Assembly: GCF_026914265.1 (NCBI RefSeq)
Contig: NC_069127.1
Location: forward strand, 25,434,637 to 25,498,636
Direction: 5' to 3'
DNA: 64,000 nt
Source of the DNA: Mya arenaria
Taxonomy: Eukaryota > Mollusca > Bivalvia > Myida > Myidae
Made by a program: the position numbers and the translations under genes. Every line of letters starts with the position of its first letter. Within the stretch, counting starts at the first letter, position 1. The notes beneath the pieces are model-generated. The model did not search any database. It was not told the DNA's origin and saw only the letters and a program-made list of their open reading frames with translations. Below, in pieces: positions 1 to 64,000 of this stretch.

Positions 1-578
1 AGCAGTACTTCTTTCCATTCGGCGAATCATGAGATTCAAGATATATACGGAGACGTCAATAACACTGTTCTTACATAGTTAACGGTTTGAGCACAGGGTA
101 ATATGTGTTTCTCTCCCTCCGTCTACAACAAGGACAGGTAAGCAGGTAAACAGGTAAATATGTCCGAAGTTAACACTGCTCAGGCAAAATCTAGTATGAT
201 CATTTTATTAGCCGTGAAAAAAATACATTTATTCAACGATTTCAAATTGTTCGACAATTGCTTTGACATTGCGAGCGCCGTTGTTCATCCCTATCAACAA
301 ACAACGATAATCGTTCATCGAATGAAAATACAAATTGATGTTAAGTGCAACGATTGCTATACATAAGTCTTATTAATAAATATATATATATATTTCTAAA
401 TCGGCCAAACTAATTGAATGACAAACGTGCAAAATTAAAAGAATTAACTATTTTATTTGTACATTATGTTGACGCATTTGAATATAGTTTCAAAGATTGT
501 TGGTGTTTTTTCAATGTATACATGGTATAAGCTCATGAGCATTCAACAAATGGAAATAAATAACATATTTCATATGTA
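1..578. other. AT-rich stretch, no gene seen
   Basis: No supported gene. A 68-codon frame at 160-366 shows no domain, splice signal or composition shift and is treated as chance. Confidence 0.5.
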
Positions 579-632
579 AAACAATTAAAGGGAGGGGCGG
601 ATGCGCCCTCCTCCGCTGGATCCGCTAATCAT
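579..632. repeat. Terminus of a hAT-like element
   Basis: The block contains GGGGCGGATGC, a C/G-rich tract and CTGGATCCGC. The same arrangement recurs at 11157-11450, 21126-21180 and 50577-50860. Termini of the type CAGGGGCGGATCCAG are typical of hAT transposons (known of the family). Only one end is recognisable here. Confidence 0.35.
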
Positions 633-689
633 ACTTTAAATCACGAATATATGACTTCAAATCATACTTATGTTTAAAGCTCGTTCCAG

Positions 690-905
690 CTTTTGCATCT
701 TCCGCGATTACCTTGCCATGTTTTGTTTTTGGACTAGGGCACTTGTGGCCTAGTTCATAGCCATAACCGCGATGTCTGCATTTTCAAGCCGCATCTGAGG
801 GTTCACTGACGTAATGTATTCATACGCTGTATTTTGATTGGATTGCCGTTAGCGAATTTGAATAATCAAAGTAGTACCAGAACTGATTACAATCACAACA
901 TCCAA
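690..905 (-). repeat. Dispersed repeat, partner at 38515-38690
   Basis: The reverse complement matches 38515-38690 over most of its length. Shared blocks include GGTACTACTTTGAT, AATTCGCTAACGG, ATTACGTCAGTGAA and CACAAGTGCCCTAGTCC. The two copies are inverted and about 38 kb apart. The family is not recognised; no coding capacity was seen. Confidence 0.6.
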
Positions 906-2012
906 TAAAAATAGTTCTCCTAACAATTCAAGCTAACTGTATGTTCTTTTAATGAAGCACAATAAATGCATACGTAGCGAGTGAGTTAATCGGGTTAACC
1001 ACATGCATGTTCTTGCATACGGTCAGATTATATGCAATAAGAATATGAACATATTGGAAAAGTACGCATCGAAGTTTTTCCGTTCAATGCTCTGTATTGA
1101 TATACCCTCTTTCTCTTTTATCCGAAAAGAAATTAGTATCAGCTAACCGTGATGCCCGTCGCGCATTCGAAATGTCTTGTGAATTCATACGTATTAGAAG
1201 CGAATAAAGCGTGCGGTCTAAGAAGAAAACAACCAGGAAAGTTGGTTTAAAAAAGTAGTGTTATCCTTTGTATACAATGTTGGTATTCCGAAGTCGGTCA
1301 CTGATGTTTTTTCGACATAATTTGCATGTTTCCGTGATATTTTCTTTTCGATACAAAGTTTTTTTAACCAATCATCGCATGGCACTTAGCAATTTTTTAA
1401 ATACAACATGATTTTTGGTATTTATTGTTCAAATACTACTAATGTTAACTAAAAACCATACGCCGCGTACCTGTATAACTTTATATTTTGGAGGAAAAGT
1501 AAATCAGGGTACCAGTCTACTTATTGACCTCAAACTTTACTCTGATCAGAGCGGCCGAATGATTCAGACATGTTATAACTACTTCCGGATGCTGATGATG
1601 TGAATATCATAGTGTTTTATTGAGAAAATTTATCAATAAAGCCGCCATTGAATGATTACCACCATCAAACGGATTTATTTTCATCTTACCGTGGGTAGCA
1701 TTTTTAATTTGACACGTTAATTCTCAAGCAATACAAGTTCGTTTGAAAAAATCATGTGATTTCAATTTTGCAAAATGGAGATAAAAATTATCAAATACAT
1801 GTATGTATGCGCATACTTATTTATGAAGTTTCATTCTAAATGAAGCCAAATGTATGGATATGTGCACAGCATCTGTGAATAAGATGATTGTTTACCTATG
1901 TGCATAGAAAAATCTTGGAGCCACTCTCAGTGTAAGTACATGACATTGTGATAAACCATCGCCATTGATAAAACAATCTTGCATGCTCAATTTTGATTTC
2001 CTCTCTTATATA
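906..2012. other. No gene seen
   Basis: AT-rich sequence without a supported gene, RNA gene or clear repeat. Confidence 0.4.
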
Positions 2013-2397
2013 ATGCACCAGTCAATTGTTACCACGGGCCCCCTCGGGGATATACCAGGGAAAAGAGCTGTGTTTTTACCTTTCAGGTGCCCTCGTAGCT
2101 AAAGAATTTCAGCGAACACATTATATACTACCTTTTTGGACGTGTTGTAAACATCAAAAAAATAAATATCAACATTACAGTTATGGAAGCCAGAACTAGT
2201 GTCCTCGCAATGCTGGGTGATTGCGGTGGTTTTTCTTCCCTCAAAATATATCAGGAAATTGCTCTTACCTTAGATCCCCGGGGTGTGGGGTTATTCACAG
2301 GATTTTACCACCAGTTCGTTCTCGCAGGGCAGGGATTTTACCGGGGATTGGCTGGATGGAAATCCGAGGGGGGCGTGGTTACAATTGTCTGGTGCAT
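2013..2397. mobile_element. MITE family A, copy 1
   Basis: Starts ATGCACCAGTCAATTGTTAC and ends with an imperfect reverse complement of it (GTTACAATTGTCTGGTGCAT). The interior is G/C-rich and has no coding capacity. The same element is at 2845-3152 and 20628-20942. Short length, inverted ends and copy number fit a non-autonomous DNA transposon; the superfamily is not determined. Confidence 0.75.
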
Positions 2398-2844
2398 ACT
2401 TTACAAGTTCTTTTTCTGAAGATGCTTTGTGCTCACTTTTTGTTTTTGCCAAGAATGAAAATCAAAAATCAGTCAGAGATATAGTATGGTGATGCATTGT
2501 TGTTAATAGATCAATATAAATTTGTGAAATATTTGAGGGAAAGGTATTTGGTTAAATAATTTACAAGTGTAACTTTTGAGTTTTATTTAACAATGCAGTG
2601 CTGAAAATTGTGGAGATATAATTGAATTTGTATCAATTAATCAGTTGACTTGTGGCGTTTAGGGAACAAAATCAAAATTTCAATAAAGATCCCTTATGTT
2701 GTGGAATAGTAAAGTAATGAAGATTTAATCTCACAACAGTCTTTCTCAAATGCTGTCAAGGCTTTTTTATGCTTAGGAATATCTAACCTCGCGATGTCAG
2801 ACCAGAAATCATCTTGGCATGAGCTTGGATCACTATGTATCATT
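2398..2844. other. Spacer between two MITE-A copies, no gene seen
   Basis: AT-rich sequence with no supported gene or RNA. Confidence 0.4.
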
Positions 2845-3152
2845 ATCCACCAGTCAATTGTAACCACTGCTCTCACATCCGGGGGTATACCGGGGATAGC
2901 CGGCGAAATGGGCCATGTTTTTACCTTTAAGGTGGCCCCGCAGTGCCAGGTCTTCCCGGAAAATATAGTGTGGATGGGGCTTAACCTAATGTCCCTTGGG
3001 TGCGGGGCATTTATGGGGACTTTACCATCAGATTATCTCCGCAGGTCGGGGATTTTAGCTGGGGATGGCTGGACCGAAAGTAAAAGTCCCCGCTATTCCG
3101 TGACCGGGGGGGGGGGGGGGGGCGGGGGGCATGGTTACAATTGACTGATGCA
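2845..3152. mobile_element. MITE family A, copy 2
   Basis: Begins with CCACCAGTCAATTGTAACCAC and ends GGTTACAATTGACTGATGCAT, giving about 20-bp inverted ends. It carries a long G run near 3106-3127. Frames crossing it (for example 2794-3144) are repeat sequence, not genes. Confidence 0.75.
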
Positions 3153-5517
3153 TTACCTTGTGTATTCAGATAAAGTTAAGAATAAATATTTATTTATATA
3201 ACTTATACTCTGTAATCTAATTCAAAGATTTGAAAAAGGTATCCTTTATCAATAAATGCAAATATACATAAATGACTGTGCAAATCTTTTTGTATCCAAA
3301 TATGAGTACCTTGCAGGGTGAATGTTATTTGTAAAAATTATACTAAGTGAGCTTTCAAGATTACCTTTCCAATCGCATACACAATGCAGTTTGAAACCTG
3401 AATAATTAAAACAAATCTTGGTTGTAGACCATTACTATTAAATATTTGATAAGTCACAGACATTATAAGGTACAGTTTAAAGGGGCTTTACTAAGTTAAT
3501 GATAAAAAAGCAAAAATTGTAGAAAATTGACATAAACTTGGTATCGATGTGTACAATTAATACATTGAGACTTACTACTGATGATCCCCATAGTTTATAA
3601 ATACTTTATTAATAGCAGTTATTTCGTGTTTTTCCATTAAAAAAGATTACTAGGTATTGTCGTTCCAAGACAAACATTTAAAAAGTTGTCAAAATGAGAG
3701 TGCAGCTTTAAACTCATAATAAAATGTCAATGCACTTCATTTGACATATTTTTAAACAGATGAAAAAATGTTATTTTTAAAAAGCACAATATATCTTTTA
3801 TGTGACCTTACATTAAAATGAATTTATTCAGATCAGTGACTTTTCTTGCACTTAAATGTGAACAAGAAAGCTTGGGATTGAACACTAAATGAAACAGGAA
3901 TGAAATTAAATGAATCACAAAATATCATCAAATTTATACACACAAGTGTTCTTTGATATACCAAAAAATGAAACTTTATTTACTAAATACGGTTATAAAA
4001 AATGATGAATACATTTGTAGGATTTGATATCCTACTAGATGTAACTCGGCTTCGTTCATTTTTCTAAACTTTCTCTCAGTGATGAGGAATAAATTGTATT
4101 CACTGCAGTTGTGTTTTCTAAGTTTATGAAAATAAGAACAATTGAAACAATTCATTAATAACTACTGTTGATCAGTGCAGATTGTGGGAGGTCATGGTTG
4201 ATTTCAATGAACCACCAATAATCCCTGCCAAAATTGGATACTGATTGGTCAGTCAGGTGCTTTTGGTAGGCATGATTAGCATGAATGTTAATTTTAACCA
4301 TCATTTATGAATGTTTACACAATCATTGAATATTGAAATAACAAGCGAAATGTTAGTTTGAATGATGAAAGCCATGAAATATGTGAACTATTCAAAAAGA
4401 GACCATTTTTTCAGCTTGTGTAAAAAATGAGAAAATTGTTAAGTAAAATTATTTATTGTTTATCAGGAAAATGTTGAAATCTCATGTTAAAGCCTATAGT
4501 GATCATACTTGATTGCTATTTTATTGGCACGTATTGCATTTTATTCATTGCAATATTTATGTAAAACATCAATTATTATGTTGACTTAAGTGTGTAGATA
4601 AGAACTAATGGTATAGGTGATGTGAGAATGATCTCATAAGTCTTTAAAACCCCTTTTGGTATTGTGAGTTTTTTGCTCAAGTCTTGTTCAGTTTAGCTTT
4701 TGAAGATTTTCAAAGTAACTGCAAAACAAGTCCAGCTGTCTAGAAAGACTATGTCAAACCCTGACCAGATATAATTTCTTGTCTTTTCAAATTACCTACT
4801 TGGCAATGATTTTATCATAACATAGGATATTGGTTTGAACATGTTAGTGTTTTTGTATGTGGAATGAAATATCATAAGTGGCACTAAATTGAACATAATT
4901 AATAGTTCTCATTGATATTACACATAGCCCCAAGTACATGTTGATCTAAGATTTAAGGCTTGTATGGAGTCAGGGCAAGAAAAATGCATGTTAATACATT
5001 GTACTTTCCAACACAATAACTGTTTGTTTATTCAAGTAAATAAAGCAATCCCAACACCAAGGAACTGCAGTATTGCATAACAAGCTTAATTGACATTATG
5101 AGTTGGAGTTCAAATTGCTGCAATTAAAGGCACATCTAGTTTTCAGAATTATTCAAACTCTGATTTAGCAACCTTAATTTAGTAATATGAACTTCTTTTG
5201 CGAAATGAAAGCTTTTTTAGATTTACAAGGACGGGTGAAAAGTATTTGCCAAATGTACTGCAACACCTGATACCTGTTGCCTAGGAATCCAACAAATTCT
5301 TGGCACTCCAAATGTTACAGTACTATTCAATTTGGAGTGCCTGAAAAGAAAGCTTCTTGATTCTACATTCACCATCTTCTTTCTGTATGACATATTGGAC
5401 CAGGGAATCATGAACCTACAACCTTTTGCATCTATTGAGATAGGGAGCTATCAGGACAGTGACAGAGGACAATATAAGAATGGCCAACTGCTTCATTTAT
5501 TGAGTTATCTAATGCAT
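3153..5517. other. AT-rich region, no gene seen
   Basis: No coding or RNA gene could be supported. A fragment at about 3479-3720 resembles MITE family D (GATAAAAAAGCAAAAATTG, GGTATCGATGTGTACAA) and ends in GAGAGTGCAGCTTTAAA, the terminus of MITE family B. Confidence 0.4.
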
Positions 5518-5690
5518 ACAAATTAAGACGGAGAAAATAATTCTAAATTTTTCCAAACTACTTCCTTAAGCATCTTGTACATGTATGTAGTTGTCTTTTA
5601 CAATGATTGTTCAAAGTTACAATGGCCCTGTGGGTTAAAGATGCTCTGTCCACGGGGTAACAGGTTTTGTACATAATAGGATTATAAGTA
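5518..5690 (+). repeat. Left direct repeat flanking the coiled-coil ORF
   Basis: Matches 6570-6750 in the same orientation. Shared blocks are CAAATTAAGA, GGAGAAAATAATTCT, ACTACTTCCT, GTCTTTTACAA, GATTGTT, GGCCCT and ACAGGTTTT. The pair lies about 1.05 kb apart on either side of the ORF at 5982-6242. Confidence 0.6.
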
Positions 5691-5839
5691 CTGCGTTTTG
5701 ATCCAGGAAGTTGTATTCGACTCAAGTAGATTTTTGCAGATTCGGACACCACAAGGCACAAGCCGAGTAAAATCAAAATCTACAAAAAACTACCAGAATC
5801 AAATATGACATTCCGCCTTATCCGGATCAAAACGCAGTT
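5689..5839. repeat. Short foldback element
   Basis: ACTGCGTTTTGATCC at the left end is matched by GGATCAAAACGCAGT at the right end, about 120 bp apart. There is further partial complementarity inside (TAGATTTTTGCAGA against AAATCTACAAAAAAC). It looks like a very small MITE; no target duplication is clear. Confidence 0.5.
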
Positions 5840-5981
5840 ACCACATTTTAGCCTAAAATGTTATAATTATGGGAACTACTTTTATGCGCAGTCACCCATA
5901 GTCGCTTAGGTGTTAATCCGATCTGGTCATTGTTCAGTTTAATTTCGTCCCGTCCAGACGTCCAGTATTTGACTTTAAAAA

Positions 5982-6242
5982 ATGGCGGCATCAGAAAATG
6001 GCGCTCGACCGAAGACAAAGGCTTCGCGAAAAGTTCAAGAGGCCATTGAGTCCCTAGTGGAGGAGAACAAGGAAATCCAAGAGGAGCTTGTGAATTTGAC
6101 TCAGAAGAAGGAGACCTCTTACGACTCTCTGGATGCTTTACGTCGTGAACGCTCGGTTCTACAACAGCAGATAGAAGAGTGGCGTACCGACGTCACAAGA
6201 GTGGTATATGACCGTATTGCACTGGAGCGGAATATGGGTTAA
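5982..6242 (+). CDS. Small coiled-coil protein or first exon, unidentified
   Basis: An 86-codon frame opening with AAAATGGCGGC, a good start context. I do not recognise the family. The product is charged and nearly all helical from about residue 14 to 82, with leucine/isoleucine heptad spacing (AIESLVEENKEIQEELVNLT, LRRERSVLQQQIEEW), so a coiled coil is likely. The frame ends at TAA right after ERNMG. No strong splice donor lies before the stop (GTGGTATATG inside the frame is the best), so it could be a complete micro-ORF, an exon of a longer gene, or a retained fragment. GC is higher than in the flanks. It lies between two direct repeats. Confidence 0.45.
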   Translation: MAASENGARPKTKASRKVQEAIESLVEENKEIQEELVNLTQKKETSYDSLDALRRERSVLQQQIEEWRTDVTRVVYDRIALERNMG

Positions 6243-6569
6243 AGTATTTTGTGATATGTATTGCATGTGGATTACTGATGGGTATAAAATAAAAAATAAA
6301 ATTATGTTTGGTATTCCATTCTCACTAGCAGTGTGATGAACTGCTGATACCATGTTATGAAATTTGATGGTCAAAGTATTTAAAAGACATTTCAATATTT
6401 CATACTTTAAAAACGATATTCATCTCATCTTAGTCTACTCAACTTGCTTTGCTATGTACAAAAGTCTGCAGCAGTTATATGAATAGCATGAGACAGAAGG
6501 CAGTGCCTAATATTTATCAACAGCACTAAGTTATCATGGTAACATGTTATATGAATTGAATACCAAGCA

Positions 6570-6750
6570 CAAATTAAGAGGGAGAAAATAATTCTTCACT
6601 TTTTAAATAAAAACTACTTCCTAATAGCATTGTGTATGCAGTATGACATAGGTGTACAATGTAGATGTCTTTTACAAAGATTGTTTAAAGTGTGGCCCTA
6701 TGGTTTAAAGTTTCCCTGAAAAAGAGGCGACAGGTTTTCTATATAGTATA
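6570..6750 (+). repeat. Right direct repeat flanking the coiled-coil ORF
   Basis: Second copy of the repeat at 5518-5690, with small insertions (for example ATGACATAGGTGTACAATG). The right copy has no match to the foldback element that follows the left one. Confidence 0.6.
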
Positions 6751-7139
6751 TAATAACATCATTGAAAATCTTCTCTGAAACTGCAAATAACAGTTCTTTG
6801 ATATAAAAGGAATTGATCAAATTAAAGAAGTATTTGTGCCAACCACTTAAATTAATTTGTACAAGTCTGATTTAACGACTTTGAGAAATTCAAAAGAACT
6901 ATGACTTTATCTGATTTAACGCTTTAGCCCCCCCCCCCCACCCCCCTCACTCTACACACACTTGACTAGATTTTTCAAATTTCCTTTGCAGCTTGCAAGC
7001 AGTTTTAGTCTAAAGTTTAAGCTAGCCCATTAAACAGTGACCCCTTGTGATGTGAGCCGATTTTTTCAATGCTTAGAACATGGTTGTCAACATTCCCCTG
7101 AATGAAGCCCTAGTCCATCAGTGCTTTCAGCACTTTGAT

Positions 7140-7356
7140 TAAATTTATATATCCATGCACTAACACCCAAAATAAACGTAATAGGGACGCCTCCGAACAA
7201 GCGCCAGCCCCTATCAGTTGTTTTTTTTTTCACTCGACAAGAGGCTAAATCGACAATCATTTAATCAAGGCCTTGCTACGGGTCTTGCTATAGATGTGGG
7301 TGTTGTAACTCGGAACATGTTAACAACGTTTCATAAGAGCATCTAAGTCATTGTGA
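7140..7356 (+). repeat. Left direct repeat around a GC-rich island
   Basis: About 217 bp closely matching 8642-8854, including CGCCTCCGAACAAGCGCCA, CACTCGACAAGAGGCT, ATAGATGTGGGTGTTG and CATAAGAGCATCTAAGTCAT. It lacks TG...CA ends, so it does not look like an LTR. Confidence 0.75.
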
Positions 7357-7399
7357 ACATTACTAATGTTGTAAAGGTCGTCACTGCATCTTCGCGATT

Positions 7400-8641
7400 A
7401 CCTTATGCCCCCATTTCACCAAGGATTGTTTTTTTCTAATCGGCCCGATCTGTACCAGATTATCCCCGATTATTTATTTTTTTGATCGGTCAGATTGTCG
7501 TCCTGAATCGCCTCCAATCGTCCCCATTTTTTAAGCCGATTGAATCCCGACCAATGAACCACGGCGAGGGACGATTCACGGACGTTCCTCGAGCGATCGA
7601 CACGTTTCAGGGGCGCAAGTATGCGAACGTACGCGCAAGTACCCGCAGGTACAAGACAAAGGCCCGGTAGAGACTCGCAACTCGTGCGCAAGTGAGCGAT
7701 GTTCGCGCGTTGTTCGGCCGAGAGGGACCGAAAATGGGAGATCCCGGCTCGAGAGAGGACGCTTTCGGCCGCTCTGCGGCCGATGTCCGCCGTTCTTACG
7801 CCGTTCTTCGCGCGAAAGTGGCCGAATGTAGGCTTATGTTGACGCAGGTAGCCGCAGACACCCGAAAGTAAACGTTCTTCGGACGATTTAAACGATCTTT
7901 GGCCGACTAAATTTACCCAGATCGGCGAGAGATAGGTGTTTTTGTGGCCCGACTATATAAATCGAGCCAGATCGAAGCCTTTCACCATTTTCTGACAAGC
8001 CAGTGAAGGTCATGGACCAACAAGCAGTGCTGAGGCTTGTTGTAGCTTTACAACTTCGTACTGCTATAGCACAGAAATTTTTTTACAAGACTAGAAAGTA
8101 TTATGAGGAAAGGAACAGGGTCAAGAGAAGATATGCTAAAAAGAAGTAAGTTGTTGTGAATTGTTAAAGGTTTTTCACCTGTGTTTTGTTTCGGTACCTG
8201 TTCTGAGAAAAGTTTGCAGTTTATTTTTTTATTATAAAGATTTTACAGTTCTCTGGCATTGGTATTAATTTGTACATTTATTATTATTTATAATTACTTT
8301 GAGTAAATATATGCTTTGCTGTTCTATTAAGTAACAATTAATTATTTGTGACATTTAAAAGGATTTCTATATGTTCTGGTGATGGTCGGCGCTTACAATC
8401 CGACGACACTACGCACGACCCTCGGAAGAGAGCGGTAGAGGCTAAACGACAGCTCCAGAGGGTTCCAGAGGGCGCGCGAGACAAGTGGACCTTCAGAGGA
8501 CCCTCGGGTGACCAAGGCGACCACGGGCCGACTGTTTTTGATCGGCTACTGGTTTTCAACTTGATTAAAAACAGTAACCGATCACTTTTTAGGTACCCGA
8601 CCCTCGGCGGACTAATGCGATCACGCCAGATCTTTATTTTT
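7400..8641. mobile_element. GC-rich island, probable DNA-transposon remnant
   Basis: About 1.2 kb of much higher GC and CpG than the flanks, with many GATCGG/CCGATC words, enclosed by the direct repeats at 7140-7356 and 8642-8854. It contains one candidate first exon (8012-8143). Composition and layout resemble the promoter and 5' region of PIF/Harbinger-type elements, but no transposase core or clean inverted ends were found, so the class is inferred weakly. The overlapping frames at 8338-8749 on both strands are composition artefacts. Confidence 0.4.
8012..8143 (+). CDS. Candidate first exon of a transposase-like gene
   Basis: ATG followed by 44 codons reading MDQQAVLRLVVAL..., then a very basic run (YYEERNRVKRRYAKK) and a strong donor AGAA|GTAAGT. 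Ignoring splicing, the frame stops at the TAA inside that donor. Small, basic, aromatic N-terminal exons are common in HARBI1/PIF-like transposases, but identity is not shown here and no second exon was found. Confidence 0.35.
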
Positions 8642-8854
8642 AAATTTATATGTCCTTGCATCAACACCCAAAATAAATGTAATAGGAACGCCTCCGAACA
8701 AGCGCCAACGCCTATCAGTTGTTGTTTTTTCACTCGACAAGAGGCTTAATCGACAATCATTAAATCCAGGCCTTACTTCGGGTCTTGCTATAGATGTGGG
8801 TGTTGTAACTCGCAACATGTAAACAAAGTTTCATAAGAGCATCTAAGTCATTGA
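8642..8854 (+). repeat. Right direct repeat around the GC-rich island
   Basis: Partner of 7140-7356, with only scattered substitutions and short indels. Similarity stops abruptly after CATCTAAGTCATTG in both copies. Confidence 0.75.
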
Positions 8855-9284
8855 CAGCATGAAGTATTTCGAACGACACCGACAACTACATCAAGGCTAT
8901 AACAATACTTCGCCCTTTTTCCCTCGAAAAACAGACTAGCGAATAAACATCAATTTAGAAACTAATCTAACGCTTGGAAATCAGTTCAAACTTCAAACCA
9001 AACTTCACCTCACTGTGGTAATTTCTACCAAGTGTACATAAATATCGTCTTTGTTAACATGCTAATTGTATTGGTAACAGTATGATTGTAAAACGTTTAT
9101 TTGATTTTTTTATAAAAATAAATTCATTTCATAAATAACATAACAATAGTTTCGCTGCCTTAATAGTAAGTCACACTAGACCACGGTTCCGCCATTCAAG
9201 GGACAAGCTTAGTTGCCTTATCTGTATCCAGGACCCTGTTTATTGGGGCAAGGCTAAGGTCACACGCACGCACGCACGCACGCA

Positions 9285-9326
<42 letters not shown>

Positions 9327-9640
9327 ACAAGAACAAAAGCGACGTGCATGAATATACATTAACTTTTGGAGTCATTGTTTTGGAATGTCAGTGGAGCAGG
9401 TGATCATTTGGTGGGTTAAACTAGATGGTACACAATCTCACACTTATTGTGATAGTTATCAATCATATAAAATAATACTTATGAGGTATGTGATCTGTTA
9501 AAGATATTGGCATAAGTACACGTAACACAAGCTATCAGCAAGGCCTGCCTTCACTGTTAGAAGGTACGTGTGTTGGGTGTGAAGATTAGCGCAATCATGA
9601 CCCAGGCGTCAAAAATTCCGAACAATAATACAGGGCAGAA
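8855..9640. other. 3' flank of IAP-A with a CA microsatellite
   Basis: No gene. A GCAC/CA microsatellite lies at about 9261-9327. The rest is AT-rich and should hold the 3' untranslated region of IAP-A. Confidence 0.6.
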
Positions 9641-9837
9641 TTATGACATAAACGCCCTAACAGTGCCTTTTATGACTGTCCGACAGATGGCGCATTTTCG
9701 GAGTGCGTGCGCACATTCAGTGCATGTCACCATGTGACCGCACGGAAGGAAAACCATGCTGGCGTCGTTGTCCATGCAGACCTTGCACATCATCTGTTGT
9801 TTCAAGGACTCGTTTTCTTCGGATAACTTCTGCTTAG
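9641..9837 (-). CDS. IAP-A exon 4, RING finger
   Basis: 65 residues and TAA. Short helix ([14 protein letters not shown]), then C-x2-C, PCGH, C-x2-C and CAIC ligands, ending [13 protein letters not shown] with a C-terminal aromatic-rich tail is standard for IAP RINGs, which dimerise through the tail. Confidence 0.9.
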
Positions 9838-11233
9838 CTGAAATTAGATATGGGATATTTCAAACATTCGTCGGATAACTTCTGCTTAGCTGAAATTAGG
9901 TAAGGGATACTTTAAATATTTAGCGGTATATTCCTATCGCTGCTATCCAAAAAAAAATTGCTCGAGCTATCGCAAAATTTTAAACGTTTCTTTGTTATTG
10001 CAAATGGGACACGAGTTAGAAATCAACTAAATTTTAATAAACCAACTGTATTGAATTGTTTCGACATAGTCCATTATAATGTAAAAATTACCTTCGTCTA
10101 AACCAGTCGCTCTTCGTTGTTCTGCTGGAAATGTATTTTTCGATGCTGCTTCTGGACTTTGTATTGACTTTGTGCTGTCGGTGATATTCGAGATTTGCTC
10201 TTTATCAGTGATATTTGAGCTTTGTTTTCTGTCGGTGATATTCGAGATTTGTTCTCTGTCGTTGATATTCGAGCTATGTTCTCTGTCGGTGATATTCGAG
10301 CTTTGCTCCCAGCCTGTGATATTCAAGTTGTGTTCCTCCACATGTTCGGTCTCATGATTGGCCGCAGCGCTTTGGTAGGTCAGTAAATAATCTATCACCT
10401 CCTCTTTTCTCGCTATATAGGAGTCTAAAATAAGATATTAAAATACCATGATTGAGTTATAATCGGTCAAACATGTGGAAAAGACAGAATCAATAATTAA
10501 AGGTTTTTTTTGTACCTGTATTAAAAAAAGTAACTTTTTAAATACGGATTATAAAAATAATAACTTTTGACTCTAGTTAAGATTTCAATGTACCTGTGTT
10601 GTGTGTTGGCTGCAACAGCGCTTCGTCAATTGAATTTGCTGAAAATCCCATCTCTTGTAGCTCCTTTATAAGGGTTCTATTATCATTACTTTCACTCGGC
10701 ACAATACTACTTGCAGATGCAGATTCAGTGTCCTCAAAAAGTGTTTGTTGGTCAATATACCGTTGATCTGTATCCGTGTCTGAGTTACCGAAGCTTTCAA
10801 GCCCGCTTGTCTGAAGACACGTATCGATAAATTCCTGCCCTTTGCACTGTTTAACGTATTGGCAGTGCGGGAACCATCGCGCGTGCTCAATCCAGGGATC
10901 GTCACCATGTTCCCAGTTACGCATGCCCCCTCCGCAGAAGAAGCAGCGGACGCAGTCTGCGACCCCTTAATACAAAATAATGTTAAGCATATTATTATAT
11001 TCCACATAATTATTTTAATCAAATTATGCTAAGAACTTCTAAACCTGCCATCCTAAAGGACTTAAATGATAGCTCCACTTAGTCTTAGTAGCATATACTT
11101 GACTATACTATTTAATCACTCTTGTTATCAAGATATTTAACATCATATTTGGCATTCACCTACCACAAGCGGATTCAGGGGGGGGGGGGGTCGCTACCTG
11201 CACCCCCCCCAAAAAAAAAAAAAAAATTATAAA

Positions 11234-11264
<31 letters not shown>

Positions 11265-14200
11265 TAAAATAATAATAATAACGAATCGTCGAGGTTTACT
11301 TTTATTTCAATATCGGAGAAGAAAAGTAATACAATACGCTAAAGATGCACCATTTCGGACTAGAAATTACAAAATTTCTTTGGGGGAGGACCCTCAAACC
11401 CACCTGCCAACACTTTACACCAAATAAATTTCGTTTCTGGGGGAGGGGCGCAAGTAATATAGGTACGCATGTATATAAGAATACAATATTTTAAATGTGT
11501 GTCTTTAAATCAATTAACAATAACTCTTTATCTTTTTGTTTCATACTATCAACATGAAAAACTACATTTTATATGTGTTTTATTTTGTTTATCTTCGTTC
11601 AAACGTTGCAGAAAATTGCAGAAGTTTGGAAATTCACGTATATATTGTTATACAGATTTCTTTCTTGTCTATATAATCATATGACATTTAAAAACTTCTA
11701 CACATCGACTATCAAAATTAACTAGGACGACAAAACCTCACTAATGATTTTCACACATAAAATGGTATATTGATACATAAAAAATGGACTGAACGAATTT
11801 TCCAACCCGTTTTACCTTTAAAAATCATGCAACCGTTGTTAAAAAGATATCAAAAGTTCATTAACAATTCCAACTTCTAGACATAACCTTTTACATAAAA
11901 AAACATAGTGGCTGACTTTATCTTTCTCGGGTTAATATAATATTCAATCACTCTCCATGACATTTAATAATTATATAATGTTCAAAATAGGTAAGTCTTT
12001 ATAGCAAAAAAGGGCTATGTGAAGCTAGTTTTTCACGACAATTTACCCATTTACACTGATGGTTCCTATGTACGACAAATGTAAGACTAATCGCAGCGGT
12101 CCATCGTTTCTAAATACAATTATTTCTGTTTCCTTCTGAGTGATATCCATACCGGTATTTTCACTACATTTAGAAGAATTATTTTATTTTATTTGTAATT
12201 TAATAGCGTTGTCAGCGCATCGCCACCCGCGATGCTTCGGAACGTAAATACCTCTTTAGAAAGGTAGACAACTCATGTAAGCATACATTAACTATTTATT
12301 TTGTTTTTGTTTCCCTTGTATTGTTGTAATCTTATAATAAATGGGATGGGTTTTATCATCATCGCCTACTCGTACATATCCACGTAAATTTTACTACATA
12401 GGCATTGATTCCTTGGACCCATTTTATGCAACCAGGTATTGCTATATCTATCTATGTATCCGTACCGAAATTCGTTGAACTTTTTGCCAGTGATAGGAAA
12501 GTTAAGTATTAAGACAGAAATTCGATAGTATTATTTAGCACTCTCTGACGTCACTCTTTTTCCCCATAATTCTCTGGTAGGTGGCGCTTTTTTTAGCGCT
12601 TAAAACATTGTTAAGCGCGCCTCCAGCCGAGCGGCCATTGTTTAGATATTAAATTTGAATAAATTTGAAAAATGGCGTCTGGTAGTGCGAGATTGAAGAA
12701 CGCGGTGAATGTTGAGGGTTCGATTATGTATGTACAAAAAGCTTTTGAACTAAGAAATATGTTTGTTTATATTTAACATATCTAATTGATATCTATAAAG
12801 CAACCACTGTCCCCTCACCGTGATAATATTATAGTATTATAAATATATATAATAGGTTGTATTTTACAATAATAAAGTGTTATTTATTGTAAACTTTTGT
12901 AACAATGAAATTGTATTTGACCACTGATCATGTGATCATGTATCCCCCCCCCCAAATGATAGATGAGTCATGCGCTGTGACGTAAAACTTTAAGTCATGA
13001 CGTCAGTAAACATCATCGCAAGTTTAGTGAAATGTATATTAATGCGCTTTTCTATGTATTTTTTCACACACAAAAAATTGTAATTTAAAGTATGCTAGAA
13101 AAAATACCTATCATGTGTGTCCGTTCCGGATAGATTAAGCCGACCCTCGGGAACCCTGCGTAGTCGGTAACTCGACAAGTGTCGGATTATTCTATTCGGG
13201 ATTGAAACCCATGACAGACATAATTATTGTTGTTGAATAAAAATAGTTATACGTGGTCCGTAAAAAAAATTGGGAAGTACTTGTTTATATTATCAAATAA
13301 ATGTATTAAGCATTGCTAAAAAAAATTATAATTCTAACAAAAACTATCCGTACTTTGGACTGAATATTTAATAGGATCAAAAAGTATTACCTGTATGAAA
13401 AAGACCACACTCTACGAGGTGTTTTGATGAAACAATATGTGAATACGCCCATTCCTTAAAAGTGTCGTGTCTTTTACGTGTATTTGCATACTCGGGATAT
13501 TTAGCTGTATTGGTTGAGTCGCTAATTTCCCTTCGAACCATTTTCCTTCCATTTTCTTGATGATCTCCATTATCGTTTTCAAGTTCATTTCTATTTATAT
13601 ACTCTGGTTTTCCATGATTATGACACGGAGTAACTTCTTCATTGGGCCCAACACTACAAGCGGAATTACCCTGATTTCCACTTGACTCATTTGCGGAATG
13701 AATAGCGATATTTGATTCATCTTTTCCAGTTATAAAGGCACAATCTGGTGATATATTCCGGTGTGTGTCATCAACTGATACTTCACGTGGCCACTCGTTA
13801 TTTGTAACACCACAACTGAAGCACTGTACGATATCTTTGTCCCCTGTGTAGAAAAACCCACTTTGTGAAAGTCGGATGAAACTGATGTCTGGATTGTCCA
13901 CCGGAAATTTATTAAACGATGCGAATCTGTTCCATTCTTGTTCCATGTGTTGATTGTCTCTGCTCAATGGGAAACATTGAATATGTCGAGCGGCAGGCTC
14001 AAAGAAATTCGTATAAAGGTCTCTCGTCATATGTTGTTTAGTATTTTTGGCCGCTTCCCGTACGCAATCCCCTATTTTTGAACTGAAAAGGTCCAAAACA
14101 TTATTCATCTCATGGTCAATGTGTGGACTGGTTGGTCCATGTTTTATTTTCACGTAGCAGAAACACAGCATTAGTATTGCACTGTCAAGATGCTTTTCGA

Positions 14201-14492
14201 TAGGTAACTCCGGGATGGTTCCTTTAACAAAAAGCCACAAATCATGTGTATCGTTATTTCCATTTAATGTATTCTTGGAAATTTCAATTCCAGTTGTGAA
14301 TTGACTTCTGTTCATTTTGACAGATTCCATCATATCCATATGTCCAACACATGTCGTAGTTGCATTTTCCCATCTTTCGACAAAATCCCGTCCATTTGAA
14401 AGTTCTCTGCAATTTTGCTTGTCACCCCAATACAGGCATAAGCTTATAGTACATGTTATAATAAATAAGAACACTTTAATCAAAAAATACAT
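9641..14492 (-). CDS. IAP-A: BIR-BIR-UBA-RING inhibitor of apoptosis
   Basis: Four exons (14492-13391, 10965-10594, 10424-10092, 9837-9641) join with GT-AG sites, every intron after codon position 1, giving 667 residues. BIR1 (about 187-255) has C224-x2-C227-x16-H244-x6-C251. BIR2 (about 331-403) is split by intron 1 and has C375-x2-C378-x16-H395-x6-C402. A UBA-like segment ([20 protein letters not shown]) follows, then a repeat region of SSNITDREQ-like units and a C-terminal RING. Family role: binding of caspases and other IBM proteins by BIR, ubiquitin chains by UBA, E3 ligase activity by RING. The first 186 residues are unrecognised and begin with a hydrophobic stretch. An in-frame TAA 21 nt upstream fixes the start. 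Intron 1 (2.4 kb) carries repeats. Neighbour copies B and C share the exon plan. Confidence 0.88.
9820..9899 (-). repeat. 52-bp tandem duplication of the exon 4 splice acceptor
   Basis: GGATAACTTCTGCTTAGCTG followed by AAATTAG occurs twice, 52 bp apart. Each copy contains a CAG acceptor (exon start 9837 or 9889). Use of the distal one would add 52 nt and shift the frame before the RING. Confidence 0.75.
10092..10424 (-). CDS. IAP-A exon 3, N-I-T repeat linker
   Basis: 111 codons. Six or so imperfect units of 9-10 residues around S-N-I-(T/N)-D-(R/K)-E-Q lie between about residues 520 and 575, rich in N-x-T sequons. IAP-B has a degenerate form; IAP-C lacks it. The antisense frame at 10172-10357 is only its shadow. 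Confidence 0.85.
10594..10965 (-). CDS. IAP-A exon 2, second half of BIR2 and UBA
   Basis: 124 codons starting [11 protein letters not shown]. It holds all four BIR2 zinc ligands, the CKGQEFID motif after the BIR and the MGF-containing UBA core. Confidence 0.9.
11157..11450. mobile_element. hAT-like MITE copy in IAP-A intron 1
   Basis: Left end ACAAGCGGATTCAGGGGG, right end GGGGGAGGGGCGCAAG. The middle (AGATGCACCATTTCGGACTAG, AAAGTAAACCTCG reverse) matches the element at 50577-50860 in opposite orientation. Homopolymers and AAT/AAAT repeats fill 11177-11281. Confidence 0.55.
11685..12540. other. IAP-A intron 1 segment homologous to IAP-B intron 1
   Basis: No gene. 12110-12320 resembles 31295-31560 (CAAATACAATTATTT, AGAAAGGTAGACAACT against AGAAAGGTAAACAACT), showing that the A/B duplication included introns. 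Confidence 0.5.
12672..12727 (+). CDS. Possible first exon antisense inside IAP-A intron 1
   Basis: AAAATGGCGTCTGG opens a short basic frame ([17 protein letters not shown]) reaching a consensus-like donor AT|GTATGT. Just upstream, 12540-12640 is GC-rich and CpG-bearing (TGACGTCA, AAGCGCGCCTCC) like a small promoter. No downstream exon was found. It may be the 5' end of a transposon or a dead promoter. Confidence 0.2.
13122..13202. repeat. Small palindromic repeat
   Basis: CCGGATAGATTAAGCCGAC is followed about 40 bp later by GTCGGATTATTCTATTCGG, an imperfect reverse complement. Confidence 0.4.
13391..14492 (-). CDS. IAP-A exon 1, hydrophobic N-terminus, BIR1, start of BIR2
   Basis: 367 codons plus one base, donor CATACAG|GTAATA. 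Residues 3-21 ([19 protein letters not shown]) look like a signal peptide or membrane anchor. Sequons at N43, N61, N80 and N246. Residues 30-186 match no family I know. Confidence 0.85.
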
Positions 14493-16286
14493 TTTGTTCA
14501 GGTTTGTTGGTTAGGATCATGCATCACGGTGAGTAAAACGTAAGTTGTTGGTCTACTGTATTTATACTAAATTTCTAGAATCCCAGTAAATCTATTTTAA
14601 TCCAGTTTATTTTTAAGAAAGATAATTCTCAAAAGGGAAACTTGTTTCGATTGAATAATTACTTTAAGTGAGCTACCTCGGAAAGTTAAACTTGTAAAAG
14701 GCCCTTCTTTCTAATTATTACTCTGTCGTCATGTTTAACTTTTCTTTACGCTACTGCAACGAAGGAACCCATGCCAACTCATTATGCTAAAATATAAAAC
14801 GTTAACTCTCCATTATATTTTAAACAAAACTTCTTTAAAGCAGTAAATAAATTTTAAAAAATGTTTTGTCATTATTAAAGTTGATTTCAAATTTAAAGCT
14901 GCACTCGCACAGATTTAACGGTTTGACAACGTTTTTATTTTTTGTCTTGGAACGAGCCAATGTTTGCGAAAATCCGTGGAAACCAGTTAAATACTCGACT
15001 CGTGACAAAAAAATTAGATCGCATATTTTTATATTTAAGTTCAAAATTTTATGTTTTATGCATTTTTCTTAAACCGTTGGTTTAGGCCATAAAACATTAG
15101 TTTTCGAACGAAAATATGAAAATCTACGATCTGAGTTTTTAAGAAATCTTTAATCATTGGTTTGCAGATATTTACGCAAAACATTGTTCTTTCCACGACA
15201 AAAAAAAAAAAAAAATGCAAACACTGGTAAATCCGTGAGAGTGCAGCTTTAAGTTCGAAAATGCATATCCATATTCTGTTACTGGCAAATTCCAAGAGTA
15301 TGCGTTGTATGCATGTAAGGTGTACCTTTATGATCCAAAATACATAAGCATACAATACAATTATCTGATTAAGGATAGGCATTTTTAAGAACTAGCGTTT
15401 ATTTGGATTTATTTAAAAAATTACATATACGGACAACAATTTCCCGTTATATCAGTTACTGCACCCATTATTTATGCACAAATTAGTAAGAAAAACTCTT
15501 GCTGTATTCCCTGCATGGCTATGTGTGTTATCTCATTACATCATAACATAAGTTCATAAAAGCCGTTCCTTTTAAAGTTCTCACAATGACAGTTGAGTGT
15601 CTACTTATATTTTAAGAATATTAAAATAAAATCACCTGAATGCTATTTTGTTTACCGATATCAATATCGTGATTTCAGTCGTAGGCCTCATAAAACAACA
15701 ACCAAAAAACTGTAAAAGCTTTAAAACAATATATATCGTAAAATGGTTTGTATTTTCTGTACAAAGTCAAGGTGATACGAGTTTTAGTCTTGTTATATCT
15801 ACATAAAAACTACTACGAGCGGTATTTCGTCCCAGTTCTTTGTTTTATTATGTTTTCTTTTCTGTAATATAAAATAAAATATCCGGCCGTATATTTGTTT
15901 CTGGCCCGAGGTAGATATTTTCTAGCCGGATATTAGTCATGGGCATTATCCTGCCTGGGATTTTTCTGAATTTGCTGAGTTGAACGGGTTCTGAGTACTA
16001 CCTAGTACGACAGGTCCACCTTCCACACCGTATAAAAAACTACTCCGGGTAAATTTGCAAAGCTGGCCTTAAATCATCGCAACAAAACATGTTGTCCGGG
16101 TAGACCTTGTACTCACTAGCATAAATTAAGTATGAATTACTGCAGTTTAACAATGTCAATTTTCGTGCTATTAATTTCTCTCCTGTGTACTAATGCACAG
16201 AAATTAATGTTTACTTTTTGTAAGACACTAATTCATGCGTGTAGGTGTTGTGTCACTTAATTAAGTTATTAAATCTAAACCTTAAG
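14493..16286. other. IAP-A upstream region, copy 1 of a segmental duplication
   Basis: No gene. Much of it aligns with the sequence upstream of the IAP-D relic: the start-codon region (AATACATTTTG), CTCGGAAAGTT, CTCATTATGCTA, ATTAGTAAGAA..., and GTTCATA...CCTTCCTTTTAA-like blocks at 15470-15600 against 20260-20450. Near 16110-16270 it matches 22510-22590 and 23620-23760. The MITE-B copy here is absent from copy 2. Confidence 0.6.
14893..15252. mobile_element. MITE family B, copy 1
   Basis: About 360 bp, bounded by TTAA with long inverted repeats: TTAAAGCTGCACTCGCAC at left and GAGAGTGCAGCTTTAA at right, then TGTCTTGGAACGAGCCAA inside each arm and AACCGTT near the centre. TTAA at both ends suggests TTAA target duplication. 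Frames crossing it are not genes. Confidence 0.8.
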
Positions 16287-17215
16287 AATTGAATGCCCAG
16301 CAACAATGTTTCAGATCTTCGGACTATACTGATTATTTAATTTCACAAAGAGTAATGTTTGAAAGTACATATTTTATGTATTCAGCTACAGCAAGTAAAC
16401 CCCCCACTACTACTATATTTGAAGGTCTATTAGAAAAAGGTACATACAGTTACCAAGCTTTTCTGACTAGTATCAGCAGAGAGCACAACATGGCCCTGGA
16501 CTAAAAAGTAGTATCTTCAGCTAATGGCATTCATTTCACTAAAGACATTTACTTACAATCCCAAAAATAGTAATCGACTGCAAATTTGTACCACATGGTA
16601 ATAAGAACATTGAGTGCGACTATTGGGGGCAGTATTTGATGTTGGAAACAGAACACGACTTCAGTTGGGTGATATTCAATATTAATCTTAATTGGGTCTA
16701 AGATTGATGTAGCCAATCGGATTGCGTCGCACAAATAACCAACAAACACAAATAATCAATTTAATGAAGTATGGCCATAGGCTTGACAAATTTTGATATT
16801 GAATACCTCCCTTGATCACTTTTCAAACAGGGTCAACTTTTCACTTTTGATTTTAATTAAGATTTTAATTAACGGTGGGTGTCAGTTTTTACCGTTTCAC
16901 CGTCATCTATTGGAAAATGACGCCTGTGATGAACATTCAACGTGGTCAAAATTTAATGTAGCACCGGTCGACCGTGCTTTCGGGGCATTAATCCGCCTCC
17001 TTTATGTTCCATTCAACAATTGCCTTTTCTGTCAAGTTTTTTTCCCTTTTCTTTCATTTCCTTCCAATCTTCCCCTTTAAAGGGGATGGACACCAGATGG
17101 TCCAAATTCGGCAAATGCAGTGTTTCCTCAAAACAAGCCTGGAATTGTAAATGTGAGCTAGTAGGAGGCCGATAATACATCATTTTACATTATTGGAAGA
17201 ATAAGTGTAAATGTA
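16287..17215. repeat. Segmental duplication, distal block, copy 1
   Basis: Aligns with 23750-25075: TTCAGCTACAGCAA, GTACCACATGGTAA, TTGGGGGCAGTAT, GATGTAGCCAATCGGATTGC, CACCGTCATCTATTGGAAAA, CACCGGTCGACCGTGC and ACACCAGATGGTCCAAATTC. It has no equivalent of the MITE-C insertion in the other copy, so it gives the empty site. No gene is supported; the frames here are short and not conserved between copies. Confidence 0.75.
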
Positions 17216-17219
17216 CGTA

Positions 17220-19130
17220 AAGTTATCGGCCTGGTGGCCTAGCGGCGTGAAGTTAGCAGCCCAGCGACCAGGCGGCCTAGCGGCGTGAAGTTGGCGGTCT
17301 AGCGGCCTAGCGGCCTATTTTTTCTCTATTTCAAAGCAATTGTTAATGCGTTTTTTGGAAAACAATGATAAAAAAACAAACATTTTTATTCAAACACTAA
17401 CATAGCGGCGTTAAATTGTTTACTCAGAGCATTTCAAAAAAGTCGATCAAGCAGTCAGCTATTTCAAAGCCTGTTAACATGCCTGTTCTTCTAAAACAAT
17501 GATAAATGTATGTATGTAAAGTTAGCGGTCTGGCGGCGTGAAGTTAGCGGCCTAGCGACGTGAAGTAAGCGGCCTAGCGGCATGAAGTTGGCGGCCTAGC
17601 GGTCTAATTTTATCCTCTATTTCAAATCAATTGTTAATGCGTTTTATGAGAAAGCAATGATAAAACAAAAATTTTATTCATGCATTTACATAGCGGCCTT
17701 AAATTGTTTTCTATTCAGTGCATTTTTATATACGTTTTCTTCTAAAACAATGATAAATTAACTGTTTTAATGCTCAAATTATCAATCTGAAGCGAAAATA
17801 AACATTTATTTTTAAAAAAGTCGATCAAGTAGTTTAGCGGCCTAGCGGCGTGAAGTTAGCGGCCTGGCGGCCTTAATATAGCGACCTAAAATGGTATCCT
17901 AATTCAAAGCATGTATACATGCCTTTTCTTCTAAAACAATGATGTATTAACTGTTTATATGCACAAATTATCACTCTGAAGCGATTATCAACATTTTTAT
18001 CAAAAAGGTCGATCAAGCAGTCAGCAATTTCAAAGCATGAAAACATGCCTGTTCTTTTAAAACAATGATATATTAACTGTTTTAATGCACAAATTATCAA
18101 TCCGAAGCAACAATAAACATTTCTTCAAAAAGTCGATCAAGCACTTCAGCGGCCTAGCGGCGGGAAGTTAGCGGCCTAAAATAGTATCCTATTTTAAAGC
18201 TGCACTCTTACAGATTGACCACCCTAACAACATTTTTTTTTTTTGTCTTGGAAAGAGTAAATTTTTGCGTATATATCTGCAAACCAATGATAAAAGATTT
18301 CTGACAAAATTTCAGATCGTAGATTTCCATATTTCCGTTCGAAAATTAATGTTTTATGGCTTAAACGGTTTAAGAAAAATGCATAAAATATCATTTTTTG
18401 TACTTAAATATAAAAATCTGCGATCTGATTTTTTGTCAGCAGTCTTATATATCTGGTTTCTATGGATTTTTGCAAAAATTGGCTCGTTCCAAGACAAAAA
18501 ATAGAAAAGTTGTCAAAACGTTCAATCTGTGAGAGTGCAGCTTTAAAGCATACATGTCTTTTTTTTCTTAAACTGGGTTACATTTTCCGTTTTTATGCAA
18601 CAATTATCACTCTGAAGCGATTAGCAACAAAAAAAATTCAAAATAGTCGATCGAGCAGTCAGCAATTCAGTCAAAGCATGTCAACATGCCTGTTCTTCCA
18701 AACCAATGATATATTTACTGTTTTTATGCACAAACTATCACTCTAAAGCAATTATCAACATTTTTTTCAAAAAAGTCGATCAAGCACCTCAGCGGCATAG
18801 CGGCATGAAAGTAGCGACCTGGCGGCCTAGCGGCCTAAAATTGGTTTCTATTCGAAAGCATTTATTCATGCGTTTTCTTCTAAAACAATGATCAATTTAC
18901 GTTTTCTTTCAGACATCAACATTCTTTAGCGAATAGATTTATCGTTGTTTTAGACGAAAACGCACGTATAAATGCTTTGAAATAGAAACCAATTTTTGGT
19001 CTCTCGGCCGCTGGGCCGCTAGGCCGTTTTGCCGCTAACTTCACGCCGCTAGGCCGCTTAGCCGCTGAAATTGCTTGATCGACTTTTTAGAAAATTGTTG
19101 ACAATCGCTACAGGATGTTAATTTCTGAAT
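17220..19130. repeat. AGCGGCCTAGCGGC satellite array with an inverted end block
   Basis: A diverged tandem array. Each unit has a GC-rich head of short GGCCTAGCGGCGTGAAGTTA words and an AT-rich body (CTAAAACAATGAT, GCACAAATTATCA, AAAAGTCGATCAAGCA). Heads lie near 17230, 17520, 17690, 17830, 18150, 18790 and, in reverse orientation, 19005-19075. Unit spacing is about 250-330 bp. It encloses a MITE-B copy. Weak frames such as 17873-18100 are repeat sequence. Confidence 0.75.
18194..18546. mobile_element. MITE family B, copy 2, inside the satellite
   Basis: TTAA ends, TTAAAGCTGCACTC at left and GAGAGTGCAGCTTTAA at right, with the TGTCTTGG arm on both sides. It splits the satellite, so it arrived after the array. 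Confidence 0.8.
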
Positions 19131-19312
19131 CAAAAACATTTATTTTCGTTGTCCATTGGCAATGACATATCCCATCATCTTTGTCGAGAAATGTTTCATT
19201 TACCAATCTTTTGAAACATAATTGATAGTGTGTGAGTTCTCTGCATATTTGAATGTTGTCCGAATCCAAACAAAATAATACCGAAAATTATGAAAACGCT
19301 ATTCATAAAATA
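19100..19312 (-). pseudogene. IAP-D: 5' relic of a fourth IAP gene
   Basis: The sequence around 19275-19340 aligns with the start of IAP-A: the ATG context AAAATACATTTTG is shared, and the frame begins MYF followed by a hydrophobic run (VFIIFGIILFGFG). A frame change then occurs, and CREL with spaced N-x-T and C residues follows, as in IAP-A (CRELSNG...NAT...C). The match ends at the satellite, and no BIR-coding sequence follows. It is a truncated, frame-disrupted remnant of exon 1. Confidence 0.6.
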
Positions 19313-20627
19313 CATTTTGCTCATGTGTGTTGATATATATCATGCTTTAACGTAGAGTAAGCCGTGAATCACTATTTCTACTTATTTATACTGCCAGAAC
19401 AACGTATTTCCAATGGTCTAATTTTAAACACTCGGAAAGTTTATGTTAAGAGTTCGACCACTCCAACACTTATGAGATATAAATGTTGAAATTGCATATA
19501 CATGCTAATTTGAGTAATCGTAATGATAACATAAATATTTTTAATGCATTTTGTATCATTTGTTTTCACTAGTTTCAAAATCTAGGCAAGATATGTAAGT
19601 GATTTAACGGGTTTAAACGTAAATAACGAAATCCGGGATCCCATTTTATATTCTAATTTTAAATATTTGTTAAACAACCCGTTACTTCATACAGTGATAA
19701 GACAGAGCTTTAAATAGTTATAAATAGTTAATATTGTGGTAAAAGTTCTTAATAATATCAATGCAACGAACAAACACAGCACCTACTCATTATGCTACAT
19801 CAAAAATCATTAATAAATAATCTATGTTATTTACAAGACATTTGAAAGAGGGTAAATCAATTTCAAATAGTAAATAATGTTTATTCATTTGTAAATTTAA
19901 ATCCTAATTTAAATATTTAAATATACACATCCGCATATGAGTAATGATACACGTCGACATAATCATCTTTCAATAGGGATGTCTCAACAGCTTTGGTATT
20001 AAAGAAGGAAATACATTCTTTATTTAGATCATCAACATCAAGCCAGGTATGTTTACCTATACGATTTGGAATGCATATAAGGATAGCATTCAATTCTTCA
20101 ATATCGAGAAATTGAATACAGATAAAAAGACGTTTACCTGGTATAGGGTAGTCATTTGAAGAACTGATTATGTATGTGGTTTAATGAATATAATTATGAA
20201 TAAATTTCCGAGATGTACATAAAGCGAATTCCCGTAATCAATTTTTGAAGTGGCAGTCTAAGTGGTAGAAATACTGCACTGAATACCCTCATTATATATA
20301 CAAAGATTAGTAAGAAGGAATTATTTTCTGAATTCCCTGTATAGCGTTTATGTATACTATATCATCATAAGATGAGTTCATACCGACCCTTCCTTTTAAT
20401 GACCTAAAAAGGTCAGTAGATTGTATCAACTGACATTTAAGAAAAATAAATTGCAATTACTCACTCTGTTTCGTGAGTAATATAATTATTCACTTAACAA
20501 AATTCTTTTCAACGCCCAAACAAACAACCTACACAAAACTAGGAATAAGGTGTATTATTGGCAGCATTTTTCACATTTGATGGATAAATAAATTGAATCT
20601 ATGTGTTCCTGGTTTGTCGTCTTGATA
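19313..20627. other. Upstream region of IAP-D, copy 2 of the segmental duplication
   Basis: Aligns in blocks with 14493-15620. No independent gene, RNA or repeat is supported. Confidence 0.55.
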
Positions 20628-20942
20628 ATGCACCAGTCAATTGTTACCACGGCCCCCGCAGGTCCGGGGGTATACCGGGGATAGCCGGGGAAATGGGCCG
20701 TGGTTTTACCTTTCAGATGGCCCCTCAGTACCGGGTGAATGCGGTGGTTTAGTCTTCGCTTTAAATATAGCGGAGAATGGGCCTTACCTAGGATCCCTGG
20801 GGTGCGAGGGCATTTGTCGGGGATTTTACCATCTATTCGTTCCCGCAGGGTGGGGATTTTAGCCGGAGTTGGCTGGACCGAAAGTCAAAGTCCCCGCTAT
20901 TCACCGGACCTGGAGGGCCGTGGTTACAAATGACTGGTGCAT
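20628..20942. mobile_element. MITE family A, copy 3
   Basis: ATGCACCAGTCAATTGTTAC at left and GGTTACAAATGACTGGTGCAT at right. The interior matches copies 1 and 2 (GGGGATTTTAGC, GGCTGGACCGAAAGT). It is absent from copy 1 of the segmental duplication. Confidence 0.8.
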
Positions 20943-21125
20943 AACGTCTCCAGACATGTTGAGCCGGCGCCTGTCACATCCGGTCCCTTTGGAATCCAAT
21001 ATGGAGATAAATCTTGTCACTTCCGACACCGGTACGGTATTATTCCGATACTAAAACGATACTACGTGTATATTCAAATATGAATAAAACTATCGGATAT
21101 GTTTGGATTGTAACCAATCTTAACA

Positions 21126-21190
21126 CAAGCGGATCCAGGGGGGGGGGGCGCATCCGGCGCCCCCCCCCTAAAATTCCGCAACCTTACAAA
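21126..21190 (+). mobile_element. hAT-like 5' terminus
   Basis: ACAAGCGGATCCAGGGGG followed by CGCATCCGGCGCCCCCCCC. It matches the ends of the hAT-like copies at 579, 11157 and 50577. It stands 195 bp before a candidate transposase first exon in the same orientation. The other terminus was not found in the window. Confidence 0.5.
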
Positions 21191-21385
21191 AATGTCAAGT
21201 ATAAATTTTTACGAAAATATACAAGCGGTTAGGATTTATTGTAGTTTTATATTCTATCATGATAATGCTAACATCTCTTATGTAATACCTATCTCGCTAG
21301 CCCTTGCAGAAAATATTGCCGTATTTTAAACCAGTCCCGCTTTCAATACTTTATTATTCTTTCCGCTAATTCCTAGTAAACAAAC

Positions 21386-21465
21386 ATGGATGCGCCCACG
21401 AGTGCTAAACGCTCTAAAATTCAAACGACGCTGAGTAGCTTTTTCAGAATGAAAGAGAAGAAAAG
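21386..21465 (+). CDS. Candidate first exon of a hAT/ZMYM-like transposase, with PIP-box motif
   Basis: ATG at 21386 opens 26 codons and 2 nt (MDAPTSAKRSKIQTTLSSFF, then RMKEKK) ending at donor AAAAG|GTAATC. QTTLSSFF fits the PCNA-interacting box Q-x-x-[ILM]-x-x-[FY]-[FY], preceded by basic residues. Short first exons of the form KR...Q..L.SFF occur in hAT and TTF-type/ZMYM-like transposase genes (family knowledge from memory). The hAT-like terminus 195 bp upstream supports this. No later exon was recognised up to 25 kb, so the element looks truncated or eroded. Confidence 0.4.
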
Positions 21466-21469
21466 GTAA

Positions 21470-22150
21470 TCCTGAACCTAATATTTTTATATTACTTATT
21501 CATAGTAAATAATAATTATGTTATGTATAACATTTGATACTTGATAAAACATTGTTCTATTAAAACTTGCTCACAGGTGTCCGGTGCGTTGTTTTGACCC
21601 CCACCCCCCTCTGCTACCCCCGCCCCCTCTACAACCCACCATTTTTATTTCCAAATCTCTCAAAAATATCCAGATATCGTTTAAACATCATAATATAACA
21701 TTACATCCAACATCTGACAATTTCCCATCTTTGACAAAGTATATTATAGAAAGGTAGACATGAAAGCCTGCTGAAAATACACATCTAATTGCTATAAACG
21801 CCATAACATTGTCAAAAGATGGACAATCTTGACAAAAATGGCTCTTTTCATGGGGAGGACCCCTCTATAACAATAACCATAAAAAAAGACCATCGCTCTG
21901 TAAATGTAAAACATCTACACCTCAAATACTTCCAAAATGGCTAAGTCGGAACACATCTGACTGATTTCTAATCGCCGATTTGTCCAGAGTAAAATGCACT
22001 TATTTCAACATGTGCCATCGTAATTCACCGATAATTTGGAATAGTATGACAAACTAATAAACCTACCAATAACAATTTATGTGTCTGTAATCCGTTTGTC
22101 GTTAAAGAACGACAAAATAGTGTTGTTGTTTTTCTTTCAACGTAAATTCA
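21470..22150. other. Downstream of the hAT-like exon, no further exon recognised
   Basis: AT-rich with a C-rich tract near 21598-21635. No coding sequence supported. Confidence 0.4.
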
Positions 22151-22217
22151 ATCAATGTCGTCCAGGTGCTTGCTAACTCATTCGGACTAAGTCAGCAAGC
22201 ACCTGGACGACATTGAT
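22151..22217. repeat. Perfect 24-bp inverted repeat with a 19-nt loop
   Basis: ATCAATGTCGTCCAGGTGCT plus TGCT at 22151-22174 is exactly complementary to 22194-22217. The loop is AACTCATTCGGACTAAGTC. No mismatch in the stem; the flanks pair only weakly. Confidence 0.85.
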
Positions 22218-22656
22218 AGAATAAAGATAATTAAAAACTGTTGTTGTTTTTTTCAAATATATGTTAGCATAAAGAGCCTGAGCATCTTTCACAGCCTTGA
22301 ATGAATAAAAAAAACAATTACAATTGCAACAAACTAACACGCTGCCAATAAAACCTCGAGGGGCGGTCCACGCCTCGTAAGCTCCATATATACGGAGCTT
22401 AAAACACCGAGCACGAGAACAATCCCGCCTTAAACACTTCCCGCCGTATTTCAATATTAGTCCGATAACATTCTACATCAAATGTGTGTATAACATAGTG
22501 GTTTGATGGGGAATGAACTCGTACCAACTATCTAGCATAAACTTTCTATGAATTGCTGCAGATTAACAATGTCAGAAAATCTTTAAATGTCTACATATCG
22601 GTATTTACCTAGTTTGTCGTAATAACTCCATGTTTGGTGGAATCTGTTTGTTATTT

Positions 22657-23590
22657 AAGCCCCTGTCACGCATAGCCGCGATTGCACTGCGATTGGACGG
22701 CAATGGTAATTTTTCCTAAGCGCCGTGATATCGCATGGAAAAAATTATAATGATAATAGGTCTCTTCGCATCAGCGTTCTCACGGCGACCTTGGCGTTCC
22801 TATGGAGCTCCATGGCGTTCTACCGCGTTCATACGGAGTTCTAGTTGGCGATTGTCTGCGCGAACACGGCGCTCACACTGCGCTGACGGTGTGTCGTTTT
22901 GCACTACCTATGAGAACGATATTTCCATCAGTTCTCCACTGTTCCATTTGCTCTCGAACAGTTGTGACCATGCCGCCAAAACAGAACAGAATACATAATG
23001 CGATCCACATCATCTGCATCATCCGGGATCTGTACATAGGCAAGCAAAAGCCCCGTTTGCTATTGCACCTCAGCCATGTTGGCATAAAAATATTTATTTG
23101 CATATATCACTCCTTTATAATATTATCTTGAGTTACGCGGTAGAAACGCATTGTGAGCGCAATGATCGCCGTGGCGGCTCCGTGCAATCGGTGTTAGAGC
23201 ACAGTGAGAAAAGTAACATTCCTTGTAAGCACTGTGGACGGAAGGACGCAGTGTAATCTTAGAGAACACCGTGCGATTCCCTAGCAAGCGTCACCGATAC
23301 TCATTGCGTTCGCACAACGAACCCTCAGAGGTCCTATGGAGACCTAACTGCGCTGCTAAGGCGACCTCACGACGATCCCTCTGCGCTCTTATCAGAACGC
23401 GGAGCGACGGCGTTTGTTTCGGGCATGCTCTAAATGCGCGCTGTCGCTCGGCGTTCTATGCGAACACACGGCGTTCACTAGCGAGGCCACTGTGTTGCTG
23501 GAGTGATGTTTCGATTCCACTGCGCGCAGGTCGGTCATCTGGAGTTTTCCTGGACGCCGTTGAAACGCGGCCCTAGTGCGATATGGGTTT
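22657..23590. mobile_element. Second GC-rich island, probable DNA-transposon remnant
   Basis: High-GC, CpG-rich block beginning near CCCCTGTCACGCATAGCCGC and ending near GCGGCCCTAGTGCGATATGG, set in AT-rich DNA. The matching site in copy 1 of the segmental duplication (about 16150-16190) has no such block, so it is an insertion of roughly 1 kb. Termini of the type CCCCTGTCACGCATAG recall PIF/Harbinger-like elements; this is inference. A short basic frame starts at 22970 (MPPKQNRIHNAIHI). No transposase core was found. Confidence 0.45.
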
Positions 23591-23619
23591 TAATTATCTG
23601 ATAGCATCGAGTCACCGAT

Positions 23620-25080
23620 TAGTCGCGCTTCGGTATACTAATACATAGAACATCATGTTTACTTTTTTTGTGAGACACTATTTTATGCGTGTTCGAGATT
23701 TGTTACTCTTATTATTAAATCTAACCCTTTGCAAAAAGAATACTATACACGGAAACAATGTTTGAGATCTTATGTGATACTGATGATTTAGTTTCGCAAA
23801 GAGTAATAATTGAAAGTATATATTTTGTCTATTCAGCTACAGCAAAATAATCAATAGAAAGCACTTCTACTATATTTGAAGGTCTTTCAGAAAAGCTACC
23901 CACAGTTTTCTAATTTATTTTGGTATCAGCAGAGATCAGTACAAACATTGCCCTAGACTCAGCAAAATAAAGTATTTTCAGTTTGTGTCGCACGTTTTAC
24001 TTAAGACAATCCAAAAAATGGCAAATGACTGACATTTGTACCACATGGTAAAAAGAACATTGCATGCGGCTTTTGGGGGCAGTATTCGATGTTTGAAAAT
24101 GACCCGACTTCAGTTATTTTAAATGGCTCTAAGATTGATGTAGCCAATCGGATTGCGTCGCATAAATTACCGAAAAATACAATAAATAAATGCAATGGAG
24201 TATGACTGATATTGAATACCACTAGGGTCAACTTTTCGCTTTGATTTCAACTATGTGTGTGTACCACGTGATAAATTACGTCATGTGTGCTACGTCGGAG
24301 GGCAACATTTTGCTTAAAATAACGACTTAAATCAAAGATAACTTTTGTTTTACTACACCATTTTAAATAAAACAAAGTGCAGTCTATGCCGCTGAAAGGG
24401 CCTCGCCGTCGTTTTATTACTGGAGTTTGATCAGGTGATTAGTTTCCTCAAACACTTCGACAATCCTGTTTTCATAATAATGTTTGACAGTGCTCCGTCA
24501 GACGGCCGTATTGTGAAAAGGTTTGTCGAAGTGTTTTAAGAAACTAAACTCTCAATCAAACTCTGGAAAAAGACCGAAAGCGGGGCTCCGTAAGCGGTGT
24601 ACACTGTGCCATGTTTCATTTTAAATGGTGAAGAAATAGTGAATTTATCTTTGTTTAAAGTCTTCATTCGAAGAAAAATATTGCCTTCCGACGTAGCATT
24701 TAGGACGCAACTTATCGCGTGGTATACAAACACTGTTCAATAAACGGTAGGTGTCAGATTTCACCGTTTCACCGTCATCTATTGGAAAATGACGCCTGTT
24801 GTGAACGTTCAACGTGGTCAAAATTTAATGTAACACCGGTCGACCGTGCTTTCGGGGCCTTAACCCGCCTCCTATATTTTCCATTCAACTATTGCCTTTT
24901 CTGACAAGTTTTTTTTTTCTTTTCCCCTTCTTCCACTTCCATCACATCTTCCCCATTTAAAGGGGCTATACACCAGATGGTCCAAATTCGGCAAATACAG
25001 CATTTCCTCAAAACAAGCCAAGAATTGTAAATGTGAGTTAGTAGGAGGCCGATAATACATCATTTCACATGATTAAAAGA
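23620..25080. repeat. Segmental duplication, distal block, copy 2
   Basis: Counterpart of about 16190-17215, interrupted by MITE-C at 24251-24735. No gene is supported. Short frames here (24001-24231, 24536-24733, 24719-24904, 24872-25063) are repeat or duplicate sequence. Confidence 0.75.
24251..24735. mobile_element. MITE family C, copy 1
   Basis: Long inverted ends: GTGTGTGTACCACGTGATAA at left, CGTGGTATACAAACACTG at right, then TACGTCGGAGGGCAA and TTGCCTTCCGACGTA inside. TTCAA flanks both sides. The undisturbed duplicate at 16840-16875 gives the empty site. A second copy is at 40958-41395. Confidence 0.8.
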
Positions 25081-25445
25081 ATAATCGCAACAATCATGTT
25101 GCTGTCTCCCCATTTAATAGCGCATAATGGTTTCCCAGTTTAAATCATATCTGTGTTATGAGTACAGATAAATATACCGACGCTATTTTTAACTTAATGG
25201 TATTTACGTGGTAGACAAACCAGCAGTAAACTTCGAATTGGAAAAAAATCGCAAAGATTGCGAAGGATGCATGTGTCGTAAGCGATGTGATACATTAGCA
25301 AGTAAGATTTTAGCGTTGTACACAACGTTATCAGTTTTTTGTATTTTTTACCATTATCTTTTTTCTAGCAATTGCATTAACTAGTGTTTAGTCTCTTTAA
25401 AGCACATTTTTTCAACATTGTGTTCAAAAATGTTTATTTTATGTA
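24955..25445 (+). mobile_element. MITE family D, copy 1
   Basis: Starts AAAGGGGCTATACACCAGAT and includes AGGCCGATAATACATCAT, GCGCATAATGGTTTCCCAG, ACCGACG and GTAAGCGATGTGATAC. The same order in reverse is at 52795-53195; a partial copy is at 17080-17215. The right end is unclear. Confidence 0.6.
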
Positions 25446-25504
25446 GATGGTGTGATGTCACGCGGCACACATTTGTTATTAGGAAATCAGGCAATAAAAA
25501 TAGC

Positions 25505-25801
25505 TTAAAGGACTAGTTTAAGCTTTCTATAAGTGACCCCATCCCCACCCCAAACTGACTGTTGTACACAACCTCTGTTTATTGATCTTAATCTACTTGC
25601 TTTGGTCCCTCTTAACAGAGATCTGATCTGAGTATCCTACTGTGCAGTTTTGTAAGTTTATTATATAAATAGACCCTAAATGGCCCTGAGCCAATGAACC
25701 AATACACAGGAAATTGTCCCCTACTGTGACACCAGTGCAATAAGCAGGAGATGCACAGCAGGGGATTATCATTCAAAACATTCCTTAAACTAGGCCTTTA
25801 A
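25505..25801. mobile_element. MITE with TTAA ends
   Basis: TTAAAGGACTAGTTTAAG at left and CTTAAACTAGGCCTTTAA at right are near-complementary, 297 bp overall. TTAA at both ends suggests TTAA target duplication. No coding capacity. Confidence 0.6.
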
Positions 25802-26742
25802 GATGCTTTACTCAACCGCGATGTAATTATTTGCTCTGTTTGTGAATGTATAAATAAACCCATGTGCTTTGTTATCTATGCGCTAGCTAGCATTCTGGGT
25901 TTTCCCTAGCGTATATTCAATTTGAGGGAATTTCCGATGTTTAAGTGATTATAAAGTCTTGGCTAATGACTTGTTTGAAATTATTTTGGGGGGTTAACGG
26001 ACTCGTGATATTTAAATAGTTTAAAGTTTGTTTGTTTGTTTTTTGTCTTCCTATTACTAAAAGTGGCAGAAAACGCCAAATGAATTAACTCTTTCAAGTT
26101 TGTGCTTAGTTCTTTTAATATTATATTAAATTATTAACTTCTATATTTACTCTGCCACAACTTTAAGCCAAATAAATACTACGGTTCGGAGGGAAAAAGC
26201 TAACGCCCCTTAACTTGGGCCACTCTGACGTCAAATCATGGATCCGCTCCTAAATTCCAATAAAACATCATCTTACAGGTAGGTCTTTTTTGTTTAAGGG
26301 AATTCAAAAACGCCATGCAACATCTATGCCTGATAGGTACATTACTGTTTTAATTCATCAACTAACTAAAGTTAAGTCAATTGTTTAAAAGAAATAAAAA
26401 AACACCCACGCCCAATATAATATACATGTAGCATACAAAATACAACAAGTACATGCGAAGTTATTTCACGGGAATGCATTGATACAAGCATATCATATAA
26501 AACGCACATGATTGTTTCCCTTTAACTATCACTAACCGATACATACCGTAATGTTTCAGGATGGTTTGATTACGAAGGTAAACAATGCATTTAAATCTGT
26601 GCTTTGAGAATACTAATTCTGTTTGTTAGGAGTTCGTTCTTTACCATATGTTTTACATATTAAAATAAATGATATTCGCATTCTTAAACAGAAACATTTT
26701 CATTTAACAAGATTCTGACAACACACACGCACGCACAAACGC

Positions 26743-26795
<53 letters not shown>

Positions 26796-28369
26796 TGGGT
26801 ATTATTATGTCTGCCGTTTTTAACCCATTATGTATGATCTGAACATCGAAATTTACAAACGGTACCTTATTTCCACAAGAAAATAATGTGATCAATCAAA
26901 CTTTCAATAAGTCTCTGATTTAATATATTAAGAAATATATCACCAACGTCTTGAAACATCCATAAATATCCATAGCCATACATAAATTGCATATTCGTTA
27001 AATGGCGTAAGTTTTAAGTACTCTTTTATCACTAAATACTTGACAGAGTACGTGGATCGTACATGAAACTGTACCACAAGAAATGTATTTTTTCTCCTTT
27101 TTTCGATGAGAGCTGAATGCTCGAATATTTGCTTCCATACAAAACATATTACAGACGAATACAACTGATTGGTTGTTAAAACTTAAAAATGAGAACGTTT
27201 TTAAAATCGTCTTTGTTAACTTTCAAATCTTTACTTTTATCGAAATGACCTGCAGTATCTTAACAATGTTTAAGACAAACCTTTCAGATGTACTTGTTTA
27301 AATTTATTGAAATAGTTCACCCTGAAATGGTAACAACAATGTCGTTTATCTCAATGTTAACTTTAACAAAGTTCTGAGCGATCGGCCCATTGTCTAGTCT
27401 TTATGCAGTACAACTATTGCATTGTAATATTATAACATTAAAATATTATATTTTCGTTCGTAAAAATATATAGTTGGTCTTATTCAGGGATTTTGTAATA
27501 GAACCTGCACCAACTAACTGAGTTCATTGAAAGTATGTTCACGAGCGCAAACCGCGAGTTGTATATTTTCAATTACAATGGTAGTAGCTTTAGTATCTGT
27601 GCTGTACTATAGTGTCACCAACAGCGTTCAGTAAGAAGCGTGTGTTTAAATGGGTTGCATTGTCATTAATCCGTTCGTTACTTATTGTTCGGTCAGAGCT
27701 CTGCCTACTAATTACCGTTCGGACATGACAATTAAAGAACGGAGGAAAACATATAAACGCTCTCCAATTCCATATTACACTTTTTATATATTTGCTTAAA
27801 TTAGTTATTTGATTTAATAATGATTAACTAATGATATTCACATGTCAACTCTTCAACAAAATATCTCTTATATGTACTATTTCAATCATCAAAGTGTACT
27901 TCACCTTTTGGTTTTAAATGATACTTATATTGTATAAAACTATCTGTCTACCTAGGTTACCAGGTGCCTAAGGTAACATTTGCCACTGTTTCGTTTTTAT
28001 ATAACCACTAATATAAGGTTTCAATAGTTTATTAGAGTCTCATCAATACACCTTATACCAACATAGATATAGCCATTACAAGCCATTAAGTATTGGCACT
28101 CATTTCATGAGTTATAGGAGACTATAGCACTAAACATTCGATATATATATACAAAATTCAGGATCGATATATGTTCAACACACAATATTGCACATATATA
28201 CTGGATAAAATTTAAACAATAAAAAAATATAAGACTAAAGAGTTATAAGAAAGAACCTAATAAGCATTTATATTAATTGTGTTGACAGTGACTGAAGGGA
28301 TGCTAAAGTTATTAAAATATTGTATACACATTATTTAATATAAAAAGCAAGCAAACAAGTCATCTATAC
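25802..28369. other. AT-rich intergenic region with a CA/CG microsatellite
   Basis: No gene supported. A (CA)n then (CG)n microsatellite occupies about 26720-26794; the frame over it (26704-26895) is an artefact. Other frames are short and featureless. Confidence 0.5.
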
Positions 28370-28813
28370 AACAGCTTTTAAAATCATAAAACAGATTTTG
28401 GTGCTGACTTTTAGCATATCTTCATTTGACAGTACAAATATGAATTTGTTTTGTTCGCATAGATTAACATAGTTGCGATCAACTTCACAAACTTTTGCAT
28501 TTAAACTATCTCTTATACACTGATAACTATTTCAATAAAACAAAACATGTATTTCATTCTTAACTATAGTTTTACAAAACGGACATAGGCGTGAATTTTC
28601 TGGAACATTTTCAAATCTGCCAGATTCTAGTCTAAACTTAGCTAAGGCGGATCTATGTTTAGTAGGTAATTGTGTCTTAACATAGTTTTCTAACACATAT
28701 TCTTGTTTAAACAGTTTATAGGTCCTGAGCTTGTTAAGGTGTGAGATGTGAATATAAACGCAAGTCATAGTGAGATTGTTAACAAAGTTAATGTTATATG
28801 AAAAAGCACACAT
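28370..28813 (-). mobile_element. LINE 3' fragment (C-terminal end of a non-LTR polyprotein)
   Basis: The minus-strand frame reads TKHRSALAKFRLESGRFENV, then RLCPFCKTIVKNEIHVLFY. A basic helix followed by C-x2-C and E-x-H-x-L is the tail seen after the reverse transcriptase in many invertebrate LINEs. After a stop and frame change the same tail seems to continue (RDSLNAKVCEVDRNYVNLCE and KFIFVLSNEDMLKVSTKICF). No reverse transcriptase core is present. It is an old, 5'-truncated copy. Confidence 0.65.
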
Positions 28814-29350
28814 TCTTCACAGTTCATCACCTGTTATTGTTTGAAATATCAAAATCGATATAAGGACGGACGATCTAGAAGTGTCGCTACTTCTATTAAG
28901 GGTTGCTTCACTTGCAGGATCTGGCTAGACATATGAACAACGCATAACCATGTTGAATAATTGGCGAAAAAGCCGATGCCGGACTGACCGGTCAGTATGA
29001 CCAATGAGTATTGTTGACATATTGGTCACAAACAGGACACAAACATACATGGTAAACCACAAGAACAGTGTTTCGGATACAAATAAAACAGGCATTGAAA
29101 TGTACAGAATATAGTCCTCGTCTATATAACATCAAATAAATATTCGTTATGTGATGCGTTCAAACTCCTCCTAAATTACACTTAATGCCTAACAATGAAT
29201 AGCTTAACACACTTCATTTCACTTCATCTAAGCACTCGACCCACATTAGCATTTGTAAATCGTGATATCATTTATCACAAGTCTGTTGTATGCATTGTAT
29301 GGTCCGAATACTAACCAATTAAAATAACCAATTACTCTAGCTAGGCAGCA
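28814..29350. other. 3' flank of IAP-B, no gene seen
   Basis: AT-rich; should include the 3' untranslated region of IAP-B. Nothing else supported. Confidence 0.4.
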
Positions 29351-29547
29351 CTAATACATTAACGCCCTAACAGTTCCTTTGATAACACAACGACAGACTG
29401 CGCAAGTCCGGAGCTGGTCCGCACATTTAAAACAGCAGACCATGTGACCACACGGAAGGAAGACCATGCAGATTTCGTTGTCCATGCAAACCTTGCACGT
29501 TATTTGTTGTTTCAATAACTCGTTTTCGTCAGATAACCTCTGATTTA
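29351..29547 (-). CDS. IAP-B exon 4, RING finger
   Basis: 65 residues and TAG, the same length as in A and C. Ligands CKVC, PCGH, C-x2-C (CFKC) and CAVC are all present; the tail is KGTVRALMY. Confidence 0.8.
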
Positions 29548-32500
29548 CTGAAATTAAATAGCGTAACTTTCAAACACCTAACATATTCAATGACGACGTC
29601 AGTTAAATGTATGGTGTCAAGTAAAATAAATAAATGAAACAAATACAAAGGCTTTCTTTTAGTTACTGTTCAAAATAGGAACATGATAAAATCATCTGAA
29701 AGAAGTTCAAGATAGTCTTGCGAACAATCTATACTTATTTCAAGATACCTTCGGCTAAATCATTTTCAAAAGTGGTGTTCGATGCTACTCCTGGTATCTG
29801 GTTTATATCCGCGCTGCCTGTTGTTTTCAAGTTTTGTTCTAGGCTGGTGGTATTCGAGTTTGGTTCTCTACCTGTGGTATTTGAGCTTTGTTCTACTTCT
29901 GCGATGTTCGAGTTTTGATTTCTACCTATGGTTTCTCTGTCTGTGATGTTCGAGCTGTGTGCTATATTTATAATGTTCGAGCTGCGTTCCTCTGGTTGTC
30001 GGGATAGACCTGAAAGGTCTTCCAGTTCGGCCTCATGGTTGGTTCCACTGCTTTGGTGAGTTAGTGGATACTCTTCATCTCTACTGGCTAGATAGGAGTC
30101 TGAAATACGATAATAAAATACTAAAATCATCGATTATACGGAAAACTTTATGATTCCACTTGTACTGGCATCGATTCCAATATAATAATTTACTCAGTTG
30201 AAAATTATATGTACCTGTTTGGTTTGTTGGCTGTATGGTCGCTTCCTCAATCGGTTGAACTTCTTTATTCAGGAAATTGTTATCATTACTTCGACTCGGC
30301 ACATTGCTACTTGTAGATGCGGATACTGTTTCCGGAATAAGTGTTTGTTGATCTATATACCATTGATTTGCAGCCATTTCAGAGCTTCCGAAGTTTTCAA
30401 GCCCATTTGCCAGAAGACACGTATCGATAAATCCCTGACCTTTGCACTGTTTGACGTATTGGCAATGAGGGAACAAGCGCGCGTGCTCAATCCAGGGATC
30501 GTCACCCTGTTCCCAGTTACGCATGTCCCCTCCACAGAAGAAGCAGCGGACGCAGTCTGCAACCCCTATATTGCAAAATAAGGTTAAGAAGGATATTTAT
30601 ACTGTAAATATGTGCTAAGAACAACTTACCTGTCGTAACAAAGAACTTACTAGTATATTAATACACTTTATTGATGCCAATTTGATAAAATATAAACAAA
30701 CCATATGTTCATCACTTGCATATACCACGATATAGTTACTCGTTAAAACGACTAAGTATCTCATTAAAACAAGTCACATATGTCGCTATAACGACATACC
30801 TATCATTTAAAACGACATTTTGGCTTATTGGCAAACCAGATTCCCGCAATAATATCATTTGAGTTCGCTATATTGTAAACATCGCTTTGGCAATAACTGA
30901 TTTTCTTACCCACGATCTGATTGGCCTATAATGTCGATTTAGCGAGATTCGTGAGTCGTTTAAACAAGATATAAGAGAAATTAAGTCATTTTAATAAACT
31001 ACCTTGTCGTTTTAACGAGATACGTAAGTTGCTCATATGAAATAAAATAAAAATAAAACGTATGTTATCCCATGCCACCGTACACCATTGTACATGAGCT
31101 CTCTATCCTCAACTGCCTGCCTACTCGTCATTTCAGCGTCTGGCTGTACCTCGGGACGTTTCTTGCGTTACAAGGCATATGCTGTTTTTGTCTGCGTCTA
31201 GGATAACTAGGCGTGATTATTAGCCCAATATTTGTATTCACCGATGCATTATTCATAGGGGCTCGATTATTAGACTTTTTTATATGATCGTAGTGGTTCG
31301 ATGTTTCAAATACAATTATTTTTGCTTTCTTTTGATGAATATTCATACCTGAATTTTCACATAATTGAAAAAAGAATTAAGTATAATTCTAGTTCAAACG
31401 CCGTGTCAGTACAATTCGCCATGTCATCTGCTAATGTACGCATAATATCCGCGAATAGCTCCGTACTTAGAAAGGTAAACAACTAATGTATGTATGAACT
31501 AGAACTTATCGTACTGGTTGCGTTCCCCTGCCTTGTGCCAACATTTATGTATTATTTGTATAACTAGTAAGGATCTGCGTTGATTTTAATACACGTAAAA
31601 GTTTTCATTGAACCTCATTTTTAAGCAAACTAGAAAACAGTTTTTGGTTTATTAATCTATCAAACACCCTTTTCAAGAATCCACGTATAAAGCTATTTCT
31701 ACATTCAGTTTTTCTGGTATTTTTTTACCATACTTTGCACTGTACATCAATTGTCCGCTGTCGAATATCCAATACTGGAAACCAGCCTGTGCTTGATCTT
31801 TAATTTAAGTATGCCTATAGATGTTTGAACGTCAGAAAATTTAGAATTTTTTCATCAAATGATAAATACGGTGTCCCGAGCTAAATTATTCAGATTGTAG
31901 TCATATTTAAACAATTGACGTCGAAAACAGTTCCGCCATGGTTCAGGGTGTATGCTCGGAAGATCTTTTATATCATCAAGTTTTCAGCAATTTCCAAAAT
32001 CATTTAAGACTTAAACTTATCGCTTTTGGCATGCTGGTACAAGTGCTCAATTTATAACAAGTAGTATTATAATGTCTTTGTAGAGATACTTGTATATAAG
32101 TTTGATACTATTTAACGTATTGAGGTGATTTACACGCATCTGCGCAGAAGAATCGCAATAAAGTATTGTCCTAAATATCTTTCTTAAACTATAGCAAACA
32201 ACATACACTGTTGCTATTTGCGAATTACGCTTATAATGTGACGACATGAAGCAGGTGAAAAATATGTAAAAATCAGCATGAACGTGCAACATTGGGAAAG
32301 TCAGGCTAGATAAAAAAAAAAACACAACAATGAGCTTATGGAAATGTTCGAATCGCCGTGGCAAAACTAAGACAAAAACCTTCTTTGGGGAAAAACACAG
32401 AAACCTCGACCCGTTTGTCTCCAGCACTACAGAACTGTCCTACCACTAGATTCCAATTGTATCTCAATACACTCAATCGTAATGACGAACGTACTCGGCT

Positions 32501-33585
32501 TCCCGACATTAAGTACTGTACTATAATTTACACCTGCATTTATAATATTCATATGAATTTCATTTACAACTTGTATGGGAGTAAAACTGCACTTAGTCAC
32601 GAATATACGAATGACGCGAAAAATTTCTATAATTATGTACATCTTTCCATTTGAATTTTTAACGTGTGCGGAAGTTTTTGGCACTCAGTGTACCTGCTAA
32701 ATTAACAGTTGGTCTTATATAAAGAACAAAGTGGTTTTGTAAACGAGGGACCAGTTGAATAAACAATTGAAAGCAACAAAAAACATGTTGTCAACAAAAT
32801 CTACATTTGAATGTAACATTTATGTCATACAAATATTGAAAAATATAAAATATAAAAAAGCTAGTAACGTTGTTTTTATTACTTGTAGTTTTCCACTAAA
32901 CTACTTACAGGGGATTTAAATTTTTGAGCTGTACTAGTTAAACAGATTGAACGTTTTGACAACTTTTTTTACTTTTTTTGTCTTGGAACGAGCCATTTTT
33001 TGCGAAAACCCATGAAAACCAGTTACATAAGACTGCTGACAAACAATAAGATCGCAGACTTTTGTATTTAAGTTAAAAAAATGATGTTTTATGCATTTTT
33101 CTTTAACCGTTAGTAACGGTTTAACCCATAAAACATTAATTACCGGAAGGAAATATGAATATCTACGATCTGATTTTTTGTCAGCAATCTTAAATCATTG
33201 GTTTGCAGAAATTTATGCAAATAAATTGCTCTTTCCAAGACAAAAAAAGTTGTAAAAATTGTATATCTGTGAGAGTCCAGCTTTAAATGTGCAATACAAA
33301 TAAAGCTTCAATTCGATTTGGACTGGGCTAGTAGAAGAATACCCACAAATGCTGTCTTAATATAACACAAAGCAATTACATTGTATATAGTAATTCGATT
33401 AGTTAAATATAAAAAAGAGTTTTATTACCTGTATGAAAAAGACCGCTCTCGACGAGGTATTTTGATGGAACATTATGCGAAAACGTCCATGTGTTAAATG
33501 TGTCCTGTCTTCTACTTGTGTTTGCATACTCAGGATATTTTGGGAACATTTTAAACAATGCGAATCTGTTCCATTCTTGTTCCAT
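29351..33585 (-). CDS. IAP-B: single-BIR RING IAP or recent pseudogene
   Basis: Exons 2 to 4 (30565-30215, 30099-29749, 29547-29351) match IAP-A exons in length class, phase and splice sites. Exon 1 ends at 33429 with donor CATACAG|GTAATA. Its frame from ATG 33585 reads [15 protein letters not shown] and then jumps to KYPEYANT, so the rest of BIR1 and the linker are missing. From this ATG the four pieces stay in phase: 351 residues with one complete BIR, a damaged UBA and a RING. Just upstream of the ATG the frame is disrupted by a short repeat of GAACAAG, and the former 5' part is decayed. It is either a truncated single-BIR IAP with a new start or a pseudogene; transcription would decide. 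Confidence 0.6.
29749..30099 (-). CDS. IAP-B exon 3, degenerate N-I-T repeat linker
   Basis: 117 codons beginning [10 protein letters not shown] as in IAP-A (DSYIARKEE). Units such as [16 protein letters not shown] and NSNTTSLEQ are recognisable but more diverged than in IAP-A. Confidence 0.75.
30215..30565 (-). CDS. IAP-B exon 2, BIR2 zinc ligands, damaged UBA
   Basis: 117 codons. C-x2-C-x16-H-x6-C of BIR2 is intact (CFFC...EHARLFPHC). The UBA segment has lost the MGFSANS stretch of IAP-A and reads [13 protein letters not shown], so ubiquitin binding is doubtful. Confidence 0.8.
30600..32915. other. IAP-B intron 1, no gene seen
   Basis: Contains the block shared with IAP-A intron 1 (31295-31560). 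Small frames at 32047-32684 show no domain and are probably chance. Confidence 0.5.
32916..33286. mobile_element. MITE family B, copy 3, degraded left end
   Basis: The right end GAGAGTCCAGCTTTAA and both TGTCTTGG arms are clear. The left end has decayed to GAGCTGTACTAG. It lies in IAP-B intron 1. Confidence 0.65.
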
Positions 33586-33625
33586 GCTTGTTCAATGTGA
33601 ATAATATCTCTGTGGTAACGAATAG

Positions 33626-33627
<2 letters not shown>

Positions 33628-33706
<79 letters not shown>
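33628..33706. repeat. TA and GA microsatellites
   Basis: (TA)n at about 33628-33665, then (GA)n to about 33706, inserted between the surviving and decayed parts of IAP-B exon 1. The frame 33558-33839 crossing it is an artefact. Confidence 0.9.
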
Positions 33707-33707
<1 letters not shown>

Positions 33708-33900
33708 AGCAGGTTCACAGTAATTCACATAAAGGTCTCTCGTAATTTGCTGTTGTTGTTTTTTAAGTTTGGCTTACGAACAAAAGCCCCTACTTTTAAA
33801 CTGGTAAGATCTAAACATCCTTCATCCTATTGTCCTTGAGGGAACTAATTTGTCCATGTTTTCTCTTCACGTAACAAACACACTTTATAGCGTTTATAGT
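33707..33900 (-). pseudogene. Decayed 5' part of IAP-B exon 1
   Basis: Aligns at the nucleotide level with IAP-A exon 1 at 13985-14170: AAAGGTCTCTCGT, CCATGTTTT.TCTTCACGTA and ACAAACACA against the IAP-A counterparts. Gaps and stops break the frame. No hydrophobic start survives. Confidence 0.6.
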
Positions 33901-34109
33901 CGCTTTAACTTAACGCCTCAAGTGAGATGAATCGTTGATCACATTCAAAGAACATATTCGCAACCAAAACTTCTCTATTCAACACTGATTTATTTTTCTT
34001 CTGTCATATGCGTCTCTATAAAGCGATAATGCATTTTTGTTGCATTTGTAATCGACCCGATACGTCTTACAGTCCATAACTAGGCCATCTGGTTATGGAA
34101 GTTTAAAGA

Positions 34110-34485
34110 TGCACTATAAGTCCCAAATAAGATTTACCACAATTAATAATATTGTTTTAATATTCCAAAAAGAATGAATAAATGTCGAAAACAATGGTTC
34201 TTATGAAGGATACCGAGTTTAATTTTTTAAGGAATGAGCATAAAACACGTTATTTCAGTATTTTGACCTTACCGTGAGACTAAAGTTGACCACAGTAAAT
34301 CTTTTAGCATTCACCAATCATTTAATATGTTTGCGCTTTCTGCTTTTAAATACACGGTTACAATCTTGTTATCAGTAATTAATATTTTCTATAAATGCAT
34401 TATTTAGTTAAAGGTTTATCAGTCAAAATTGATGTTTGTTATACATGTGTATGTATTGATTTTGAATAAGAATGCCACTTCAATC
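34110..34485 (+). repeat. Dispersed repeat F, copy 1
   Basis: Matches 52185-52475 in the same orientation: AATGAATAAATGTCGAAAAC, GAAGGATACC, TTATCAGTAATTAATATTTT and AAAGGTTTATCAGTCA. No coding capacity. Class unknown. Confidence 0.65.
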
Positions 34486-35356
34486 AGGTAGACAGTTATT
34501 CTACCGCGGTTTTTATAAATACATTGTATATAAAAATCCTTATATTATTAATATAAGAATAAAGTTTATTAATTTCGTTTAGACAGCCACTCAAGCAGCA
34601 TCAAGCTATCATTAAAATATAACATTTAAACAAACAAAACCACAAAATCACTTTTTTTCATATTTATGTAAAATGGTAAACATCAACAAATTCAATGCTT
34701 TCAATAATTACTCATAAACAACGTTTTTATAGGCATTTCGTTGGAATTCATAATCTAAAATTGATCGTAAAGATTTGAGCAAAAAATTCTTATGAATAAC
34801 ATGAACCTAGGGAGCAAAGCTACCCTAAGCAGTCCGAGGTAGATGGGTATATGCTAAATGATAAAAGAAAAGCGTGAACATAGTGCGTATAAAAACGGCA
34901 CATCAAAAGTAATACTGATATTAATAAGTAAATAAAAATAAGACAAATGATATGGTTATGGCACTTTTCAGAACAGAACATGCATTAACAAAATGGCCGC
35001 ATGCATATAAAGCAAAATATTGTACAAAAATGTCAACAACTACAAACATTCATACATTTTTTAAAAAAAGCGAAATCACAAATAAAACATTCAAAATAAA
35101 TAAAATGTGTAAAACTATGAATAATAAATAAATAAAAACATTCCAAGTGACCCTAATGTATAAGTGTTTCGTCGATATGGTATATACTATGTAAAATGTA
35201 ACCACTTGTAAATATGTCCAATACTTCCGGTAGTAACACCAAAAATAGATAAATAAATATACATTGTTTTCGTGACTAGTTCGATAACTTTCTTGTTGCA
35301 CATCCTTTCAAACAACCTTTATATTGGCGACGCACCGCCTTTCAAGATCTAAATTT
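34486..35356. other. 3' flank of IAP-C, no gene seen
   Basis: AT-rich; expected to contain the 3' untranslated region of IAP-C. A TTTATT word (AATAAA on the minus strand) is at about 34563. Nothing else supported. Confidence 0.35.
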
Positions 35357-35553
35357 CTACGACATGTAAGCTCGAACCGTCCCTTTTATGACTTTGCGAC
35401 ATATGGCACACTTTCGCAGCACACTTGCGCATTCTACACAAGCTACCAAGTGGCCACATGGTAAAAACACGACACAGGCGTCTTTGTCCATGCATACTTT
35501 GCACATCATTTGCTGCTTCAACTGCTCGTTTTCATACTTCAGCCTTTTGGCAA
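35357..35553 (-). CDS. IAP-C exon 4, RING finger
   Basis: 65 residues and [15 protein letters not shown] helix, CKVC, PCGH, CVEC, CAIC, then tail KGTVRAYMS. All eight zinc ligands are present. Confidence 0.92.
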
Positions 35554-37773
35554 CTGTAAGAAAATGACAAACATGTTTAATGTGCTAAAACATAACCATG
35601 TCCGCAAGACACTTTACAATGAGCAGAGTATACAGTATTTTACGACACCAGGACCGATATCTCGAAAATTACACTTTAGTAAATTATTTCAATTAGCTTA
35701 AAACATAATCAAATTTGATTTTGATGGATAAACATTAATTTGTTTATGAATGAGTATCATCAAGTTAATTCCTTATTTAAGTATTAAAGTAGAAGAACGA
35801 AAAATATAACTGGATAATAGAAAAGAAAGTGTGAGCGTAGCTTGATCCTGTTATAGGGAATAAGTTTCGAGAAATTCGTGCCTGGTGCATTCAGATAACA
35901 GTGTGTGTTTTTATCTTAAATTTAATCGTAAAAGGATGTGTTTTTATTGTAATTTCAATAAGCTCTACCATAAAGCAGTGATTAAAATTAGCATTAGCAA
36001 GAGCAGATTTAAACCCTTGGTTTAATAATTACCTTCATTCGGGTTAATTTCGCTTTCCTCGAGAAGAACTTCACTCTTGAGAACCTCTGTCTTATATTTA
36101 CAAGAGTGTCCGTGCTCGTCGTGATCATCGTCCTCAGAAGGTGGTGTTAAGGACTTCTGCGAGTGATACTCCGGAAGTGGTTGCTGTGATAGAGGACTTT
36201 GAGCAGAGGAAAGCAGGTATTCGAGAGCCTCATCGGGCTGAACTGGTCCTGAAATTTAGAAGTTTTTTTTCAATTTCATGCTCGAACAGTTAAATTATTA
36301 CTTAATTGGAACTGCTTGCATTATAATATTTATACATACTAGCTTGACATGTAATATTCAGGAGATTAACCGCCTTTGCTAAGGGAGACTTGCCTTACCC
36401 TTACCCTGCCTATGATAAGAGAAATGATTTTTATAGCTTTGTTTATGATATTTACATGTATTTATTCTGAATAAATAGTATATGGCATTATGAATAAAAC
36501 TTGTTGAAAATTCCCTTATTTGTTGTCTTGTGAATAATTATTACTTTTACTAAGCTTTGTATAATGAAGATATTTACCGGAATTTATTCTGCGTAAATTA
36601 TATAAGGCATTGTCAATGGAACTTCTTGAAAACCCCATATCTTGAAGTTCTTTGAGTAAATCTTCATCACAGTCAGTATTTGATTGCGTTTGGAAGAAGT
36701 CTTGTAAATTAGAGTAGACGTCATCTGAGCCCCCGAATGCTCCAACAAGTCGACATGAATCGATGAAACTCTGCCCCTTCTTTTGCTGCACGTACTCGCA
36801 GTTCGGGAACCAACGCGCATGCTCAATCCAAGGATCGTCACCAGCCTCCCAGTTGCGCATGCCTCCACCGCAGGAGAAACAGCGGACACAATCGGCAACC
36901 CCTGAAATATAAATAATTTGTATTTAATCTTCGACATGTTGCTGTTTATATAACGTTTTTGATGAAATTAAATACAAAAAGAAACGCATTATATATTTGT
37001 TTGTTCGCTTCTAGCTCAATTATATTTTGTTGCAACTCACCTGTGTAAAACAAGCCAGCATCCGCCAACAGATTTGAAGTAATGATATGGGAGAACGCCC
37101 AACTTATAAAGGTGGCCATTCTATCAGTGTTTGAGACGTAGTCAGGGTATTTCGCGCAACTTTGAGGTATAGGAGTTGTCTCCCGTCTCTCGCAATATAT
37201 AGAATCGACTGTTTCACGCTCCATTTCGCTTGTATTTGGAAATCCAGTTTGGGCGTTATTTAAAGCATCGTAACTTTGTTTGTTATTTATAGATTCAAAA
37301 TCTTTAACGGGAATCCCGTGTTTTTCTGGCCCGGTAACTAAATCGTCAGGTCCACCACTAGCTGATTCTTCTGGAACTTTCTGGGTTTCCGTTTCAGAAT
37401 CACAGTCTCCAGGATGAATAGGAATATTGGACTTGTCTAATTTATTCATAAACGGACAATTTGGCTGCAACTGTTTATGTATTTCATCGACAGGCAATTC
37501 CATCGGCCATTCATTATTTTTAACTCCACAACTAAAACATTGCATCAAATCCTTTTCCCCGTTGTAGAAAAATCCACTTTGTGCCAACCTAACGAAACTT
37601 GCATCCATTTCCCCTTGAAATTTGTTAAAGGATTGAAACCGTGCCCATTCATTTTTCATTTGATCGTCAAACGTCTCGTGTCTAGTTTCATTCCCCTGAT
37701 ATAACAACACATTGCTCTTTAAATTTCCATTCGCACCGTGAGAGTCAAACTGATTTTCGCGTATACCTTCCAT
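35357..37773 (-). CDS. IAP-C: BIR-BIR-UBA-RING inhibitor of apoptosis
   Basis: Four exons (37773-37041, 36901-36578, 36248-36033, 35553-35357) with GT-AG sites and constant phase give 489 residues with no break. BIR1 (about 42-108) has C79-x2-C82-x16-H99-x6-C106. BIR2 (about 208-281) has C252-x2-C255-x16-H272-x6-C279. UBA is at about 324-352 ([20 protein letters not shown]), then an acidic linker ([11 protein letters not shown]) and a RING at 442 onward. Roles expected from the family: inhibition of caspase activation and ubiquitin signalling through RING E3 activity, in the cytosol. Unlike A it has no hydrophobic N-terminus and no N-I-T repeats. It is the most compact and conventional copy, similar in plan to vertebrate cIAPs without CARD. 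Exact orthology is not claimed. Confidence 0.92.
36033..36248 (-). CDS. IAP-C exon 3, acidic linker
   Basis: 72 codons, low complexity, acidic/histidine-rich centre. Flanked by TTTCAG acceptor and GAAG|GTAATT donor, like exon 3 of A and B. Confidence 0.85.
36578..36901 (-). CDS. IAP-C exon 2, BIR2 zinc site and UBA
   Basis: 108 codons beginning [11 protein letters not shown], with the MGF UBA core at its end and donor TCCG|GTAAAT. Confidence 0.92.
37041..37773 (-). CDS. IAP-C exon 1, BIR1 and start of BIR2
   Basis: 244 codons plus one base, donor ACACAG|GTGAGT. ATG 37773 is the first in frame. BIR1 is complete; the linker 110-205 is polar and unstructured. Confidence 0.92.
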
Positions 37774-37817
37774 GTTGCTTAATATTTACTGCTGTGCAAC
37801 TCTTCATTTATCGTCCT

Positions 37818-37843
37818 ATTATATACAATTAAACTGTATAAAT
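37818..37843 (-). promoter_or_regulatory. Possible TATA elements of IAP-C
   Basis: On the minus strand TATATAAT (37825-37818) and ATTTATACAG (37843-37834) lie 45-70 nt before the start codon. If used, the 5' untranslated region would be very short. Sequence match only. Confidence 0.25.
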
Positions 37844-37916
37844 AGAAAATACGTAAAACCCGTGGGATTCCACCTATTATAAAATAACTCAAGATGTTTT
37901 ATTAGTACTGGCCTAG

Positions 37917-38165
37917 GGGTGTTATTCATGAAGTCCTAACATAAGTCACTTTCATAATTTTATTATCTCTTTTGTCATATGAAATAAAAAATAAAGTATT
38001 TCCAAAATACATTATTTCTATTGTCCTTATTAAAAAATAAACACAAAAATTAATGTTGTATACACTTAATTATACATTTCTTTTCATTTGACTATGAAAA
38101 TTTTAAGAAATTGACTTAGGTTAGGAAATTACTCAAGATGTTTTATGAATACCGGCCGTGGCAGT
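37917..38165. mobile_element. Small MITE with GTATTCAT ends
   Basis: GGGGTGTTATTCATGAAGTC and AAGTCACTTTCAT at left face AAATTGACTTAGGTTAGG and TTTTATGAATACCGGCC at right in reverse complement. About 250 bp, non-coding. Confidence 0.5.
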
Positions 38166-38514
38166 TTAGTCAATCATCTGACTCCTGAATGCATGCGTCT
38201 GTGTCCTGTCTAACTCATGGTTGATTGTTGAACAAATTATATGAACGGGGTAGCAGGCTCTTTAAGCGTCATTTACCCAGACTCAGAAATGTATTTTGAT
38301 GAAAAATAAAAAATATAACCTTTTTTTCATTCATTTTACAAACATATTAGCAAATGGCACTAAAACATTCAAAAAGTATTATTATTCAGCAGAGTTCACC
38401 GTCACTGTTTTACTAGAAGGAAAGGTACAGTAACTTGAAATAAGATTTATAATTTTGAATCTTGAGTCTGAACTGTGTAAACACTATGTTACTATTTCTC
38501 ACCGTTCTTGTACA

Positions 38515-38690
38515 TTGTTAGCAGTCCTGGTACTACTTTGATTTTTCAAATTCGCTAACGGACATCCAATCATAATACCGCGTAGGGAAACATTACGTCA
38601 GTGAATCCCCAGATGCAGCTCGAAGTTGCAGGTATCGTGAGCATCACTACGAACTATGGCACAAGTGCCCTAGTCCAAAAAATCAGACCT
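38515..38690 (+). repeat. Dispersed repeat, partner at 690-905
   Basis: Inverted relative to 690-905; see that entry for the shared blocks. Confidence 0.6.
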
Positions 38691-40510
38691 TTTATGTGTT
38701 TATCAAAATTGTATTAATATTGCTCTCAATTTGTGACGATTGTGTGCAACACTACTAAGCATCCCCATTTGGTAGCCATCAATATTGCTATCATAAATTT
38801 AACTGTTGTTTACAAACCTAACATACAAGGGGTTATATTGATTACACATTGGTTGATCTGTCTGACCGAGATGACATACGAAACACATTAGCGCGGTTCC
38901 GGCCGTTTCTGAAAGCCGTTACCATTAGTGCCATTAGTATCACCACAGCAATTAGCAAATGTAACTTCCAACGAACACCTCATATGGGGAATGTGTCACT
39001 AAGTAACGACTGTCGTATGCGTACATGTTTCATCTGCGTGTCTGTAGTTCCGCAAGGCTATTGAGAGAAACGGAATATCACGATTACTGGTTCCAAGCGG
39101 AGAGGACTTTGTAAAAAATCAAAAACAATGAATGCAAGTATTTGTGGTGAAGTTATTAATTTGAATTCGATTTTGGAGTTCGTAGAACTATAATCATATC
39201 AAGACATTAGACGCTGTGTATAAGCAGGTTTATCGGCGCGGATTGTTGAGGGCGCAATCTGAATGAGCTGAGGGCAGTCGGCCGCCCGGGCGGCTGGTGG
39301 GATGGAAGAGTCTCGGGACGGCCCCATCGCCCCGTCGGACGGTACCCAAAGGCTCTTCAAGGTCCACGTAGACTACTGGTATGGCTATGGGAAATTTATG
39401 TCTCTCTGTACATTGTTTACCAAGTTAATGCGTTAGTGCTTATGTTCATGTTCCTGTACTTAAAAAGAGGGGGCGTGCGGGGATGAAAACCTAGCAATTA
39501 TTTTAAAGTCGCCGTCACTGTTTTTACGTTCTTCGTGTCATGCATAAGAATAGAAATCCATTTTCGCTCAAAAAGATTAATACATGAGCTATTAGAGAGG
39601 AATTCTAAACATGAAGGGCTAAGTTTTATAATAAACCACCTCATTCTGTGATCTAATTCAACCTTAATATATCAAGCTGATTTCTGCCATGTCATATCGC
39701 GGAGGTGTAACTACCCCACCCCCTCCCCCTCCTTTAAAATCTTAAGAAATACAATGGAATAGCTAAACTGCCTGTAGCCTGAGTGTAGGAATTACTACCC
39801 AAATCCTTATGAATATAAAGTGTTCAGCGCGCTTTTTAATTTCCGTCTTCTCAGAATCTGTATAAGCCTTACCATACTTGGAAATATACTTTTCCTGTTC
39901 GGTATAGTTTGCGCTTTTAAATCATTTTGACTTATCAATCGTATTGTACATTGTTTTAATTTCATCTTTCAGAAAGTTTTATGTGAATCACTTTAAATCA
40001 AGGAAATAAAAGTTGCGTGATATACATGCGCGAATGATTTTAGTGGTAGTTCTTGAAAGTTTTAAATTTCATTAAAATGAATTGACAGTGTAACAACCAA
40101 CTGGAGAAATATCAACAACCCTTTGTATTTGTAATTTCAAACACATTATAATGGATTGCCAAATATTTCAATTCGAAAAAAGCCATAGTCTAACGTTTCG
40201 TATTTTGCAGAGAAGACATTTATTTTAATTTAAAATCACTGTATATCTTAATTATTCTATGAAACGACAGTAAAATAACAATGTTAAAATGTCGAAACTT
40301 TTGCTAAAATAGTTTAATTTAACGTGACTTTGGGTGTCCGTTTCAATAATTACTTTTATTTGAATATGAAACGGTTTACTGCATATCTGCAATGCAACCT
40401 TTTCAAACAGGTGCCAATATTCAAACATCAAGCACTGTATGCATGAAACCAACTTGTCAAGATTTTGCGCTGAATACGACGGCCAATCAAAATGTAAGCG
40501 TTAACACGAA
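38691..40510. other. Intergenic, one GC-rich islet
   Basis: No confirmed gene. GC-rich islet at 39230-39385 described separately. Frames at 38849-39064 and 40252-40452 have no recognisable domain. Confidence 0.4.
39302..39378 (+). CDS. Possible short first exon in a GC-rich islet
   Basis: Within about 150 bp of sharply higher GC (GGCCGCCCGGGCGGCTGG just upstream), ATG at 39302 opens MEESRDGPIAPSDGTQRLFK and a little more, to a donor-like TACTG|GTATGG. Unrecognised. It could be the 5' end of a gene or of a retroposon; no following exon was found. Confidence 0.2.
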
Positions 40511-40516
40511 AAAGCG

Positions 40517-40850
40517 GTAACCATTCGGACCATCTCGGCCATTTTATCATCGAAAACAACCTGGATGTATGCCGGTACATCAGTAGAAGTAGTCAAATTT
40601 TACATAATGGTATTAATCAACTGTAGTGTTTTAACTTGTTTTTTGTATTACTAAATTTAAACTGATTGCATATTAGGTGTATTATGTTATATGTCATTTA
40701 TAAGATTAACTGCTGGATTGACGTTACTTCGCGATCTTTTTACAGCGTAGTTAGATACAGTATAAATATTTCTGACATTGTAAATACATCCGAGTCTGTT
40801 TTCGATGATAAATGGCAGCGCCGTTCCAAATGACCGCTAACACGGCGAGA
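40517..40850. mobile_element. Inverted-repeat element
   Basis: Left arm 40517-40580 (GCGGTAACCATTCGGACCAT, TTATCATCGAAAACA) and right arm 40786-40850 (TGTTTTCGATGATAAATGGC, ATGACCGCTAACACGGCG) are imperfect reverse complements about 205 bp apart. Probable MITE. Confidence 0.5.
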
Positions 40851-40957
40851 AAATGAGGTCAGAAAGTAATGGATTGATGTCAATAGTCATATTTACAAAG
40901 CTCTCCTATTCTTGAATAACGCCCGGGTAATAAAGCAATACTGGCCATATCTTATAC

Positions 40958-41395
40958 AGTGTGTGTATACAACGTGATAAATTGCGTCATAAATACTACG
41001 TCGGAAGGCAATATTTGGTTCGATTGAAGACTTTGACAAAAGATAACTTTCCTATTTCTTTACCATTTGAAATGAAACAAAGCGCAGTCCACACCGTTTA
41101 CGGAGCCCCGCCTTTCTTTTACCAGAGTTTGATACGGCCGTCTGACGGAGCACTGCCAAGACATTGTTTTGGAAGTTTGTCTAAGTGTTTGATGAACCTA
41201 ATCACCCAATCAAACTCCGGTTATAAAACAAAGCCGACGGTGTGGCTCTTTCAGCGGTATAGACTACCCTTTGTTTCATTTAAAAGGGTGTAGTAAAAGA
41301 AAAGTTATCTTTGATTTAAGTCTTCATTTTAAACAAAATGTTACCTTCTGACATAGCATATATGATGTAATTTACCACGTGGTATACACACACTG
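40958..41395. mobile_element. MITE family C, copy 2
   Basis: CAGTGTGTGTATAC at left and GTATACACACACTG at right, with TACGTCGGAAGGCAA and TTACCTTCTGACATA inside. Flanked by 45-bp direct repeats (40914-40958 and 41395-41439) differing at one position. The 110-codon frame at 40961-41293 is repeat sequence. Confidence 0.8.
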
Positions 41396-41439
41396 AATAA
41401 CACCCGGGTAATAAAGCAATACTGGCCATATCTTATACA

Positions 41440-42812
41440 ATGGTAGAAACATACGTCACGCGCACTAGCTGAAGTGATTCCATGCGGTTTACGAAAACGT
41501 AAACAAATCAAATATTCTTCATTTTTCACACCATTTTCGACAAAGTTCCATGAATAGCAATTACGCAACGAATAACTCTATCTTCATTGTATGCACGGTG
41601 ATGGTTCATTTCTGGAATTAACTCTTCGTATAAGCCTGAAAATGGGATGAGTATTTTTCTAGATCGGGCTCTCTGCGGACGGAATTATATTGTTTTTTGT
41701 TAGAGTCAACTAAAACGATTTTTTTATGTATTTGAGGCGGCACGATCTCGCTAAAATGCCCTATGTAGAATAGTTATTGGACTGTTAACGCTAAAGATCT
41801 GTATAGAACAGTCCGATTTCCTAAAATGATTCCACGCCGACGTACGCTTCCCGGGGGACATAGATACGCCTTAGTCACAATTTGAGATTTCATCACCGAT
41901 AATGTTTTAATATTGCATGATATGTTTGGTAACTTATGTTTTGTTTACATTCTTATTATCGATTATACACGCTTATCAAAACTGAAATACCCCCAAAATG
42001 ACATTCTCATTCATCAGAGTTTTGGTAATGATAAATTTACACCTGTATAAATATTAGTTTCATTATGGACAGACATTTTAAAGAAGTAATAGTTTAAATG
42101 CGTCAATTATCAAACATTGAAATAAAGTTAGAAACATCATATTAATCAAAAACAATAACTATCACATGCACTTATTTCACAATTATTTTATAAGGCAAGC
42201 AGTTTTAAGGTCAATATGACTTAATTTGTTATCGAGGCTTAGGAGAGAGGACAACATTGTGCGAATGTTGGATGACCGATAGATAATGATGAAATATTGA
42301 TAAAAGCGATATAAGAGGATTGATTGATGATTTACAAATGTGAACGTTATTTAAGCATTATGACTCGCAACTTATGAATGAGAAATACTTAGTCACAGGC
42401 CCCCATGAAAATCCCACTTGAAGCACTTACTGAAGTACATTACTAAGAAACACTTAAGTTTCTTCGTAGTTGCAGTTCGAATATTAAGCATCAAGACAAC
42501 TCATCTTAATGTGATATTAATAACTTTAATCATCCACTTCATAAGTAATTATTGCATTGTATTCAGTATAAATTTCCGTTGTTAAGTGCCCCTTTTACGT
42601 TATCACATTTGTGTAATATGGACAATGCTCCTCTTTCCTTATATAACTTCCAGGAAATATAATAGTTACTGTAGATTCGGCCAGAGTTACTGAAACTAAA
42701 CTCGAGGGCTTTCGCGCGAGTGTATAATGTCCTTATCGAGGGTGGTGGGTAAAGGGTGACGTCATCGTTTTGTATTATGTCAATGACAACGTTCTAGCGT
42801 GTGTTCTAGGTG
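41440..42812. other. No gene seen
   Basis: AT-rich. 41995-42025 shares CATTCTCATTCATCAGAG with 62173-62190. No other feature supported. Confidence 0.4.
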
Positions 42813-42935
42813 GCCCGATATGGAGTATACGGGGCAAAGAAAACCATATCGGGTAAGAGCGAAGCTCGAACCCGAATATGGATTCCTGCGAACCGAATAT
42901 TTTTTTCTGCGCCCCGTACTGATCCCATATCGGAT
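42813..42935. repeat. CCGATATGG palindrome
   Basis: CCCGATATGGAGTATACGGG at left and CCCCGTACTGATCCCATATCGG at right are reverse complements with an inner GAGCGAAGCTC palindrome. About 120 bp, probably the core of a small inverted-repeat element. Confidence 0.55.
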
Positions 42936-44120
42936 CACCTGTTACGAACGTAACATATATATCACGTCAACAACCTGTTAATATGTTTCATTTAATCATC
43001 GGAATATTCATCGAAATCGTAAAATAGACGCCATTTTGGTACGATGTAAATTTGGTGACCCAATATTGAAAAATATGGAGTCACCACGTTACCGGTCCTG
43101 GACCAGTGACATTGCGTCATTCATGTTGGAGGCGTGAAATAAATCAATAGCGTTGTTATTTACTCGGGTTATGGATGCATTATTAAAGAAAAGAAGGGAA
43201 TGCCAATTTTACAAGAAATAAAATCAAAGCGCTGAAAGCGCTGCAAGACTGTCGGTTACGTAACTGAAGAAGGCAAACACTACCCCAAAGTTCTTTCAAA
43301 TGAAATGTGATCAAATGATTTCATACAACTGATGAACACCCTTTAAGGTAGATGAAGAAGGATAAATGTGATTATAATAAGCACAAATATATTGGCCCTA
43401 CTTAATCATGTATCCAATTACCTACCAGATTCTTAATTCAAATTTCCTAATTTTGAACCGCTTTAAATAAGTTAAATGCATATTCATTATGTTAAAATTG
43501 CTTCAATTTATGATGTCGCTTATAACAGTTTCAGTAAGCAATTACATTCCTTCATTTCATTAGGGTCTGTAGAAGCCAATGTCTTTAAAATGCAAATACA
43601 ATACAAGCTATACCCAAGATTCAAGGGACATAATAAAAATATAACTTTAAAATGATGCTCTTTCAAGCCTAAAAATGCCTCCCAGAACTTCTATCAACAG
43701 AGTCCACATATCTACAAAATTTGTGCTCGAGTTACTTTCTTTGATATAAAAGTGAAAACAAATCTGCATGGTGCTGTGGCATCATACCATGAAAAAAACT
43801 AATATCTTTAAAATTTGTTTTCTAGTTTTTTTTATTATAAAAGTGTTAATAAATCTGCATGGTGCTGAAGAAAAAAAACTAATATATTAAATTTCAAACC
43901 TGCAGCATTAATTAGCGCCATGTTGTCAAGAATATCTGGACAATTGAATGAAATATGCATGGACCGAAGTGACAGCTGGTTTTTCATTGACAAAAGATGC
44001 CTTTGAGGCAGTTTTAAGATTATGCTATTCAAAGTATGAGGGTAATTGGTACAGTTTTCATTCATATTCAGATGATGGCTGATAATTGTTGATAAACATG
44101 TATCCTCTTAGCAGCAGGGA
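42936..44120. other. No gene seen
   Basis: No supported gene. ATCTGCATGGTGCTG occurs twice (near 43763 and 43853) within a short local duplication. Confidence 0.4.
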
Positions 44121-44129
44121 ATAAGTAAA

Positions 44130-44765
44130 TGACATAGTTTTAATGACCAATATTGGAGATGTGACCTTGACCTCCAAATCCAAAGGGGTCATCTGCTGGT
44201 CACCCCAAACATAAATTTCAAGTTTGAAGGCCATGGGTGCAGACTTTGTCGAGTTGTCACACAGGCAAGCTTTTTGCATTCAATGGTCTGTGACAAATCA
44301 ATAGGGCTCACCTACTGGTCAGGCCCAACCCCAAAGTCAAGTTGTTCAAGGGCCATGGGTGCAGGCTTTGTCCAGTCATTATTAGTACAACCTTTTAGCA
44401 TTCAAGGTCACTGTGATCTTGACATTTGACCCAATGACCCCTTAAATCAATAGGATCTTCTAATAGTCAGACTTAGCCTCCATGTTGAGTTTGAGGGCCA
44501 TAGGTGCAGGCATTGTCAACTTATCAGTCAGAAGTATGGTTTGACACCTTCCTGTTCAAGGTCACTGTGACCTTTGACCATATTACCCCTAAAATCAAAA
44601 GGGGTAATTTACTGGTTAAACCAAACTTTCATGTCAAGTTTGACAATAGGTCTAGGAATTGTAGAGTTATCACCCGGAAAAGCTTTGGTCTACTGTCAGA
44701 CAGACGGACGTAGCGGCCAACATGTCCAAAGCAATATACTCCTCTTCTTTGAAAGGGGCATAATA
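44130..44765 (+). repeat. Diverged tandem repeat of a common invertebrate retroelement tail type
   Basis: Four to five imperfect units of about 130 bp with GTCACTGTGACCTTTGACC, GGGGTCATCTGCTGGTCA, AAGTTTGA(A/G)GGCCAT(A/G)GGTGCAG and GAGTT(A/G)TCAC, ending CAGACAGACGGACGTAG and CTTTGAAAGGGGCATAATAA. This motif set is widespread in molluscs and resembles the 3' tail of RTE-type/SINE elements. Non-coding. Confidence 0.65.
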
Positions 44766-45987
44766 AATTGAAATTGATTAAATATTTTTGTTTATTATGT
44801 TAATTAACTTACATTACATACAACAAGTACCATTTTGATATTTTCGAATGCTCATTTGGGCATGTACATGGGTTTTGATCTGACTATGAACATGAAACTA
44901 CATAGTGATGTTCCCTCCTATCAATTCTAAATTTAAATAACCATGAGAAAAAAAGAATGTTTTCACTGCACCATGAATAAATATGTCAAACAAAATAAAT
45001 GTCAAGTTATTAAAGATTAATTTAACACTGTTCTTTTGATGATTTCCGTGCATTCCTGACTGCAGGTTTTGCCCATTTTCCCACACAGTTATTTCATATT
45101 GGCCTTACAAGGTCAGATCTTGAGTTGGGTCTTCATTGCTGGACACTATCTCTTTATCTCTACAGAAAACACACTGGTGCAAAAAAAGTTATATTCTAAC
45201 TGAACTCTGCATCAATATTCAATTATTTTTTATTGGATTTAGGAAATGTCTTTGTTTTAAAGGGTTCATATAAATTAATGCATTTTTTTCAATTTAATGC
45301 ATTATCATGCTGGACTCTGACATTGATGGTTTAAACAAAGAAGGCATATGATTTGTGTACAGATTAAACATTATTAATTATTAATGTGTTCTTTAATTAA
45401 TAGACAAGTGGCAACAATTTCCCCAGTTAAAAAAGCTTACATTTGTATATCTGCAGATTAATTATTTGCATTTCTTTTGCTTTGATCATTTAAGTCAAAT
45501 GAGTTAGACATGATAATGCATTAAAATAAGAAATATATTTTTTGGCATCAAATTATAGTGTGTGCCTTCAATCTAGAAATAAATTTCTTCTCAACAGATG
45601 CTAAATTATAAAAAAAAATATATAAACCAAGATTTTGATTATGACATACCTGCATAGTTAGTGGTCTCCATAACTGCTCAGAAATGCTCCCTATGACAAA
45701 CTAAGTGCTGGTGTATGGCTGGGTAATAGTGCTGCTCCAACCAATAGTGCAATTCTTCCTACAGGTGGACCAGCTCCTCAATATGGTTTCTGTCATGGCA
45801 GTGATAACAGTATGTAATAACATGCCCTTTTCTACTTTCCAGAGAATGAATCTTCCAATCTAAATTACAAATTTCAGAACAAATATATACATATGCACAT
45901 GTAATGTTGTTAAAAACAAACCATTTAGATGCCACAAAACTGTAAGATTTTAGGTGAAAATTAAGCCAAATAAAAACATTTAGTCAT

Positions 45988-46339
45988 TTAAAGCTGCACT
46001 CTCACAGATTTACTGTTTTTACAACTTTTGTATTTTTGTCTTGGAATGACCTATTTTTTTGCTAAAATATCTGCAAACCAGTGATATAAGACTACTGACA
46101 AAATATTAGATTGCAGACTTCCATATTTCAGGTCGAAAACAAAGGTTTTATGGCTTAAAGCGTTACTAACGGTTTAAGAAAAATGCATAAAACATTTTGA
46201 ACTTAAATATAAACATTTTCTGACAAATTTATTGTCAGCAATCTAATATGAATGGTTAACATGCATTATCACATAAATTGGCCCGTTCCAAGACAAAAAA
46301 TAAATAAAGTAGTCAAAACGTTCAATCTGTAAGAGTGCT
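45988..46339. mobile_element. MITE family B, copy 4
   Basis: Starts TTAAAGCTGCACTCTCACAG, both TGTCTTGG arms, ends AGAGTGCT. It abuts copy 5. Confidence 0.75.
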
Positions 46340-46754
46340 ACACTCTCAGTCACAGATTGAAGGTTTTGACAACTTCGTTTACTTTTTGGCTTGGAATAAG
46401 CTAATGAAAAGCAGTATGAAAACTGATGAAATAAGACTGCTGACAAAAGATAAGATCATGTTTTTTATATTTACATTTGGAACTATTGGTTTTATGGTTA
46501 AAAGTTAACGCTTTACTAAAAATGAGATTTTTGGCACAGAACATCATCTTTTGACCTTATTAAAATAAGAAAACAGCGTTCCAATATTTTCAGTTGTCTT
46601 TTTTGACTGAATTAATATAAGAAAGCAGCGATCCCCTTTTTCCAGTTGTCTGTTATGTCCAGTGTTCAGAAATTCGCATAAAATAATTCATTACAAGACC
46701 AAGAAATAAAAAAAAGAGTTGGTAAAACAGACAATCTGTGAGAGTGCAGCTTAA
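46338..46754. mobile_element. MITE family B, copy 5, diverged
   Basis: Begins ACACTCTCAGTCACAGATTG, ends GAGAGTGCAGCTTAA. The interior is more diverged than copy 4 and includes a repeated CAGTTGTCT motif. Side-by-side with copy 4. Confidence 0.65.
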
Positions 46755-47289
46755 ACATATGATATGCATTATCAGCCAAGTGCAGACCTACTCACATCCT
46801 GGCTACACAACCAGTACATTCATCAGCTTTACCGATTCGAACCAGGCACATTTATATTGGTAGACTAGCATTTTACCATTCTGTGCTGGCCAGTAAAGTT
46901 CTCATTTGAATTAGAATTCAAAATGTATATACCTTTGTTCATTTTATTTGCCAACTCTGTTTCAACTGAACTTCCTAAATGAAGAGAAGTTTCAAAAAAT
47001 AATTACAATATCTCAGTAAATACCTGCATTTATGTGTTTCTTGTGCAATCTGTCAGCTTTTGTAGGCTCAGGTTTCATTTTGTCCACCTCAATACTTGTA
47101 ATCTTCTAGTCTGATGTACTGCCATCCAATTTTTAAGTCAGGTCAGGCAGCCATTTCAGCTTTGTTCCAGTTGATTGTATCAGATGATGTTAACAATACT
47201 AGCCTTGTATCCAGGCACTTCTCAATCTGAAAGTTTACAAAAGAACATGGCCTGTAATATTTAATAAAAAAATCATAATTGTTTACTCA

Positions 47290-47415
47290 TGGATGATGGG
47301 TTCTAAAGTAAACCTTTGAGAAAAGATGCTACTGGTATGGTGCTTGAACCCACGACCATGTGAACACTTGCATGGAGATCTGTCAAACTGAGCTAACTGG
47401 GTAACTGATTTTTAG
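47290..47415 (-). repeat. tRNA-derived SINE head
   Basis: On the minus strand CAGTTAGCTCAGTTTGACAG resembles a tRNA A box and GTCGTGGGTTCAAGC a B box, about 45 nt apart. It does not fold into an intact cloverleaf, so it is called a SINE head and not a tRNA gene. Confidence 0.55.
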
Positions 47416-47509
47416 GCAGCTCCCAGCTTGGCTCTACAATTGACAGGTGCATTATACATTATAGAGACAATAAATCAAACACTTGAAGCACTAGTCCAAA
47501 TAATAGTAA

Positions 47510-48012
47510 CTTAACTGATCTTTTTACAAATTTTGAAATGGCATATCCTTCACATACAATTTTTTTGTACCAAAAGTGGGTAGCTATTCCGATTGGGATT
47601 CCGGGTCAGATAATTAAATATATCTAATATATGAGTTATGTACACAAAAAATAAAAGCTGACGAATTATTATGAGTTTGATGAGTGTTTTTCTTCATTTC
47701 ATACTGTCAAAACATAATGATATAAACTGTTATACATGAAGATCACCTGCAAGGCTGCGGTGCATAGATTTACATAGATGTAAAATGGTTGTGTTTAAAT
47801 GCATTAAATGCTTGTTTTGTGAAAAAAAATCTTTGCACTTACATGGTAATAAGTAAAATACGAAAATAAACCTTTAATATCTATTTCAAACATATAATAC
47901 TTATCTAACTACGATTTCAATATCTTTCAACCCCCACCCTGTTTTGCACCAACCCGATTAGACGTAAGGGATTGGAAGAATCCCATATAACACGTCTATT
48001 TTTTTAGACTAT
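47510..48012 (+). repeat. Local duplication, unit 1
   Basis: Aligns with 48263-49025: CCTTCAC.TACAA, AAAAGTGGGTAG.TATTCCGA, TTATGAGTTTGATG, CACCTGCAAGGCTGC, TGCATTAAATGCTTGTTTT and GGGATTGGAAGAATCCC. Both units end at AACACGTCTATT. No gene. Confidence 0.75.
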
Positions 48013-48262
48013 TGAAGCATATATGTTCTTTTTTGATGGTTGAGACGTTTCAGGTTAAACAACAATTAAAAATGCGAAATAATTTTAGTAAATAATCAAC
48101 TCTGAATTAAAAGTAACATGAAGATGTTGTAGTGAAGGATTTGCCATATATATATATATATATACATTTTTTTTAATCGTAAAAAGAGTCCGTCAACGTA
48201 CAAATATTTAGACTAAGAGATGTAGATCAGCTAGATGTACCTTCTTGTCCAAAAAATTGTAC

Positions 48263-49025
48263 GTTGACAGATTTTTTTACGATTTTTGATACAGCAAATC
48301 CTTCACGTACAAATTGTTTTGTACGAAAAGTGGGTAGTTATTCCGATCGGGATTCCGGGTTAAGGCATATTGCATCTATAACATATCATAAAAACAAGAA
48401 ATATTACCAGATAATGTTATTTTATAAAAATTCCGTAACCAAAAAGTAATATCAAGCAAATAATTATGAGTTTGATGGTTTTTTCTTCATTTCATTCTGT
48501 CAAAACATAACAATATATACATGAAGGGCACCTGCAAGGCTGCAGTTCACAATTTTACAACAATCGGAACATTTCGGCCATCAATTGTAACAACTCGCCA
48601 TCTTCGGTAAGCTTCGAGATAGTCAATCCCTGTTGGATACTGGCTGAGGTGTTCAGATTGTTCGGCCAAGGCCGAGTTGTTACAATGTATTATCTCGAAG
48701 CTTGTCGGAGGTGGCCAAATTATTACGATTGGGTCAAGTTGTTCCACTTGGCATAATTGTTGTCTGTGTCAGTCAACTTTCCTTTTAATGAAAAGGTAAA
48801 TAATGTGTTTTAATGCATTAAATGCTTGTTTTTTTTTAGCAAAATAGCTTTGCACTTCCATGGTAAAATATGAATATAAATCTTTACTTTATTATCCATT
48901 TTAACCATAAAATACTTCACTTAATACAATTCCAATATTTTTCAAACACCCCCACTTTTTGCACAAAACCGTTTAGACTGTAGGGATTGGAAGAATCCCG
49001 TATAACACGTCTATTATTTCAGACT
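48263..49025 (+). repeat. Local duplication, unit 2, with an insertion
   Basis: Second unit, about 250 bp longer because of an insert at 48550-48790. Confidence 0.75.
48550..48790. mobile_element. Inverted-repeat insert in unit 2
   Basis: GGTAAGCTTCGAGATA and TATCTCGAAGCTTGTCGGAG face each other, and TTGTAACAACTCG faces CGAGTTGTTACAA. It is absent from unit 1. Short words recur at 58545-58900 (AGGTGTTC.GATTG, CATCTCCGACAA.TTTCGAGAT). Probable MITE; the frame 48547-48747 is not a gene. Confidence 0.55.
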
Positions 49026-50190
49026 AATGTACATGTACTGTACCTTCGTGTCCGAAATCGATCACTTCCTTGGAGCTCATTTCTGGATTGTCTCCATCTA
49101 AATTTAACATTTTTAGACGCATACATTGATGCCATTTTTGCTTCGATTGATGTTAAAGCAATAGCACTAAATACAGGTGGGTTATTTTGTAGAAGAACGT
49201 GTTCGAAGTAACATTCAATTTCATTTCCGCATAATCGCCGCCATATTGTGTATGACTTAAAAACTACACCCTATAGTCCAAAATAACAATAGACATAACG
49301 TTGACACACTGTGATAGGTATAATCCAAATAATTTACTCAAACAAACACAATAGTTCGATTGCTGCTGAAAAAAATCATTTGAAACATAAAAGCTATTTC
49401 ACAAAATATTACATGACATGAACTCTTTAACCGCGTATGATTTATTTCTTAATAGCTTTCATTCATAAAATAAGTTCTTTGCCGGGGTTTGCCGGGTCAG
49501 TCTTGAATGCTGGGATATGTGTGACGTCACACGGGGTGCAAACATGTGGTGTAGCTTACTATTGGATGTAGGGTAAAATGACTTCGTATGTAAATGCTAT
49601 ACTTTCATTATTTTTCATTATATTGTTCAATAAAACTCAACAAATTGTAACGGTACAACTATACTAAGAGTAACACGCAATATTTGTCATAAAAAAGGCA
49701 ATAACGCGTTAAATACACATAAGCAGGTACTTGACGCCCCACATTCACGTAAGTAGTTCTGTTGCTACGCAGGTGGTGTGTATTAATATATTCATGTTCA
49801 ATATGTCGTGTCAGGCGACTAGTCGCGTTTCCGAAATACCGCTCTCTAAAGACTGTCGGCTTGCAGCCGACAGTCTAAAAAATGGTTGAAACAATGTTTC
49901 TAGTCACGATCCTTTCAGGATTACGTTGGAATTCATAAATGGGTGAAATGGTTTTGAAAATATGCTCTGTGTATATGGCAGAGAAAATGGTATTCAAAAT
50001 TGAAAAAAAAATATCAATAACGGGTTAACGAAACAAAAAATGATATAGATTGACAACATAAGTATATATTAATGTAATAATGTGCACGAAATGCAATATT
50101 TTTAAAAAGGATTATATCAATTCCTTTAAAAAGGATTAAAGCAGCATAATTACCACATAACACTTGTATCCGCATGTATGATGTATTCAA
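49026..50190. other. No gene seen
   Basis: AT-rich. A 12-bp perfect hairpin AGACTGTCGGCT-TGC-AGCCGACAGTCT lies at 49850-49876. No gene supported. Confidence 0.4.
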
Positions 50191-50294
50191 TAGTTACTAT
50201 TCTTATATCAATGGATACCAGACATTTACGCAAAATTTGGTTTATTCTAACAAAAAAGTCAAAACGGTCAATCTGTGAGAGTGCAGCATTAAAA
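50190..50294. mobile_element. MITE family B, one-end fragment
   Basis: GTCAATCTGTGAGAGTGCAG plus CATTAAA with part of the adjoining arm; the other end is missing. Confidence 0.5.
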
Positions 50295-50576
50295 TAAGTT
50301 GTATTTAAATGTTTAGATAATAATACAATAGCGACAAGAACAGTATCATTAAGTTTTATTAGAACACTAAACCCACTTTCAACAATGTACAAAGTCTTAT
50401 GGACACAAAGAAACATGATCACTTAAACGAACATCTGGGTATGTATCATTGTCACAATATATTTACCTGTTTTCTCGTATTTCATTATGTTTTGTTGTCG
50501 TGATTCTAAACAAAATCAAGGTTTACCAGCTTGCTACGTGGCAAAATGCAATCCATCAATTGTAATGACATTGTAC

Positions 50577-50860
50577 ACAGGGGCGGATCAAGTATTTCAC
50601 GTTAGAAAGGGGCGTTTCTTAGGGGGCGTAACCAATTGACTTCCGCCCTTCCCTCAGAACGGAAATTTCTTTGGTTGCAAGTATTGGCGGGGAATTCGGG
50701 GGTAACTCCCGCACGAATATTTTAGCATGTTCTAGTCCAAATGGTGCATTTTTAGCGTGTTTTATTACTTTTTTCTCCTATATTGAAATAGAAAAGTAAA
50801 CTTGGACGAGTTTAAGGGGCGGATGCACCCCCCCCCCGCCATGGAGCCGCTAGTGGTACA
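50577..50860. mobile_element. hAT-like MITE
   Basis: CAGGGGCGGATC at left; GCCATGGAGCCGCTAGTG at right (reverse complement CACTAGCGGCTCC). GTACA flanks both sides, compatible with part of an 8-bp target duplication. The interior matches 11157-11450 reversed. Confidence 0.6.
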
Positions 50861-51239
50861 TGACCGGACATGCTGCAACTGTAGTTAATGACATCTCATG
50901 TTATATTAATGAGAGGTTCCCCAGTGGACTACCTGTTAATAACTTTGTACTTAGAAACATGAAGCAAAACTTGTATGCTTTATTAAAGTACTTTTCTCAC
51001 GTGAACAGGCGTTTTGATGTAATGCAGGTTCTTAAATCGGTATTTCCCTGTGGCCTGAAACTAATGACTTCCCATTTTAAAACCTTTAGAAAAACATAAT
51101 ACCCAAACAAATTTCACATTTCTAGTGCAACGAAATCAGCTTTTATAAAAACTATCATTTACGGTATTTCAATCATGATCAATAAGTGCGCATAATATTA
51201 TCTTATTCCCTATTCAGGAGTAGCAGAGCATTGTATATC
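50861..51239. other. No gene seen
   Basis: A 79-codon frame at 50860-51099 (MTGHAATVVNDISCYINERF) overlaps the MITE edge and has no domain; treated as chance, though it is one of the more protein-like short frames. Confidence 0.3.
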
Positions 51240-51512
51240 AGGGCCGTATTCAAAAAAACAAGTTAGATCAATCTCAAAGAGTAGAATCTGAGTGTATTGC
51301 TTGGACTGTAAAAATAATTGACCAATCGACTGAATGGAATACCACACCTTCAGGGCCAGTATTCAATATTGATCTTATCCTTATCCTTAAACATGCCTTA
51401 GTGATTCCATTCAGCGTATTGGTCAGCTAAGTCTAAAGGCCAATCAATCGCTTAGTTACAAAACTTAATTGTATTAAGTTCAATCTAAATTGCTTATTGA
51501 ATACGGCTACAG
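51240..51512. mobile_element. MITE with GGGCCGTATTCAA ends
   Basis: AGGGCCGTATTCAA at left and TTGAATACGGCT at right, with AAGTTAGATCAATCT facing AAGTTCAATCTAAATTG. An internal AGGGCCAGTATTCAATATTG suggests nesting or internal duplication. Confidence 0.6.
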
Positions 51513-52184
51513 CTGGCCTCATTTTTAACAAGAATGTTCGAGAAACTTGGCTTTTATAAAAACAAACTCGAATCAAGACAAGTAGTTATAAGGCGTAAAG
51601 CATTATTACAATTTCCAATGGAGAAGTGTATATGGATATGTTTTTAGATTGTAAGAAAAATGAATACAATCGAACAATTATTTCAACTTTCCTTAAACTA
51701 TGTTGTAAGGGAAAGATTTTGTCAAAGGAAAACACTGAGTTTGAAAATCGCTATATATCATCGGGCATACCTGTCGCAAACTTTAAACGATAAGGGCGAC
51801 AGGTAAACATATAGCACTTAGCCTAATGCTCAGTTAGAAACAGGCAGATAATAGGCAAGAAGGCACCAGGGGCGATATTCATAAATCATTAAGTTATTTC
51901 TTTACTTGAGACAATTTCATAAATTGTTCATAGCCAACATAAAACTCACGTATAAGTGTGTGGGTTTCTAACATAAAAGTATGTACTTTAATTAAAATCA
52001 ATGAGAATAAAGTACTGAAGCGATGATATGATATGATACGTTAGAAACTTAACTTTAAAAAAATGTCTTAAGTTTATAGTAACTGACTTTGGATGTTTTA
52101 TAATAACCGAGCCTGATATCAACCTTATATTCCACATATCTTTTAAGTGTCTCTTATTTCAATCACTTACAACTTCAGTGCGGC
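51513..52184. other. No gene seen
   Basis: AT-rich. GGCGATATTCATAAATC near 51873 resembles the end of a MITE related to 37917-38165. Confidence 0.35.
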
Positions 52185-52475
52185 GCCATTATTCCAAAAA
52201 GGATGAATAAATGTCGAAAACAATGGTTCTAATGAAGGATACCTATTTTGATTTGAAAGAAATGTGCATAAAACACAATATTTCTACCTTATGAGACTAG
52301 TAGATCACGGTAAATCTTGTAGCATTTCAGCTATTAGATACAAGGTTGCAGTAGTGTTATCAGTAATTAATATTTTCCATAAATGCATTATTAAGTGAGT
52401 AGTTAAAGGTTTATCAGTCAGAAATATATGTTTGTTATACATTTGTATGCATTGATATTTAATAAGAGTGTCGCT
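52185..52475 (+). repeat. Dispersed repeat F, copy 2
   Basis: Partner of 34110-34485, same orientation, shorter by internal gaps. Confidence 0.65.
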
Positions 52476-52794
52476 CGCGTCTTTGGCATACGGAAGATGG
52501 CACCGACCATTCGATATTAATGTAATACTAGTAATCATTTGCATACAACAAAATATTGCCAATTAATTATTATTATCAGTTATTCTGAATAGTTGTAGAT
52601 GCATATATTATAATTATTAACATGAATTATACAATCTACAGTTACATAAAAGTAGTTTTACTGGCATGTTTCAAAAGTGTATTCAATGACTAGGCCCATA
52701 CGGGCATCTGTTTTAACAACAACAAAAGACATGTGCAGACTAGCATAATCACAAATAAATGTTCAGGCGATAATATTTCAGATACATTTAACAT

Positions 52795-53195
52795 TAAACT
52801 GGGAGGGGAATAGACACCAGATGATACAATTGCAAGAAAAATTAAAGAAAACGATCATAATTCTAACATAAAATTGATATCATTGTGTACAACGCATTGC
52901 ACCTTAATTACTGCTGTATCACATCGCTTACAACATATGTTTATTTCAGTTTTTGCATATTTTTCTAATTCGAAAATTTAATAGGTCTCTCTACCACGTT
53001 TATCCCAGTAAATTTATTAATAACGTCGGTATATGTATCTGTACTTATCACATGCCTCACCTGCTAAATATACACACTATAAACTGGGAAACCATTATGC
53101 GCTGTTTTAAAAAAAGTCAACGCAGCTGAGACAGGAAAAAAATATTATTTTCATTATGTAAAGTAATATATTATCGGCCTCATACTAGTTCCTTT
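52795..53195 (-). mobile_element. MITE family D, copy 2
   Basis: Reverse complement matches 24955-25445 (GCGCATAATGGTTTCCCAG, TATACCGACGTTA, GTAAGCGATGTGATAC, TGTACACAATGATATC). One end reads GGAATAGACACCAGATGAT, like the start of copy 1, which indicates inverted termini. Confidence 0.6.
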
Positions 53196-54419
53196 TTACA
53201 ATTCTATTCGTTGTTATAGGAAATACTGTTTGCCAATTTAGGAACAATCCAGTGTCTTGTACACGAAACACATTTAGATGATGCATGAATCTGCAAATCT
53301 GCAATCACATACGAAAGGCATTTTATAACAATAAGGAAGTAAATAAATAAACTACTGTTTTCCGACGATAAAAATGATCTATTTTCATATATATTGGTAA
53401 TATTTGGGAGTGGTGTTTTCATTATAAATGAATTTTGCTTATTTTGCATTTTTCTTTTAGTTCCAGCACTATTTATGTACTAAAATGTAAATCGCAAGAA
53501 GTGTATCTCTAATTTGTATTTGATTAGATTCATAAAAGCATTTGAATACTCTTGGCTGCCTTTTAATGAGAATAATTGTTATCTTAAAGATTTGTTTACA
53601 CATTGATATTTTTAAGATCATTAATTAGGCAATTAGTCTGTCAGTGAGTTTTTAAGCCGGAATCCGTTAATTGCCTTTAGGTTAATTACTTTTTGCAATC
53701 ACGATCAAGAAAACCAATGATATTGGAAACAGCTATGAGATACAAATCACAATTTCAACCGCATTATACTTTATTTTATCTAGTTGATGATCGTCCAATC
53801 ACCGTAGTCTTCATTTATCGATAACGTACTAGTCATGTAATTAGACGACTTAAACCAATGTAAAAACATGTAGTAGCCTACAGGACTTTATGCAAGATTG
53901 TCGGGAAGAACATAGTAAATATGACTTATTAAAAATACACTAGTTTCAGATCTCAAACGGAAAACGGATTTAGTTAACTCTTTGTTCAAATTCCTTGTTA
54001 ATCATGTGTTTTTGTTTCAGTTTTACATTCTATAATGCATGAACACGCTTGTAAACTTGTTTTGTAACAATGAGTGTATACATAAAATAAGAAAATGTGT
54101 ACCAATGTTCAAAAGTATGAAACAAAACCAAGAGATAGACCCAATGTTTTTCTGTACATTTCTCTAAAGTAACATAGCTTTAGTTTGTATGTAAAGGGAT
54201 TATTTTCTTTCATGGTAATGTCAACTTCTGAATGGAAAATCCAATCTCAAAATGAATTCGGTAATTGTCCGCAAGAGCGTGGAATACAAGGTTGTTGCGA
54301 GAGAGTTATTTTGGGGAGCAATGTATACACCATCATGCACAGCCAGTACATCTTATATATTAAAATTAAAACTAGATTTTGAAAACTGGGTTCTATATTA
54401 AATCATTTTTGTAGATACG
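53196..54419. other. No gene seen
   Basis: AT-rich; short frames without domains. Confidence 0.4.
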
Positions 54420-56310
54420 TATGACCGGAGCATGGTCGTCGGTTCACAGACCTCAAGCTGGGTGTGCTCGAGAAATGGCCGTTCGCCGATGTCTCCGGAT
54501 CATTCTCTGTCCAAGGTATGGCACCCTGAGCATGGCAGGCGATCAACAACTTTAGAGATTGGTTTTATAGAGATATGGCCCTTTGCCGATGTCTCCGGAT
54601 CCTTCTCTGTCCAAGGTATGGTAACCTGAGTATGGTAGTCGAATCACAAACTTCAAGCTTTGTTTCCTGGATATATTTCCGTTCGCCGATATCCCCTGGG
54701 ACCTTCCCTATCAAAGGTGAGTGGAACTGGAGCATGGTAATCTAAAATTTCGTGCGCTCGAGAGATGGCCGTTTGCCGATGTCTCCGGATCCTTCTCAAG
54801 GTTCAAGGTATGGTAACCTTAGCATGGTATAAACTCGTTAACTTGGTGTCTTGGAGATATTGCCGTTCGCCGAAACCTCCGTATCCTTCTATCAAAGCTA
54901 TGGCATAGTCCCTGGTTCACAGACATCAAACGATGGCCGTTCGCCGACAATTTAAGCTTGGCCTCAGGCAACTAAGTGCGGCCGGGGAATGCGATTTCTA
55001 GCTTGGTATCCTCAACAGATGGGTGTTTGTCGACGCTTCCAGATCCTTCTACGCCACAGGTAAGAACTACCGGAGCATGGTCGTCGGTGCAGAAAATCCC
55101 AGTTTGATGTCTTCGAGAGATGACCGTTCAGCAATATATCATTATCTATCAAAGACGAATAAACATAAGCATGGTCGTCGGTGCTGAAAATCCCAGTTTG
55201 ATGTCTTAGAGAGATGGCCGTTCAGCAATATATCATTATCTATCAAAGACGAATAAACATGAGCATGGTCGTCTGTTCGCAAACCTGAGGATGATGTGTT
55301 CGAGAGATGGCTGTTCGCCGATGTCCTTCTCTGCCAAATATAATGGTAACATGCGCATGGTAATCGGTTCACAAATTCAAAAGTTCACAAATTCCAAGTT
55401 AAGTATCCTAGAGCGATTGCCTTTCGCCAACGACTCAAGTAAATTAGTGTTTGACCATTTTACAGACCTCAAGCTTGGTGTCCAAGACACATGACTGTTA
55501 AGCTACGTCTCCGGGTTCTTTTCGGTCAAAGTTTTCGTCACAGTAATCGTTTCACGAATCTCAAGTTTTTGTTCACCGTCGTCTCTGGATCCTTCTCAGT
55601 AAAATGTAAATGTGACCGAGCATGATCAATGGTTCCCGGATAACTTGCTTAGTATGCTTGACAGATGGCCTTTCCCTGATATCTCCGGGGCCTTCTCTAT
55701 CAAAGGTGATTGTAACTGCACCTCGGCCTTTCGTTCACAGATCGCAAACGTGGTGTCATACAGAGATGGCAGTTCGCCGACATCTCTATGTCTTTCTCAG
55801 ACAACTAAATGTGACAAGAACATTGTTAACTTTTTCAAGAACCTGAAGCTCGGTGTGTTAGCGAAACGTTCGGTCAAAGGTAAGTGTTTTCGGAAACGTG
55901 GATCTCATGTTTGGTGTCCTAAGGCATGGCCGTTCGCCGATATCCAATATCCTTCTCAGGTCATAATGTGTGGTTGGACCTACACGTAGATCAAGTGTCA
56001 CCGGGTCCTTTCCGATCTAAGGGCAATGACTTTGGAGCATGGTCTTTGTTTAACGATTTTCAAGTTTTGCGTTCTAGAGAGATTGGTGATTTCAACGTCG
56101 CTGGGGTCTTCTCATCCACAGGTAAGCGTGACCGAAGTATTGTCGTCGGATCACGGAAATTCAAAAAAGTGTGCTACAGATAGATTGCCGGTCGCTGACG
56201 TCTCCGTAACCCTCTCAATTAATCGTACATAACTTGAGCATGATCGCCGGTGAATCGATTTGAATTTGCCATTCTATAGAGATGGCCGTTCGCCAACAGC
56301 GACAGTGTAA
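54420..56310 (+). repeat. Diverged minisatellite, about 19 copies of a roughly 100-bp unit
   Basis: Recurring core GAGATGGCCGTTCGCCGATG then TCTCCGGATCCTTCTC and (T)CAAAGGTA, with linkers such as GGAGCATGGTCGTCGGTTCA and CTCAAGCTTGGTGT. Core starts lie near 54478, 54576, 54678, 54768, 54860, 54935, 55018, 55122, 55214, 55306, 55420, 55490, 55570, 55663, 55765, 55925, 56080, 56185 and 56280. Two neighbouring copies (55122, 55214) are nearly identical, which indicates recent local amplification. GC is above the flanks. Many units end in an AG-GTAAG-like word. Several frames stay open for 60-125 codons; a coding role is not shown. Confidence 0.75.
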
Positions 56311-57275
56311 ATAACCTTTTTACCGTATGCTATTTTTGTCAGCCACGGATCCAAAATTAGTCCTAAGGGTCTTGGTTAATGAACATCCTCTTCCTAGGAA
56401 CCGCAGTAAAAGTTTTTCAGACGTCGACAAACAGCACATTGTGTAGGACACCAAGCTTGTAATCCGTCCGCCGCCGAGCATTCCCTGGCCACACTTAGTT
56501 CTGCTTTCAAGTCCATGGTTGAAACATGCGCTGTTCTGTTCACCCAAGCTTGTTTCTAAACGTAATGTTAAGCACGGTATATATTGTTCTTTCACTCGTC
56601 GTTGGTTGGAATTTAAGTGTTTTTTGCTGGTCCTGTATAGTGTTTTTGTTTGTTGTTTTATTAAATGTAATATAATACCATTTCGTGATACTAAGAAGCG
56701 ATGTTGGTGACTAAACTGCAGGGCATTGACAGTGTTGCATCCGTCAGTTTCATTTTCATTTTCAATATGGATGCGTTTCCTTCTCGTAAATTTATCTATC
56801 TTTATAGATGAAATTCTCTGCAGAAGGTATATATTAGATTTTTTTGTCAAACTGTTTTTGCTCTGGAGAAATATAGATAGATAAATAAAGTATTGTGTAA
56901 AATGAAGAGCATTTTTTTCAGATTCGTTCGAGGTTTTTGTGAATGGCGAACTTCTGTTTTCTAAACTAGAGACTAAGGAATTTCCACAGGAAACACAGGT
57001 ATTACTGCGGCATCCTACATAAAGATGCTGGTAATTTTTATATTGAATTCACCTTAGCGGCTATTAATAATCAGTTTTATACTAATTATTACAGGAAAGA
57101 ATTAACGTTAAGAAGACGAATCAAATAGTGCGTTGTTCGGTCTTTTAAACTCGTTGAACGTACATTGTTAGAACCTCATGCATTGTTGCATGAAATATCA
57201 AAGAATCCGTCAATTTGAAAAAAATATTAAGAAATGTAGAACGCAAACATGTCGTATTTGATGACATTTTGAGGA
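56311..57275. other. No gene seen
   Basis: A 176-codon minus-strand frame (56320-56850) overlaps the end of the minisatellite region. It has no recognised domain and an amino-acid mix typical of chance frames. Confidence 0.35.
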
Positions 57276-57651
57276 GTGGGTTCTTTTTAAAAAGGCAAAA
57301 TGTTTTGTTATAGATGTTTGGGTTCTTTTTAAAATGGCAAATGTTTTGTTAAAGATGTTTGGGTTCTTTTTAAAAAGGCAAATGTTTTGTAATAGATGTT
57401 TGGGTTCTTTTTAAAATGCCAAATGTTTTGTTATAGATGTTTGGGTTCTTTTTAAAAAGGCAAATGTTTTGTTATAGATGTTTGGGTTCTTTTTAAAAAG
57501 GCAAATGTTTTGTTATAGATGTTTGCGTTCTTTTTAAAATGGCAAATGTATTGCTTTAGGTGTTTGGGTTCTTTTTAAAAAGACAAATGTTTTGTTATAG
57601 ATGTTTGGGTTCTATTTAATAAGGCAAAATGTTTTGGTATAGATGTTTGGG
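57276..57651 (+). repeat. 41-bp tandem repeat, about 9 copies
   Basis: Unit begins TTTGGGTTCTTTTTAAAAAG and ends GCAAATGTTTTGTTATAGATG with few substitutions between copies. No spacers of independent sequence, so not CRISPR-like. Recent local amplification. Confidence 0.9.
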
Positions 57652-58236
57652 CGAATCTACGACAAAGTCAACAAAATACCAGACGACCAGCGCCGTGGAT
57701 CTTCCACTCTTTGTACATTATTATAAAACTCTTCATTTTAAGTGTCATCTATGCCACACTTTAGTTAATTTATTAATGGAAATATATACTTGTGGCATTA
57801 ATGCACCAATCAATGTTTGGCCAACGGGTGAAAGGGGGCATCTACGACCTTCTGGACAATGACAAATTTCCCTGCTCCCGGGGTGGGATTAAGACGATTC
57901 ATTTTGAATTTTGTCTAAATTCCTTGGGTGTGATCATCACCCATCGGGGTATCAAAATATTGGGATAAGTGCAAAAGGTAACTCATCGTCGGATACCAAC
58001 ATGAGACCAGTTTAATTTCTCTAGATTCATCGAATTGAGTGCAACGGAATTGGTCGGTCGTGGGTGCCCGACGACGAAAGTACCTTTATGCAAACACATT
58101 TTAAATAAATCCAAAATAAAACTTGTTTAAATTCTGAAACACATGCCACATATTAATGTAAGGCCGGCGACCCCCTAATATCGGAGTTGATACGTGACAT
58201 AATATGATTGAACGTTACAAATAGTAAGAGCGAACA
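57652..58236. other. No gene seen
   Basis: Short GC-richer stretch at 57820-58080 without coding support. Confidence 0.35.
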
Positions 58237-58356
58237 ATTATTATTATAATTATCTTCTCAAAAATCAGCAAGTATGAAAGCTGGTGTCTGAAAACCGACA
58301 CTGGTAGGACCTAGCTTGATGATTAGCTGATTTTTAATAATAAGATAATAATAATG
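58237..58356. repeat. Small foldback
   Basis: TTATCTTCTCAAAAATCAGC at left faces GCTGATTTTTAATAATAAGA at right, with AT-rich extensions that also pair. Confidence 0.5.
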
Positions 58357-58544
58357 AATGATTCTCTATCGTACCTTAAAAATGTAAAGCAACTATGTAC
58401 ATGCTTGTTCAAATATGTAAACCTGTATTTTTGATTTTGTATATTACTATGTATGCTATAAACTCGTAATAAAATTGACTCAGGAAATTATTGTTATTGA
58501 TATAGTGTATGTATTGAACGAACAATGCGGGAAATGGTCGACAC

Positions 58545-58990
58545 CAAATAACAAATCGACCATCTCCGACAATTTTCGAGATTGAAATAGGCTTCCAGAT
58601 ATTCGAAAATTTTATTCGGCCGCCGGCGATTAACTGAAATATCATAACGCTGTGTAGACCCATTATATAGCATAAACAATGTACTAAAATAAATGATTTA
58701 GATTCGTGTCCAAATAACACTTTGGCATAAAAGAACTTTCACGACATGTAAAATGCCACCATTCCTCCCTTTAACATACGTCCCTTGACGGAGGACAAGT
58801 TTTCAATAAGGACGCCGCCATGATAGACTATTTTTAAGACCCGTATCATTTGTCGTATAATGTCCGAGGTGTTCCGATTGGGTCGACACAGGCAGGGGCA
58901 TGATTCAGAAATAGAGCGAGCAATTTGTTGAACTTCACCATGATATATTTTAAGTCGAATAAGAATAACCATTGTGATGAGGTAGTGGTA
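58545..58990. repeat. Repeat related to the 48550-48790 insert
   Basis: Shares ACCATCTCCGACAATTTTCG and AGGTGTTCCGATTGGGTCG with 48550-48790. Several short minus-strand frames cross it and are not supported as genes. Confidence 0.4.
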
Positions 58991-60060
58991 TGTTCAGTGT
59001 AACTGAAAAATAGTAATGTAGCCCTTAAAACTGACACCGGGTATTAATATGTAACTCCAGAGTGACATTTTATGTCACTTTTATAATATTTAACATATTA
59101 TTTTATGTTTGTTATTTTTGATTTTATGTTTGTAATTATATTATGCATGAAACTAAAGCTGATCATATATTTCAACATTGTGTAACTGTACATATGCCGT
59201 GAAACTGTCAGATCATATGCTCTTGTTGTTCAACTAGGCGACACTAAAGGTGTTTGTGCCCTTAATGTCACTATGTCACATAATCCATAGAGGTTGAAAC
59301 ACTTTTTACAGCTAAACATGTTTACACACAATTCAGAGAGTGTATTGGTTGGAACTGTCTGTAGTTTCATCCCAGCAACTCCTAGTCCATTGAATCAGGT
59401 CTCAGACCACAGCTACTGTTAGCTTGGGCTCCAACCCGAAGACAACCTCTGGTTGTTCCACAGCTACCAATTCCCGGAGCGTATCGAAGTCTCTTCGGCT
59501 CAGCTTGCAGGATATGATGCCTCCCGTCAATGTTGGGAGCGACGGATGCATGCGATAATTCGTAGCACTGCAACACCATCGCTAGGTTTTCGCTCCACAC
59601 AGAACGCAAAGTCTTTGTAATAAAATATGTTATCATTAAAATGCGTTTATAAATGTGTACGTGTATTAATGAAATAAAATAATAATCAAAAGTGTGTTTT
59701 GATAACAATCCACAAGTTCGAAAACTGTGTCATCTGGAAAAAACATTTTAACAGCTAATAAAATACTTATACTAGGTAATTGCATAATTAATACTTAAAC
59801 TCCTATATAAACCAGTGGCTAAAAAACCAGGATGCTTTCTCACAACAGACACCATGATGAACAACACTGTATACTAACCATGATGTGATCTCGCTGTGTA
59901 CTATGCGATTTAAAATTTAAATGACGTAGACACGAGTGACCTTCACAAAGGAAAAGCAGGACGAAGAACAGGGAGGCACAAAATATATTTCTAACAATCC
60001 TGATTATACATACATGTGATAATTTCTTGGGTCGATTCCTGGACACCCATCGTAATGTCA
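58991..60060. other. No gene seen
   Basis: A short GC-richer block at 59385-59600 has a minus-strand frame (59382-59708) without recognised domain. No splice-supported gene. Confidence 0.35.
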
Positions 60061-60064
60061 ACGC

Positions 60065-60180
60065 ACACTAGGGGGGTCCGGGGGCATGCCCCCCCCTGAA
60101 ATTTTTTTAAATGGGGAACGTCTGTGGTGCATTCTATAGCATATCTGGGGCTATTTTAGTCGTTTTTAACGTCGGGAAAA
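60065..60180 (+). repeat. Transposon terminus with GGGGGCATGCCCCC
   Basis: CACTAGGGGGGTCCGGGGGC then ATGCCCCCCCCTGAAATTTT is a common invertebrate transposon end pattern. Only this end is visible. Confidence 0.4.
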
Positions 60181-60552
60181 TGTACCTATTTTGACTGCCA
60201 AGACGTATTTTTTACTTGACATGGTTGTTTTTTTTCTGCATTTTCTTGAAAAAATAAAACCACCAGATATTTTCCCAGGCTTTAAATGAAGTGCTAACCA
60301 GGAGGATATGCAGTCTACTTTCGGTTTCATCAAAACAGGAAATTAACAACTATACGGGCACCTGTTTTCCCGCGCTTTTGAGAACATGCGTTACAAAATA
60401 TTTATTTTTTCATCACATTTAAAACGTTTGCAATTTATGACACACAATATTTTTCAGACGATAAAGAAGATTTTCCAGTCGATGAGCTTTTTTCCGTTTG
60501 GAGATGCATATAATTTTGATAGAGACGTGTCAACAATCGGCTGTATAAAGCG

Positions 60553-60598
60553 ATCACGTGACTTACCATGGTCACGTGATTAAAGCACTCTATATAAC
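60553..60598 (+). promoter_or_regulatory. Paired CACGTG boxes followed by a TATA motif
   Basis: ATCACGTGAC (60553-60562) and GTCACGTGAT (60571-60580) form a perfect inverted pair with an 8-nt loop. TATATAA begins about 11 nt later. bHLH factors of the USF/MITF type bind TCACGTGA. No downstream gene was recognised. Confidence 0.3.
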
Positions 60599-60599
60599 C

Positions 60600-61660
60600 A
60601 CCTGTAAACCCCATATCGTCAGTTTTATTTCGGCGTAAAAATACACACGATAGTTCGGAAAAAAGGTCAAAACACTAAAATTCCTTATGGACGCATAAGT
60701 TGTTTAAAGTATAACGACGTATCGACTTTGAAATTTGAAAGGAATATGGGATGTTTTCCGTGTTTTAATTTTGTTTTTTTTTTACTAATTTTGTCACTTT
60801 CTTTGAACTTACCTTCATGCTCGTTTGTTGGTAAAATGTGTGAAAAATATCAATTCATCAATTAAAAGCTATCATTCATAAGACCAAACAAATCCATATG
60901 AAAACAATGAATTTGTATACAAGAACCCTCCCCCACTCGTTAAGCACAACAATAGGCCGATAGATCAATTATCGGGTGATTGACGATGACCTCGACGACA
61001 CGCGTACCAATTAACGGATTAGTGTCAACATGTCCTGTGTTTTACGACCAGTGTCCCGGACAGGCAAAATAGCTGACTTACATTGGTAAAATTAAGATAA
61101 TCGATTCCGATTCCGAGATTATTTTTTTTTCTTTTTTTTTATGACTTTCCGGGACAAACATGCACCCTCCGTGACTCCGTGACAGAGATACGATTTCCGG
61201 GACAATCCCGGACGTCCGGGACGTTATCACATGTATGCCTGATAATTAAATCAGTTCACTTAAGCGTATACAGTAGTTAGTATGCAGTTATAACCTTAAA
61301 TTAAACTTGAAACTCTGCTAAACTATTAAAGCCGTTCAATATTTATTCGTTCATGCCGATATAATAAACAAAGGGAAATAATTACTACATGGCTTAGATA
61401 TAACTCCACTGTAGGCAGTGTATTTAAATGCCAATATAATATATTAAACCTAGATTTTTAACCGATTAAACGGCTCATGGGCCAGTACTTAATCGTCATT
61501 CAGCTCGGGTTTCTGTAGGCGGAGCTTTAACTTCCTCGCTCTTTATCTATAGGTTAACCCGTTTCTCTTTTTAACATAGGCTATGCGGTAGTGCAGCTCG
61601 CCAAATGAGGTATCGTTACATTAGTCTTAAGATATATCAGGTTGAAAATCATGTTCAAAT
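60600..61660. other. No gene seen
   Basis: AT-rich, with GGGACAATCCCGGACGTCCGGG near 61200. No gene supported. Confidence 0.4.
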
Positions 61661-61835
61661 GGAGCCTTAGTAATAATCAGGTGTAATGACCCTGTACACA
61701 TCCGCACATAATATAACTGCACCTAATGGCAATTCATGTTTCCACAATGATTCACTGAATGAATTGCCATTAGGTGCTGTTATAGTATGTGCGGATATGT
61801 ACAGGGTCATTACACCTGATTATTACTAAGGCTCC
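61661..61835. repeat. Long hairpin, 76-bp arms
   Basis: 61661-61736 and 61760-61835 are reverse complements over all 76 positions with about four mismatches; the loop is 23 nt. Ends are GGAGCCTTAGTAATAATCAG and its complement. Either a young foldback element or a source of a long hairpin RNA. Confidence 0.85.
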
Positions 61836-64000
61836 AGGGCTCTGAGTGAACCACAGGTTAATTACTTCTTCTTTTCCGAAATTATGAAACCACTTTATGC
61901 ATCAACGCACAAATTGAAAATAAAAAACACACTACAAATGCCCTAATTTATTTCATATTTCTAGTGTAATATTTTTTTCTATGATAATTCTTGGTCAACC
62001 TTATCCCGTATTTATCAATAACTCTTAATACATGTATGAAACATACCATAAAACCAGGAATTAGCGTGATTGATGCTACTTCATTGCACTGGCGCTATCA
62101 ATGAGTTGAAGAGCACTGTAAATATGATTCCTGTCACACTGTCAGGTTTTTGTCTACGAATATAGAAAAAGGCATTCTCATTCATCAGAGGTTCGGCAAT
62201 GCTAAATCTAACGCATAGCGTCATTACTCTGGTGTACGAGATTGGGGAAAAGGTGTCGGTGACATTTCATCCCCTTGGCGCAGCATTCTAGAACCTGATT
62301 TTACACATGAATTTATATTTTCTTACATATCTTTGACTGTTTTTATTATAAAATACATGAAGTGAGTCAAAGGCTTACAAGTGTTTAAAAGGCAATAACA
62401 AGATTAAATCAATCATAAAACTGGAATTGGTTAGATTTGTCGTTATGTTTTCGAAAGAAGGGAAACGTGTTACCTAATATTAATGACGCTCTGGTGGAAC
62501 AAAATGGCGTAGTCACGCGACTAATTGTTTTAGATGTTTCATTAATTGCATTTCGCACCCCTACCCCCCCACCCCCCCCCACCCCTGAAAAAAAGAAAAG
62601 AAATAGAAAAATAAATGAAATATAAAAAGAACAATTTCTCATCATAAAATAACAAAAATGAGTCACCATGAGTGGCATTGATGATTGTTCATGGAGAACA
62701 TGTTATGTTTATGTGATGTGTTGTCACGGGATTTTGCTTCATGTTGCTGGATCTCACCTTAATGCGTAGTATCGGGATTTCCAGGGATGTGGATTCTAGT
62801 TTTATGTTTTTCTATTTTCGAAATAAGTTATTTTACTTTTTGTAGTAGAAAATGTACAAGACAAAACATAATATTCATATTTCAAAGGCATTTTGCATAA
62901 TTTTATCTCGGTTAATGATAGTCAATTCTCTTACGCCGCTTTTATTAATAACTTTTAGCATTAAGGGCCTTCCATAATTCAAAAACTCGTTTGAAGGACC
63001 AAAACAAAATCTTTGAAATAATCATTTTTCATGAATTTGTTTAAGGTTCAATATATCCAGCATAAAACATTTACCCGTTGCAGTATGTGTAGCTGTAATT
63101 AGGAGTTGAGCAAGTACTACTAAGAAAGATTTTATCAGATTTCTAATTAAAATGTATTGCATCTTTTAAAAAGATATCATCAAGAAGTCACAAGACAATG
63201 TTGATAAGGTAGTCTGGGACATTTTGACACATAGGCATGTACGTGCATATGCCAGTTTGGATGGTGGTCACCAAGCCGGATACGTTGGTTTTCCCAGGTT
63301 CTCCGATTTTCCCCACAACACAAAACCGCACTCACACGCAGCACCGTGCCAACGATAAGTTAACTAGTAAGAGGAGTTAAGCCGTTCAAATACTTGCGTG
63401 CGAATATGTTATTTACTTATACCGCACGCTAATTATATAAATTTGTCTTTGACAAATAAAACAAAACAGTTACATCAACCACTACCGACGATATTGAAAA
63501 TAATACCCTCTCTCTGTAGCCCTCGTATCAGTATTTACTCATTCTGGATGTGGGTTCCGTAGGTATTATAATTTGATTTACTAATATTTTATTGCATGAT
63601 GATACATTTACAAAATACATGATGAAGAAACAACACAGAAACAGAAACAGTGCAATGTAACAAAGCTTAAGTTCATGTAAAAATGACATGCAAAGGGATC
63701 GGGCCATGAGTTTTTCCAACATCAGTTACGGCCCTTTTCTAAGTTAGTATGATCTAACCTGTCCGTTACTTAGGAATTGAAGAGCATTGTAAATATTACA
63801 CATATTGTCGTGATAGTGTTTCAGGGGACCTTTACCACGGGAACAGGCTGAGTATTACGCAAGAAGTACTCATAAAGTGGATGTTTAAAGGTCTTGATAC
63901 CGCTTGTGATAAATTGTGTAAAGATGAGTTGTCCTGGTGCTGACTATTAGTTCTGCACTTACGCAAAAAAACTTAAGCGTTTCTAAGTAATGTACATTAA
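61836..64000. other. No gene seen
   Basis: AT-rich. A C-run at 62565-62582 creates artefact frames on both strands (62409-62678). No gene, RNA gene or clear repeat supported. Confidence 0.4.

Follow-up and report, generated by a model that had tools for sequence, protein, structure and literature searches.

Human cIAP1 possesses three BIRs plus a CARD, and it works by holding a client with a BIR, binding ubiquitin through the UBA and ubiquitinating clients with the RING. The closest described system to the locus studied here is a bivalve array on chromosome 5 of the hard clam (Mercenaria mercenaria), in which, as the relevant sections of that study describe it, six same-direction inhibitor of apoptosis (IAP) genes lie in about 90 kb, with the RING in one terminal exon and the initial BIR across the first two exons (Song et al., PMC7831173). 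The same sections report gains and losses of BIR and RING domains as well as purifying selection (Ka/Ks 0.0817–0.4456), place 37.1% of the hard clam IAPs on one chromosome and put 51 intronless IAPs down to retroposition (PMC7831173). For the oyster C. virginica, the sections concerned describe IAP tandem arrays on two chromosomes, some of the IAPs having UBA and RING domains and some copies being intronless (PMC8917759).

Here we analysed a 64,000-nucleotide stretch of the Mya arenaria genome (the window, C6:25434637-25498636) and searched the whole assembly (1,216,080,610 bases, 18 contigs). We consider it highly probable, at roughly 80%, that the window covers the central part of a cIAP-like tandem gene array of the ordinary bivalve kind, grown by repeated local duplication.

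A five-gene array on one strand

A first-pass annotation of the window had proposed three minus-strand IAP genes with a common four-exon plan, the same intron phase and equal 197-nt RING exons, together with a fourth, start-only copy, and our exon models agree. Genes A, B and C (Table 1) each have four exons and no internal stops, all nine introns are GT...AG and of phase 1, and the last exon of each is the 197-nt RING exon. The start-only copy is a real relic: it agrees with the start of A in 79 of 110 aligned columns, two stretches further upstream match at 70% and 68%, and its frame, which opens with MYFM, runs for 39 residues before a stop.

A genome search with part of C, tblastn on the flanks and exon modelling extend the array beyond both ends of the window, to five genes in 88.3 kb, all on one strand. 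The two outer genes, Z and D, repeat the plan (four exons, phase-1 introns, a 197-nt RING exon), so that several same-strand paralogues sharing one exon plan, the hallmark of a bivalve tandem IAP array, are present as a set of five. With part of C as the query, the nine best genome matches were exons of the cluster (115 of 460 candidates scored). Queried with A, B and C by tblastn (E ≤ 0.1) for further IAP copies beside the array, 70 kb of flank (30 kb below and 40 kb above the window) gave only the Z and D regions. The stretch holding gene C (window 34597-37850) and the D region share 3.3 kb at 88%; a separate 4.7-kb segment is repeated near C and D (window 38491-43224, L014:2576-7299) at 95%, closer than the gene block. 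Ten other frames of the window gave a single, sub-threshold match to Pfam, and Rfam gave nothing at gathering score.

Table 1 Features of the array (window positions unless prefixed by C6)
Feature	Position	Strand	Content	Basis
Gene Z	C6:25425051-25428046	array strand	frame open further upstream to A-like start	exon model
A exon 4	9641..9837	-	197-nt RING exon	model + Pfam
Duplicated acceptor of A exon 4	9815..9920	-	52-nt tandem duplication	repeat analysis of sequence
A exon 3	10092..10424	-	linker with 27-nt coding minisatellite (10175-10335)	
A exon 2	10594..10965	-	second half BIR2, start of UBA-like segment	model + Pfam
A exon 1	13391..14492	-	hydrophobic start, N-terminal extension (about 182 aa), BIR1, linker, first half BIR2	model + Pfam
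Start-only relic	19286..20450	-	promoter-proximal sequence, TATA-like box, ATG 19315, broken N-terminal frame	
B exon 4	29351..29547	-	197-nt RING exon	model + Pfam
B exon 3	29749..30099	-	linker with 27-nt repeat (29817-29932)	
B exon 2	30215..30565	-	second half BIR; UBA core short of seven residues	
B exon 1	33429..33585	-	start ATG 33585 assumed; BIR1 deleted in frame, first half of sole BIR	
Decayed remnant of A-type N-terminal extension upstream of B	33628..33883	-	contains (TA)19(AG)21	
C exon 4	35357..35553	-	197-nt RING exon	model + Pfam
C exon 3	36033..36248	-	end of UBA-like segment, linker	model + Pfam
C exon 2	36578..36901	-	second half BIR2, start of UBA-like segment	model + Pfam
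C exon 1	37041..37773	-	BIR1, linker, first half BIR2	model + Pfam
Gene D	C6:25510923-25513351	array strand		exon model

Domain content, selection and relatives

Pfam finds two BIRs and a RING in A and C, and one BIR and a RING in B. The BIR scores (A 115.7, B 71.8 and C 112.7 bits; cut-off 22.9) give each gene at least one BIR, as befits an IAP, and the C-terminal C3HC4 RING scores (52.9, 43 and 47.8 bits, respectively; cut-off 27) give each a RING. Between the BIRs and the RING, UBA_7 scores 23.2 bits in C and 15.1 bits in A, both under the cut-off of 27, and has no match in B; no CARD is found among Pfam matches at E ≤ 1. A and C are accordingly predicted by Pfam to be BIR-BIR-UBA-like-RING proteins, and Z and D, judged by alignment, are predicted to be likewise. 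Among solved structures, C matches best to 3t6p, named BIRC2 (cIAP1), at 165.6 bits in two stretches (that is, BIR2 and the last 61 residues). If the upstream copy of the duplicated acceptor in A were used, an early stop read by eye would yield a truncated product lacking the RING.

The BIR and RING domains are under purifying selection, with dN/dS values between A and Z of 0.10 for BIR1, 0.20 for BIR2 and 0.26 for the RING, and of 0.06 for the RING between C and D. In a RING tree (5 cluster rows and 12 others), the cluster forms one side of a branch with support of 34/80. A BIR half-domain tree (30 rows, 51 columns), which left out matches of fewer than 37 residues and identical rows, and in which the polinton label of L001 is assumed and ‘C6_other’ includes the C2 locus L045, did not recover the cluster, and 19 of its 27 inner branches are open. 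When the RING of C was used as the query, the order among the matches listed was D, A, Z, a locus at C2:47.1 Mb (72%), four more loci and then B (67%); that is, five loci outside the cluster rank above B by RING similarity to C, among the best 150 of 322 candidates.

Chromosome 6 makes up 6.9% of the genome and holds 81 of the 150 scored RING matches, in several tandem groups. The largest of these (C6:32905756-33013183; fourteen RING matches in 107 kb) is larger than the cluster in the window. A cluster-related IAP on C2 (L049, C2:47116500-47118900) lacks introns 2 and 3, and its linker is long, with RSEHHS-type repeats. Because a gap of ~200 nt is kept inside its BIR2 and the rest reads continuously through the RING, this locus may be a partly processed copy.

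On these resemblances, the four complete genes most likely work as cIAP1 does. The second BIR would hold a client through its IAP-binding-motif groove, the UBA-like part would bind ubiquitin and the RING would ubiquitinate the clients, with the outcome that caspases would be restrained and immune signalling tuned. The genes of the cluster are presumably expressed.

A reduced copy within the array

Gene B departs from the other four. Where the aligned blocks span 409 nt in A, only 10 nt remain in B; the net loss, 399 nt or 133 codons, is in frame and removed BIR1 and the linker. The region of B that matches the extension of A is interrupted by a stop and by a dinucleotide array. The remaining BIR reads ARLFP where the other four genes align with ARWFP, a position that we take to be W323 of the peptide groove in XIAP. 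On the B branch, omega is 0.42 compared with 0.20 elsewhere (LRT 7.8), and an omega of 1 is rejected (LRT 10.5), on a branch that includes time before the losses; the branch shows purifying selection, relaxed. Given one BIR, no UBA core and ARLFP, B is probably either a putative ligase that binds its clients poorly or a gene being lost.

A stronger reading, that B is a pseudogene beside just four working genes (A, Z, C and D), strikes us as possible if somewhat doubtful. The decayed 5′ region with its microsatellite, the loss of BIR1 and of the UBA core, the substitution in the BIR and the raised omega all speak for it. However, B retains 351 codons without a stop and its splice sites, the net deletion kept the frame, the RING cysteines and histidine and the BIR zinc ligands are all in place in the alignment as read by eye, and the rejection of neutrality argues for constraint, albeit over a branch that spans the time before the losses.

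An N-terminal extension in A and Z

A, Z and the relic share a start of MY followed by a hydrophobic run, for which the best 15-residue Kyte–Doolittle means are 2.41, 2.29 and 2.27, respectively, compared with -0.25 in C. Some 135 residues ahead of BIR1 are common to A and Z at 46% identity, and a genome search with this extension matched only these two genes (next match, E 0.44). Such features, together with a frame open for 182 codons in A (a chance of ~1e-6 by base composition alone), could be taken to indicate that A and Z encode IAPs anchored in a membrane or routed through the secretory pathway and that the extension is a new domain. We regard this as unlikely: the dN/dS of the extension between A and Z is only 0.60–0.65, no match was found in Pfam at E ≤ 1 or in the PDB at E ≤ 10, a single-sequence fold prediction was uninformative (mean pLDDT 36) and a RING in the lumen would make no sense. 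The true start may instead be the Met of MEQEW, which is present in A, B and Z and may serve as an alternative start. The dN/dS is compatible with either a working domain or a tolerated extension.

That new IAP architectures are being actively produced in the cluster, a possibility that the first-pass annotation raised from copies differing in domain content, is quite improbable: B does differ, linker length does vary through a 27-nt in-frame minisatellite and the hard clam array, in the sections describing it, has three architectures among six tandem genes (PMC7831173), but four of the five genes here share one architecture, B arose by losses and the only young pair in the array is C and D (dS 0.14), so that the domain difference is a loss in one copy and not a new architecture.

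Dispersed BIR frames and Polinton-type elements

Outside the array, 97 of the 150 scored BIR frames lie within 15 kb of either a conserved 394-aa element frame or a DNA_pol_B_2 match, for which the chance is ~0.4% per position; conversely, 83 of 97 loci of the element frame have a scored BIR match within 10 kb. As a control, one of the 81 chromosome-6 RING matches is within 15 kb of such a marker, and this match is at 23.16 Mb and not in the cluster, by which we reject a position of the cluster in or beside a Polinton. The other 53 scored BIR frames are not near a marker, although some of them sit in elements by other evidence (the L021/L022 type, with an A32-type ATPase, and the L016 type).

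Given that only part of the candidates was scored in each genome search (BIR 150 of 559, C-part 115 of 460, PolB 91 of 208, element frame 105 of 187 and RING 150 of 322), these counts are lower bounds. Of the PolB rows, 106 of 119 were typed, the other 13 being weaker fragments at loci that the list already includes. Intact single-exon BIRs score best and introns split the BIRs of ordinary genes, and therefore the scored BIR list favours intronless frames; the BIRs of the window cluster are absent from the 150 because an intron splits BIR2.

Polintons (Mavericks) are marked by an integrase, an A32-type ATPase, PolB, an adenovirus-type protease and a capsid gene. Examined in pieces, the elements here contain an rve integrase with a chromodomain, an A32-type ATPase and weak protease matches. 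Their hallmarks are spread over different elements: rve exceeds its cut-off in L019 and L025 and Pox_A32 in L019 and L022, and in L025 a DNA_pol_B_2 match lies about 7.5 kb from the BIR frame. For the protease, Peptidase_C5 reaches 16.6 bits in L025, below the cut-off of 21.3, and a frame of L019 matches the structure of protease S273R at E 0.0007. For the 394-aa frame, Pfam yielded no match and the PDB none that convinces, and the label ‘capsid’ is given to it by position only.

Examples of dispersed BIR frames in Polinton-type elements are L019/L020, L021/L022, L025 and L026/L027. In the comparison of L019 with L020 (C5:6343000-6362900), BIR frames occupy both arms of an inverted repeat about 3 kb long (99–100%). 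A second dispersed type is found at L016 (C3:36.5 Mb), L017 (C9:60.2 Mb) and L018 (C12:59.4 Mb), with blocks mostly at 97–99% and one at 92–93%; L016 combines a BIR-RING frame of 298 aa with a protein kinase, frames for PolB and another RING, and a transposase-like HTH frame. A third type is near-identical between L023 (C2:65.5 Mb) and L024 (C9:17.8 Mb), over 6.7 kb at 99%, and has a 339-aa frame resembling BIR-BIR-RING beside cysteine-rich frames.

Many of the dispersed intronless IAP frames in this genome are probably element cargo. We tentatively extend this, at odds just short of even, to a scenario in which most dispersed intronless BIR frames would be cargo of virus-like Polintons (and of a second, PolB-plus-kinase element) that keep host cells alive by means of BIR proteins, host IAPs would expand in tandem arrays, many of them on one chromosome, and the ‘retroposed’ IAPs of bivalves would in part be such cargo. 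A non-exhaustive literature search found no paper joining Maverick with ‘BIR domain’ or Polinton with ‘baculoviral IAP’, and Adintovirus with apoptosis led only to a birnavirus paper; the portions of PMC8905726 concerned use both Maverick and ‘inhibitor of apoptosis’, but apart, and the latter term is absent from a paper on gene transfer among animal viruses.

Discussion

With the cluster, a known pattern gains one more well-defined array, in which one copy has lost domains in frame yet shows past constraint. The wider comparison matters more than the cluster, and the dispersed IAP frames of this genome deserve a study of their own: if they belong to Polintons, IAP tallies as well as the explanation of bivalve IAP expansion by retroposition have to be looked at again, and a contest between host and element over cell death would become testable.

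Set against human cIAP1 (BIRC2, 3t6p), the likeness is that BIR2 and the C-terminal RING of C match by sequence, whereas the complete genes of the cluster have two BIRs and a weak UBA-like part. Compared by description with the hard clam array, as the sections on it present it, the present locus is alike in its same-direction tandem IAPs, terminal-exon RING and BIR spread over the first two exons, and differs in having five genes in 88.3 kb, two of which (A and Z) carry an N-terminal extension (PMC7831173). The oyster IAP family, in another lineage and likewise compared by description from the relevant sections, also forms tandem arrays (PMC8917759). IAP tandem arrays are already known in clams and oysters, and the present array is one more of the kind.
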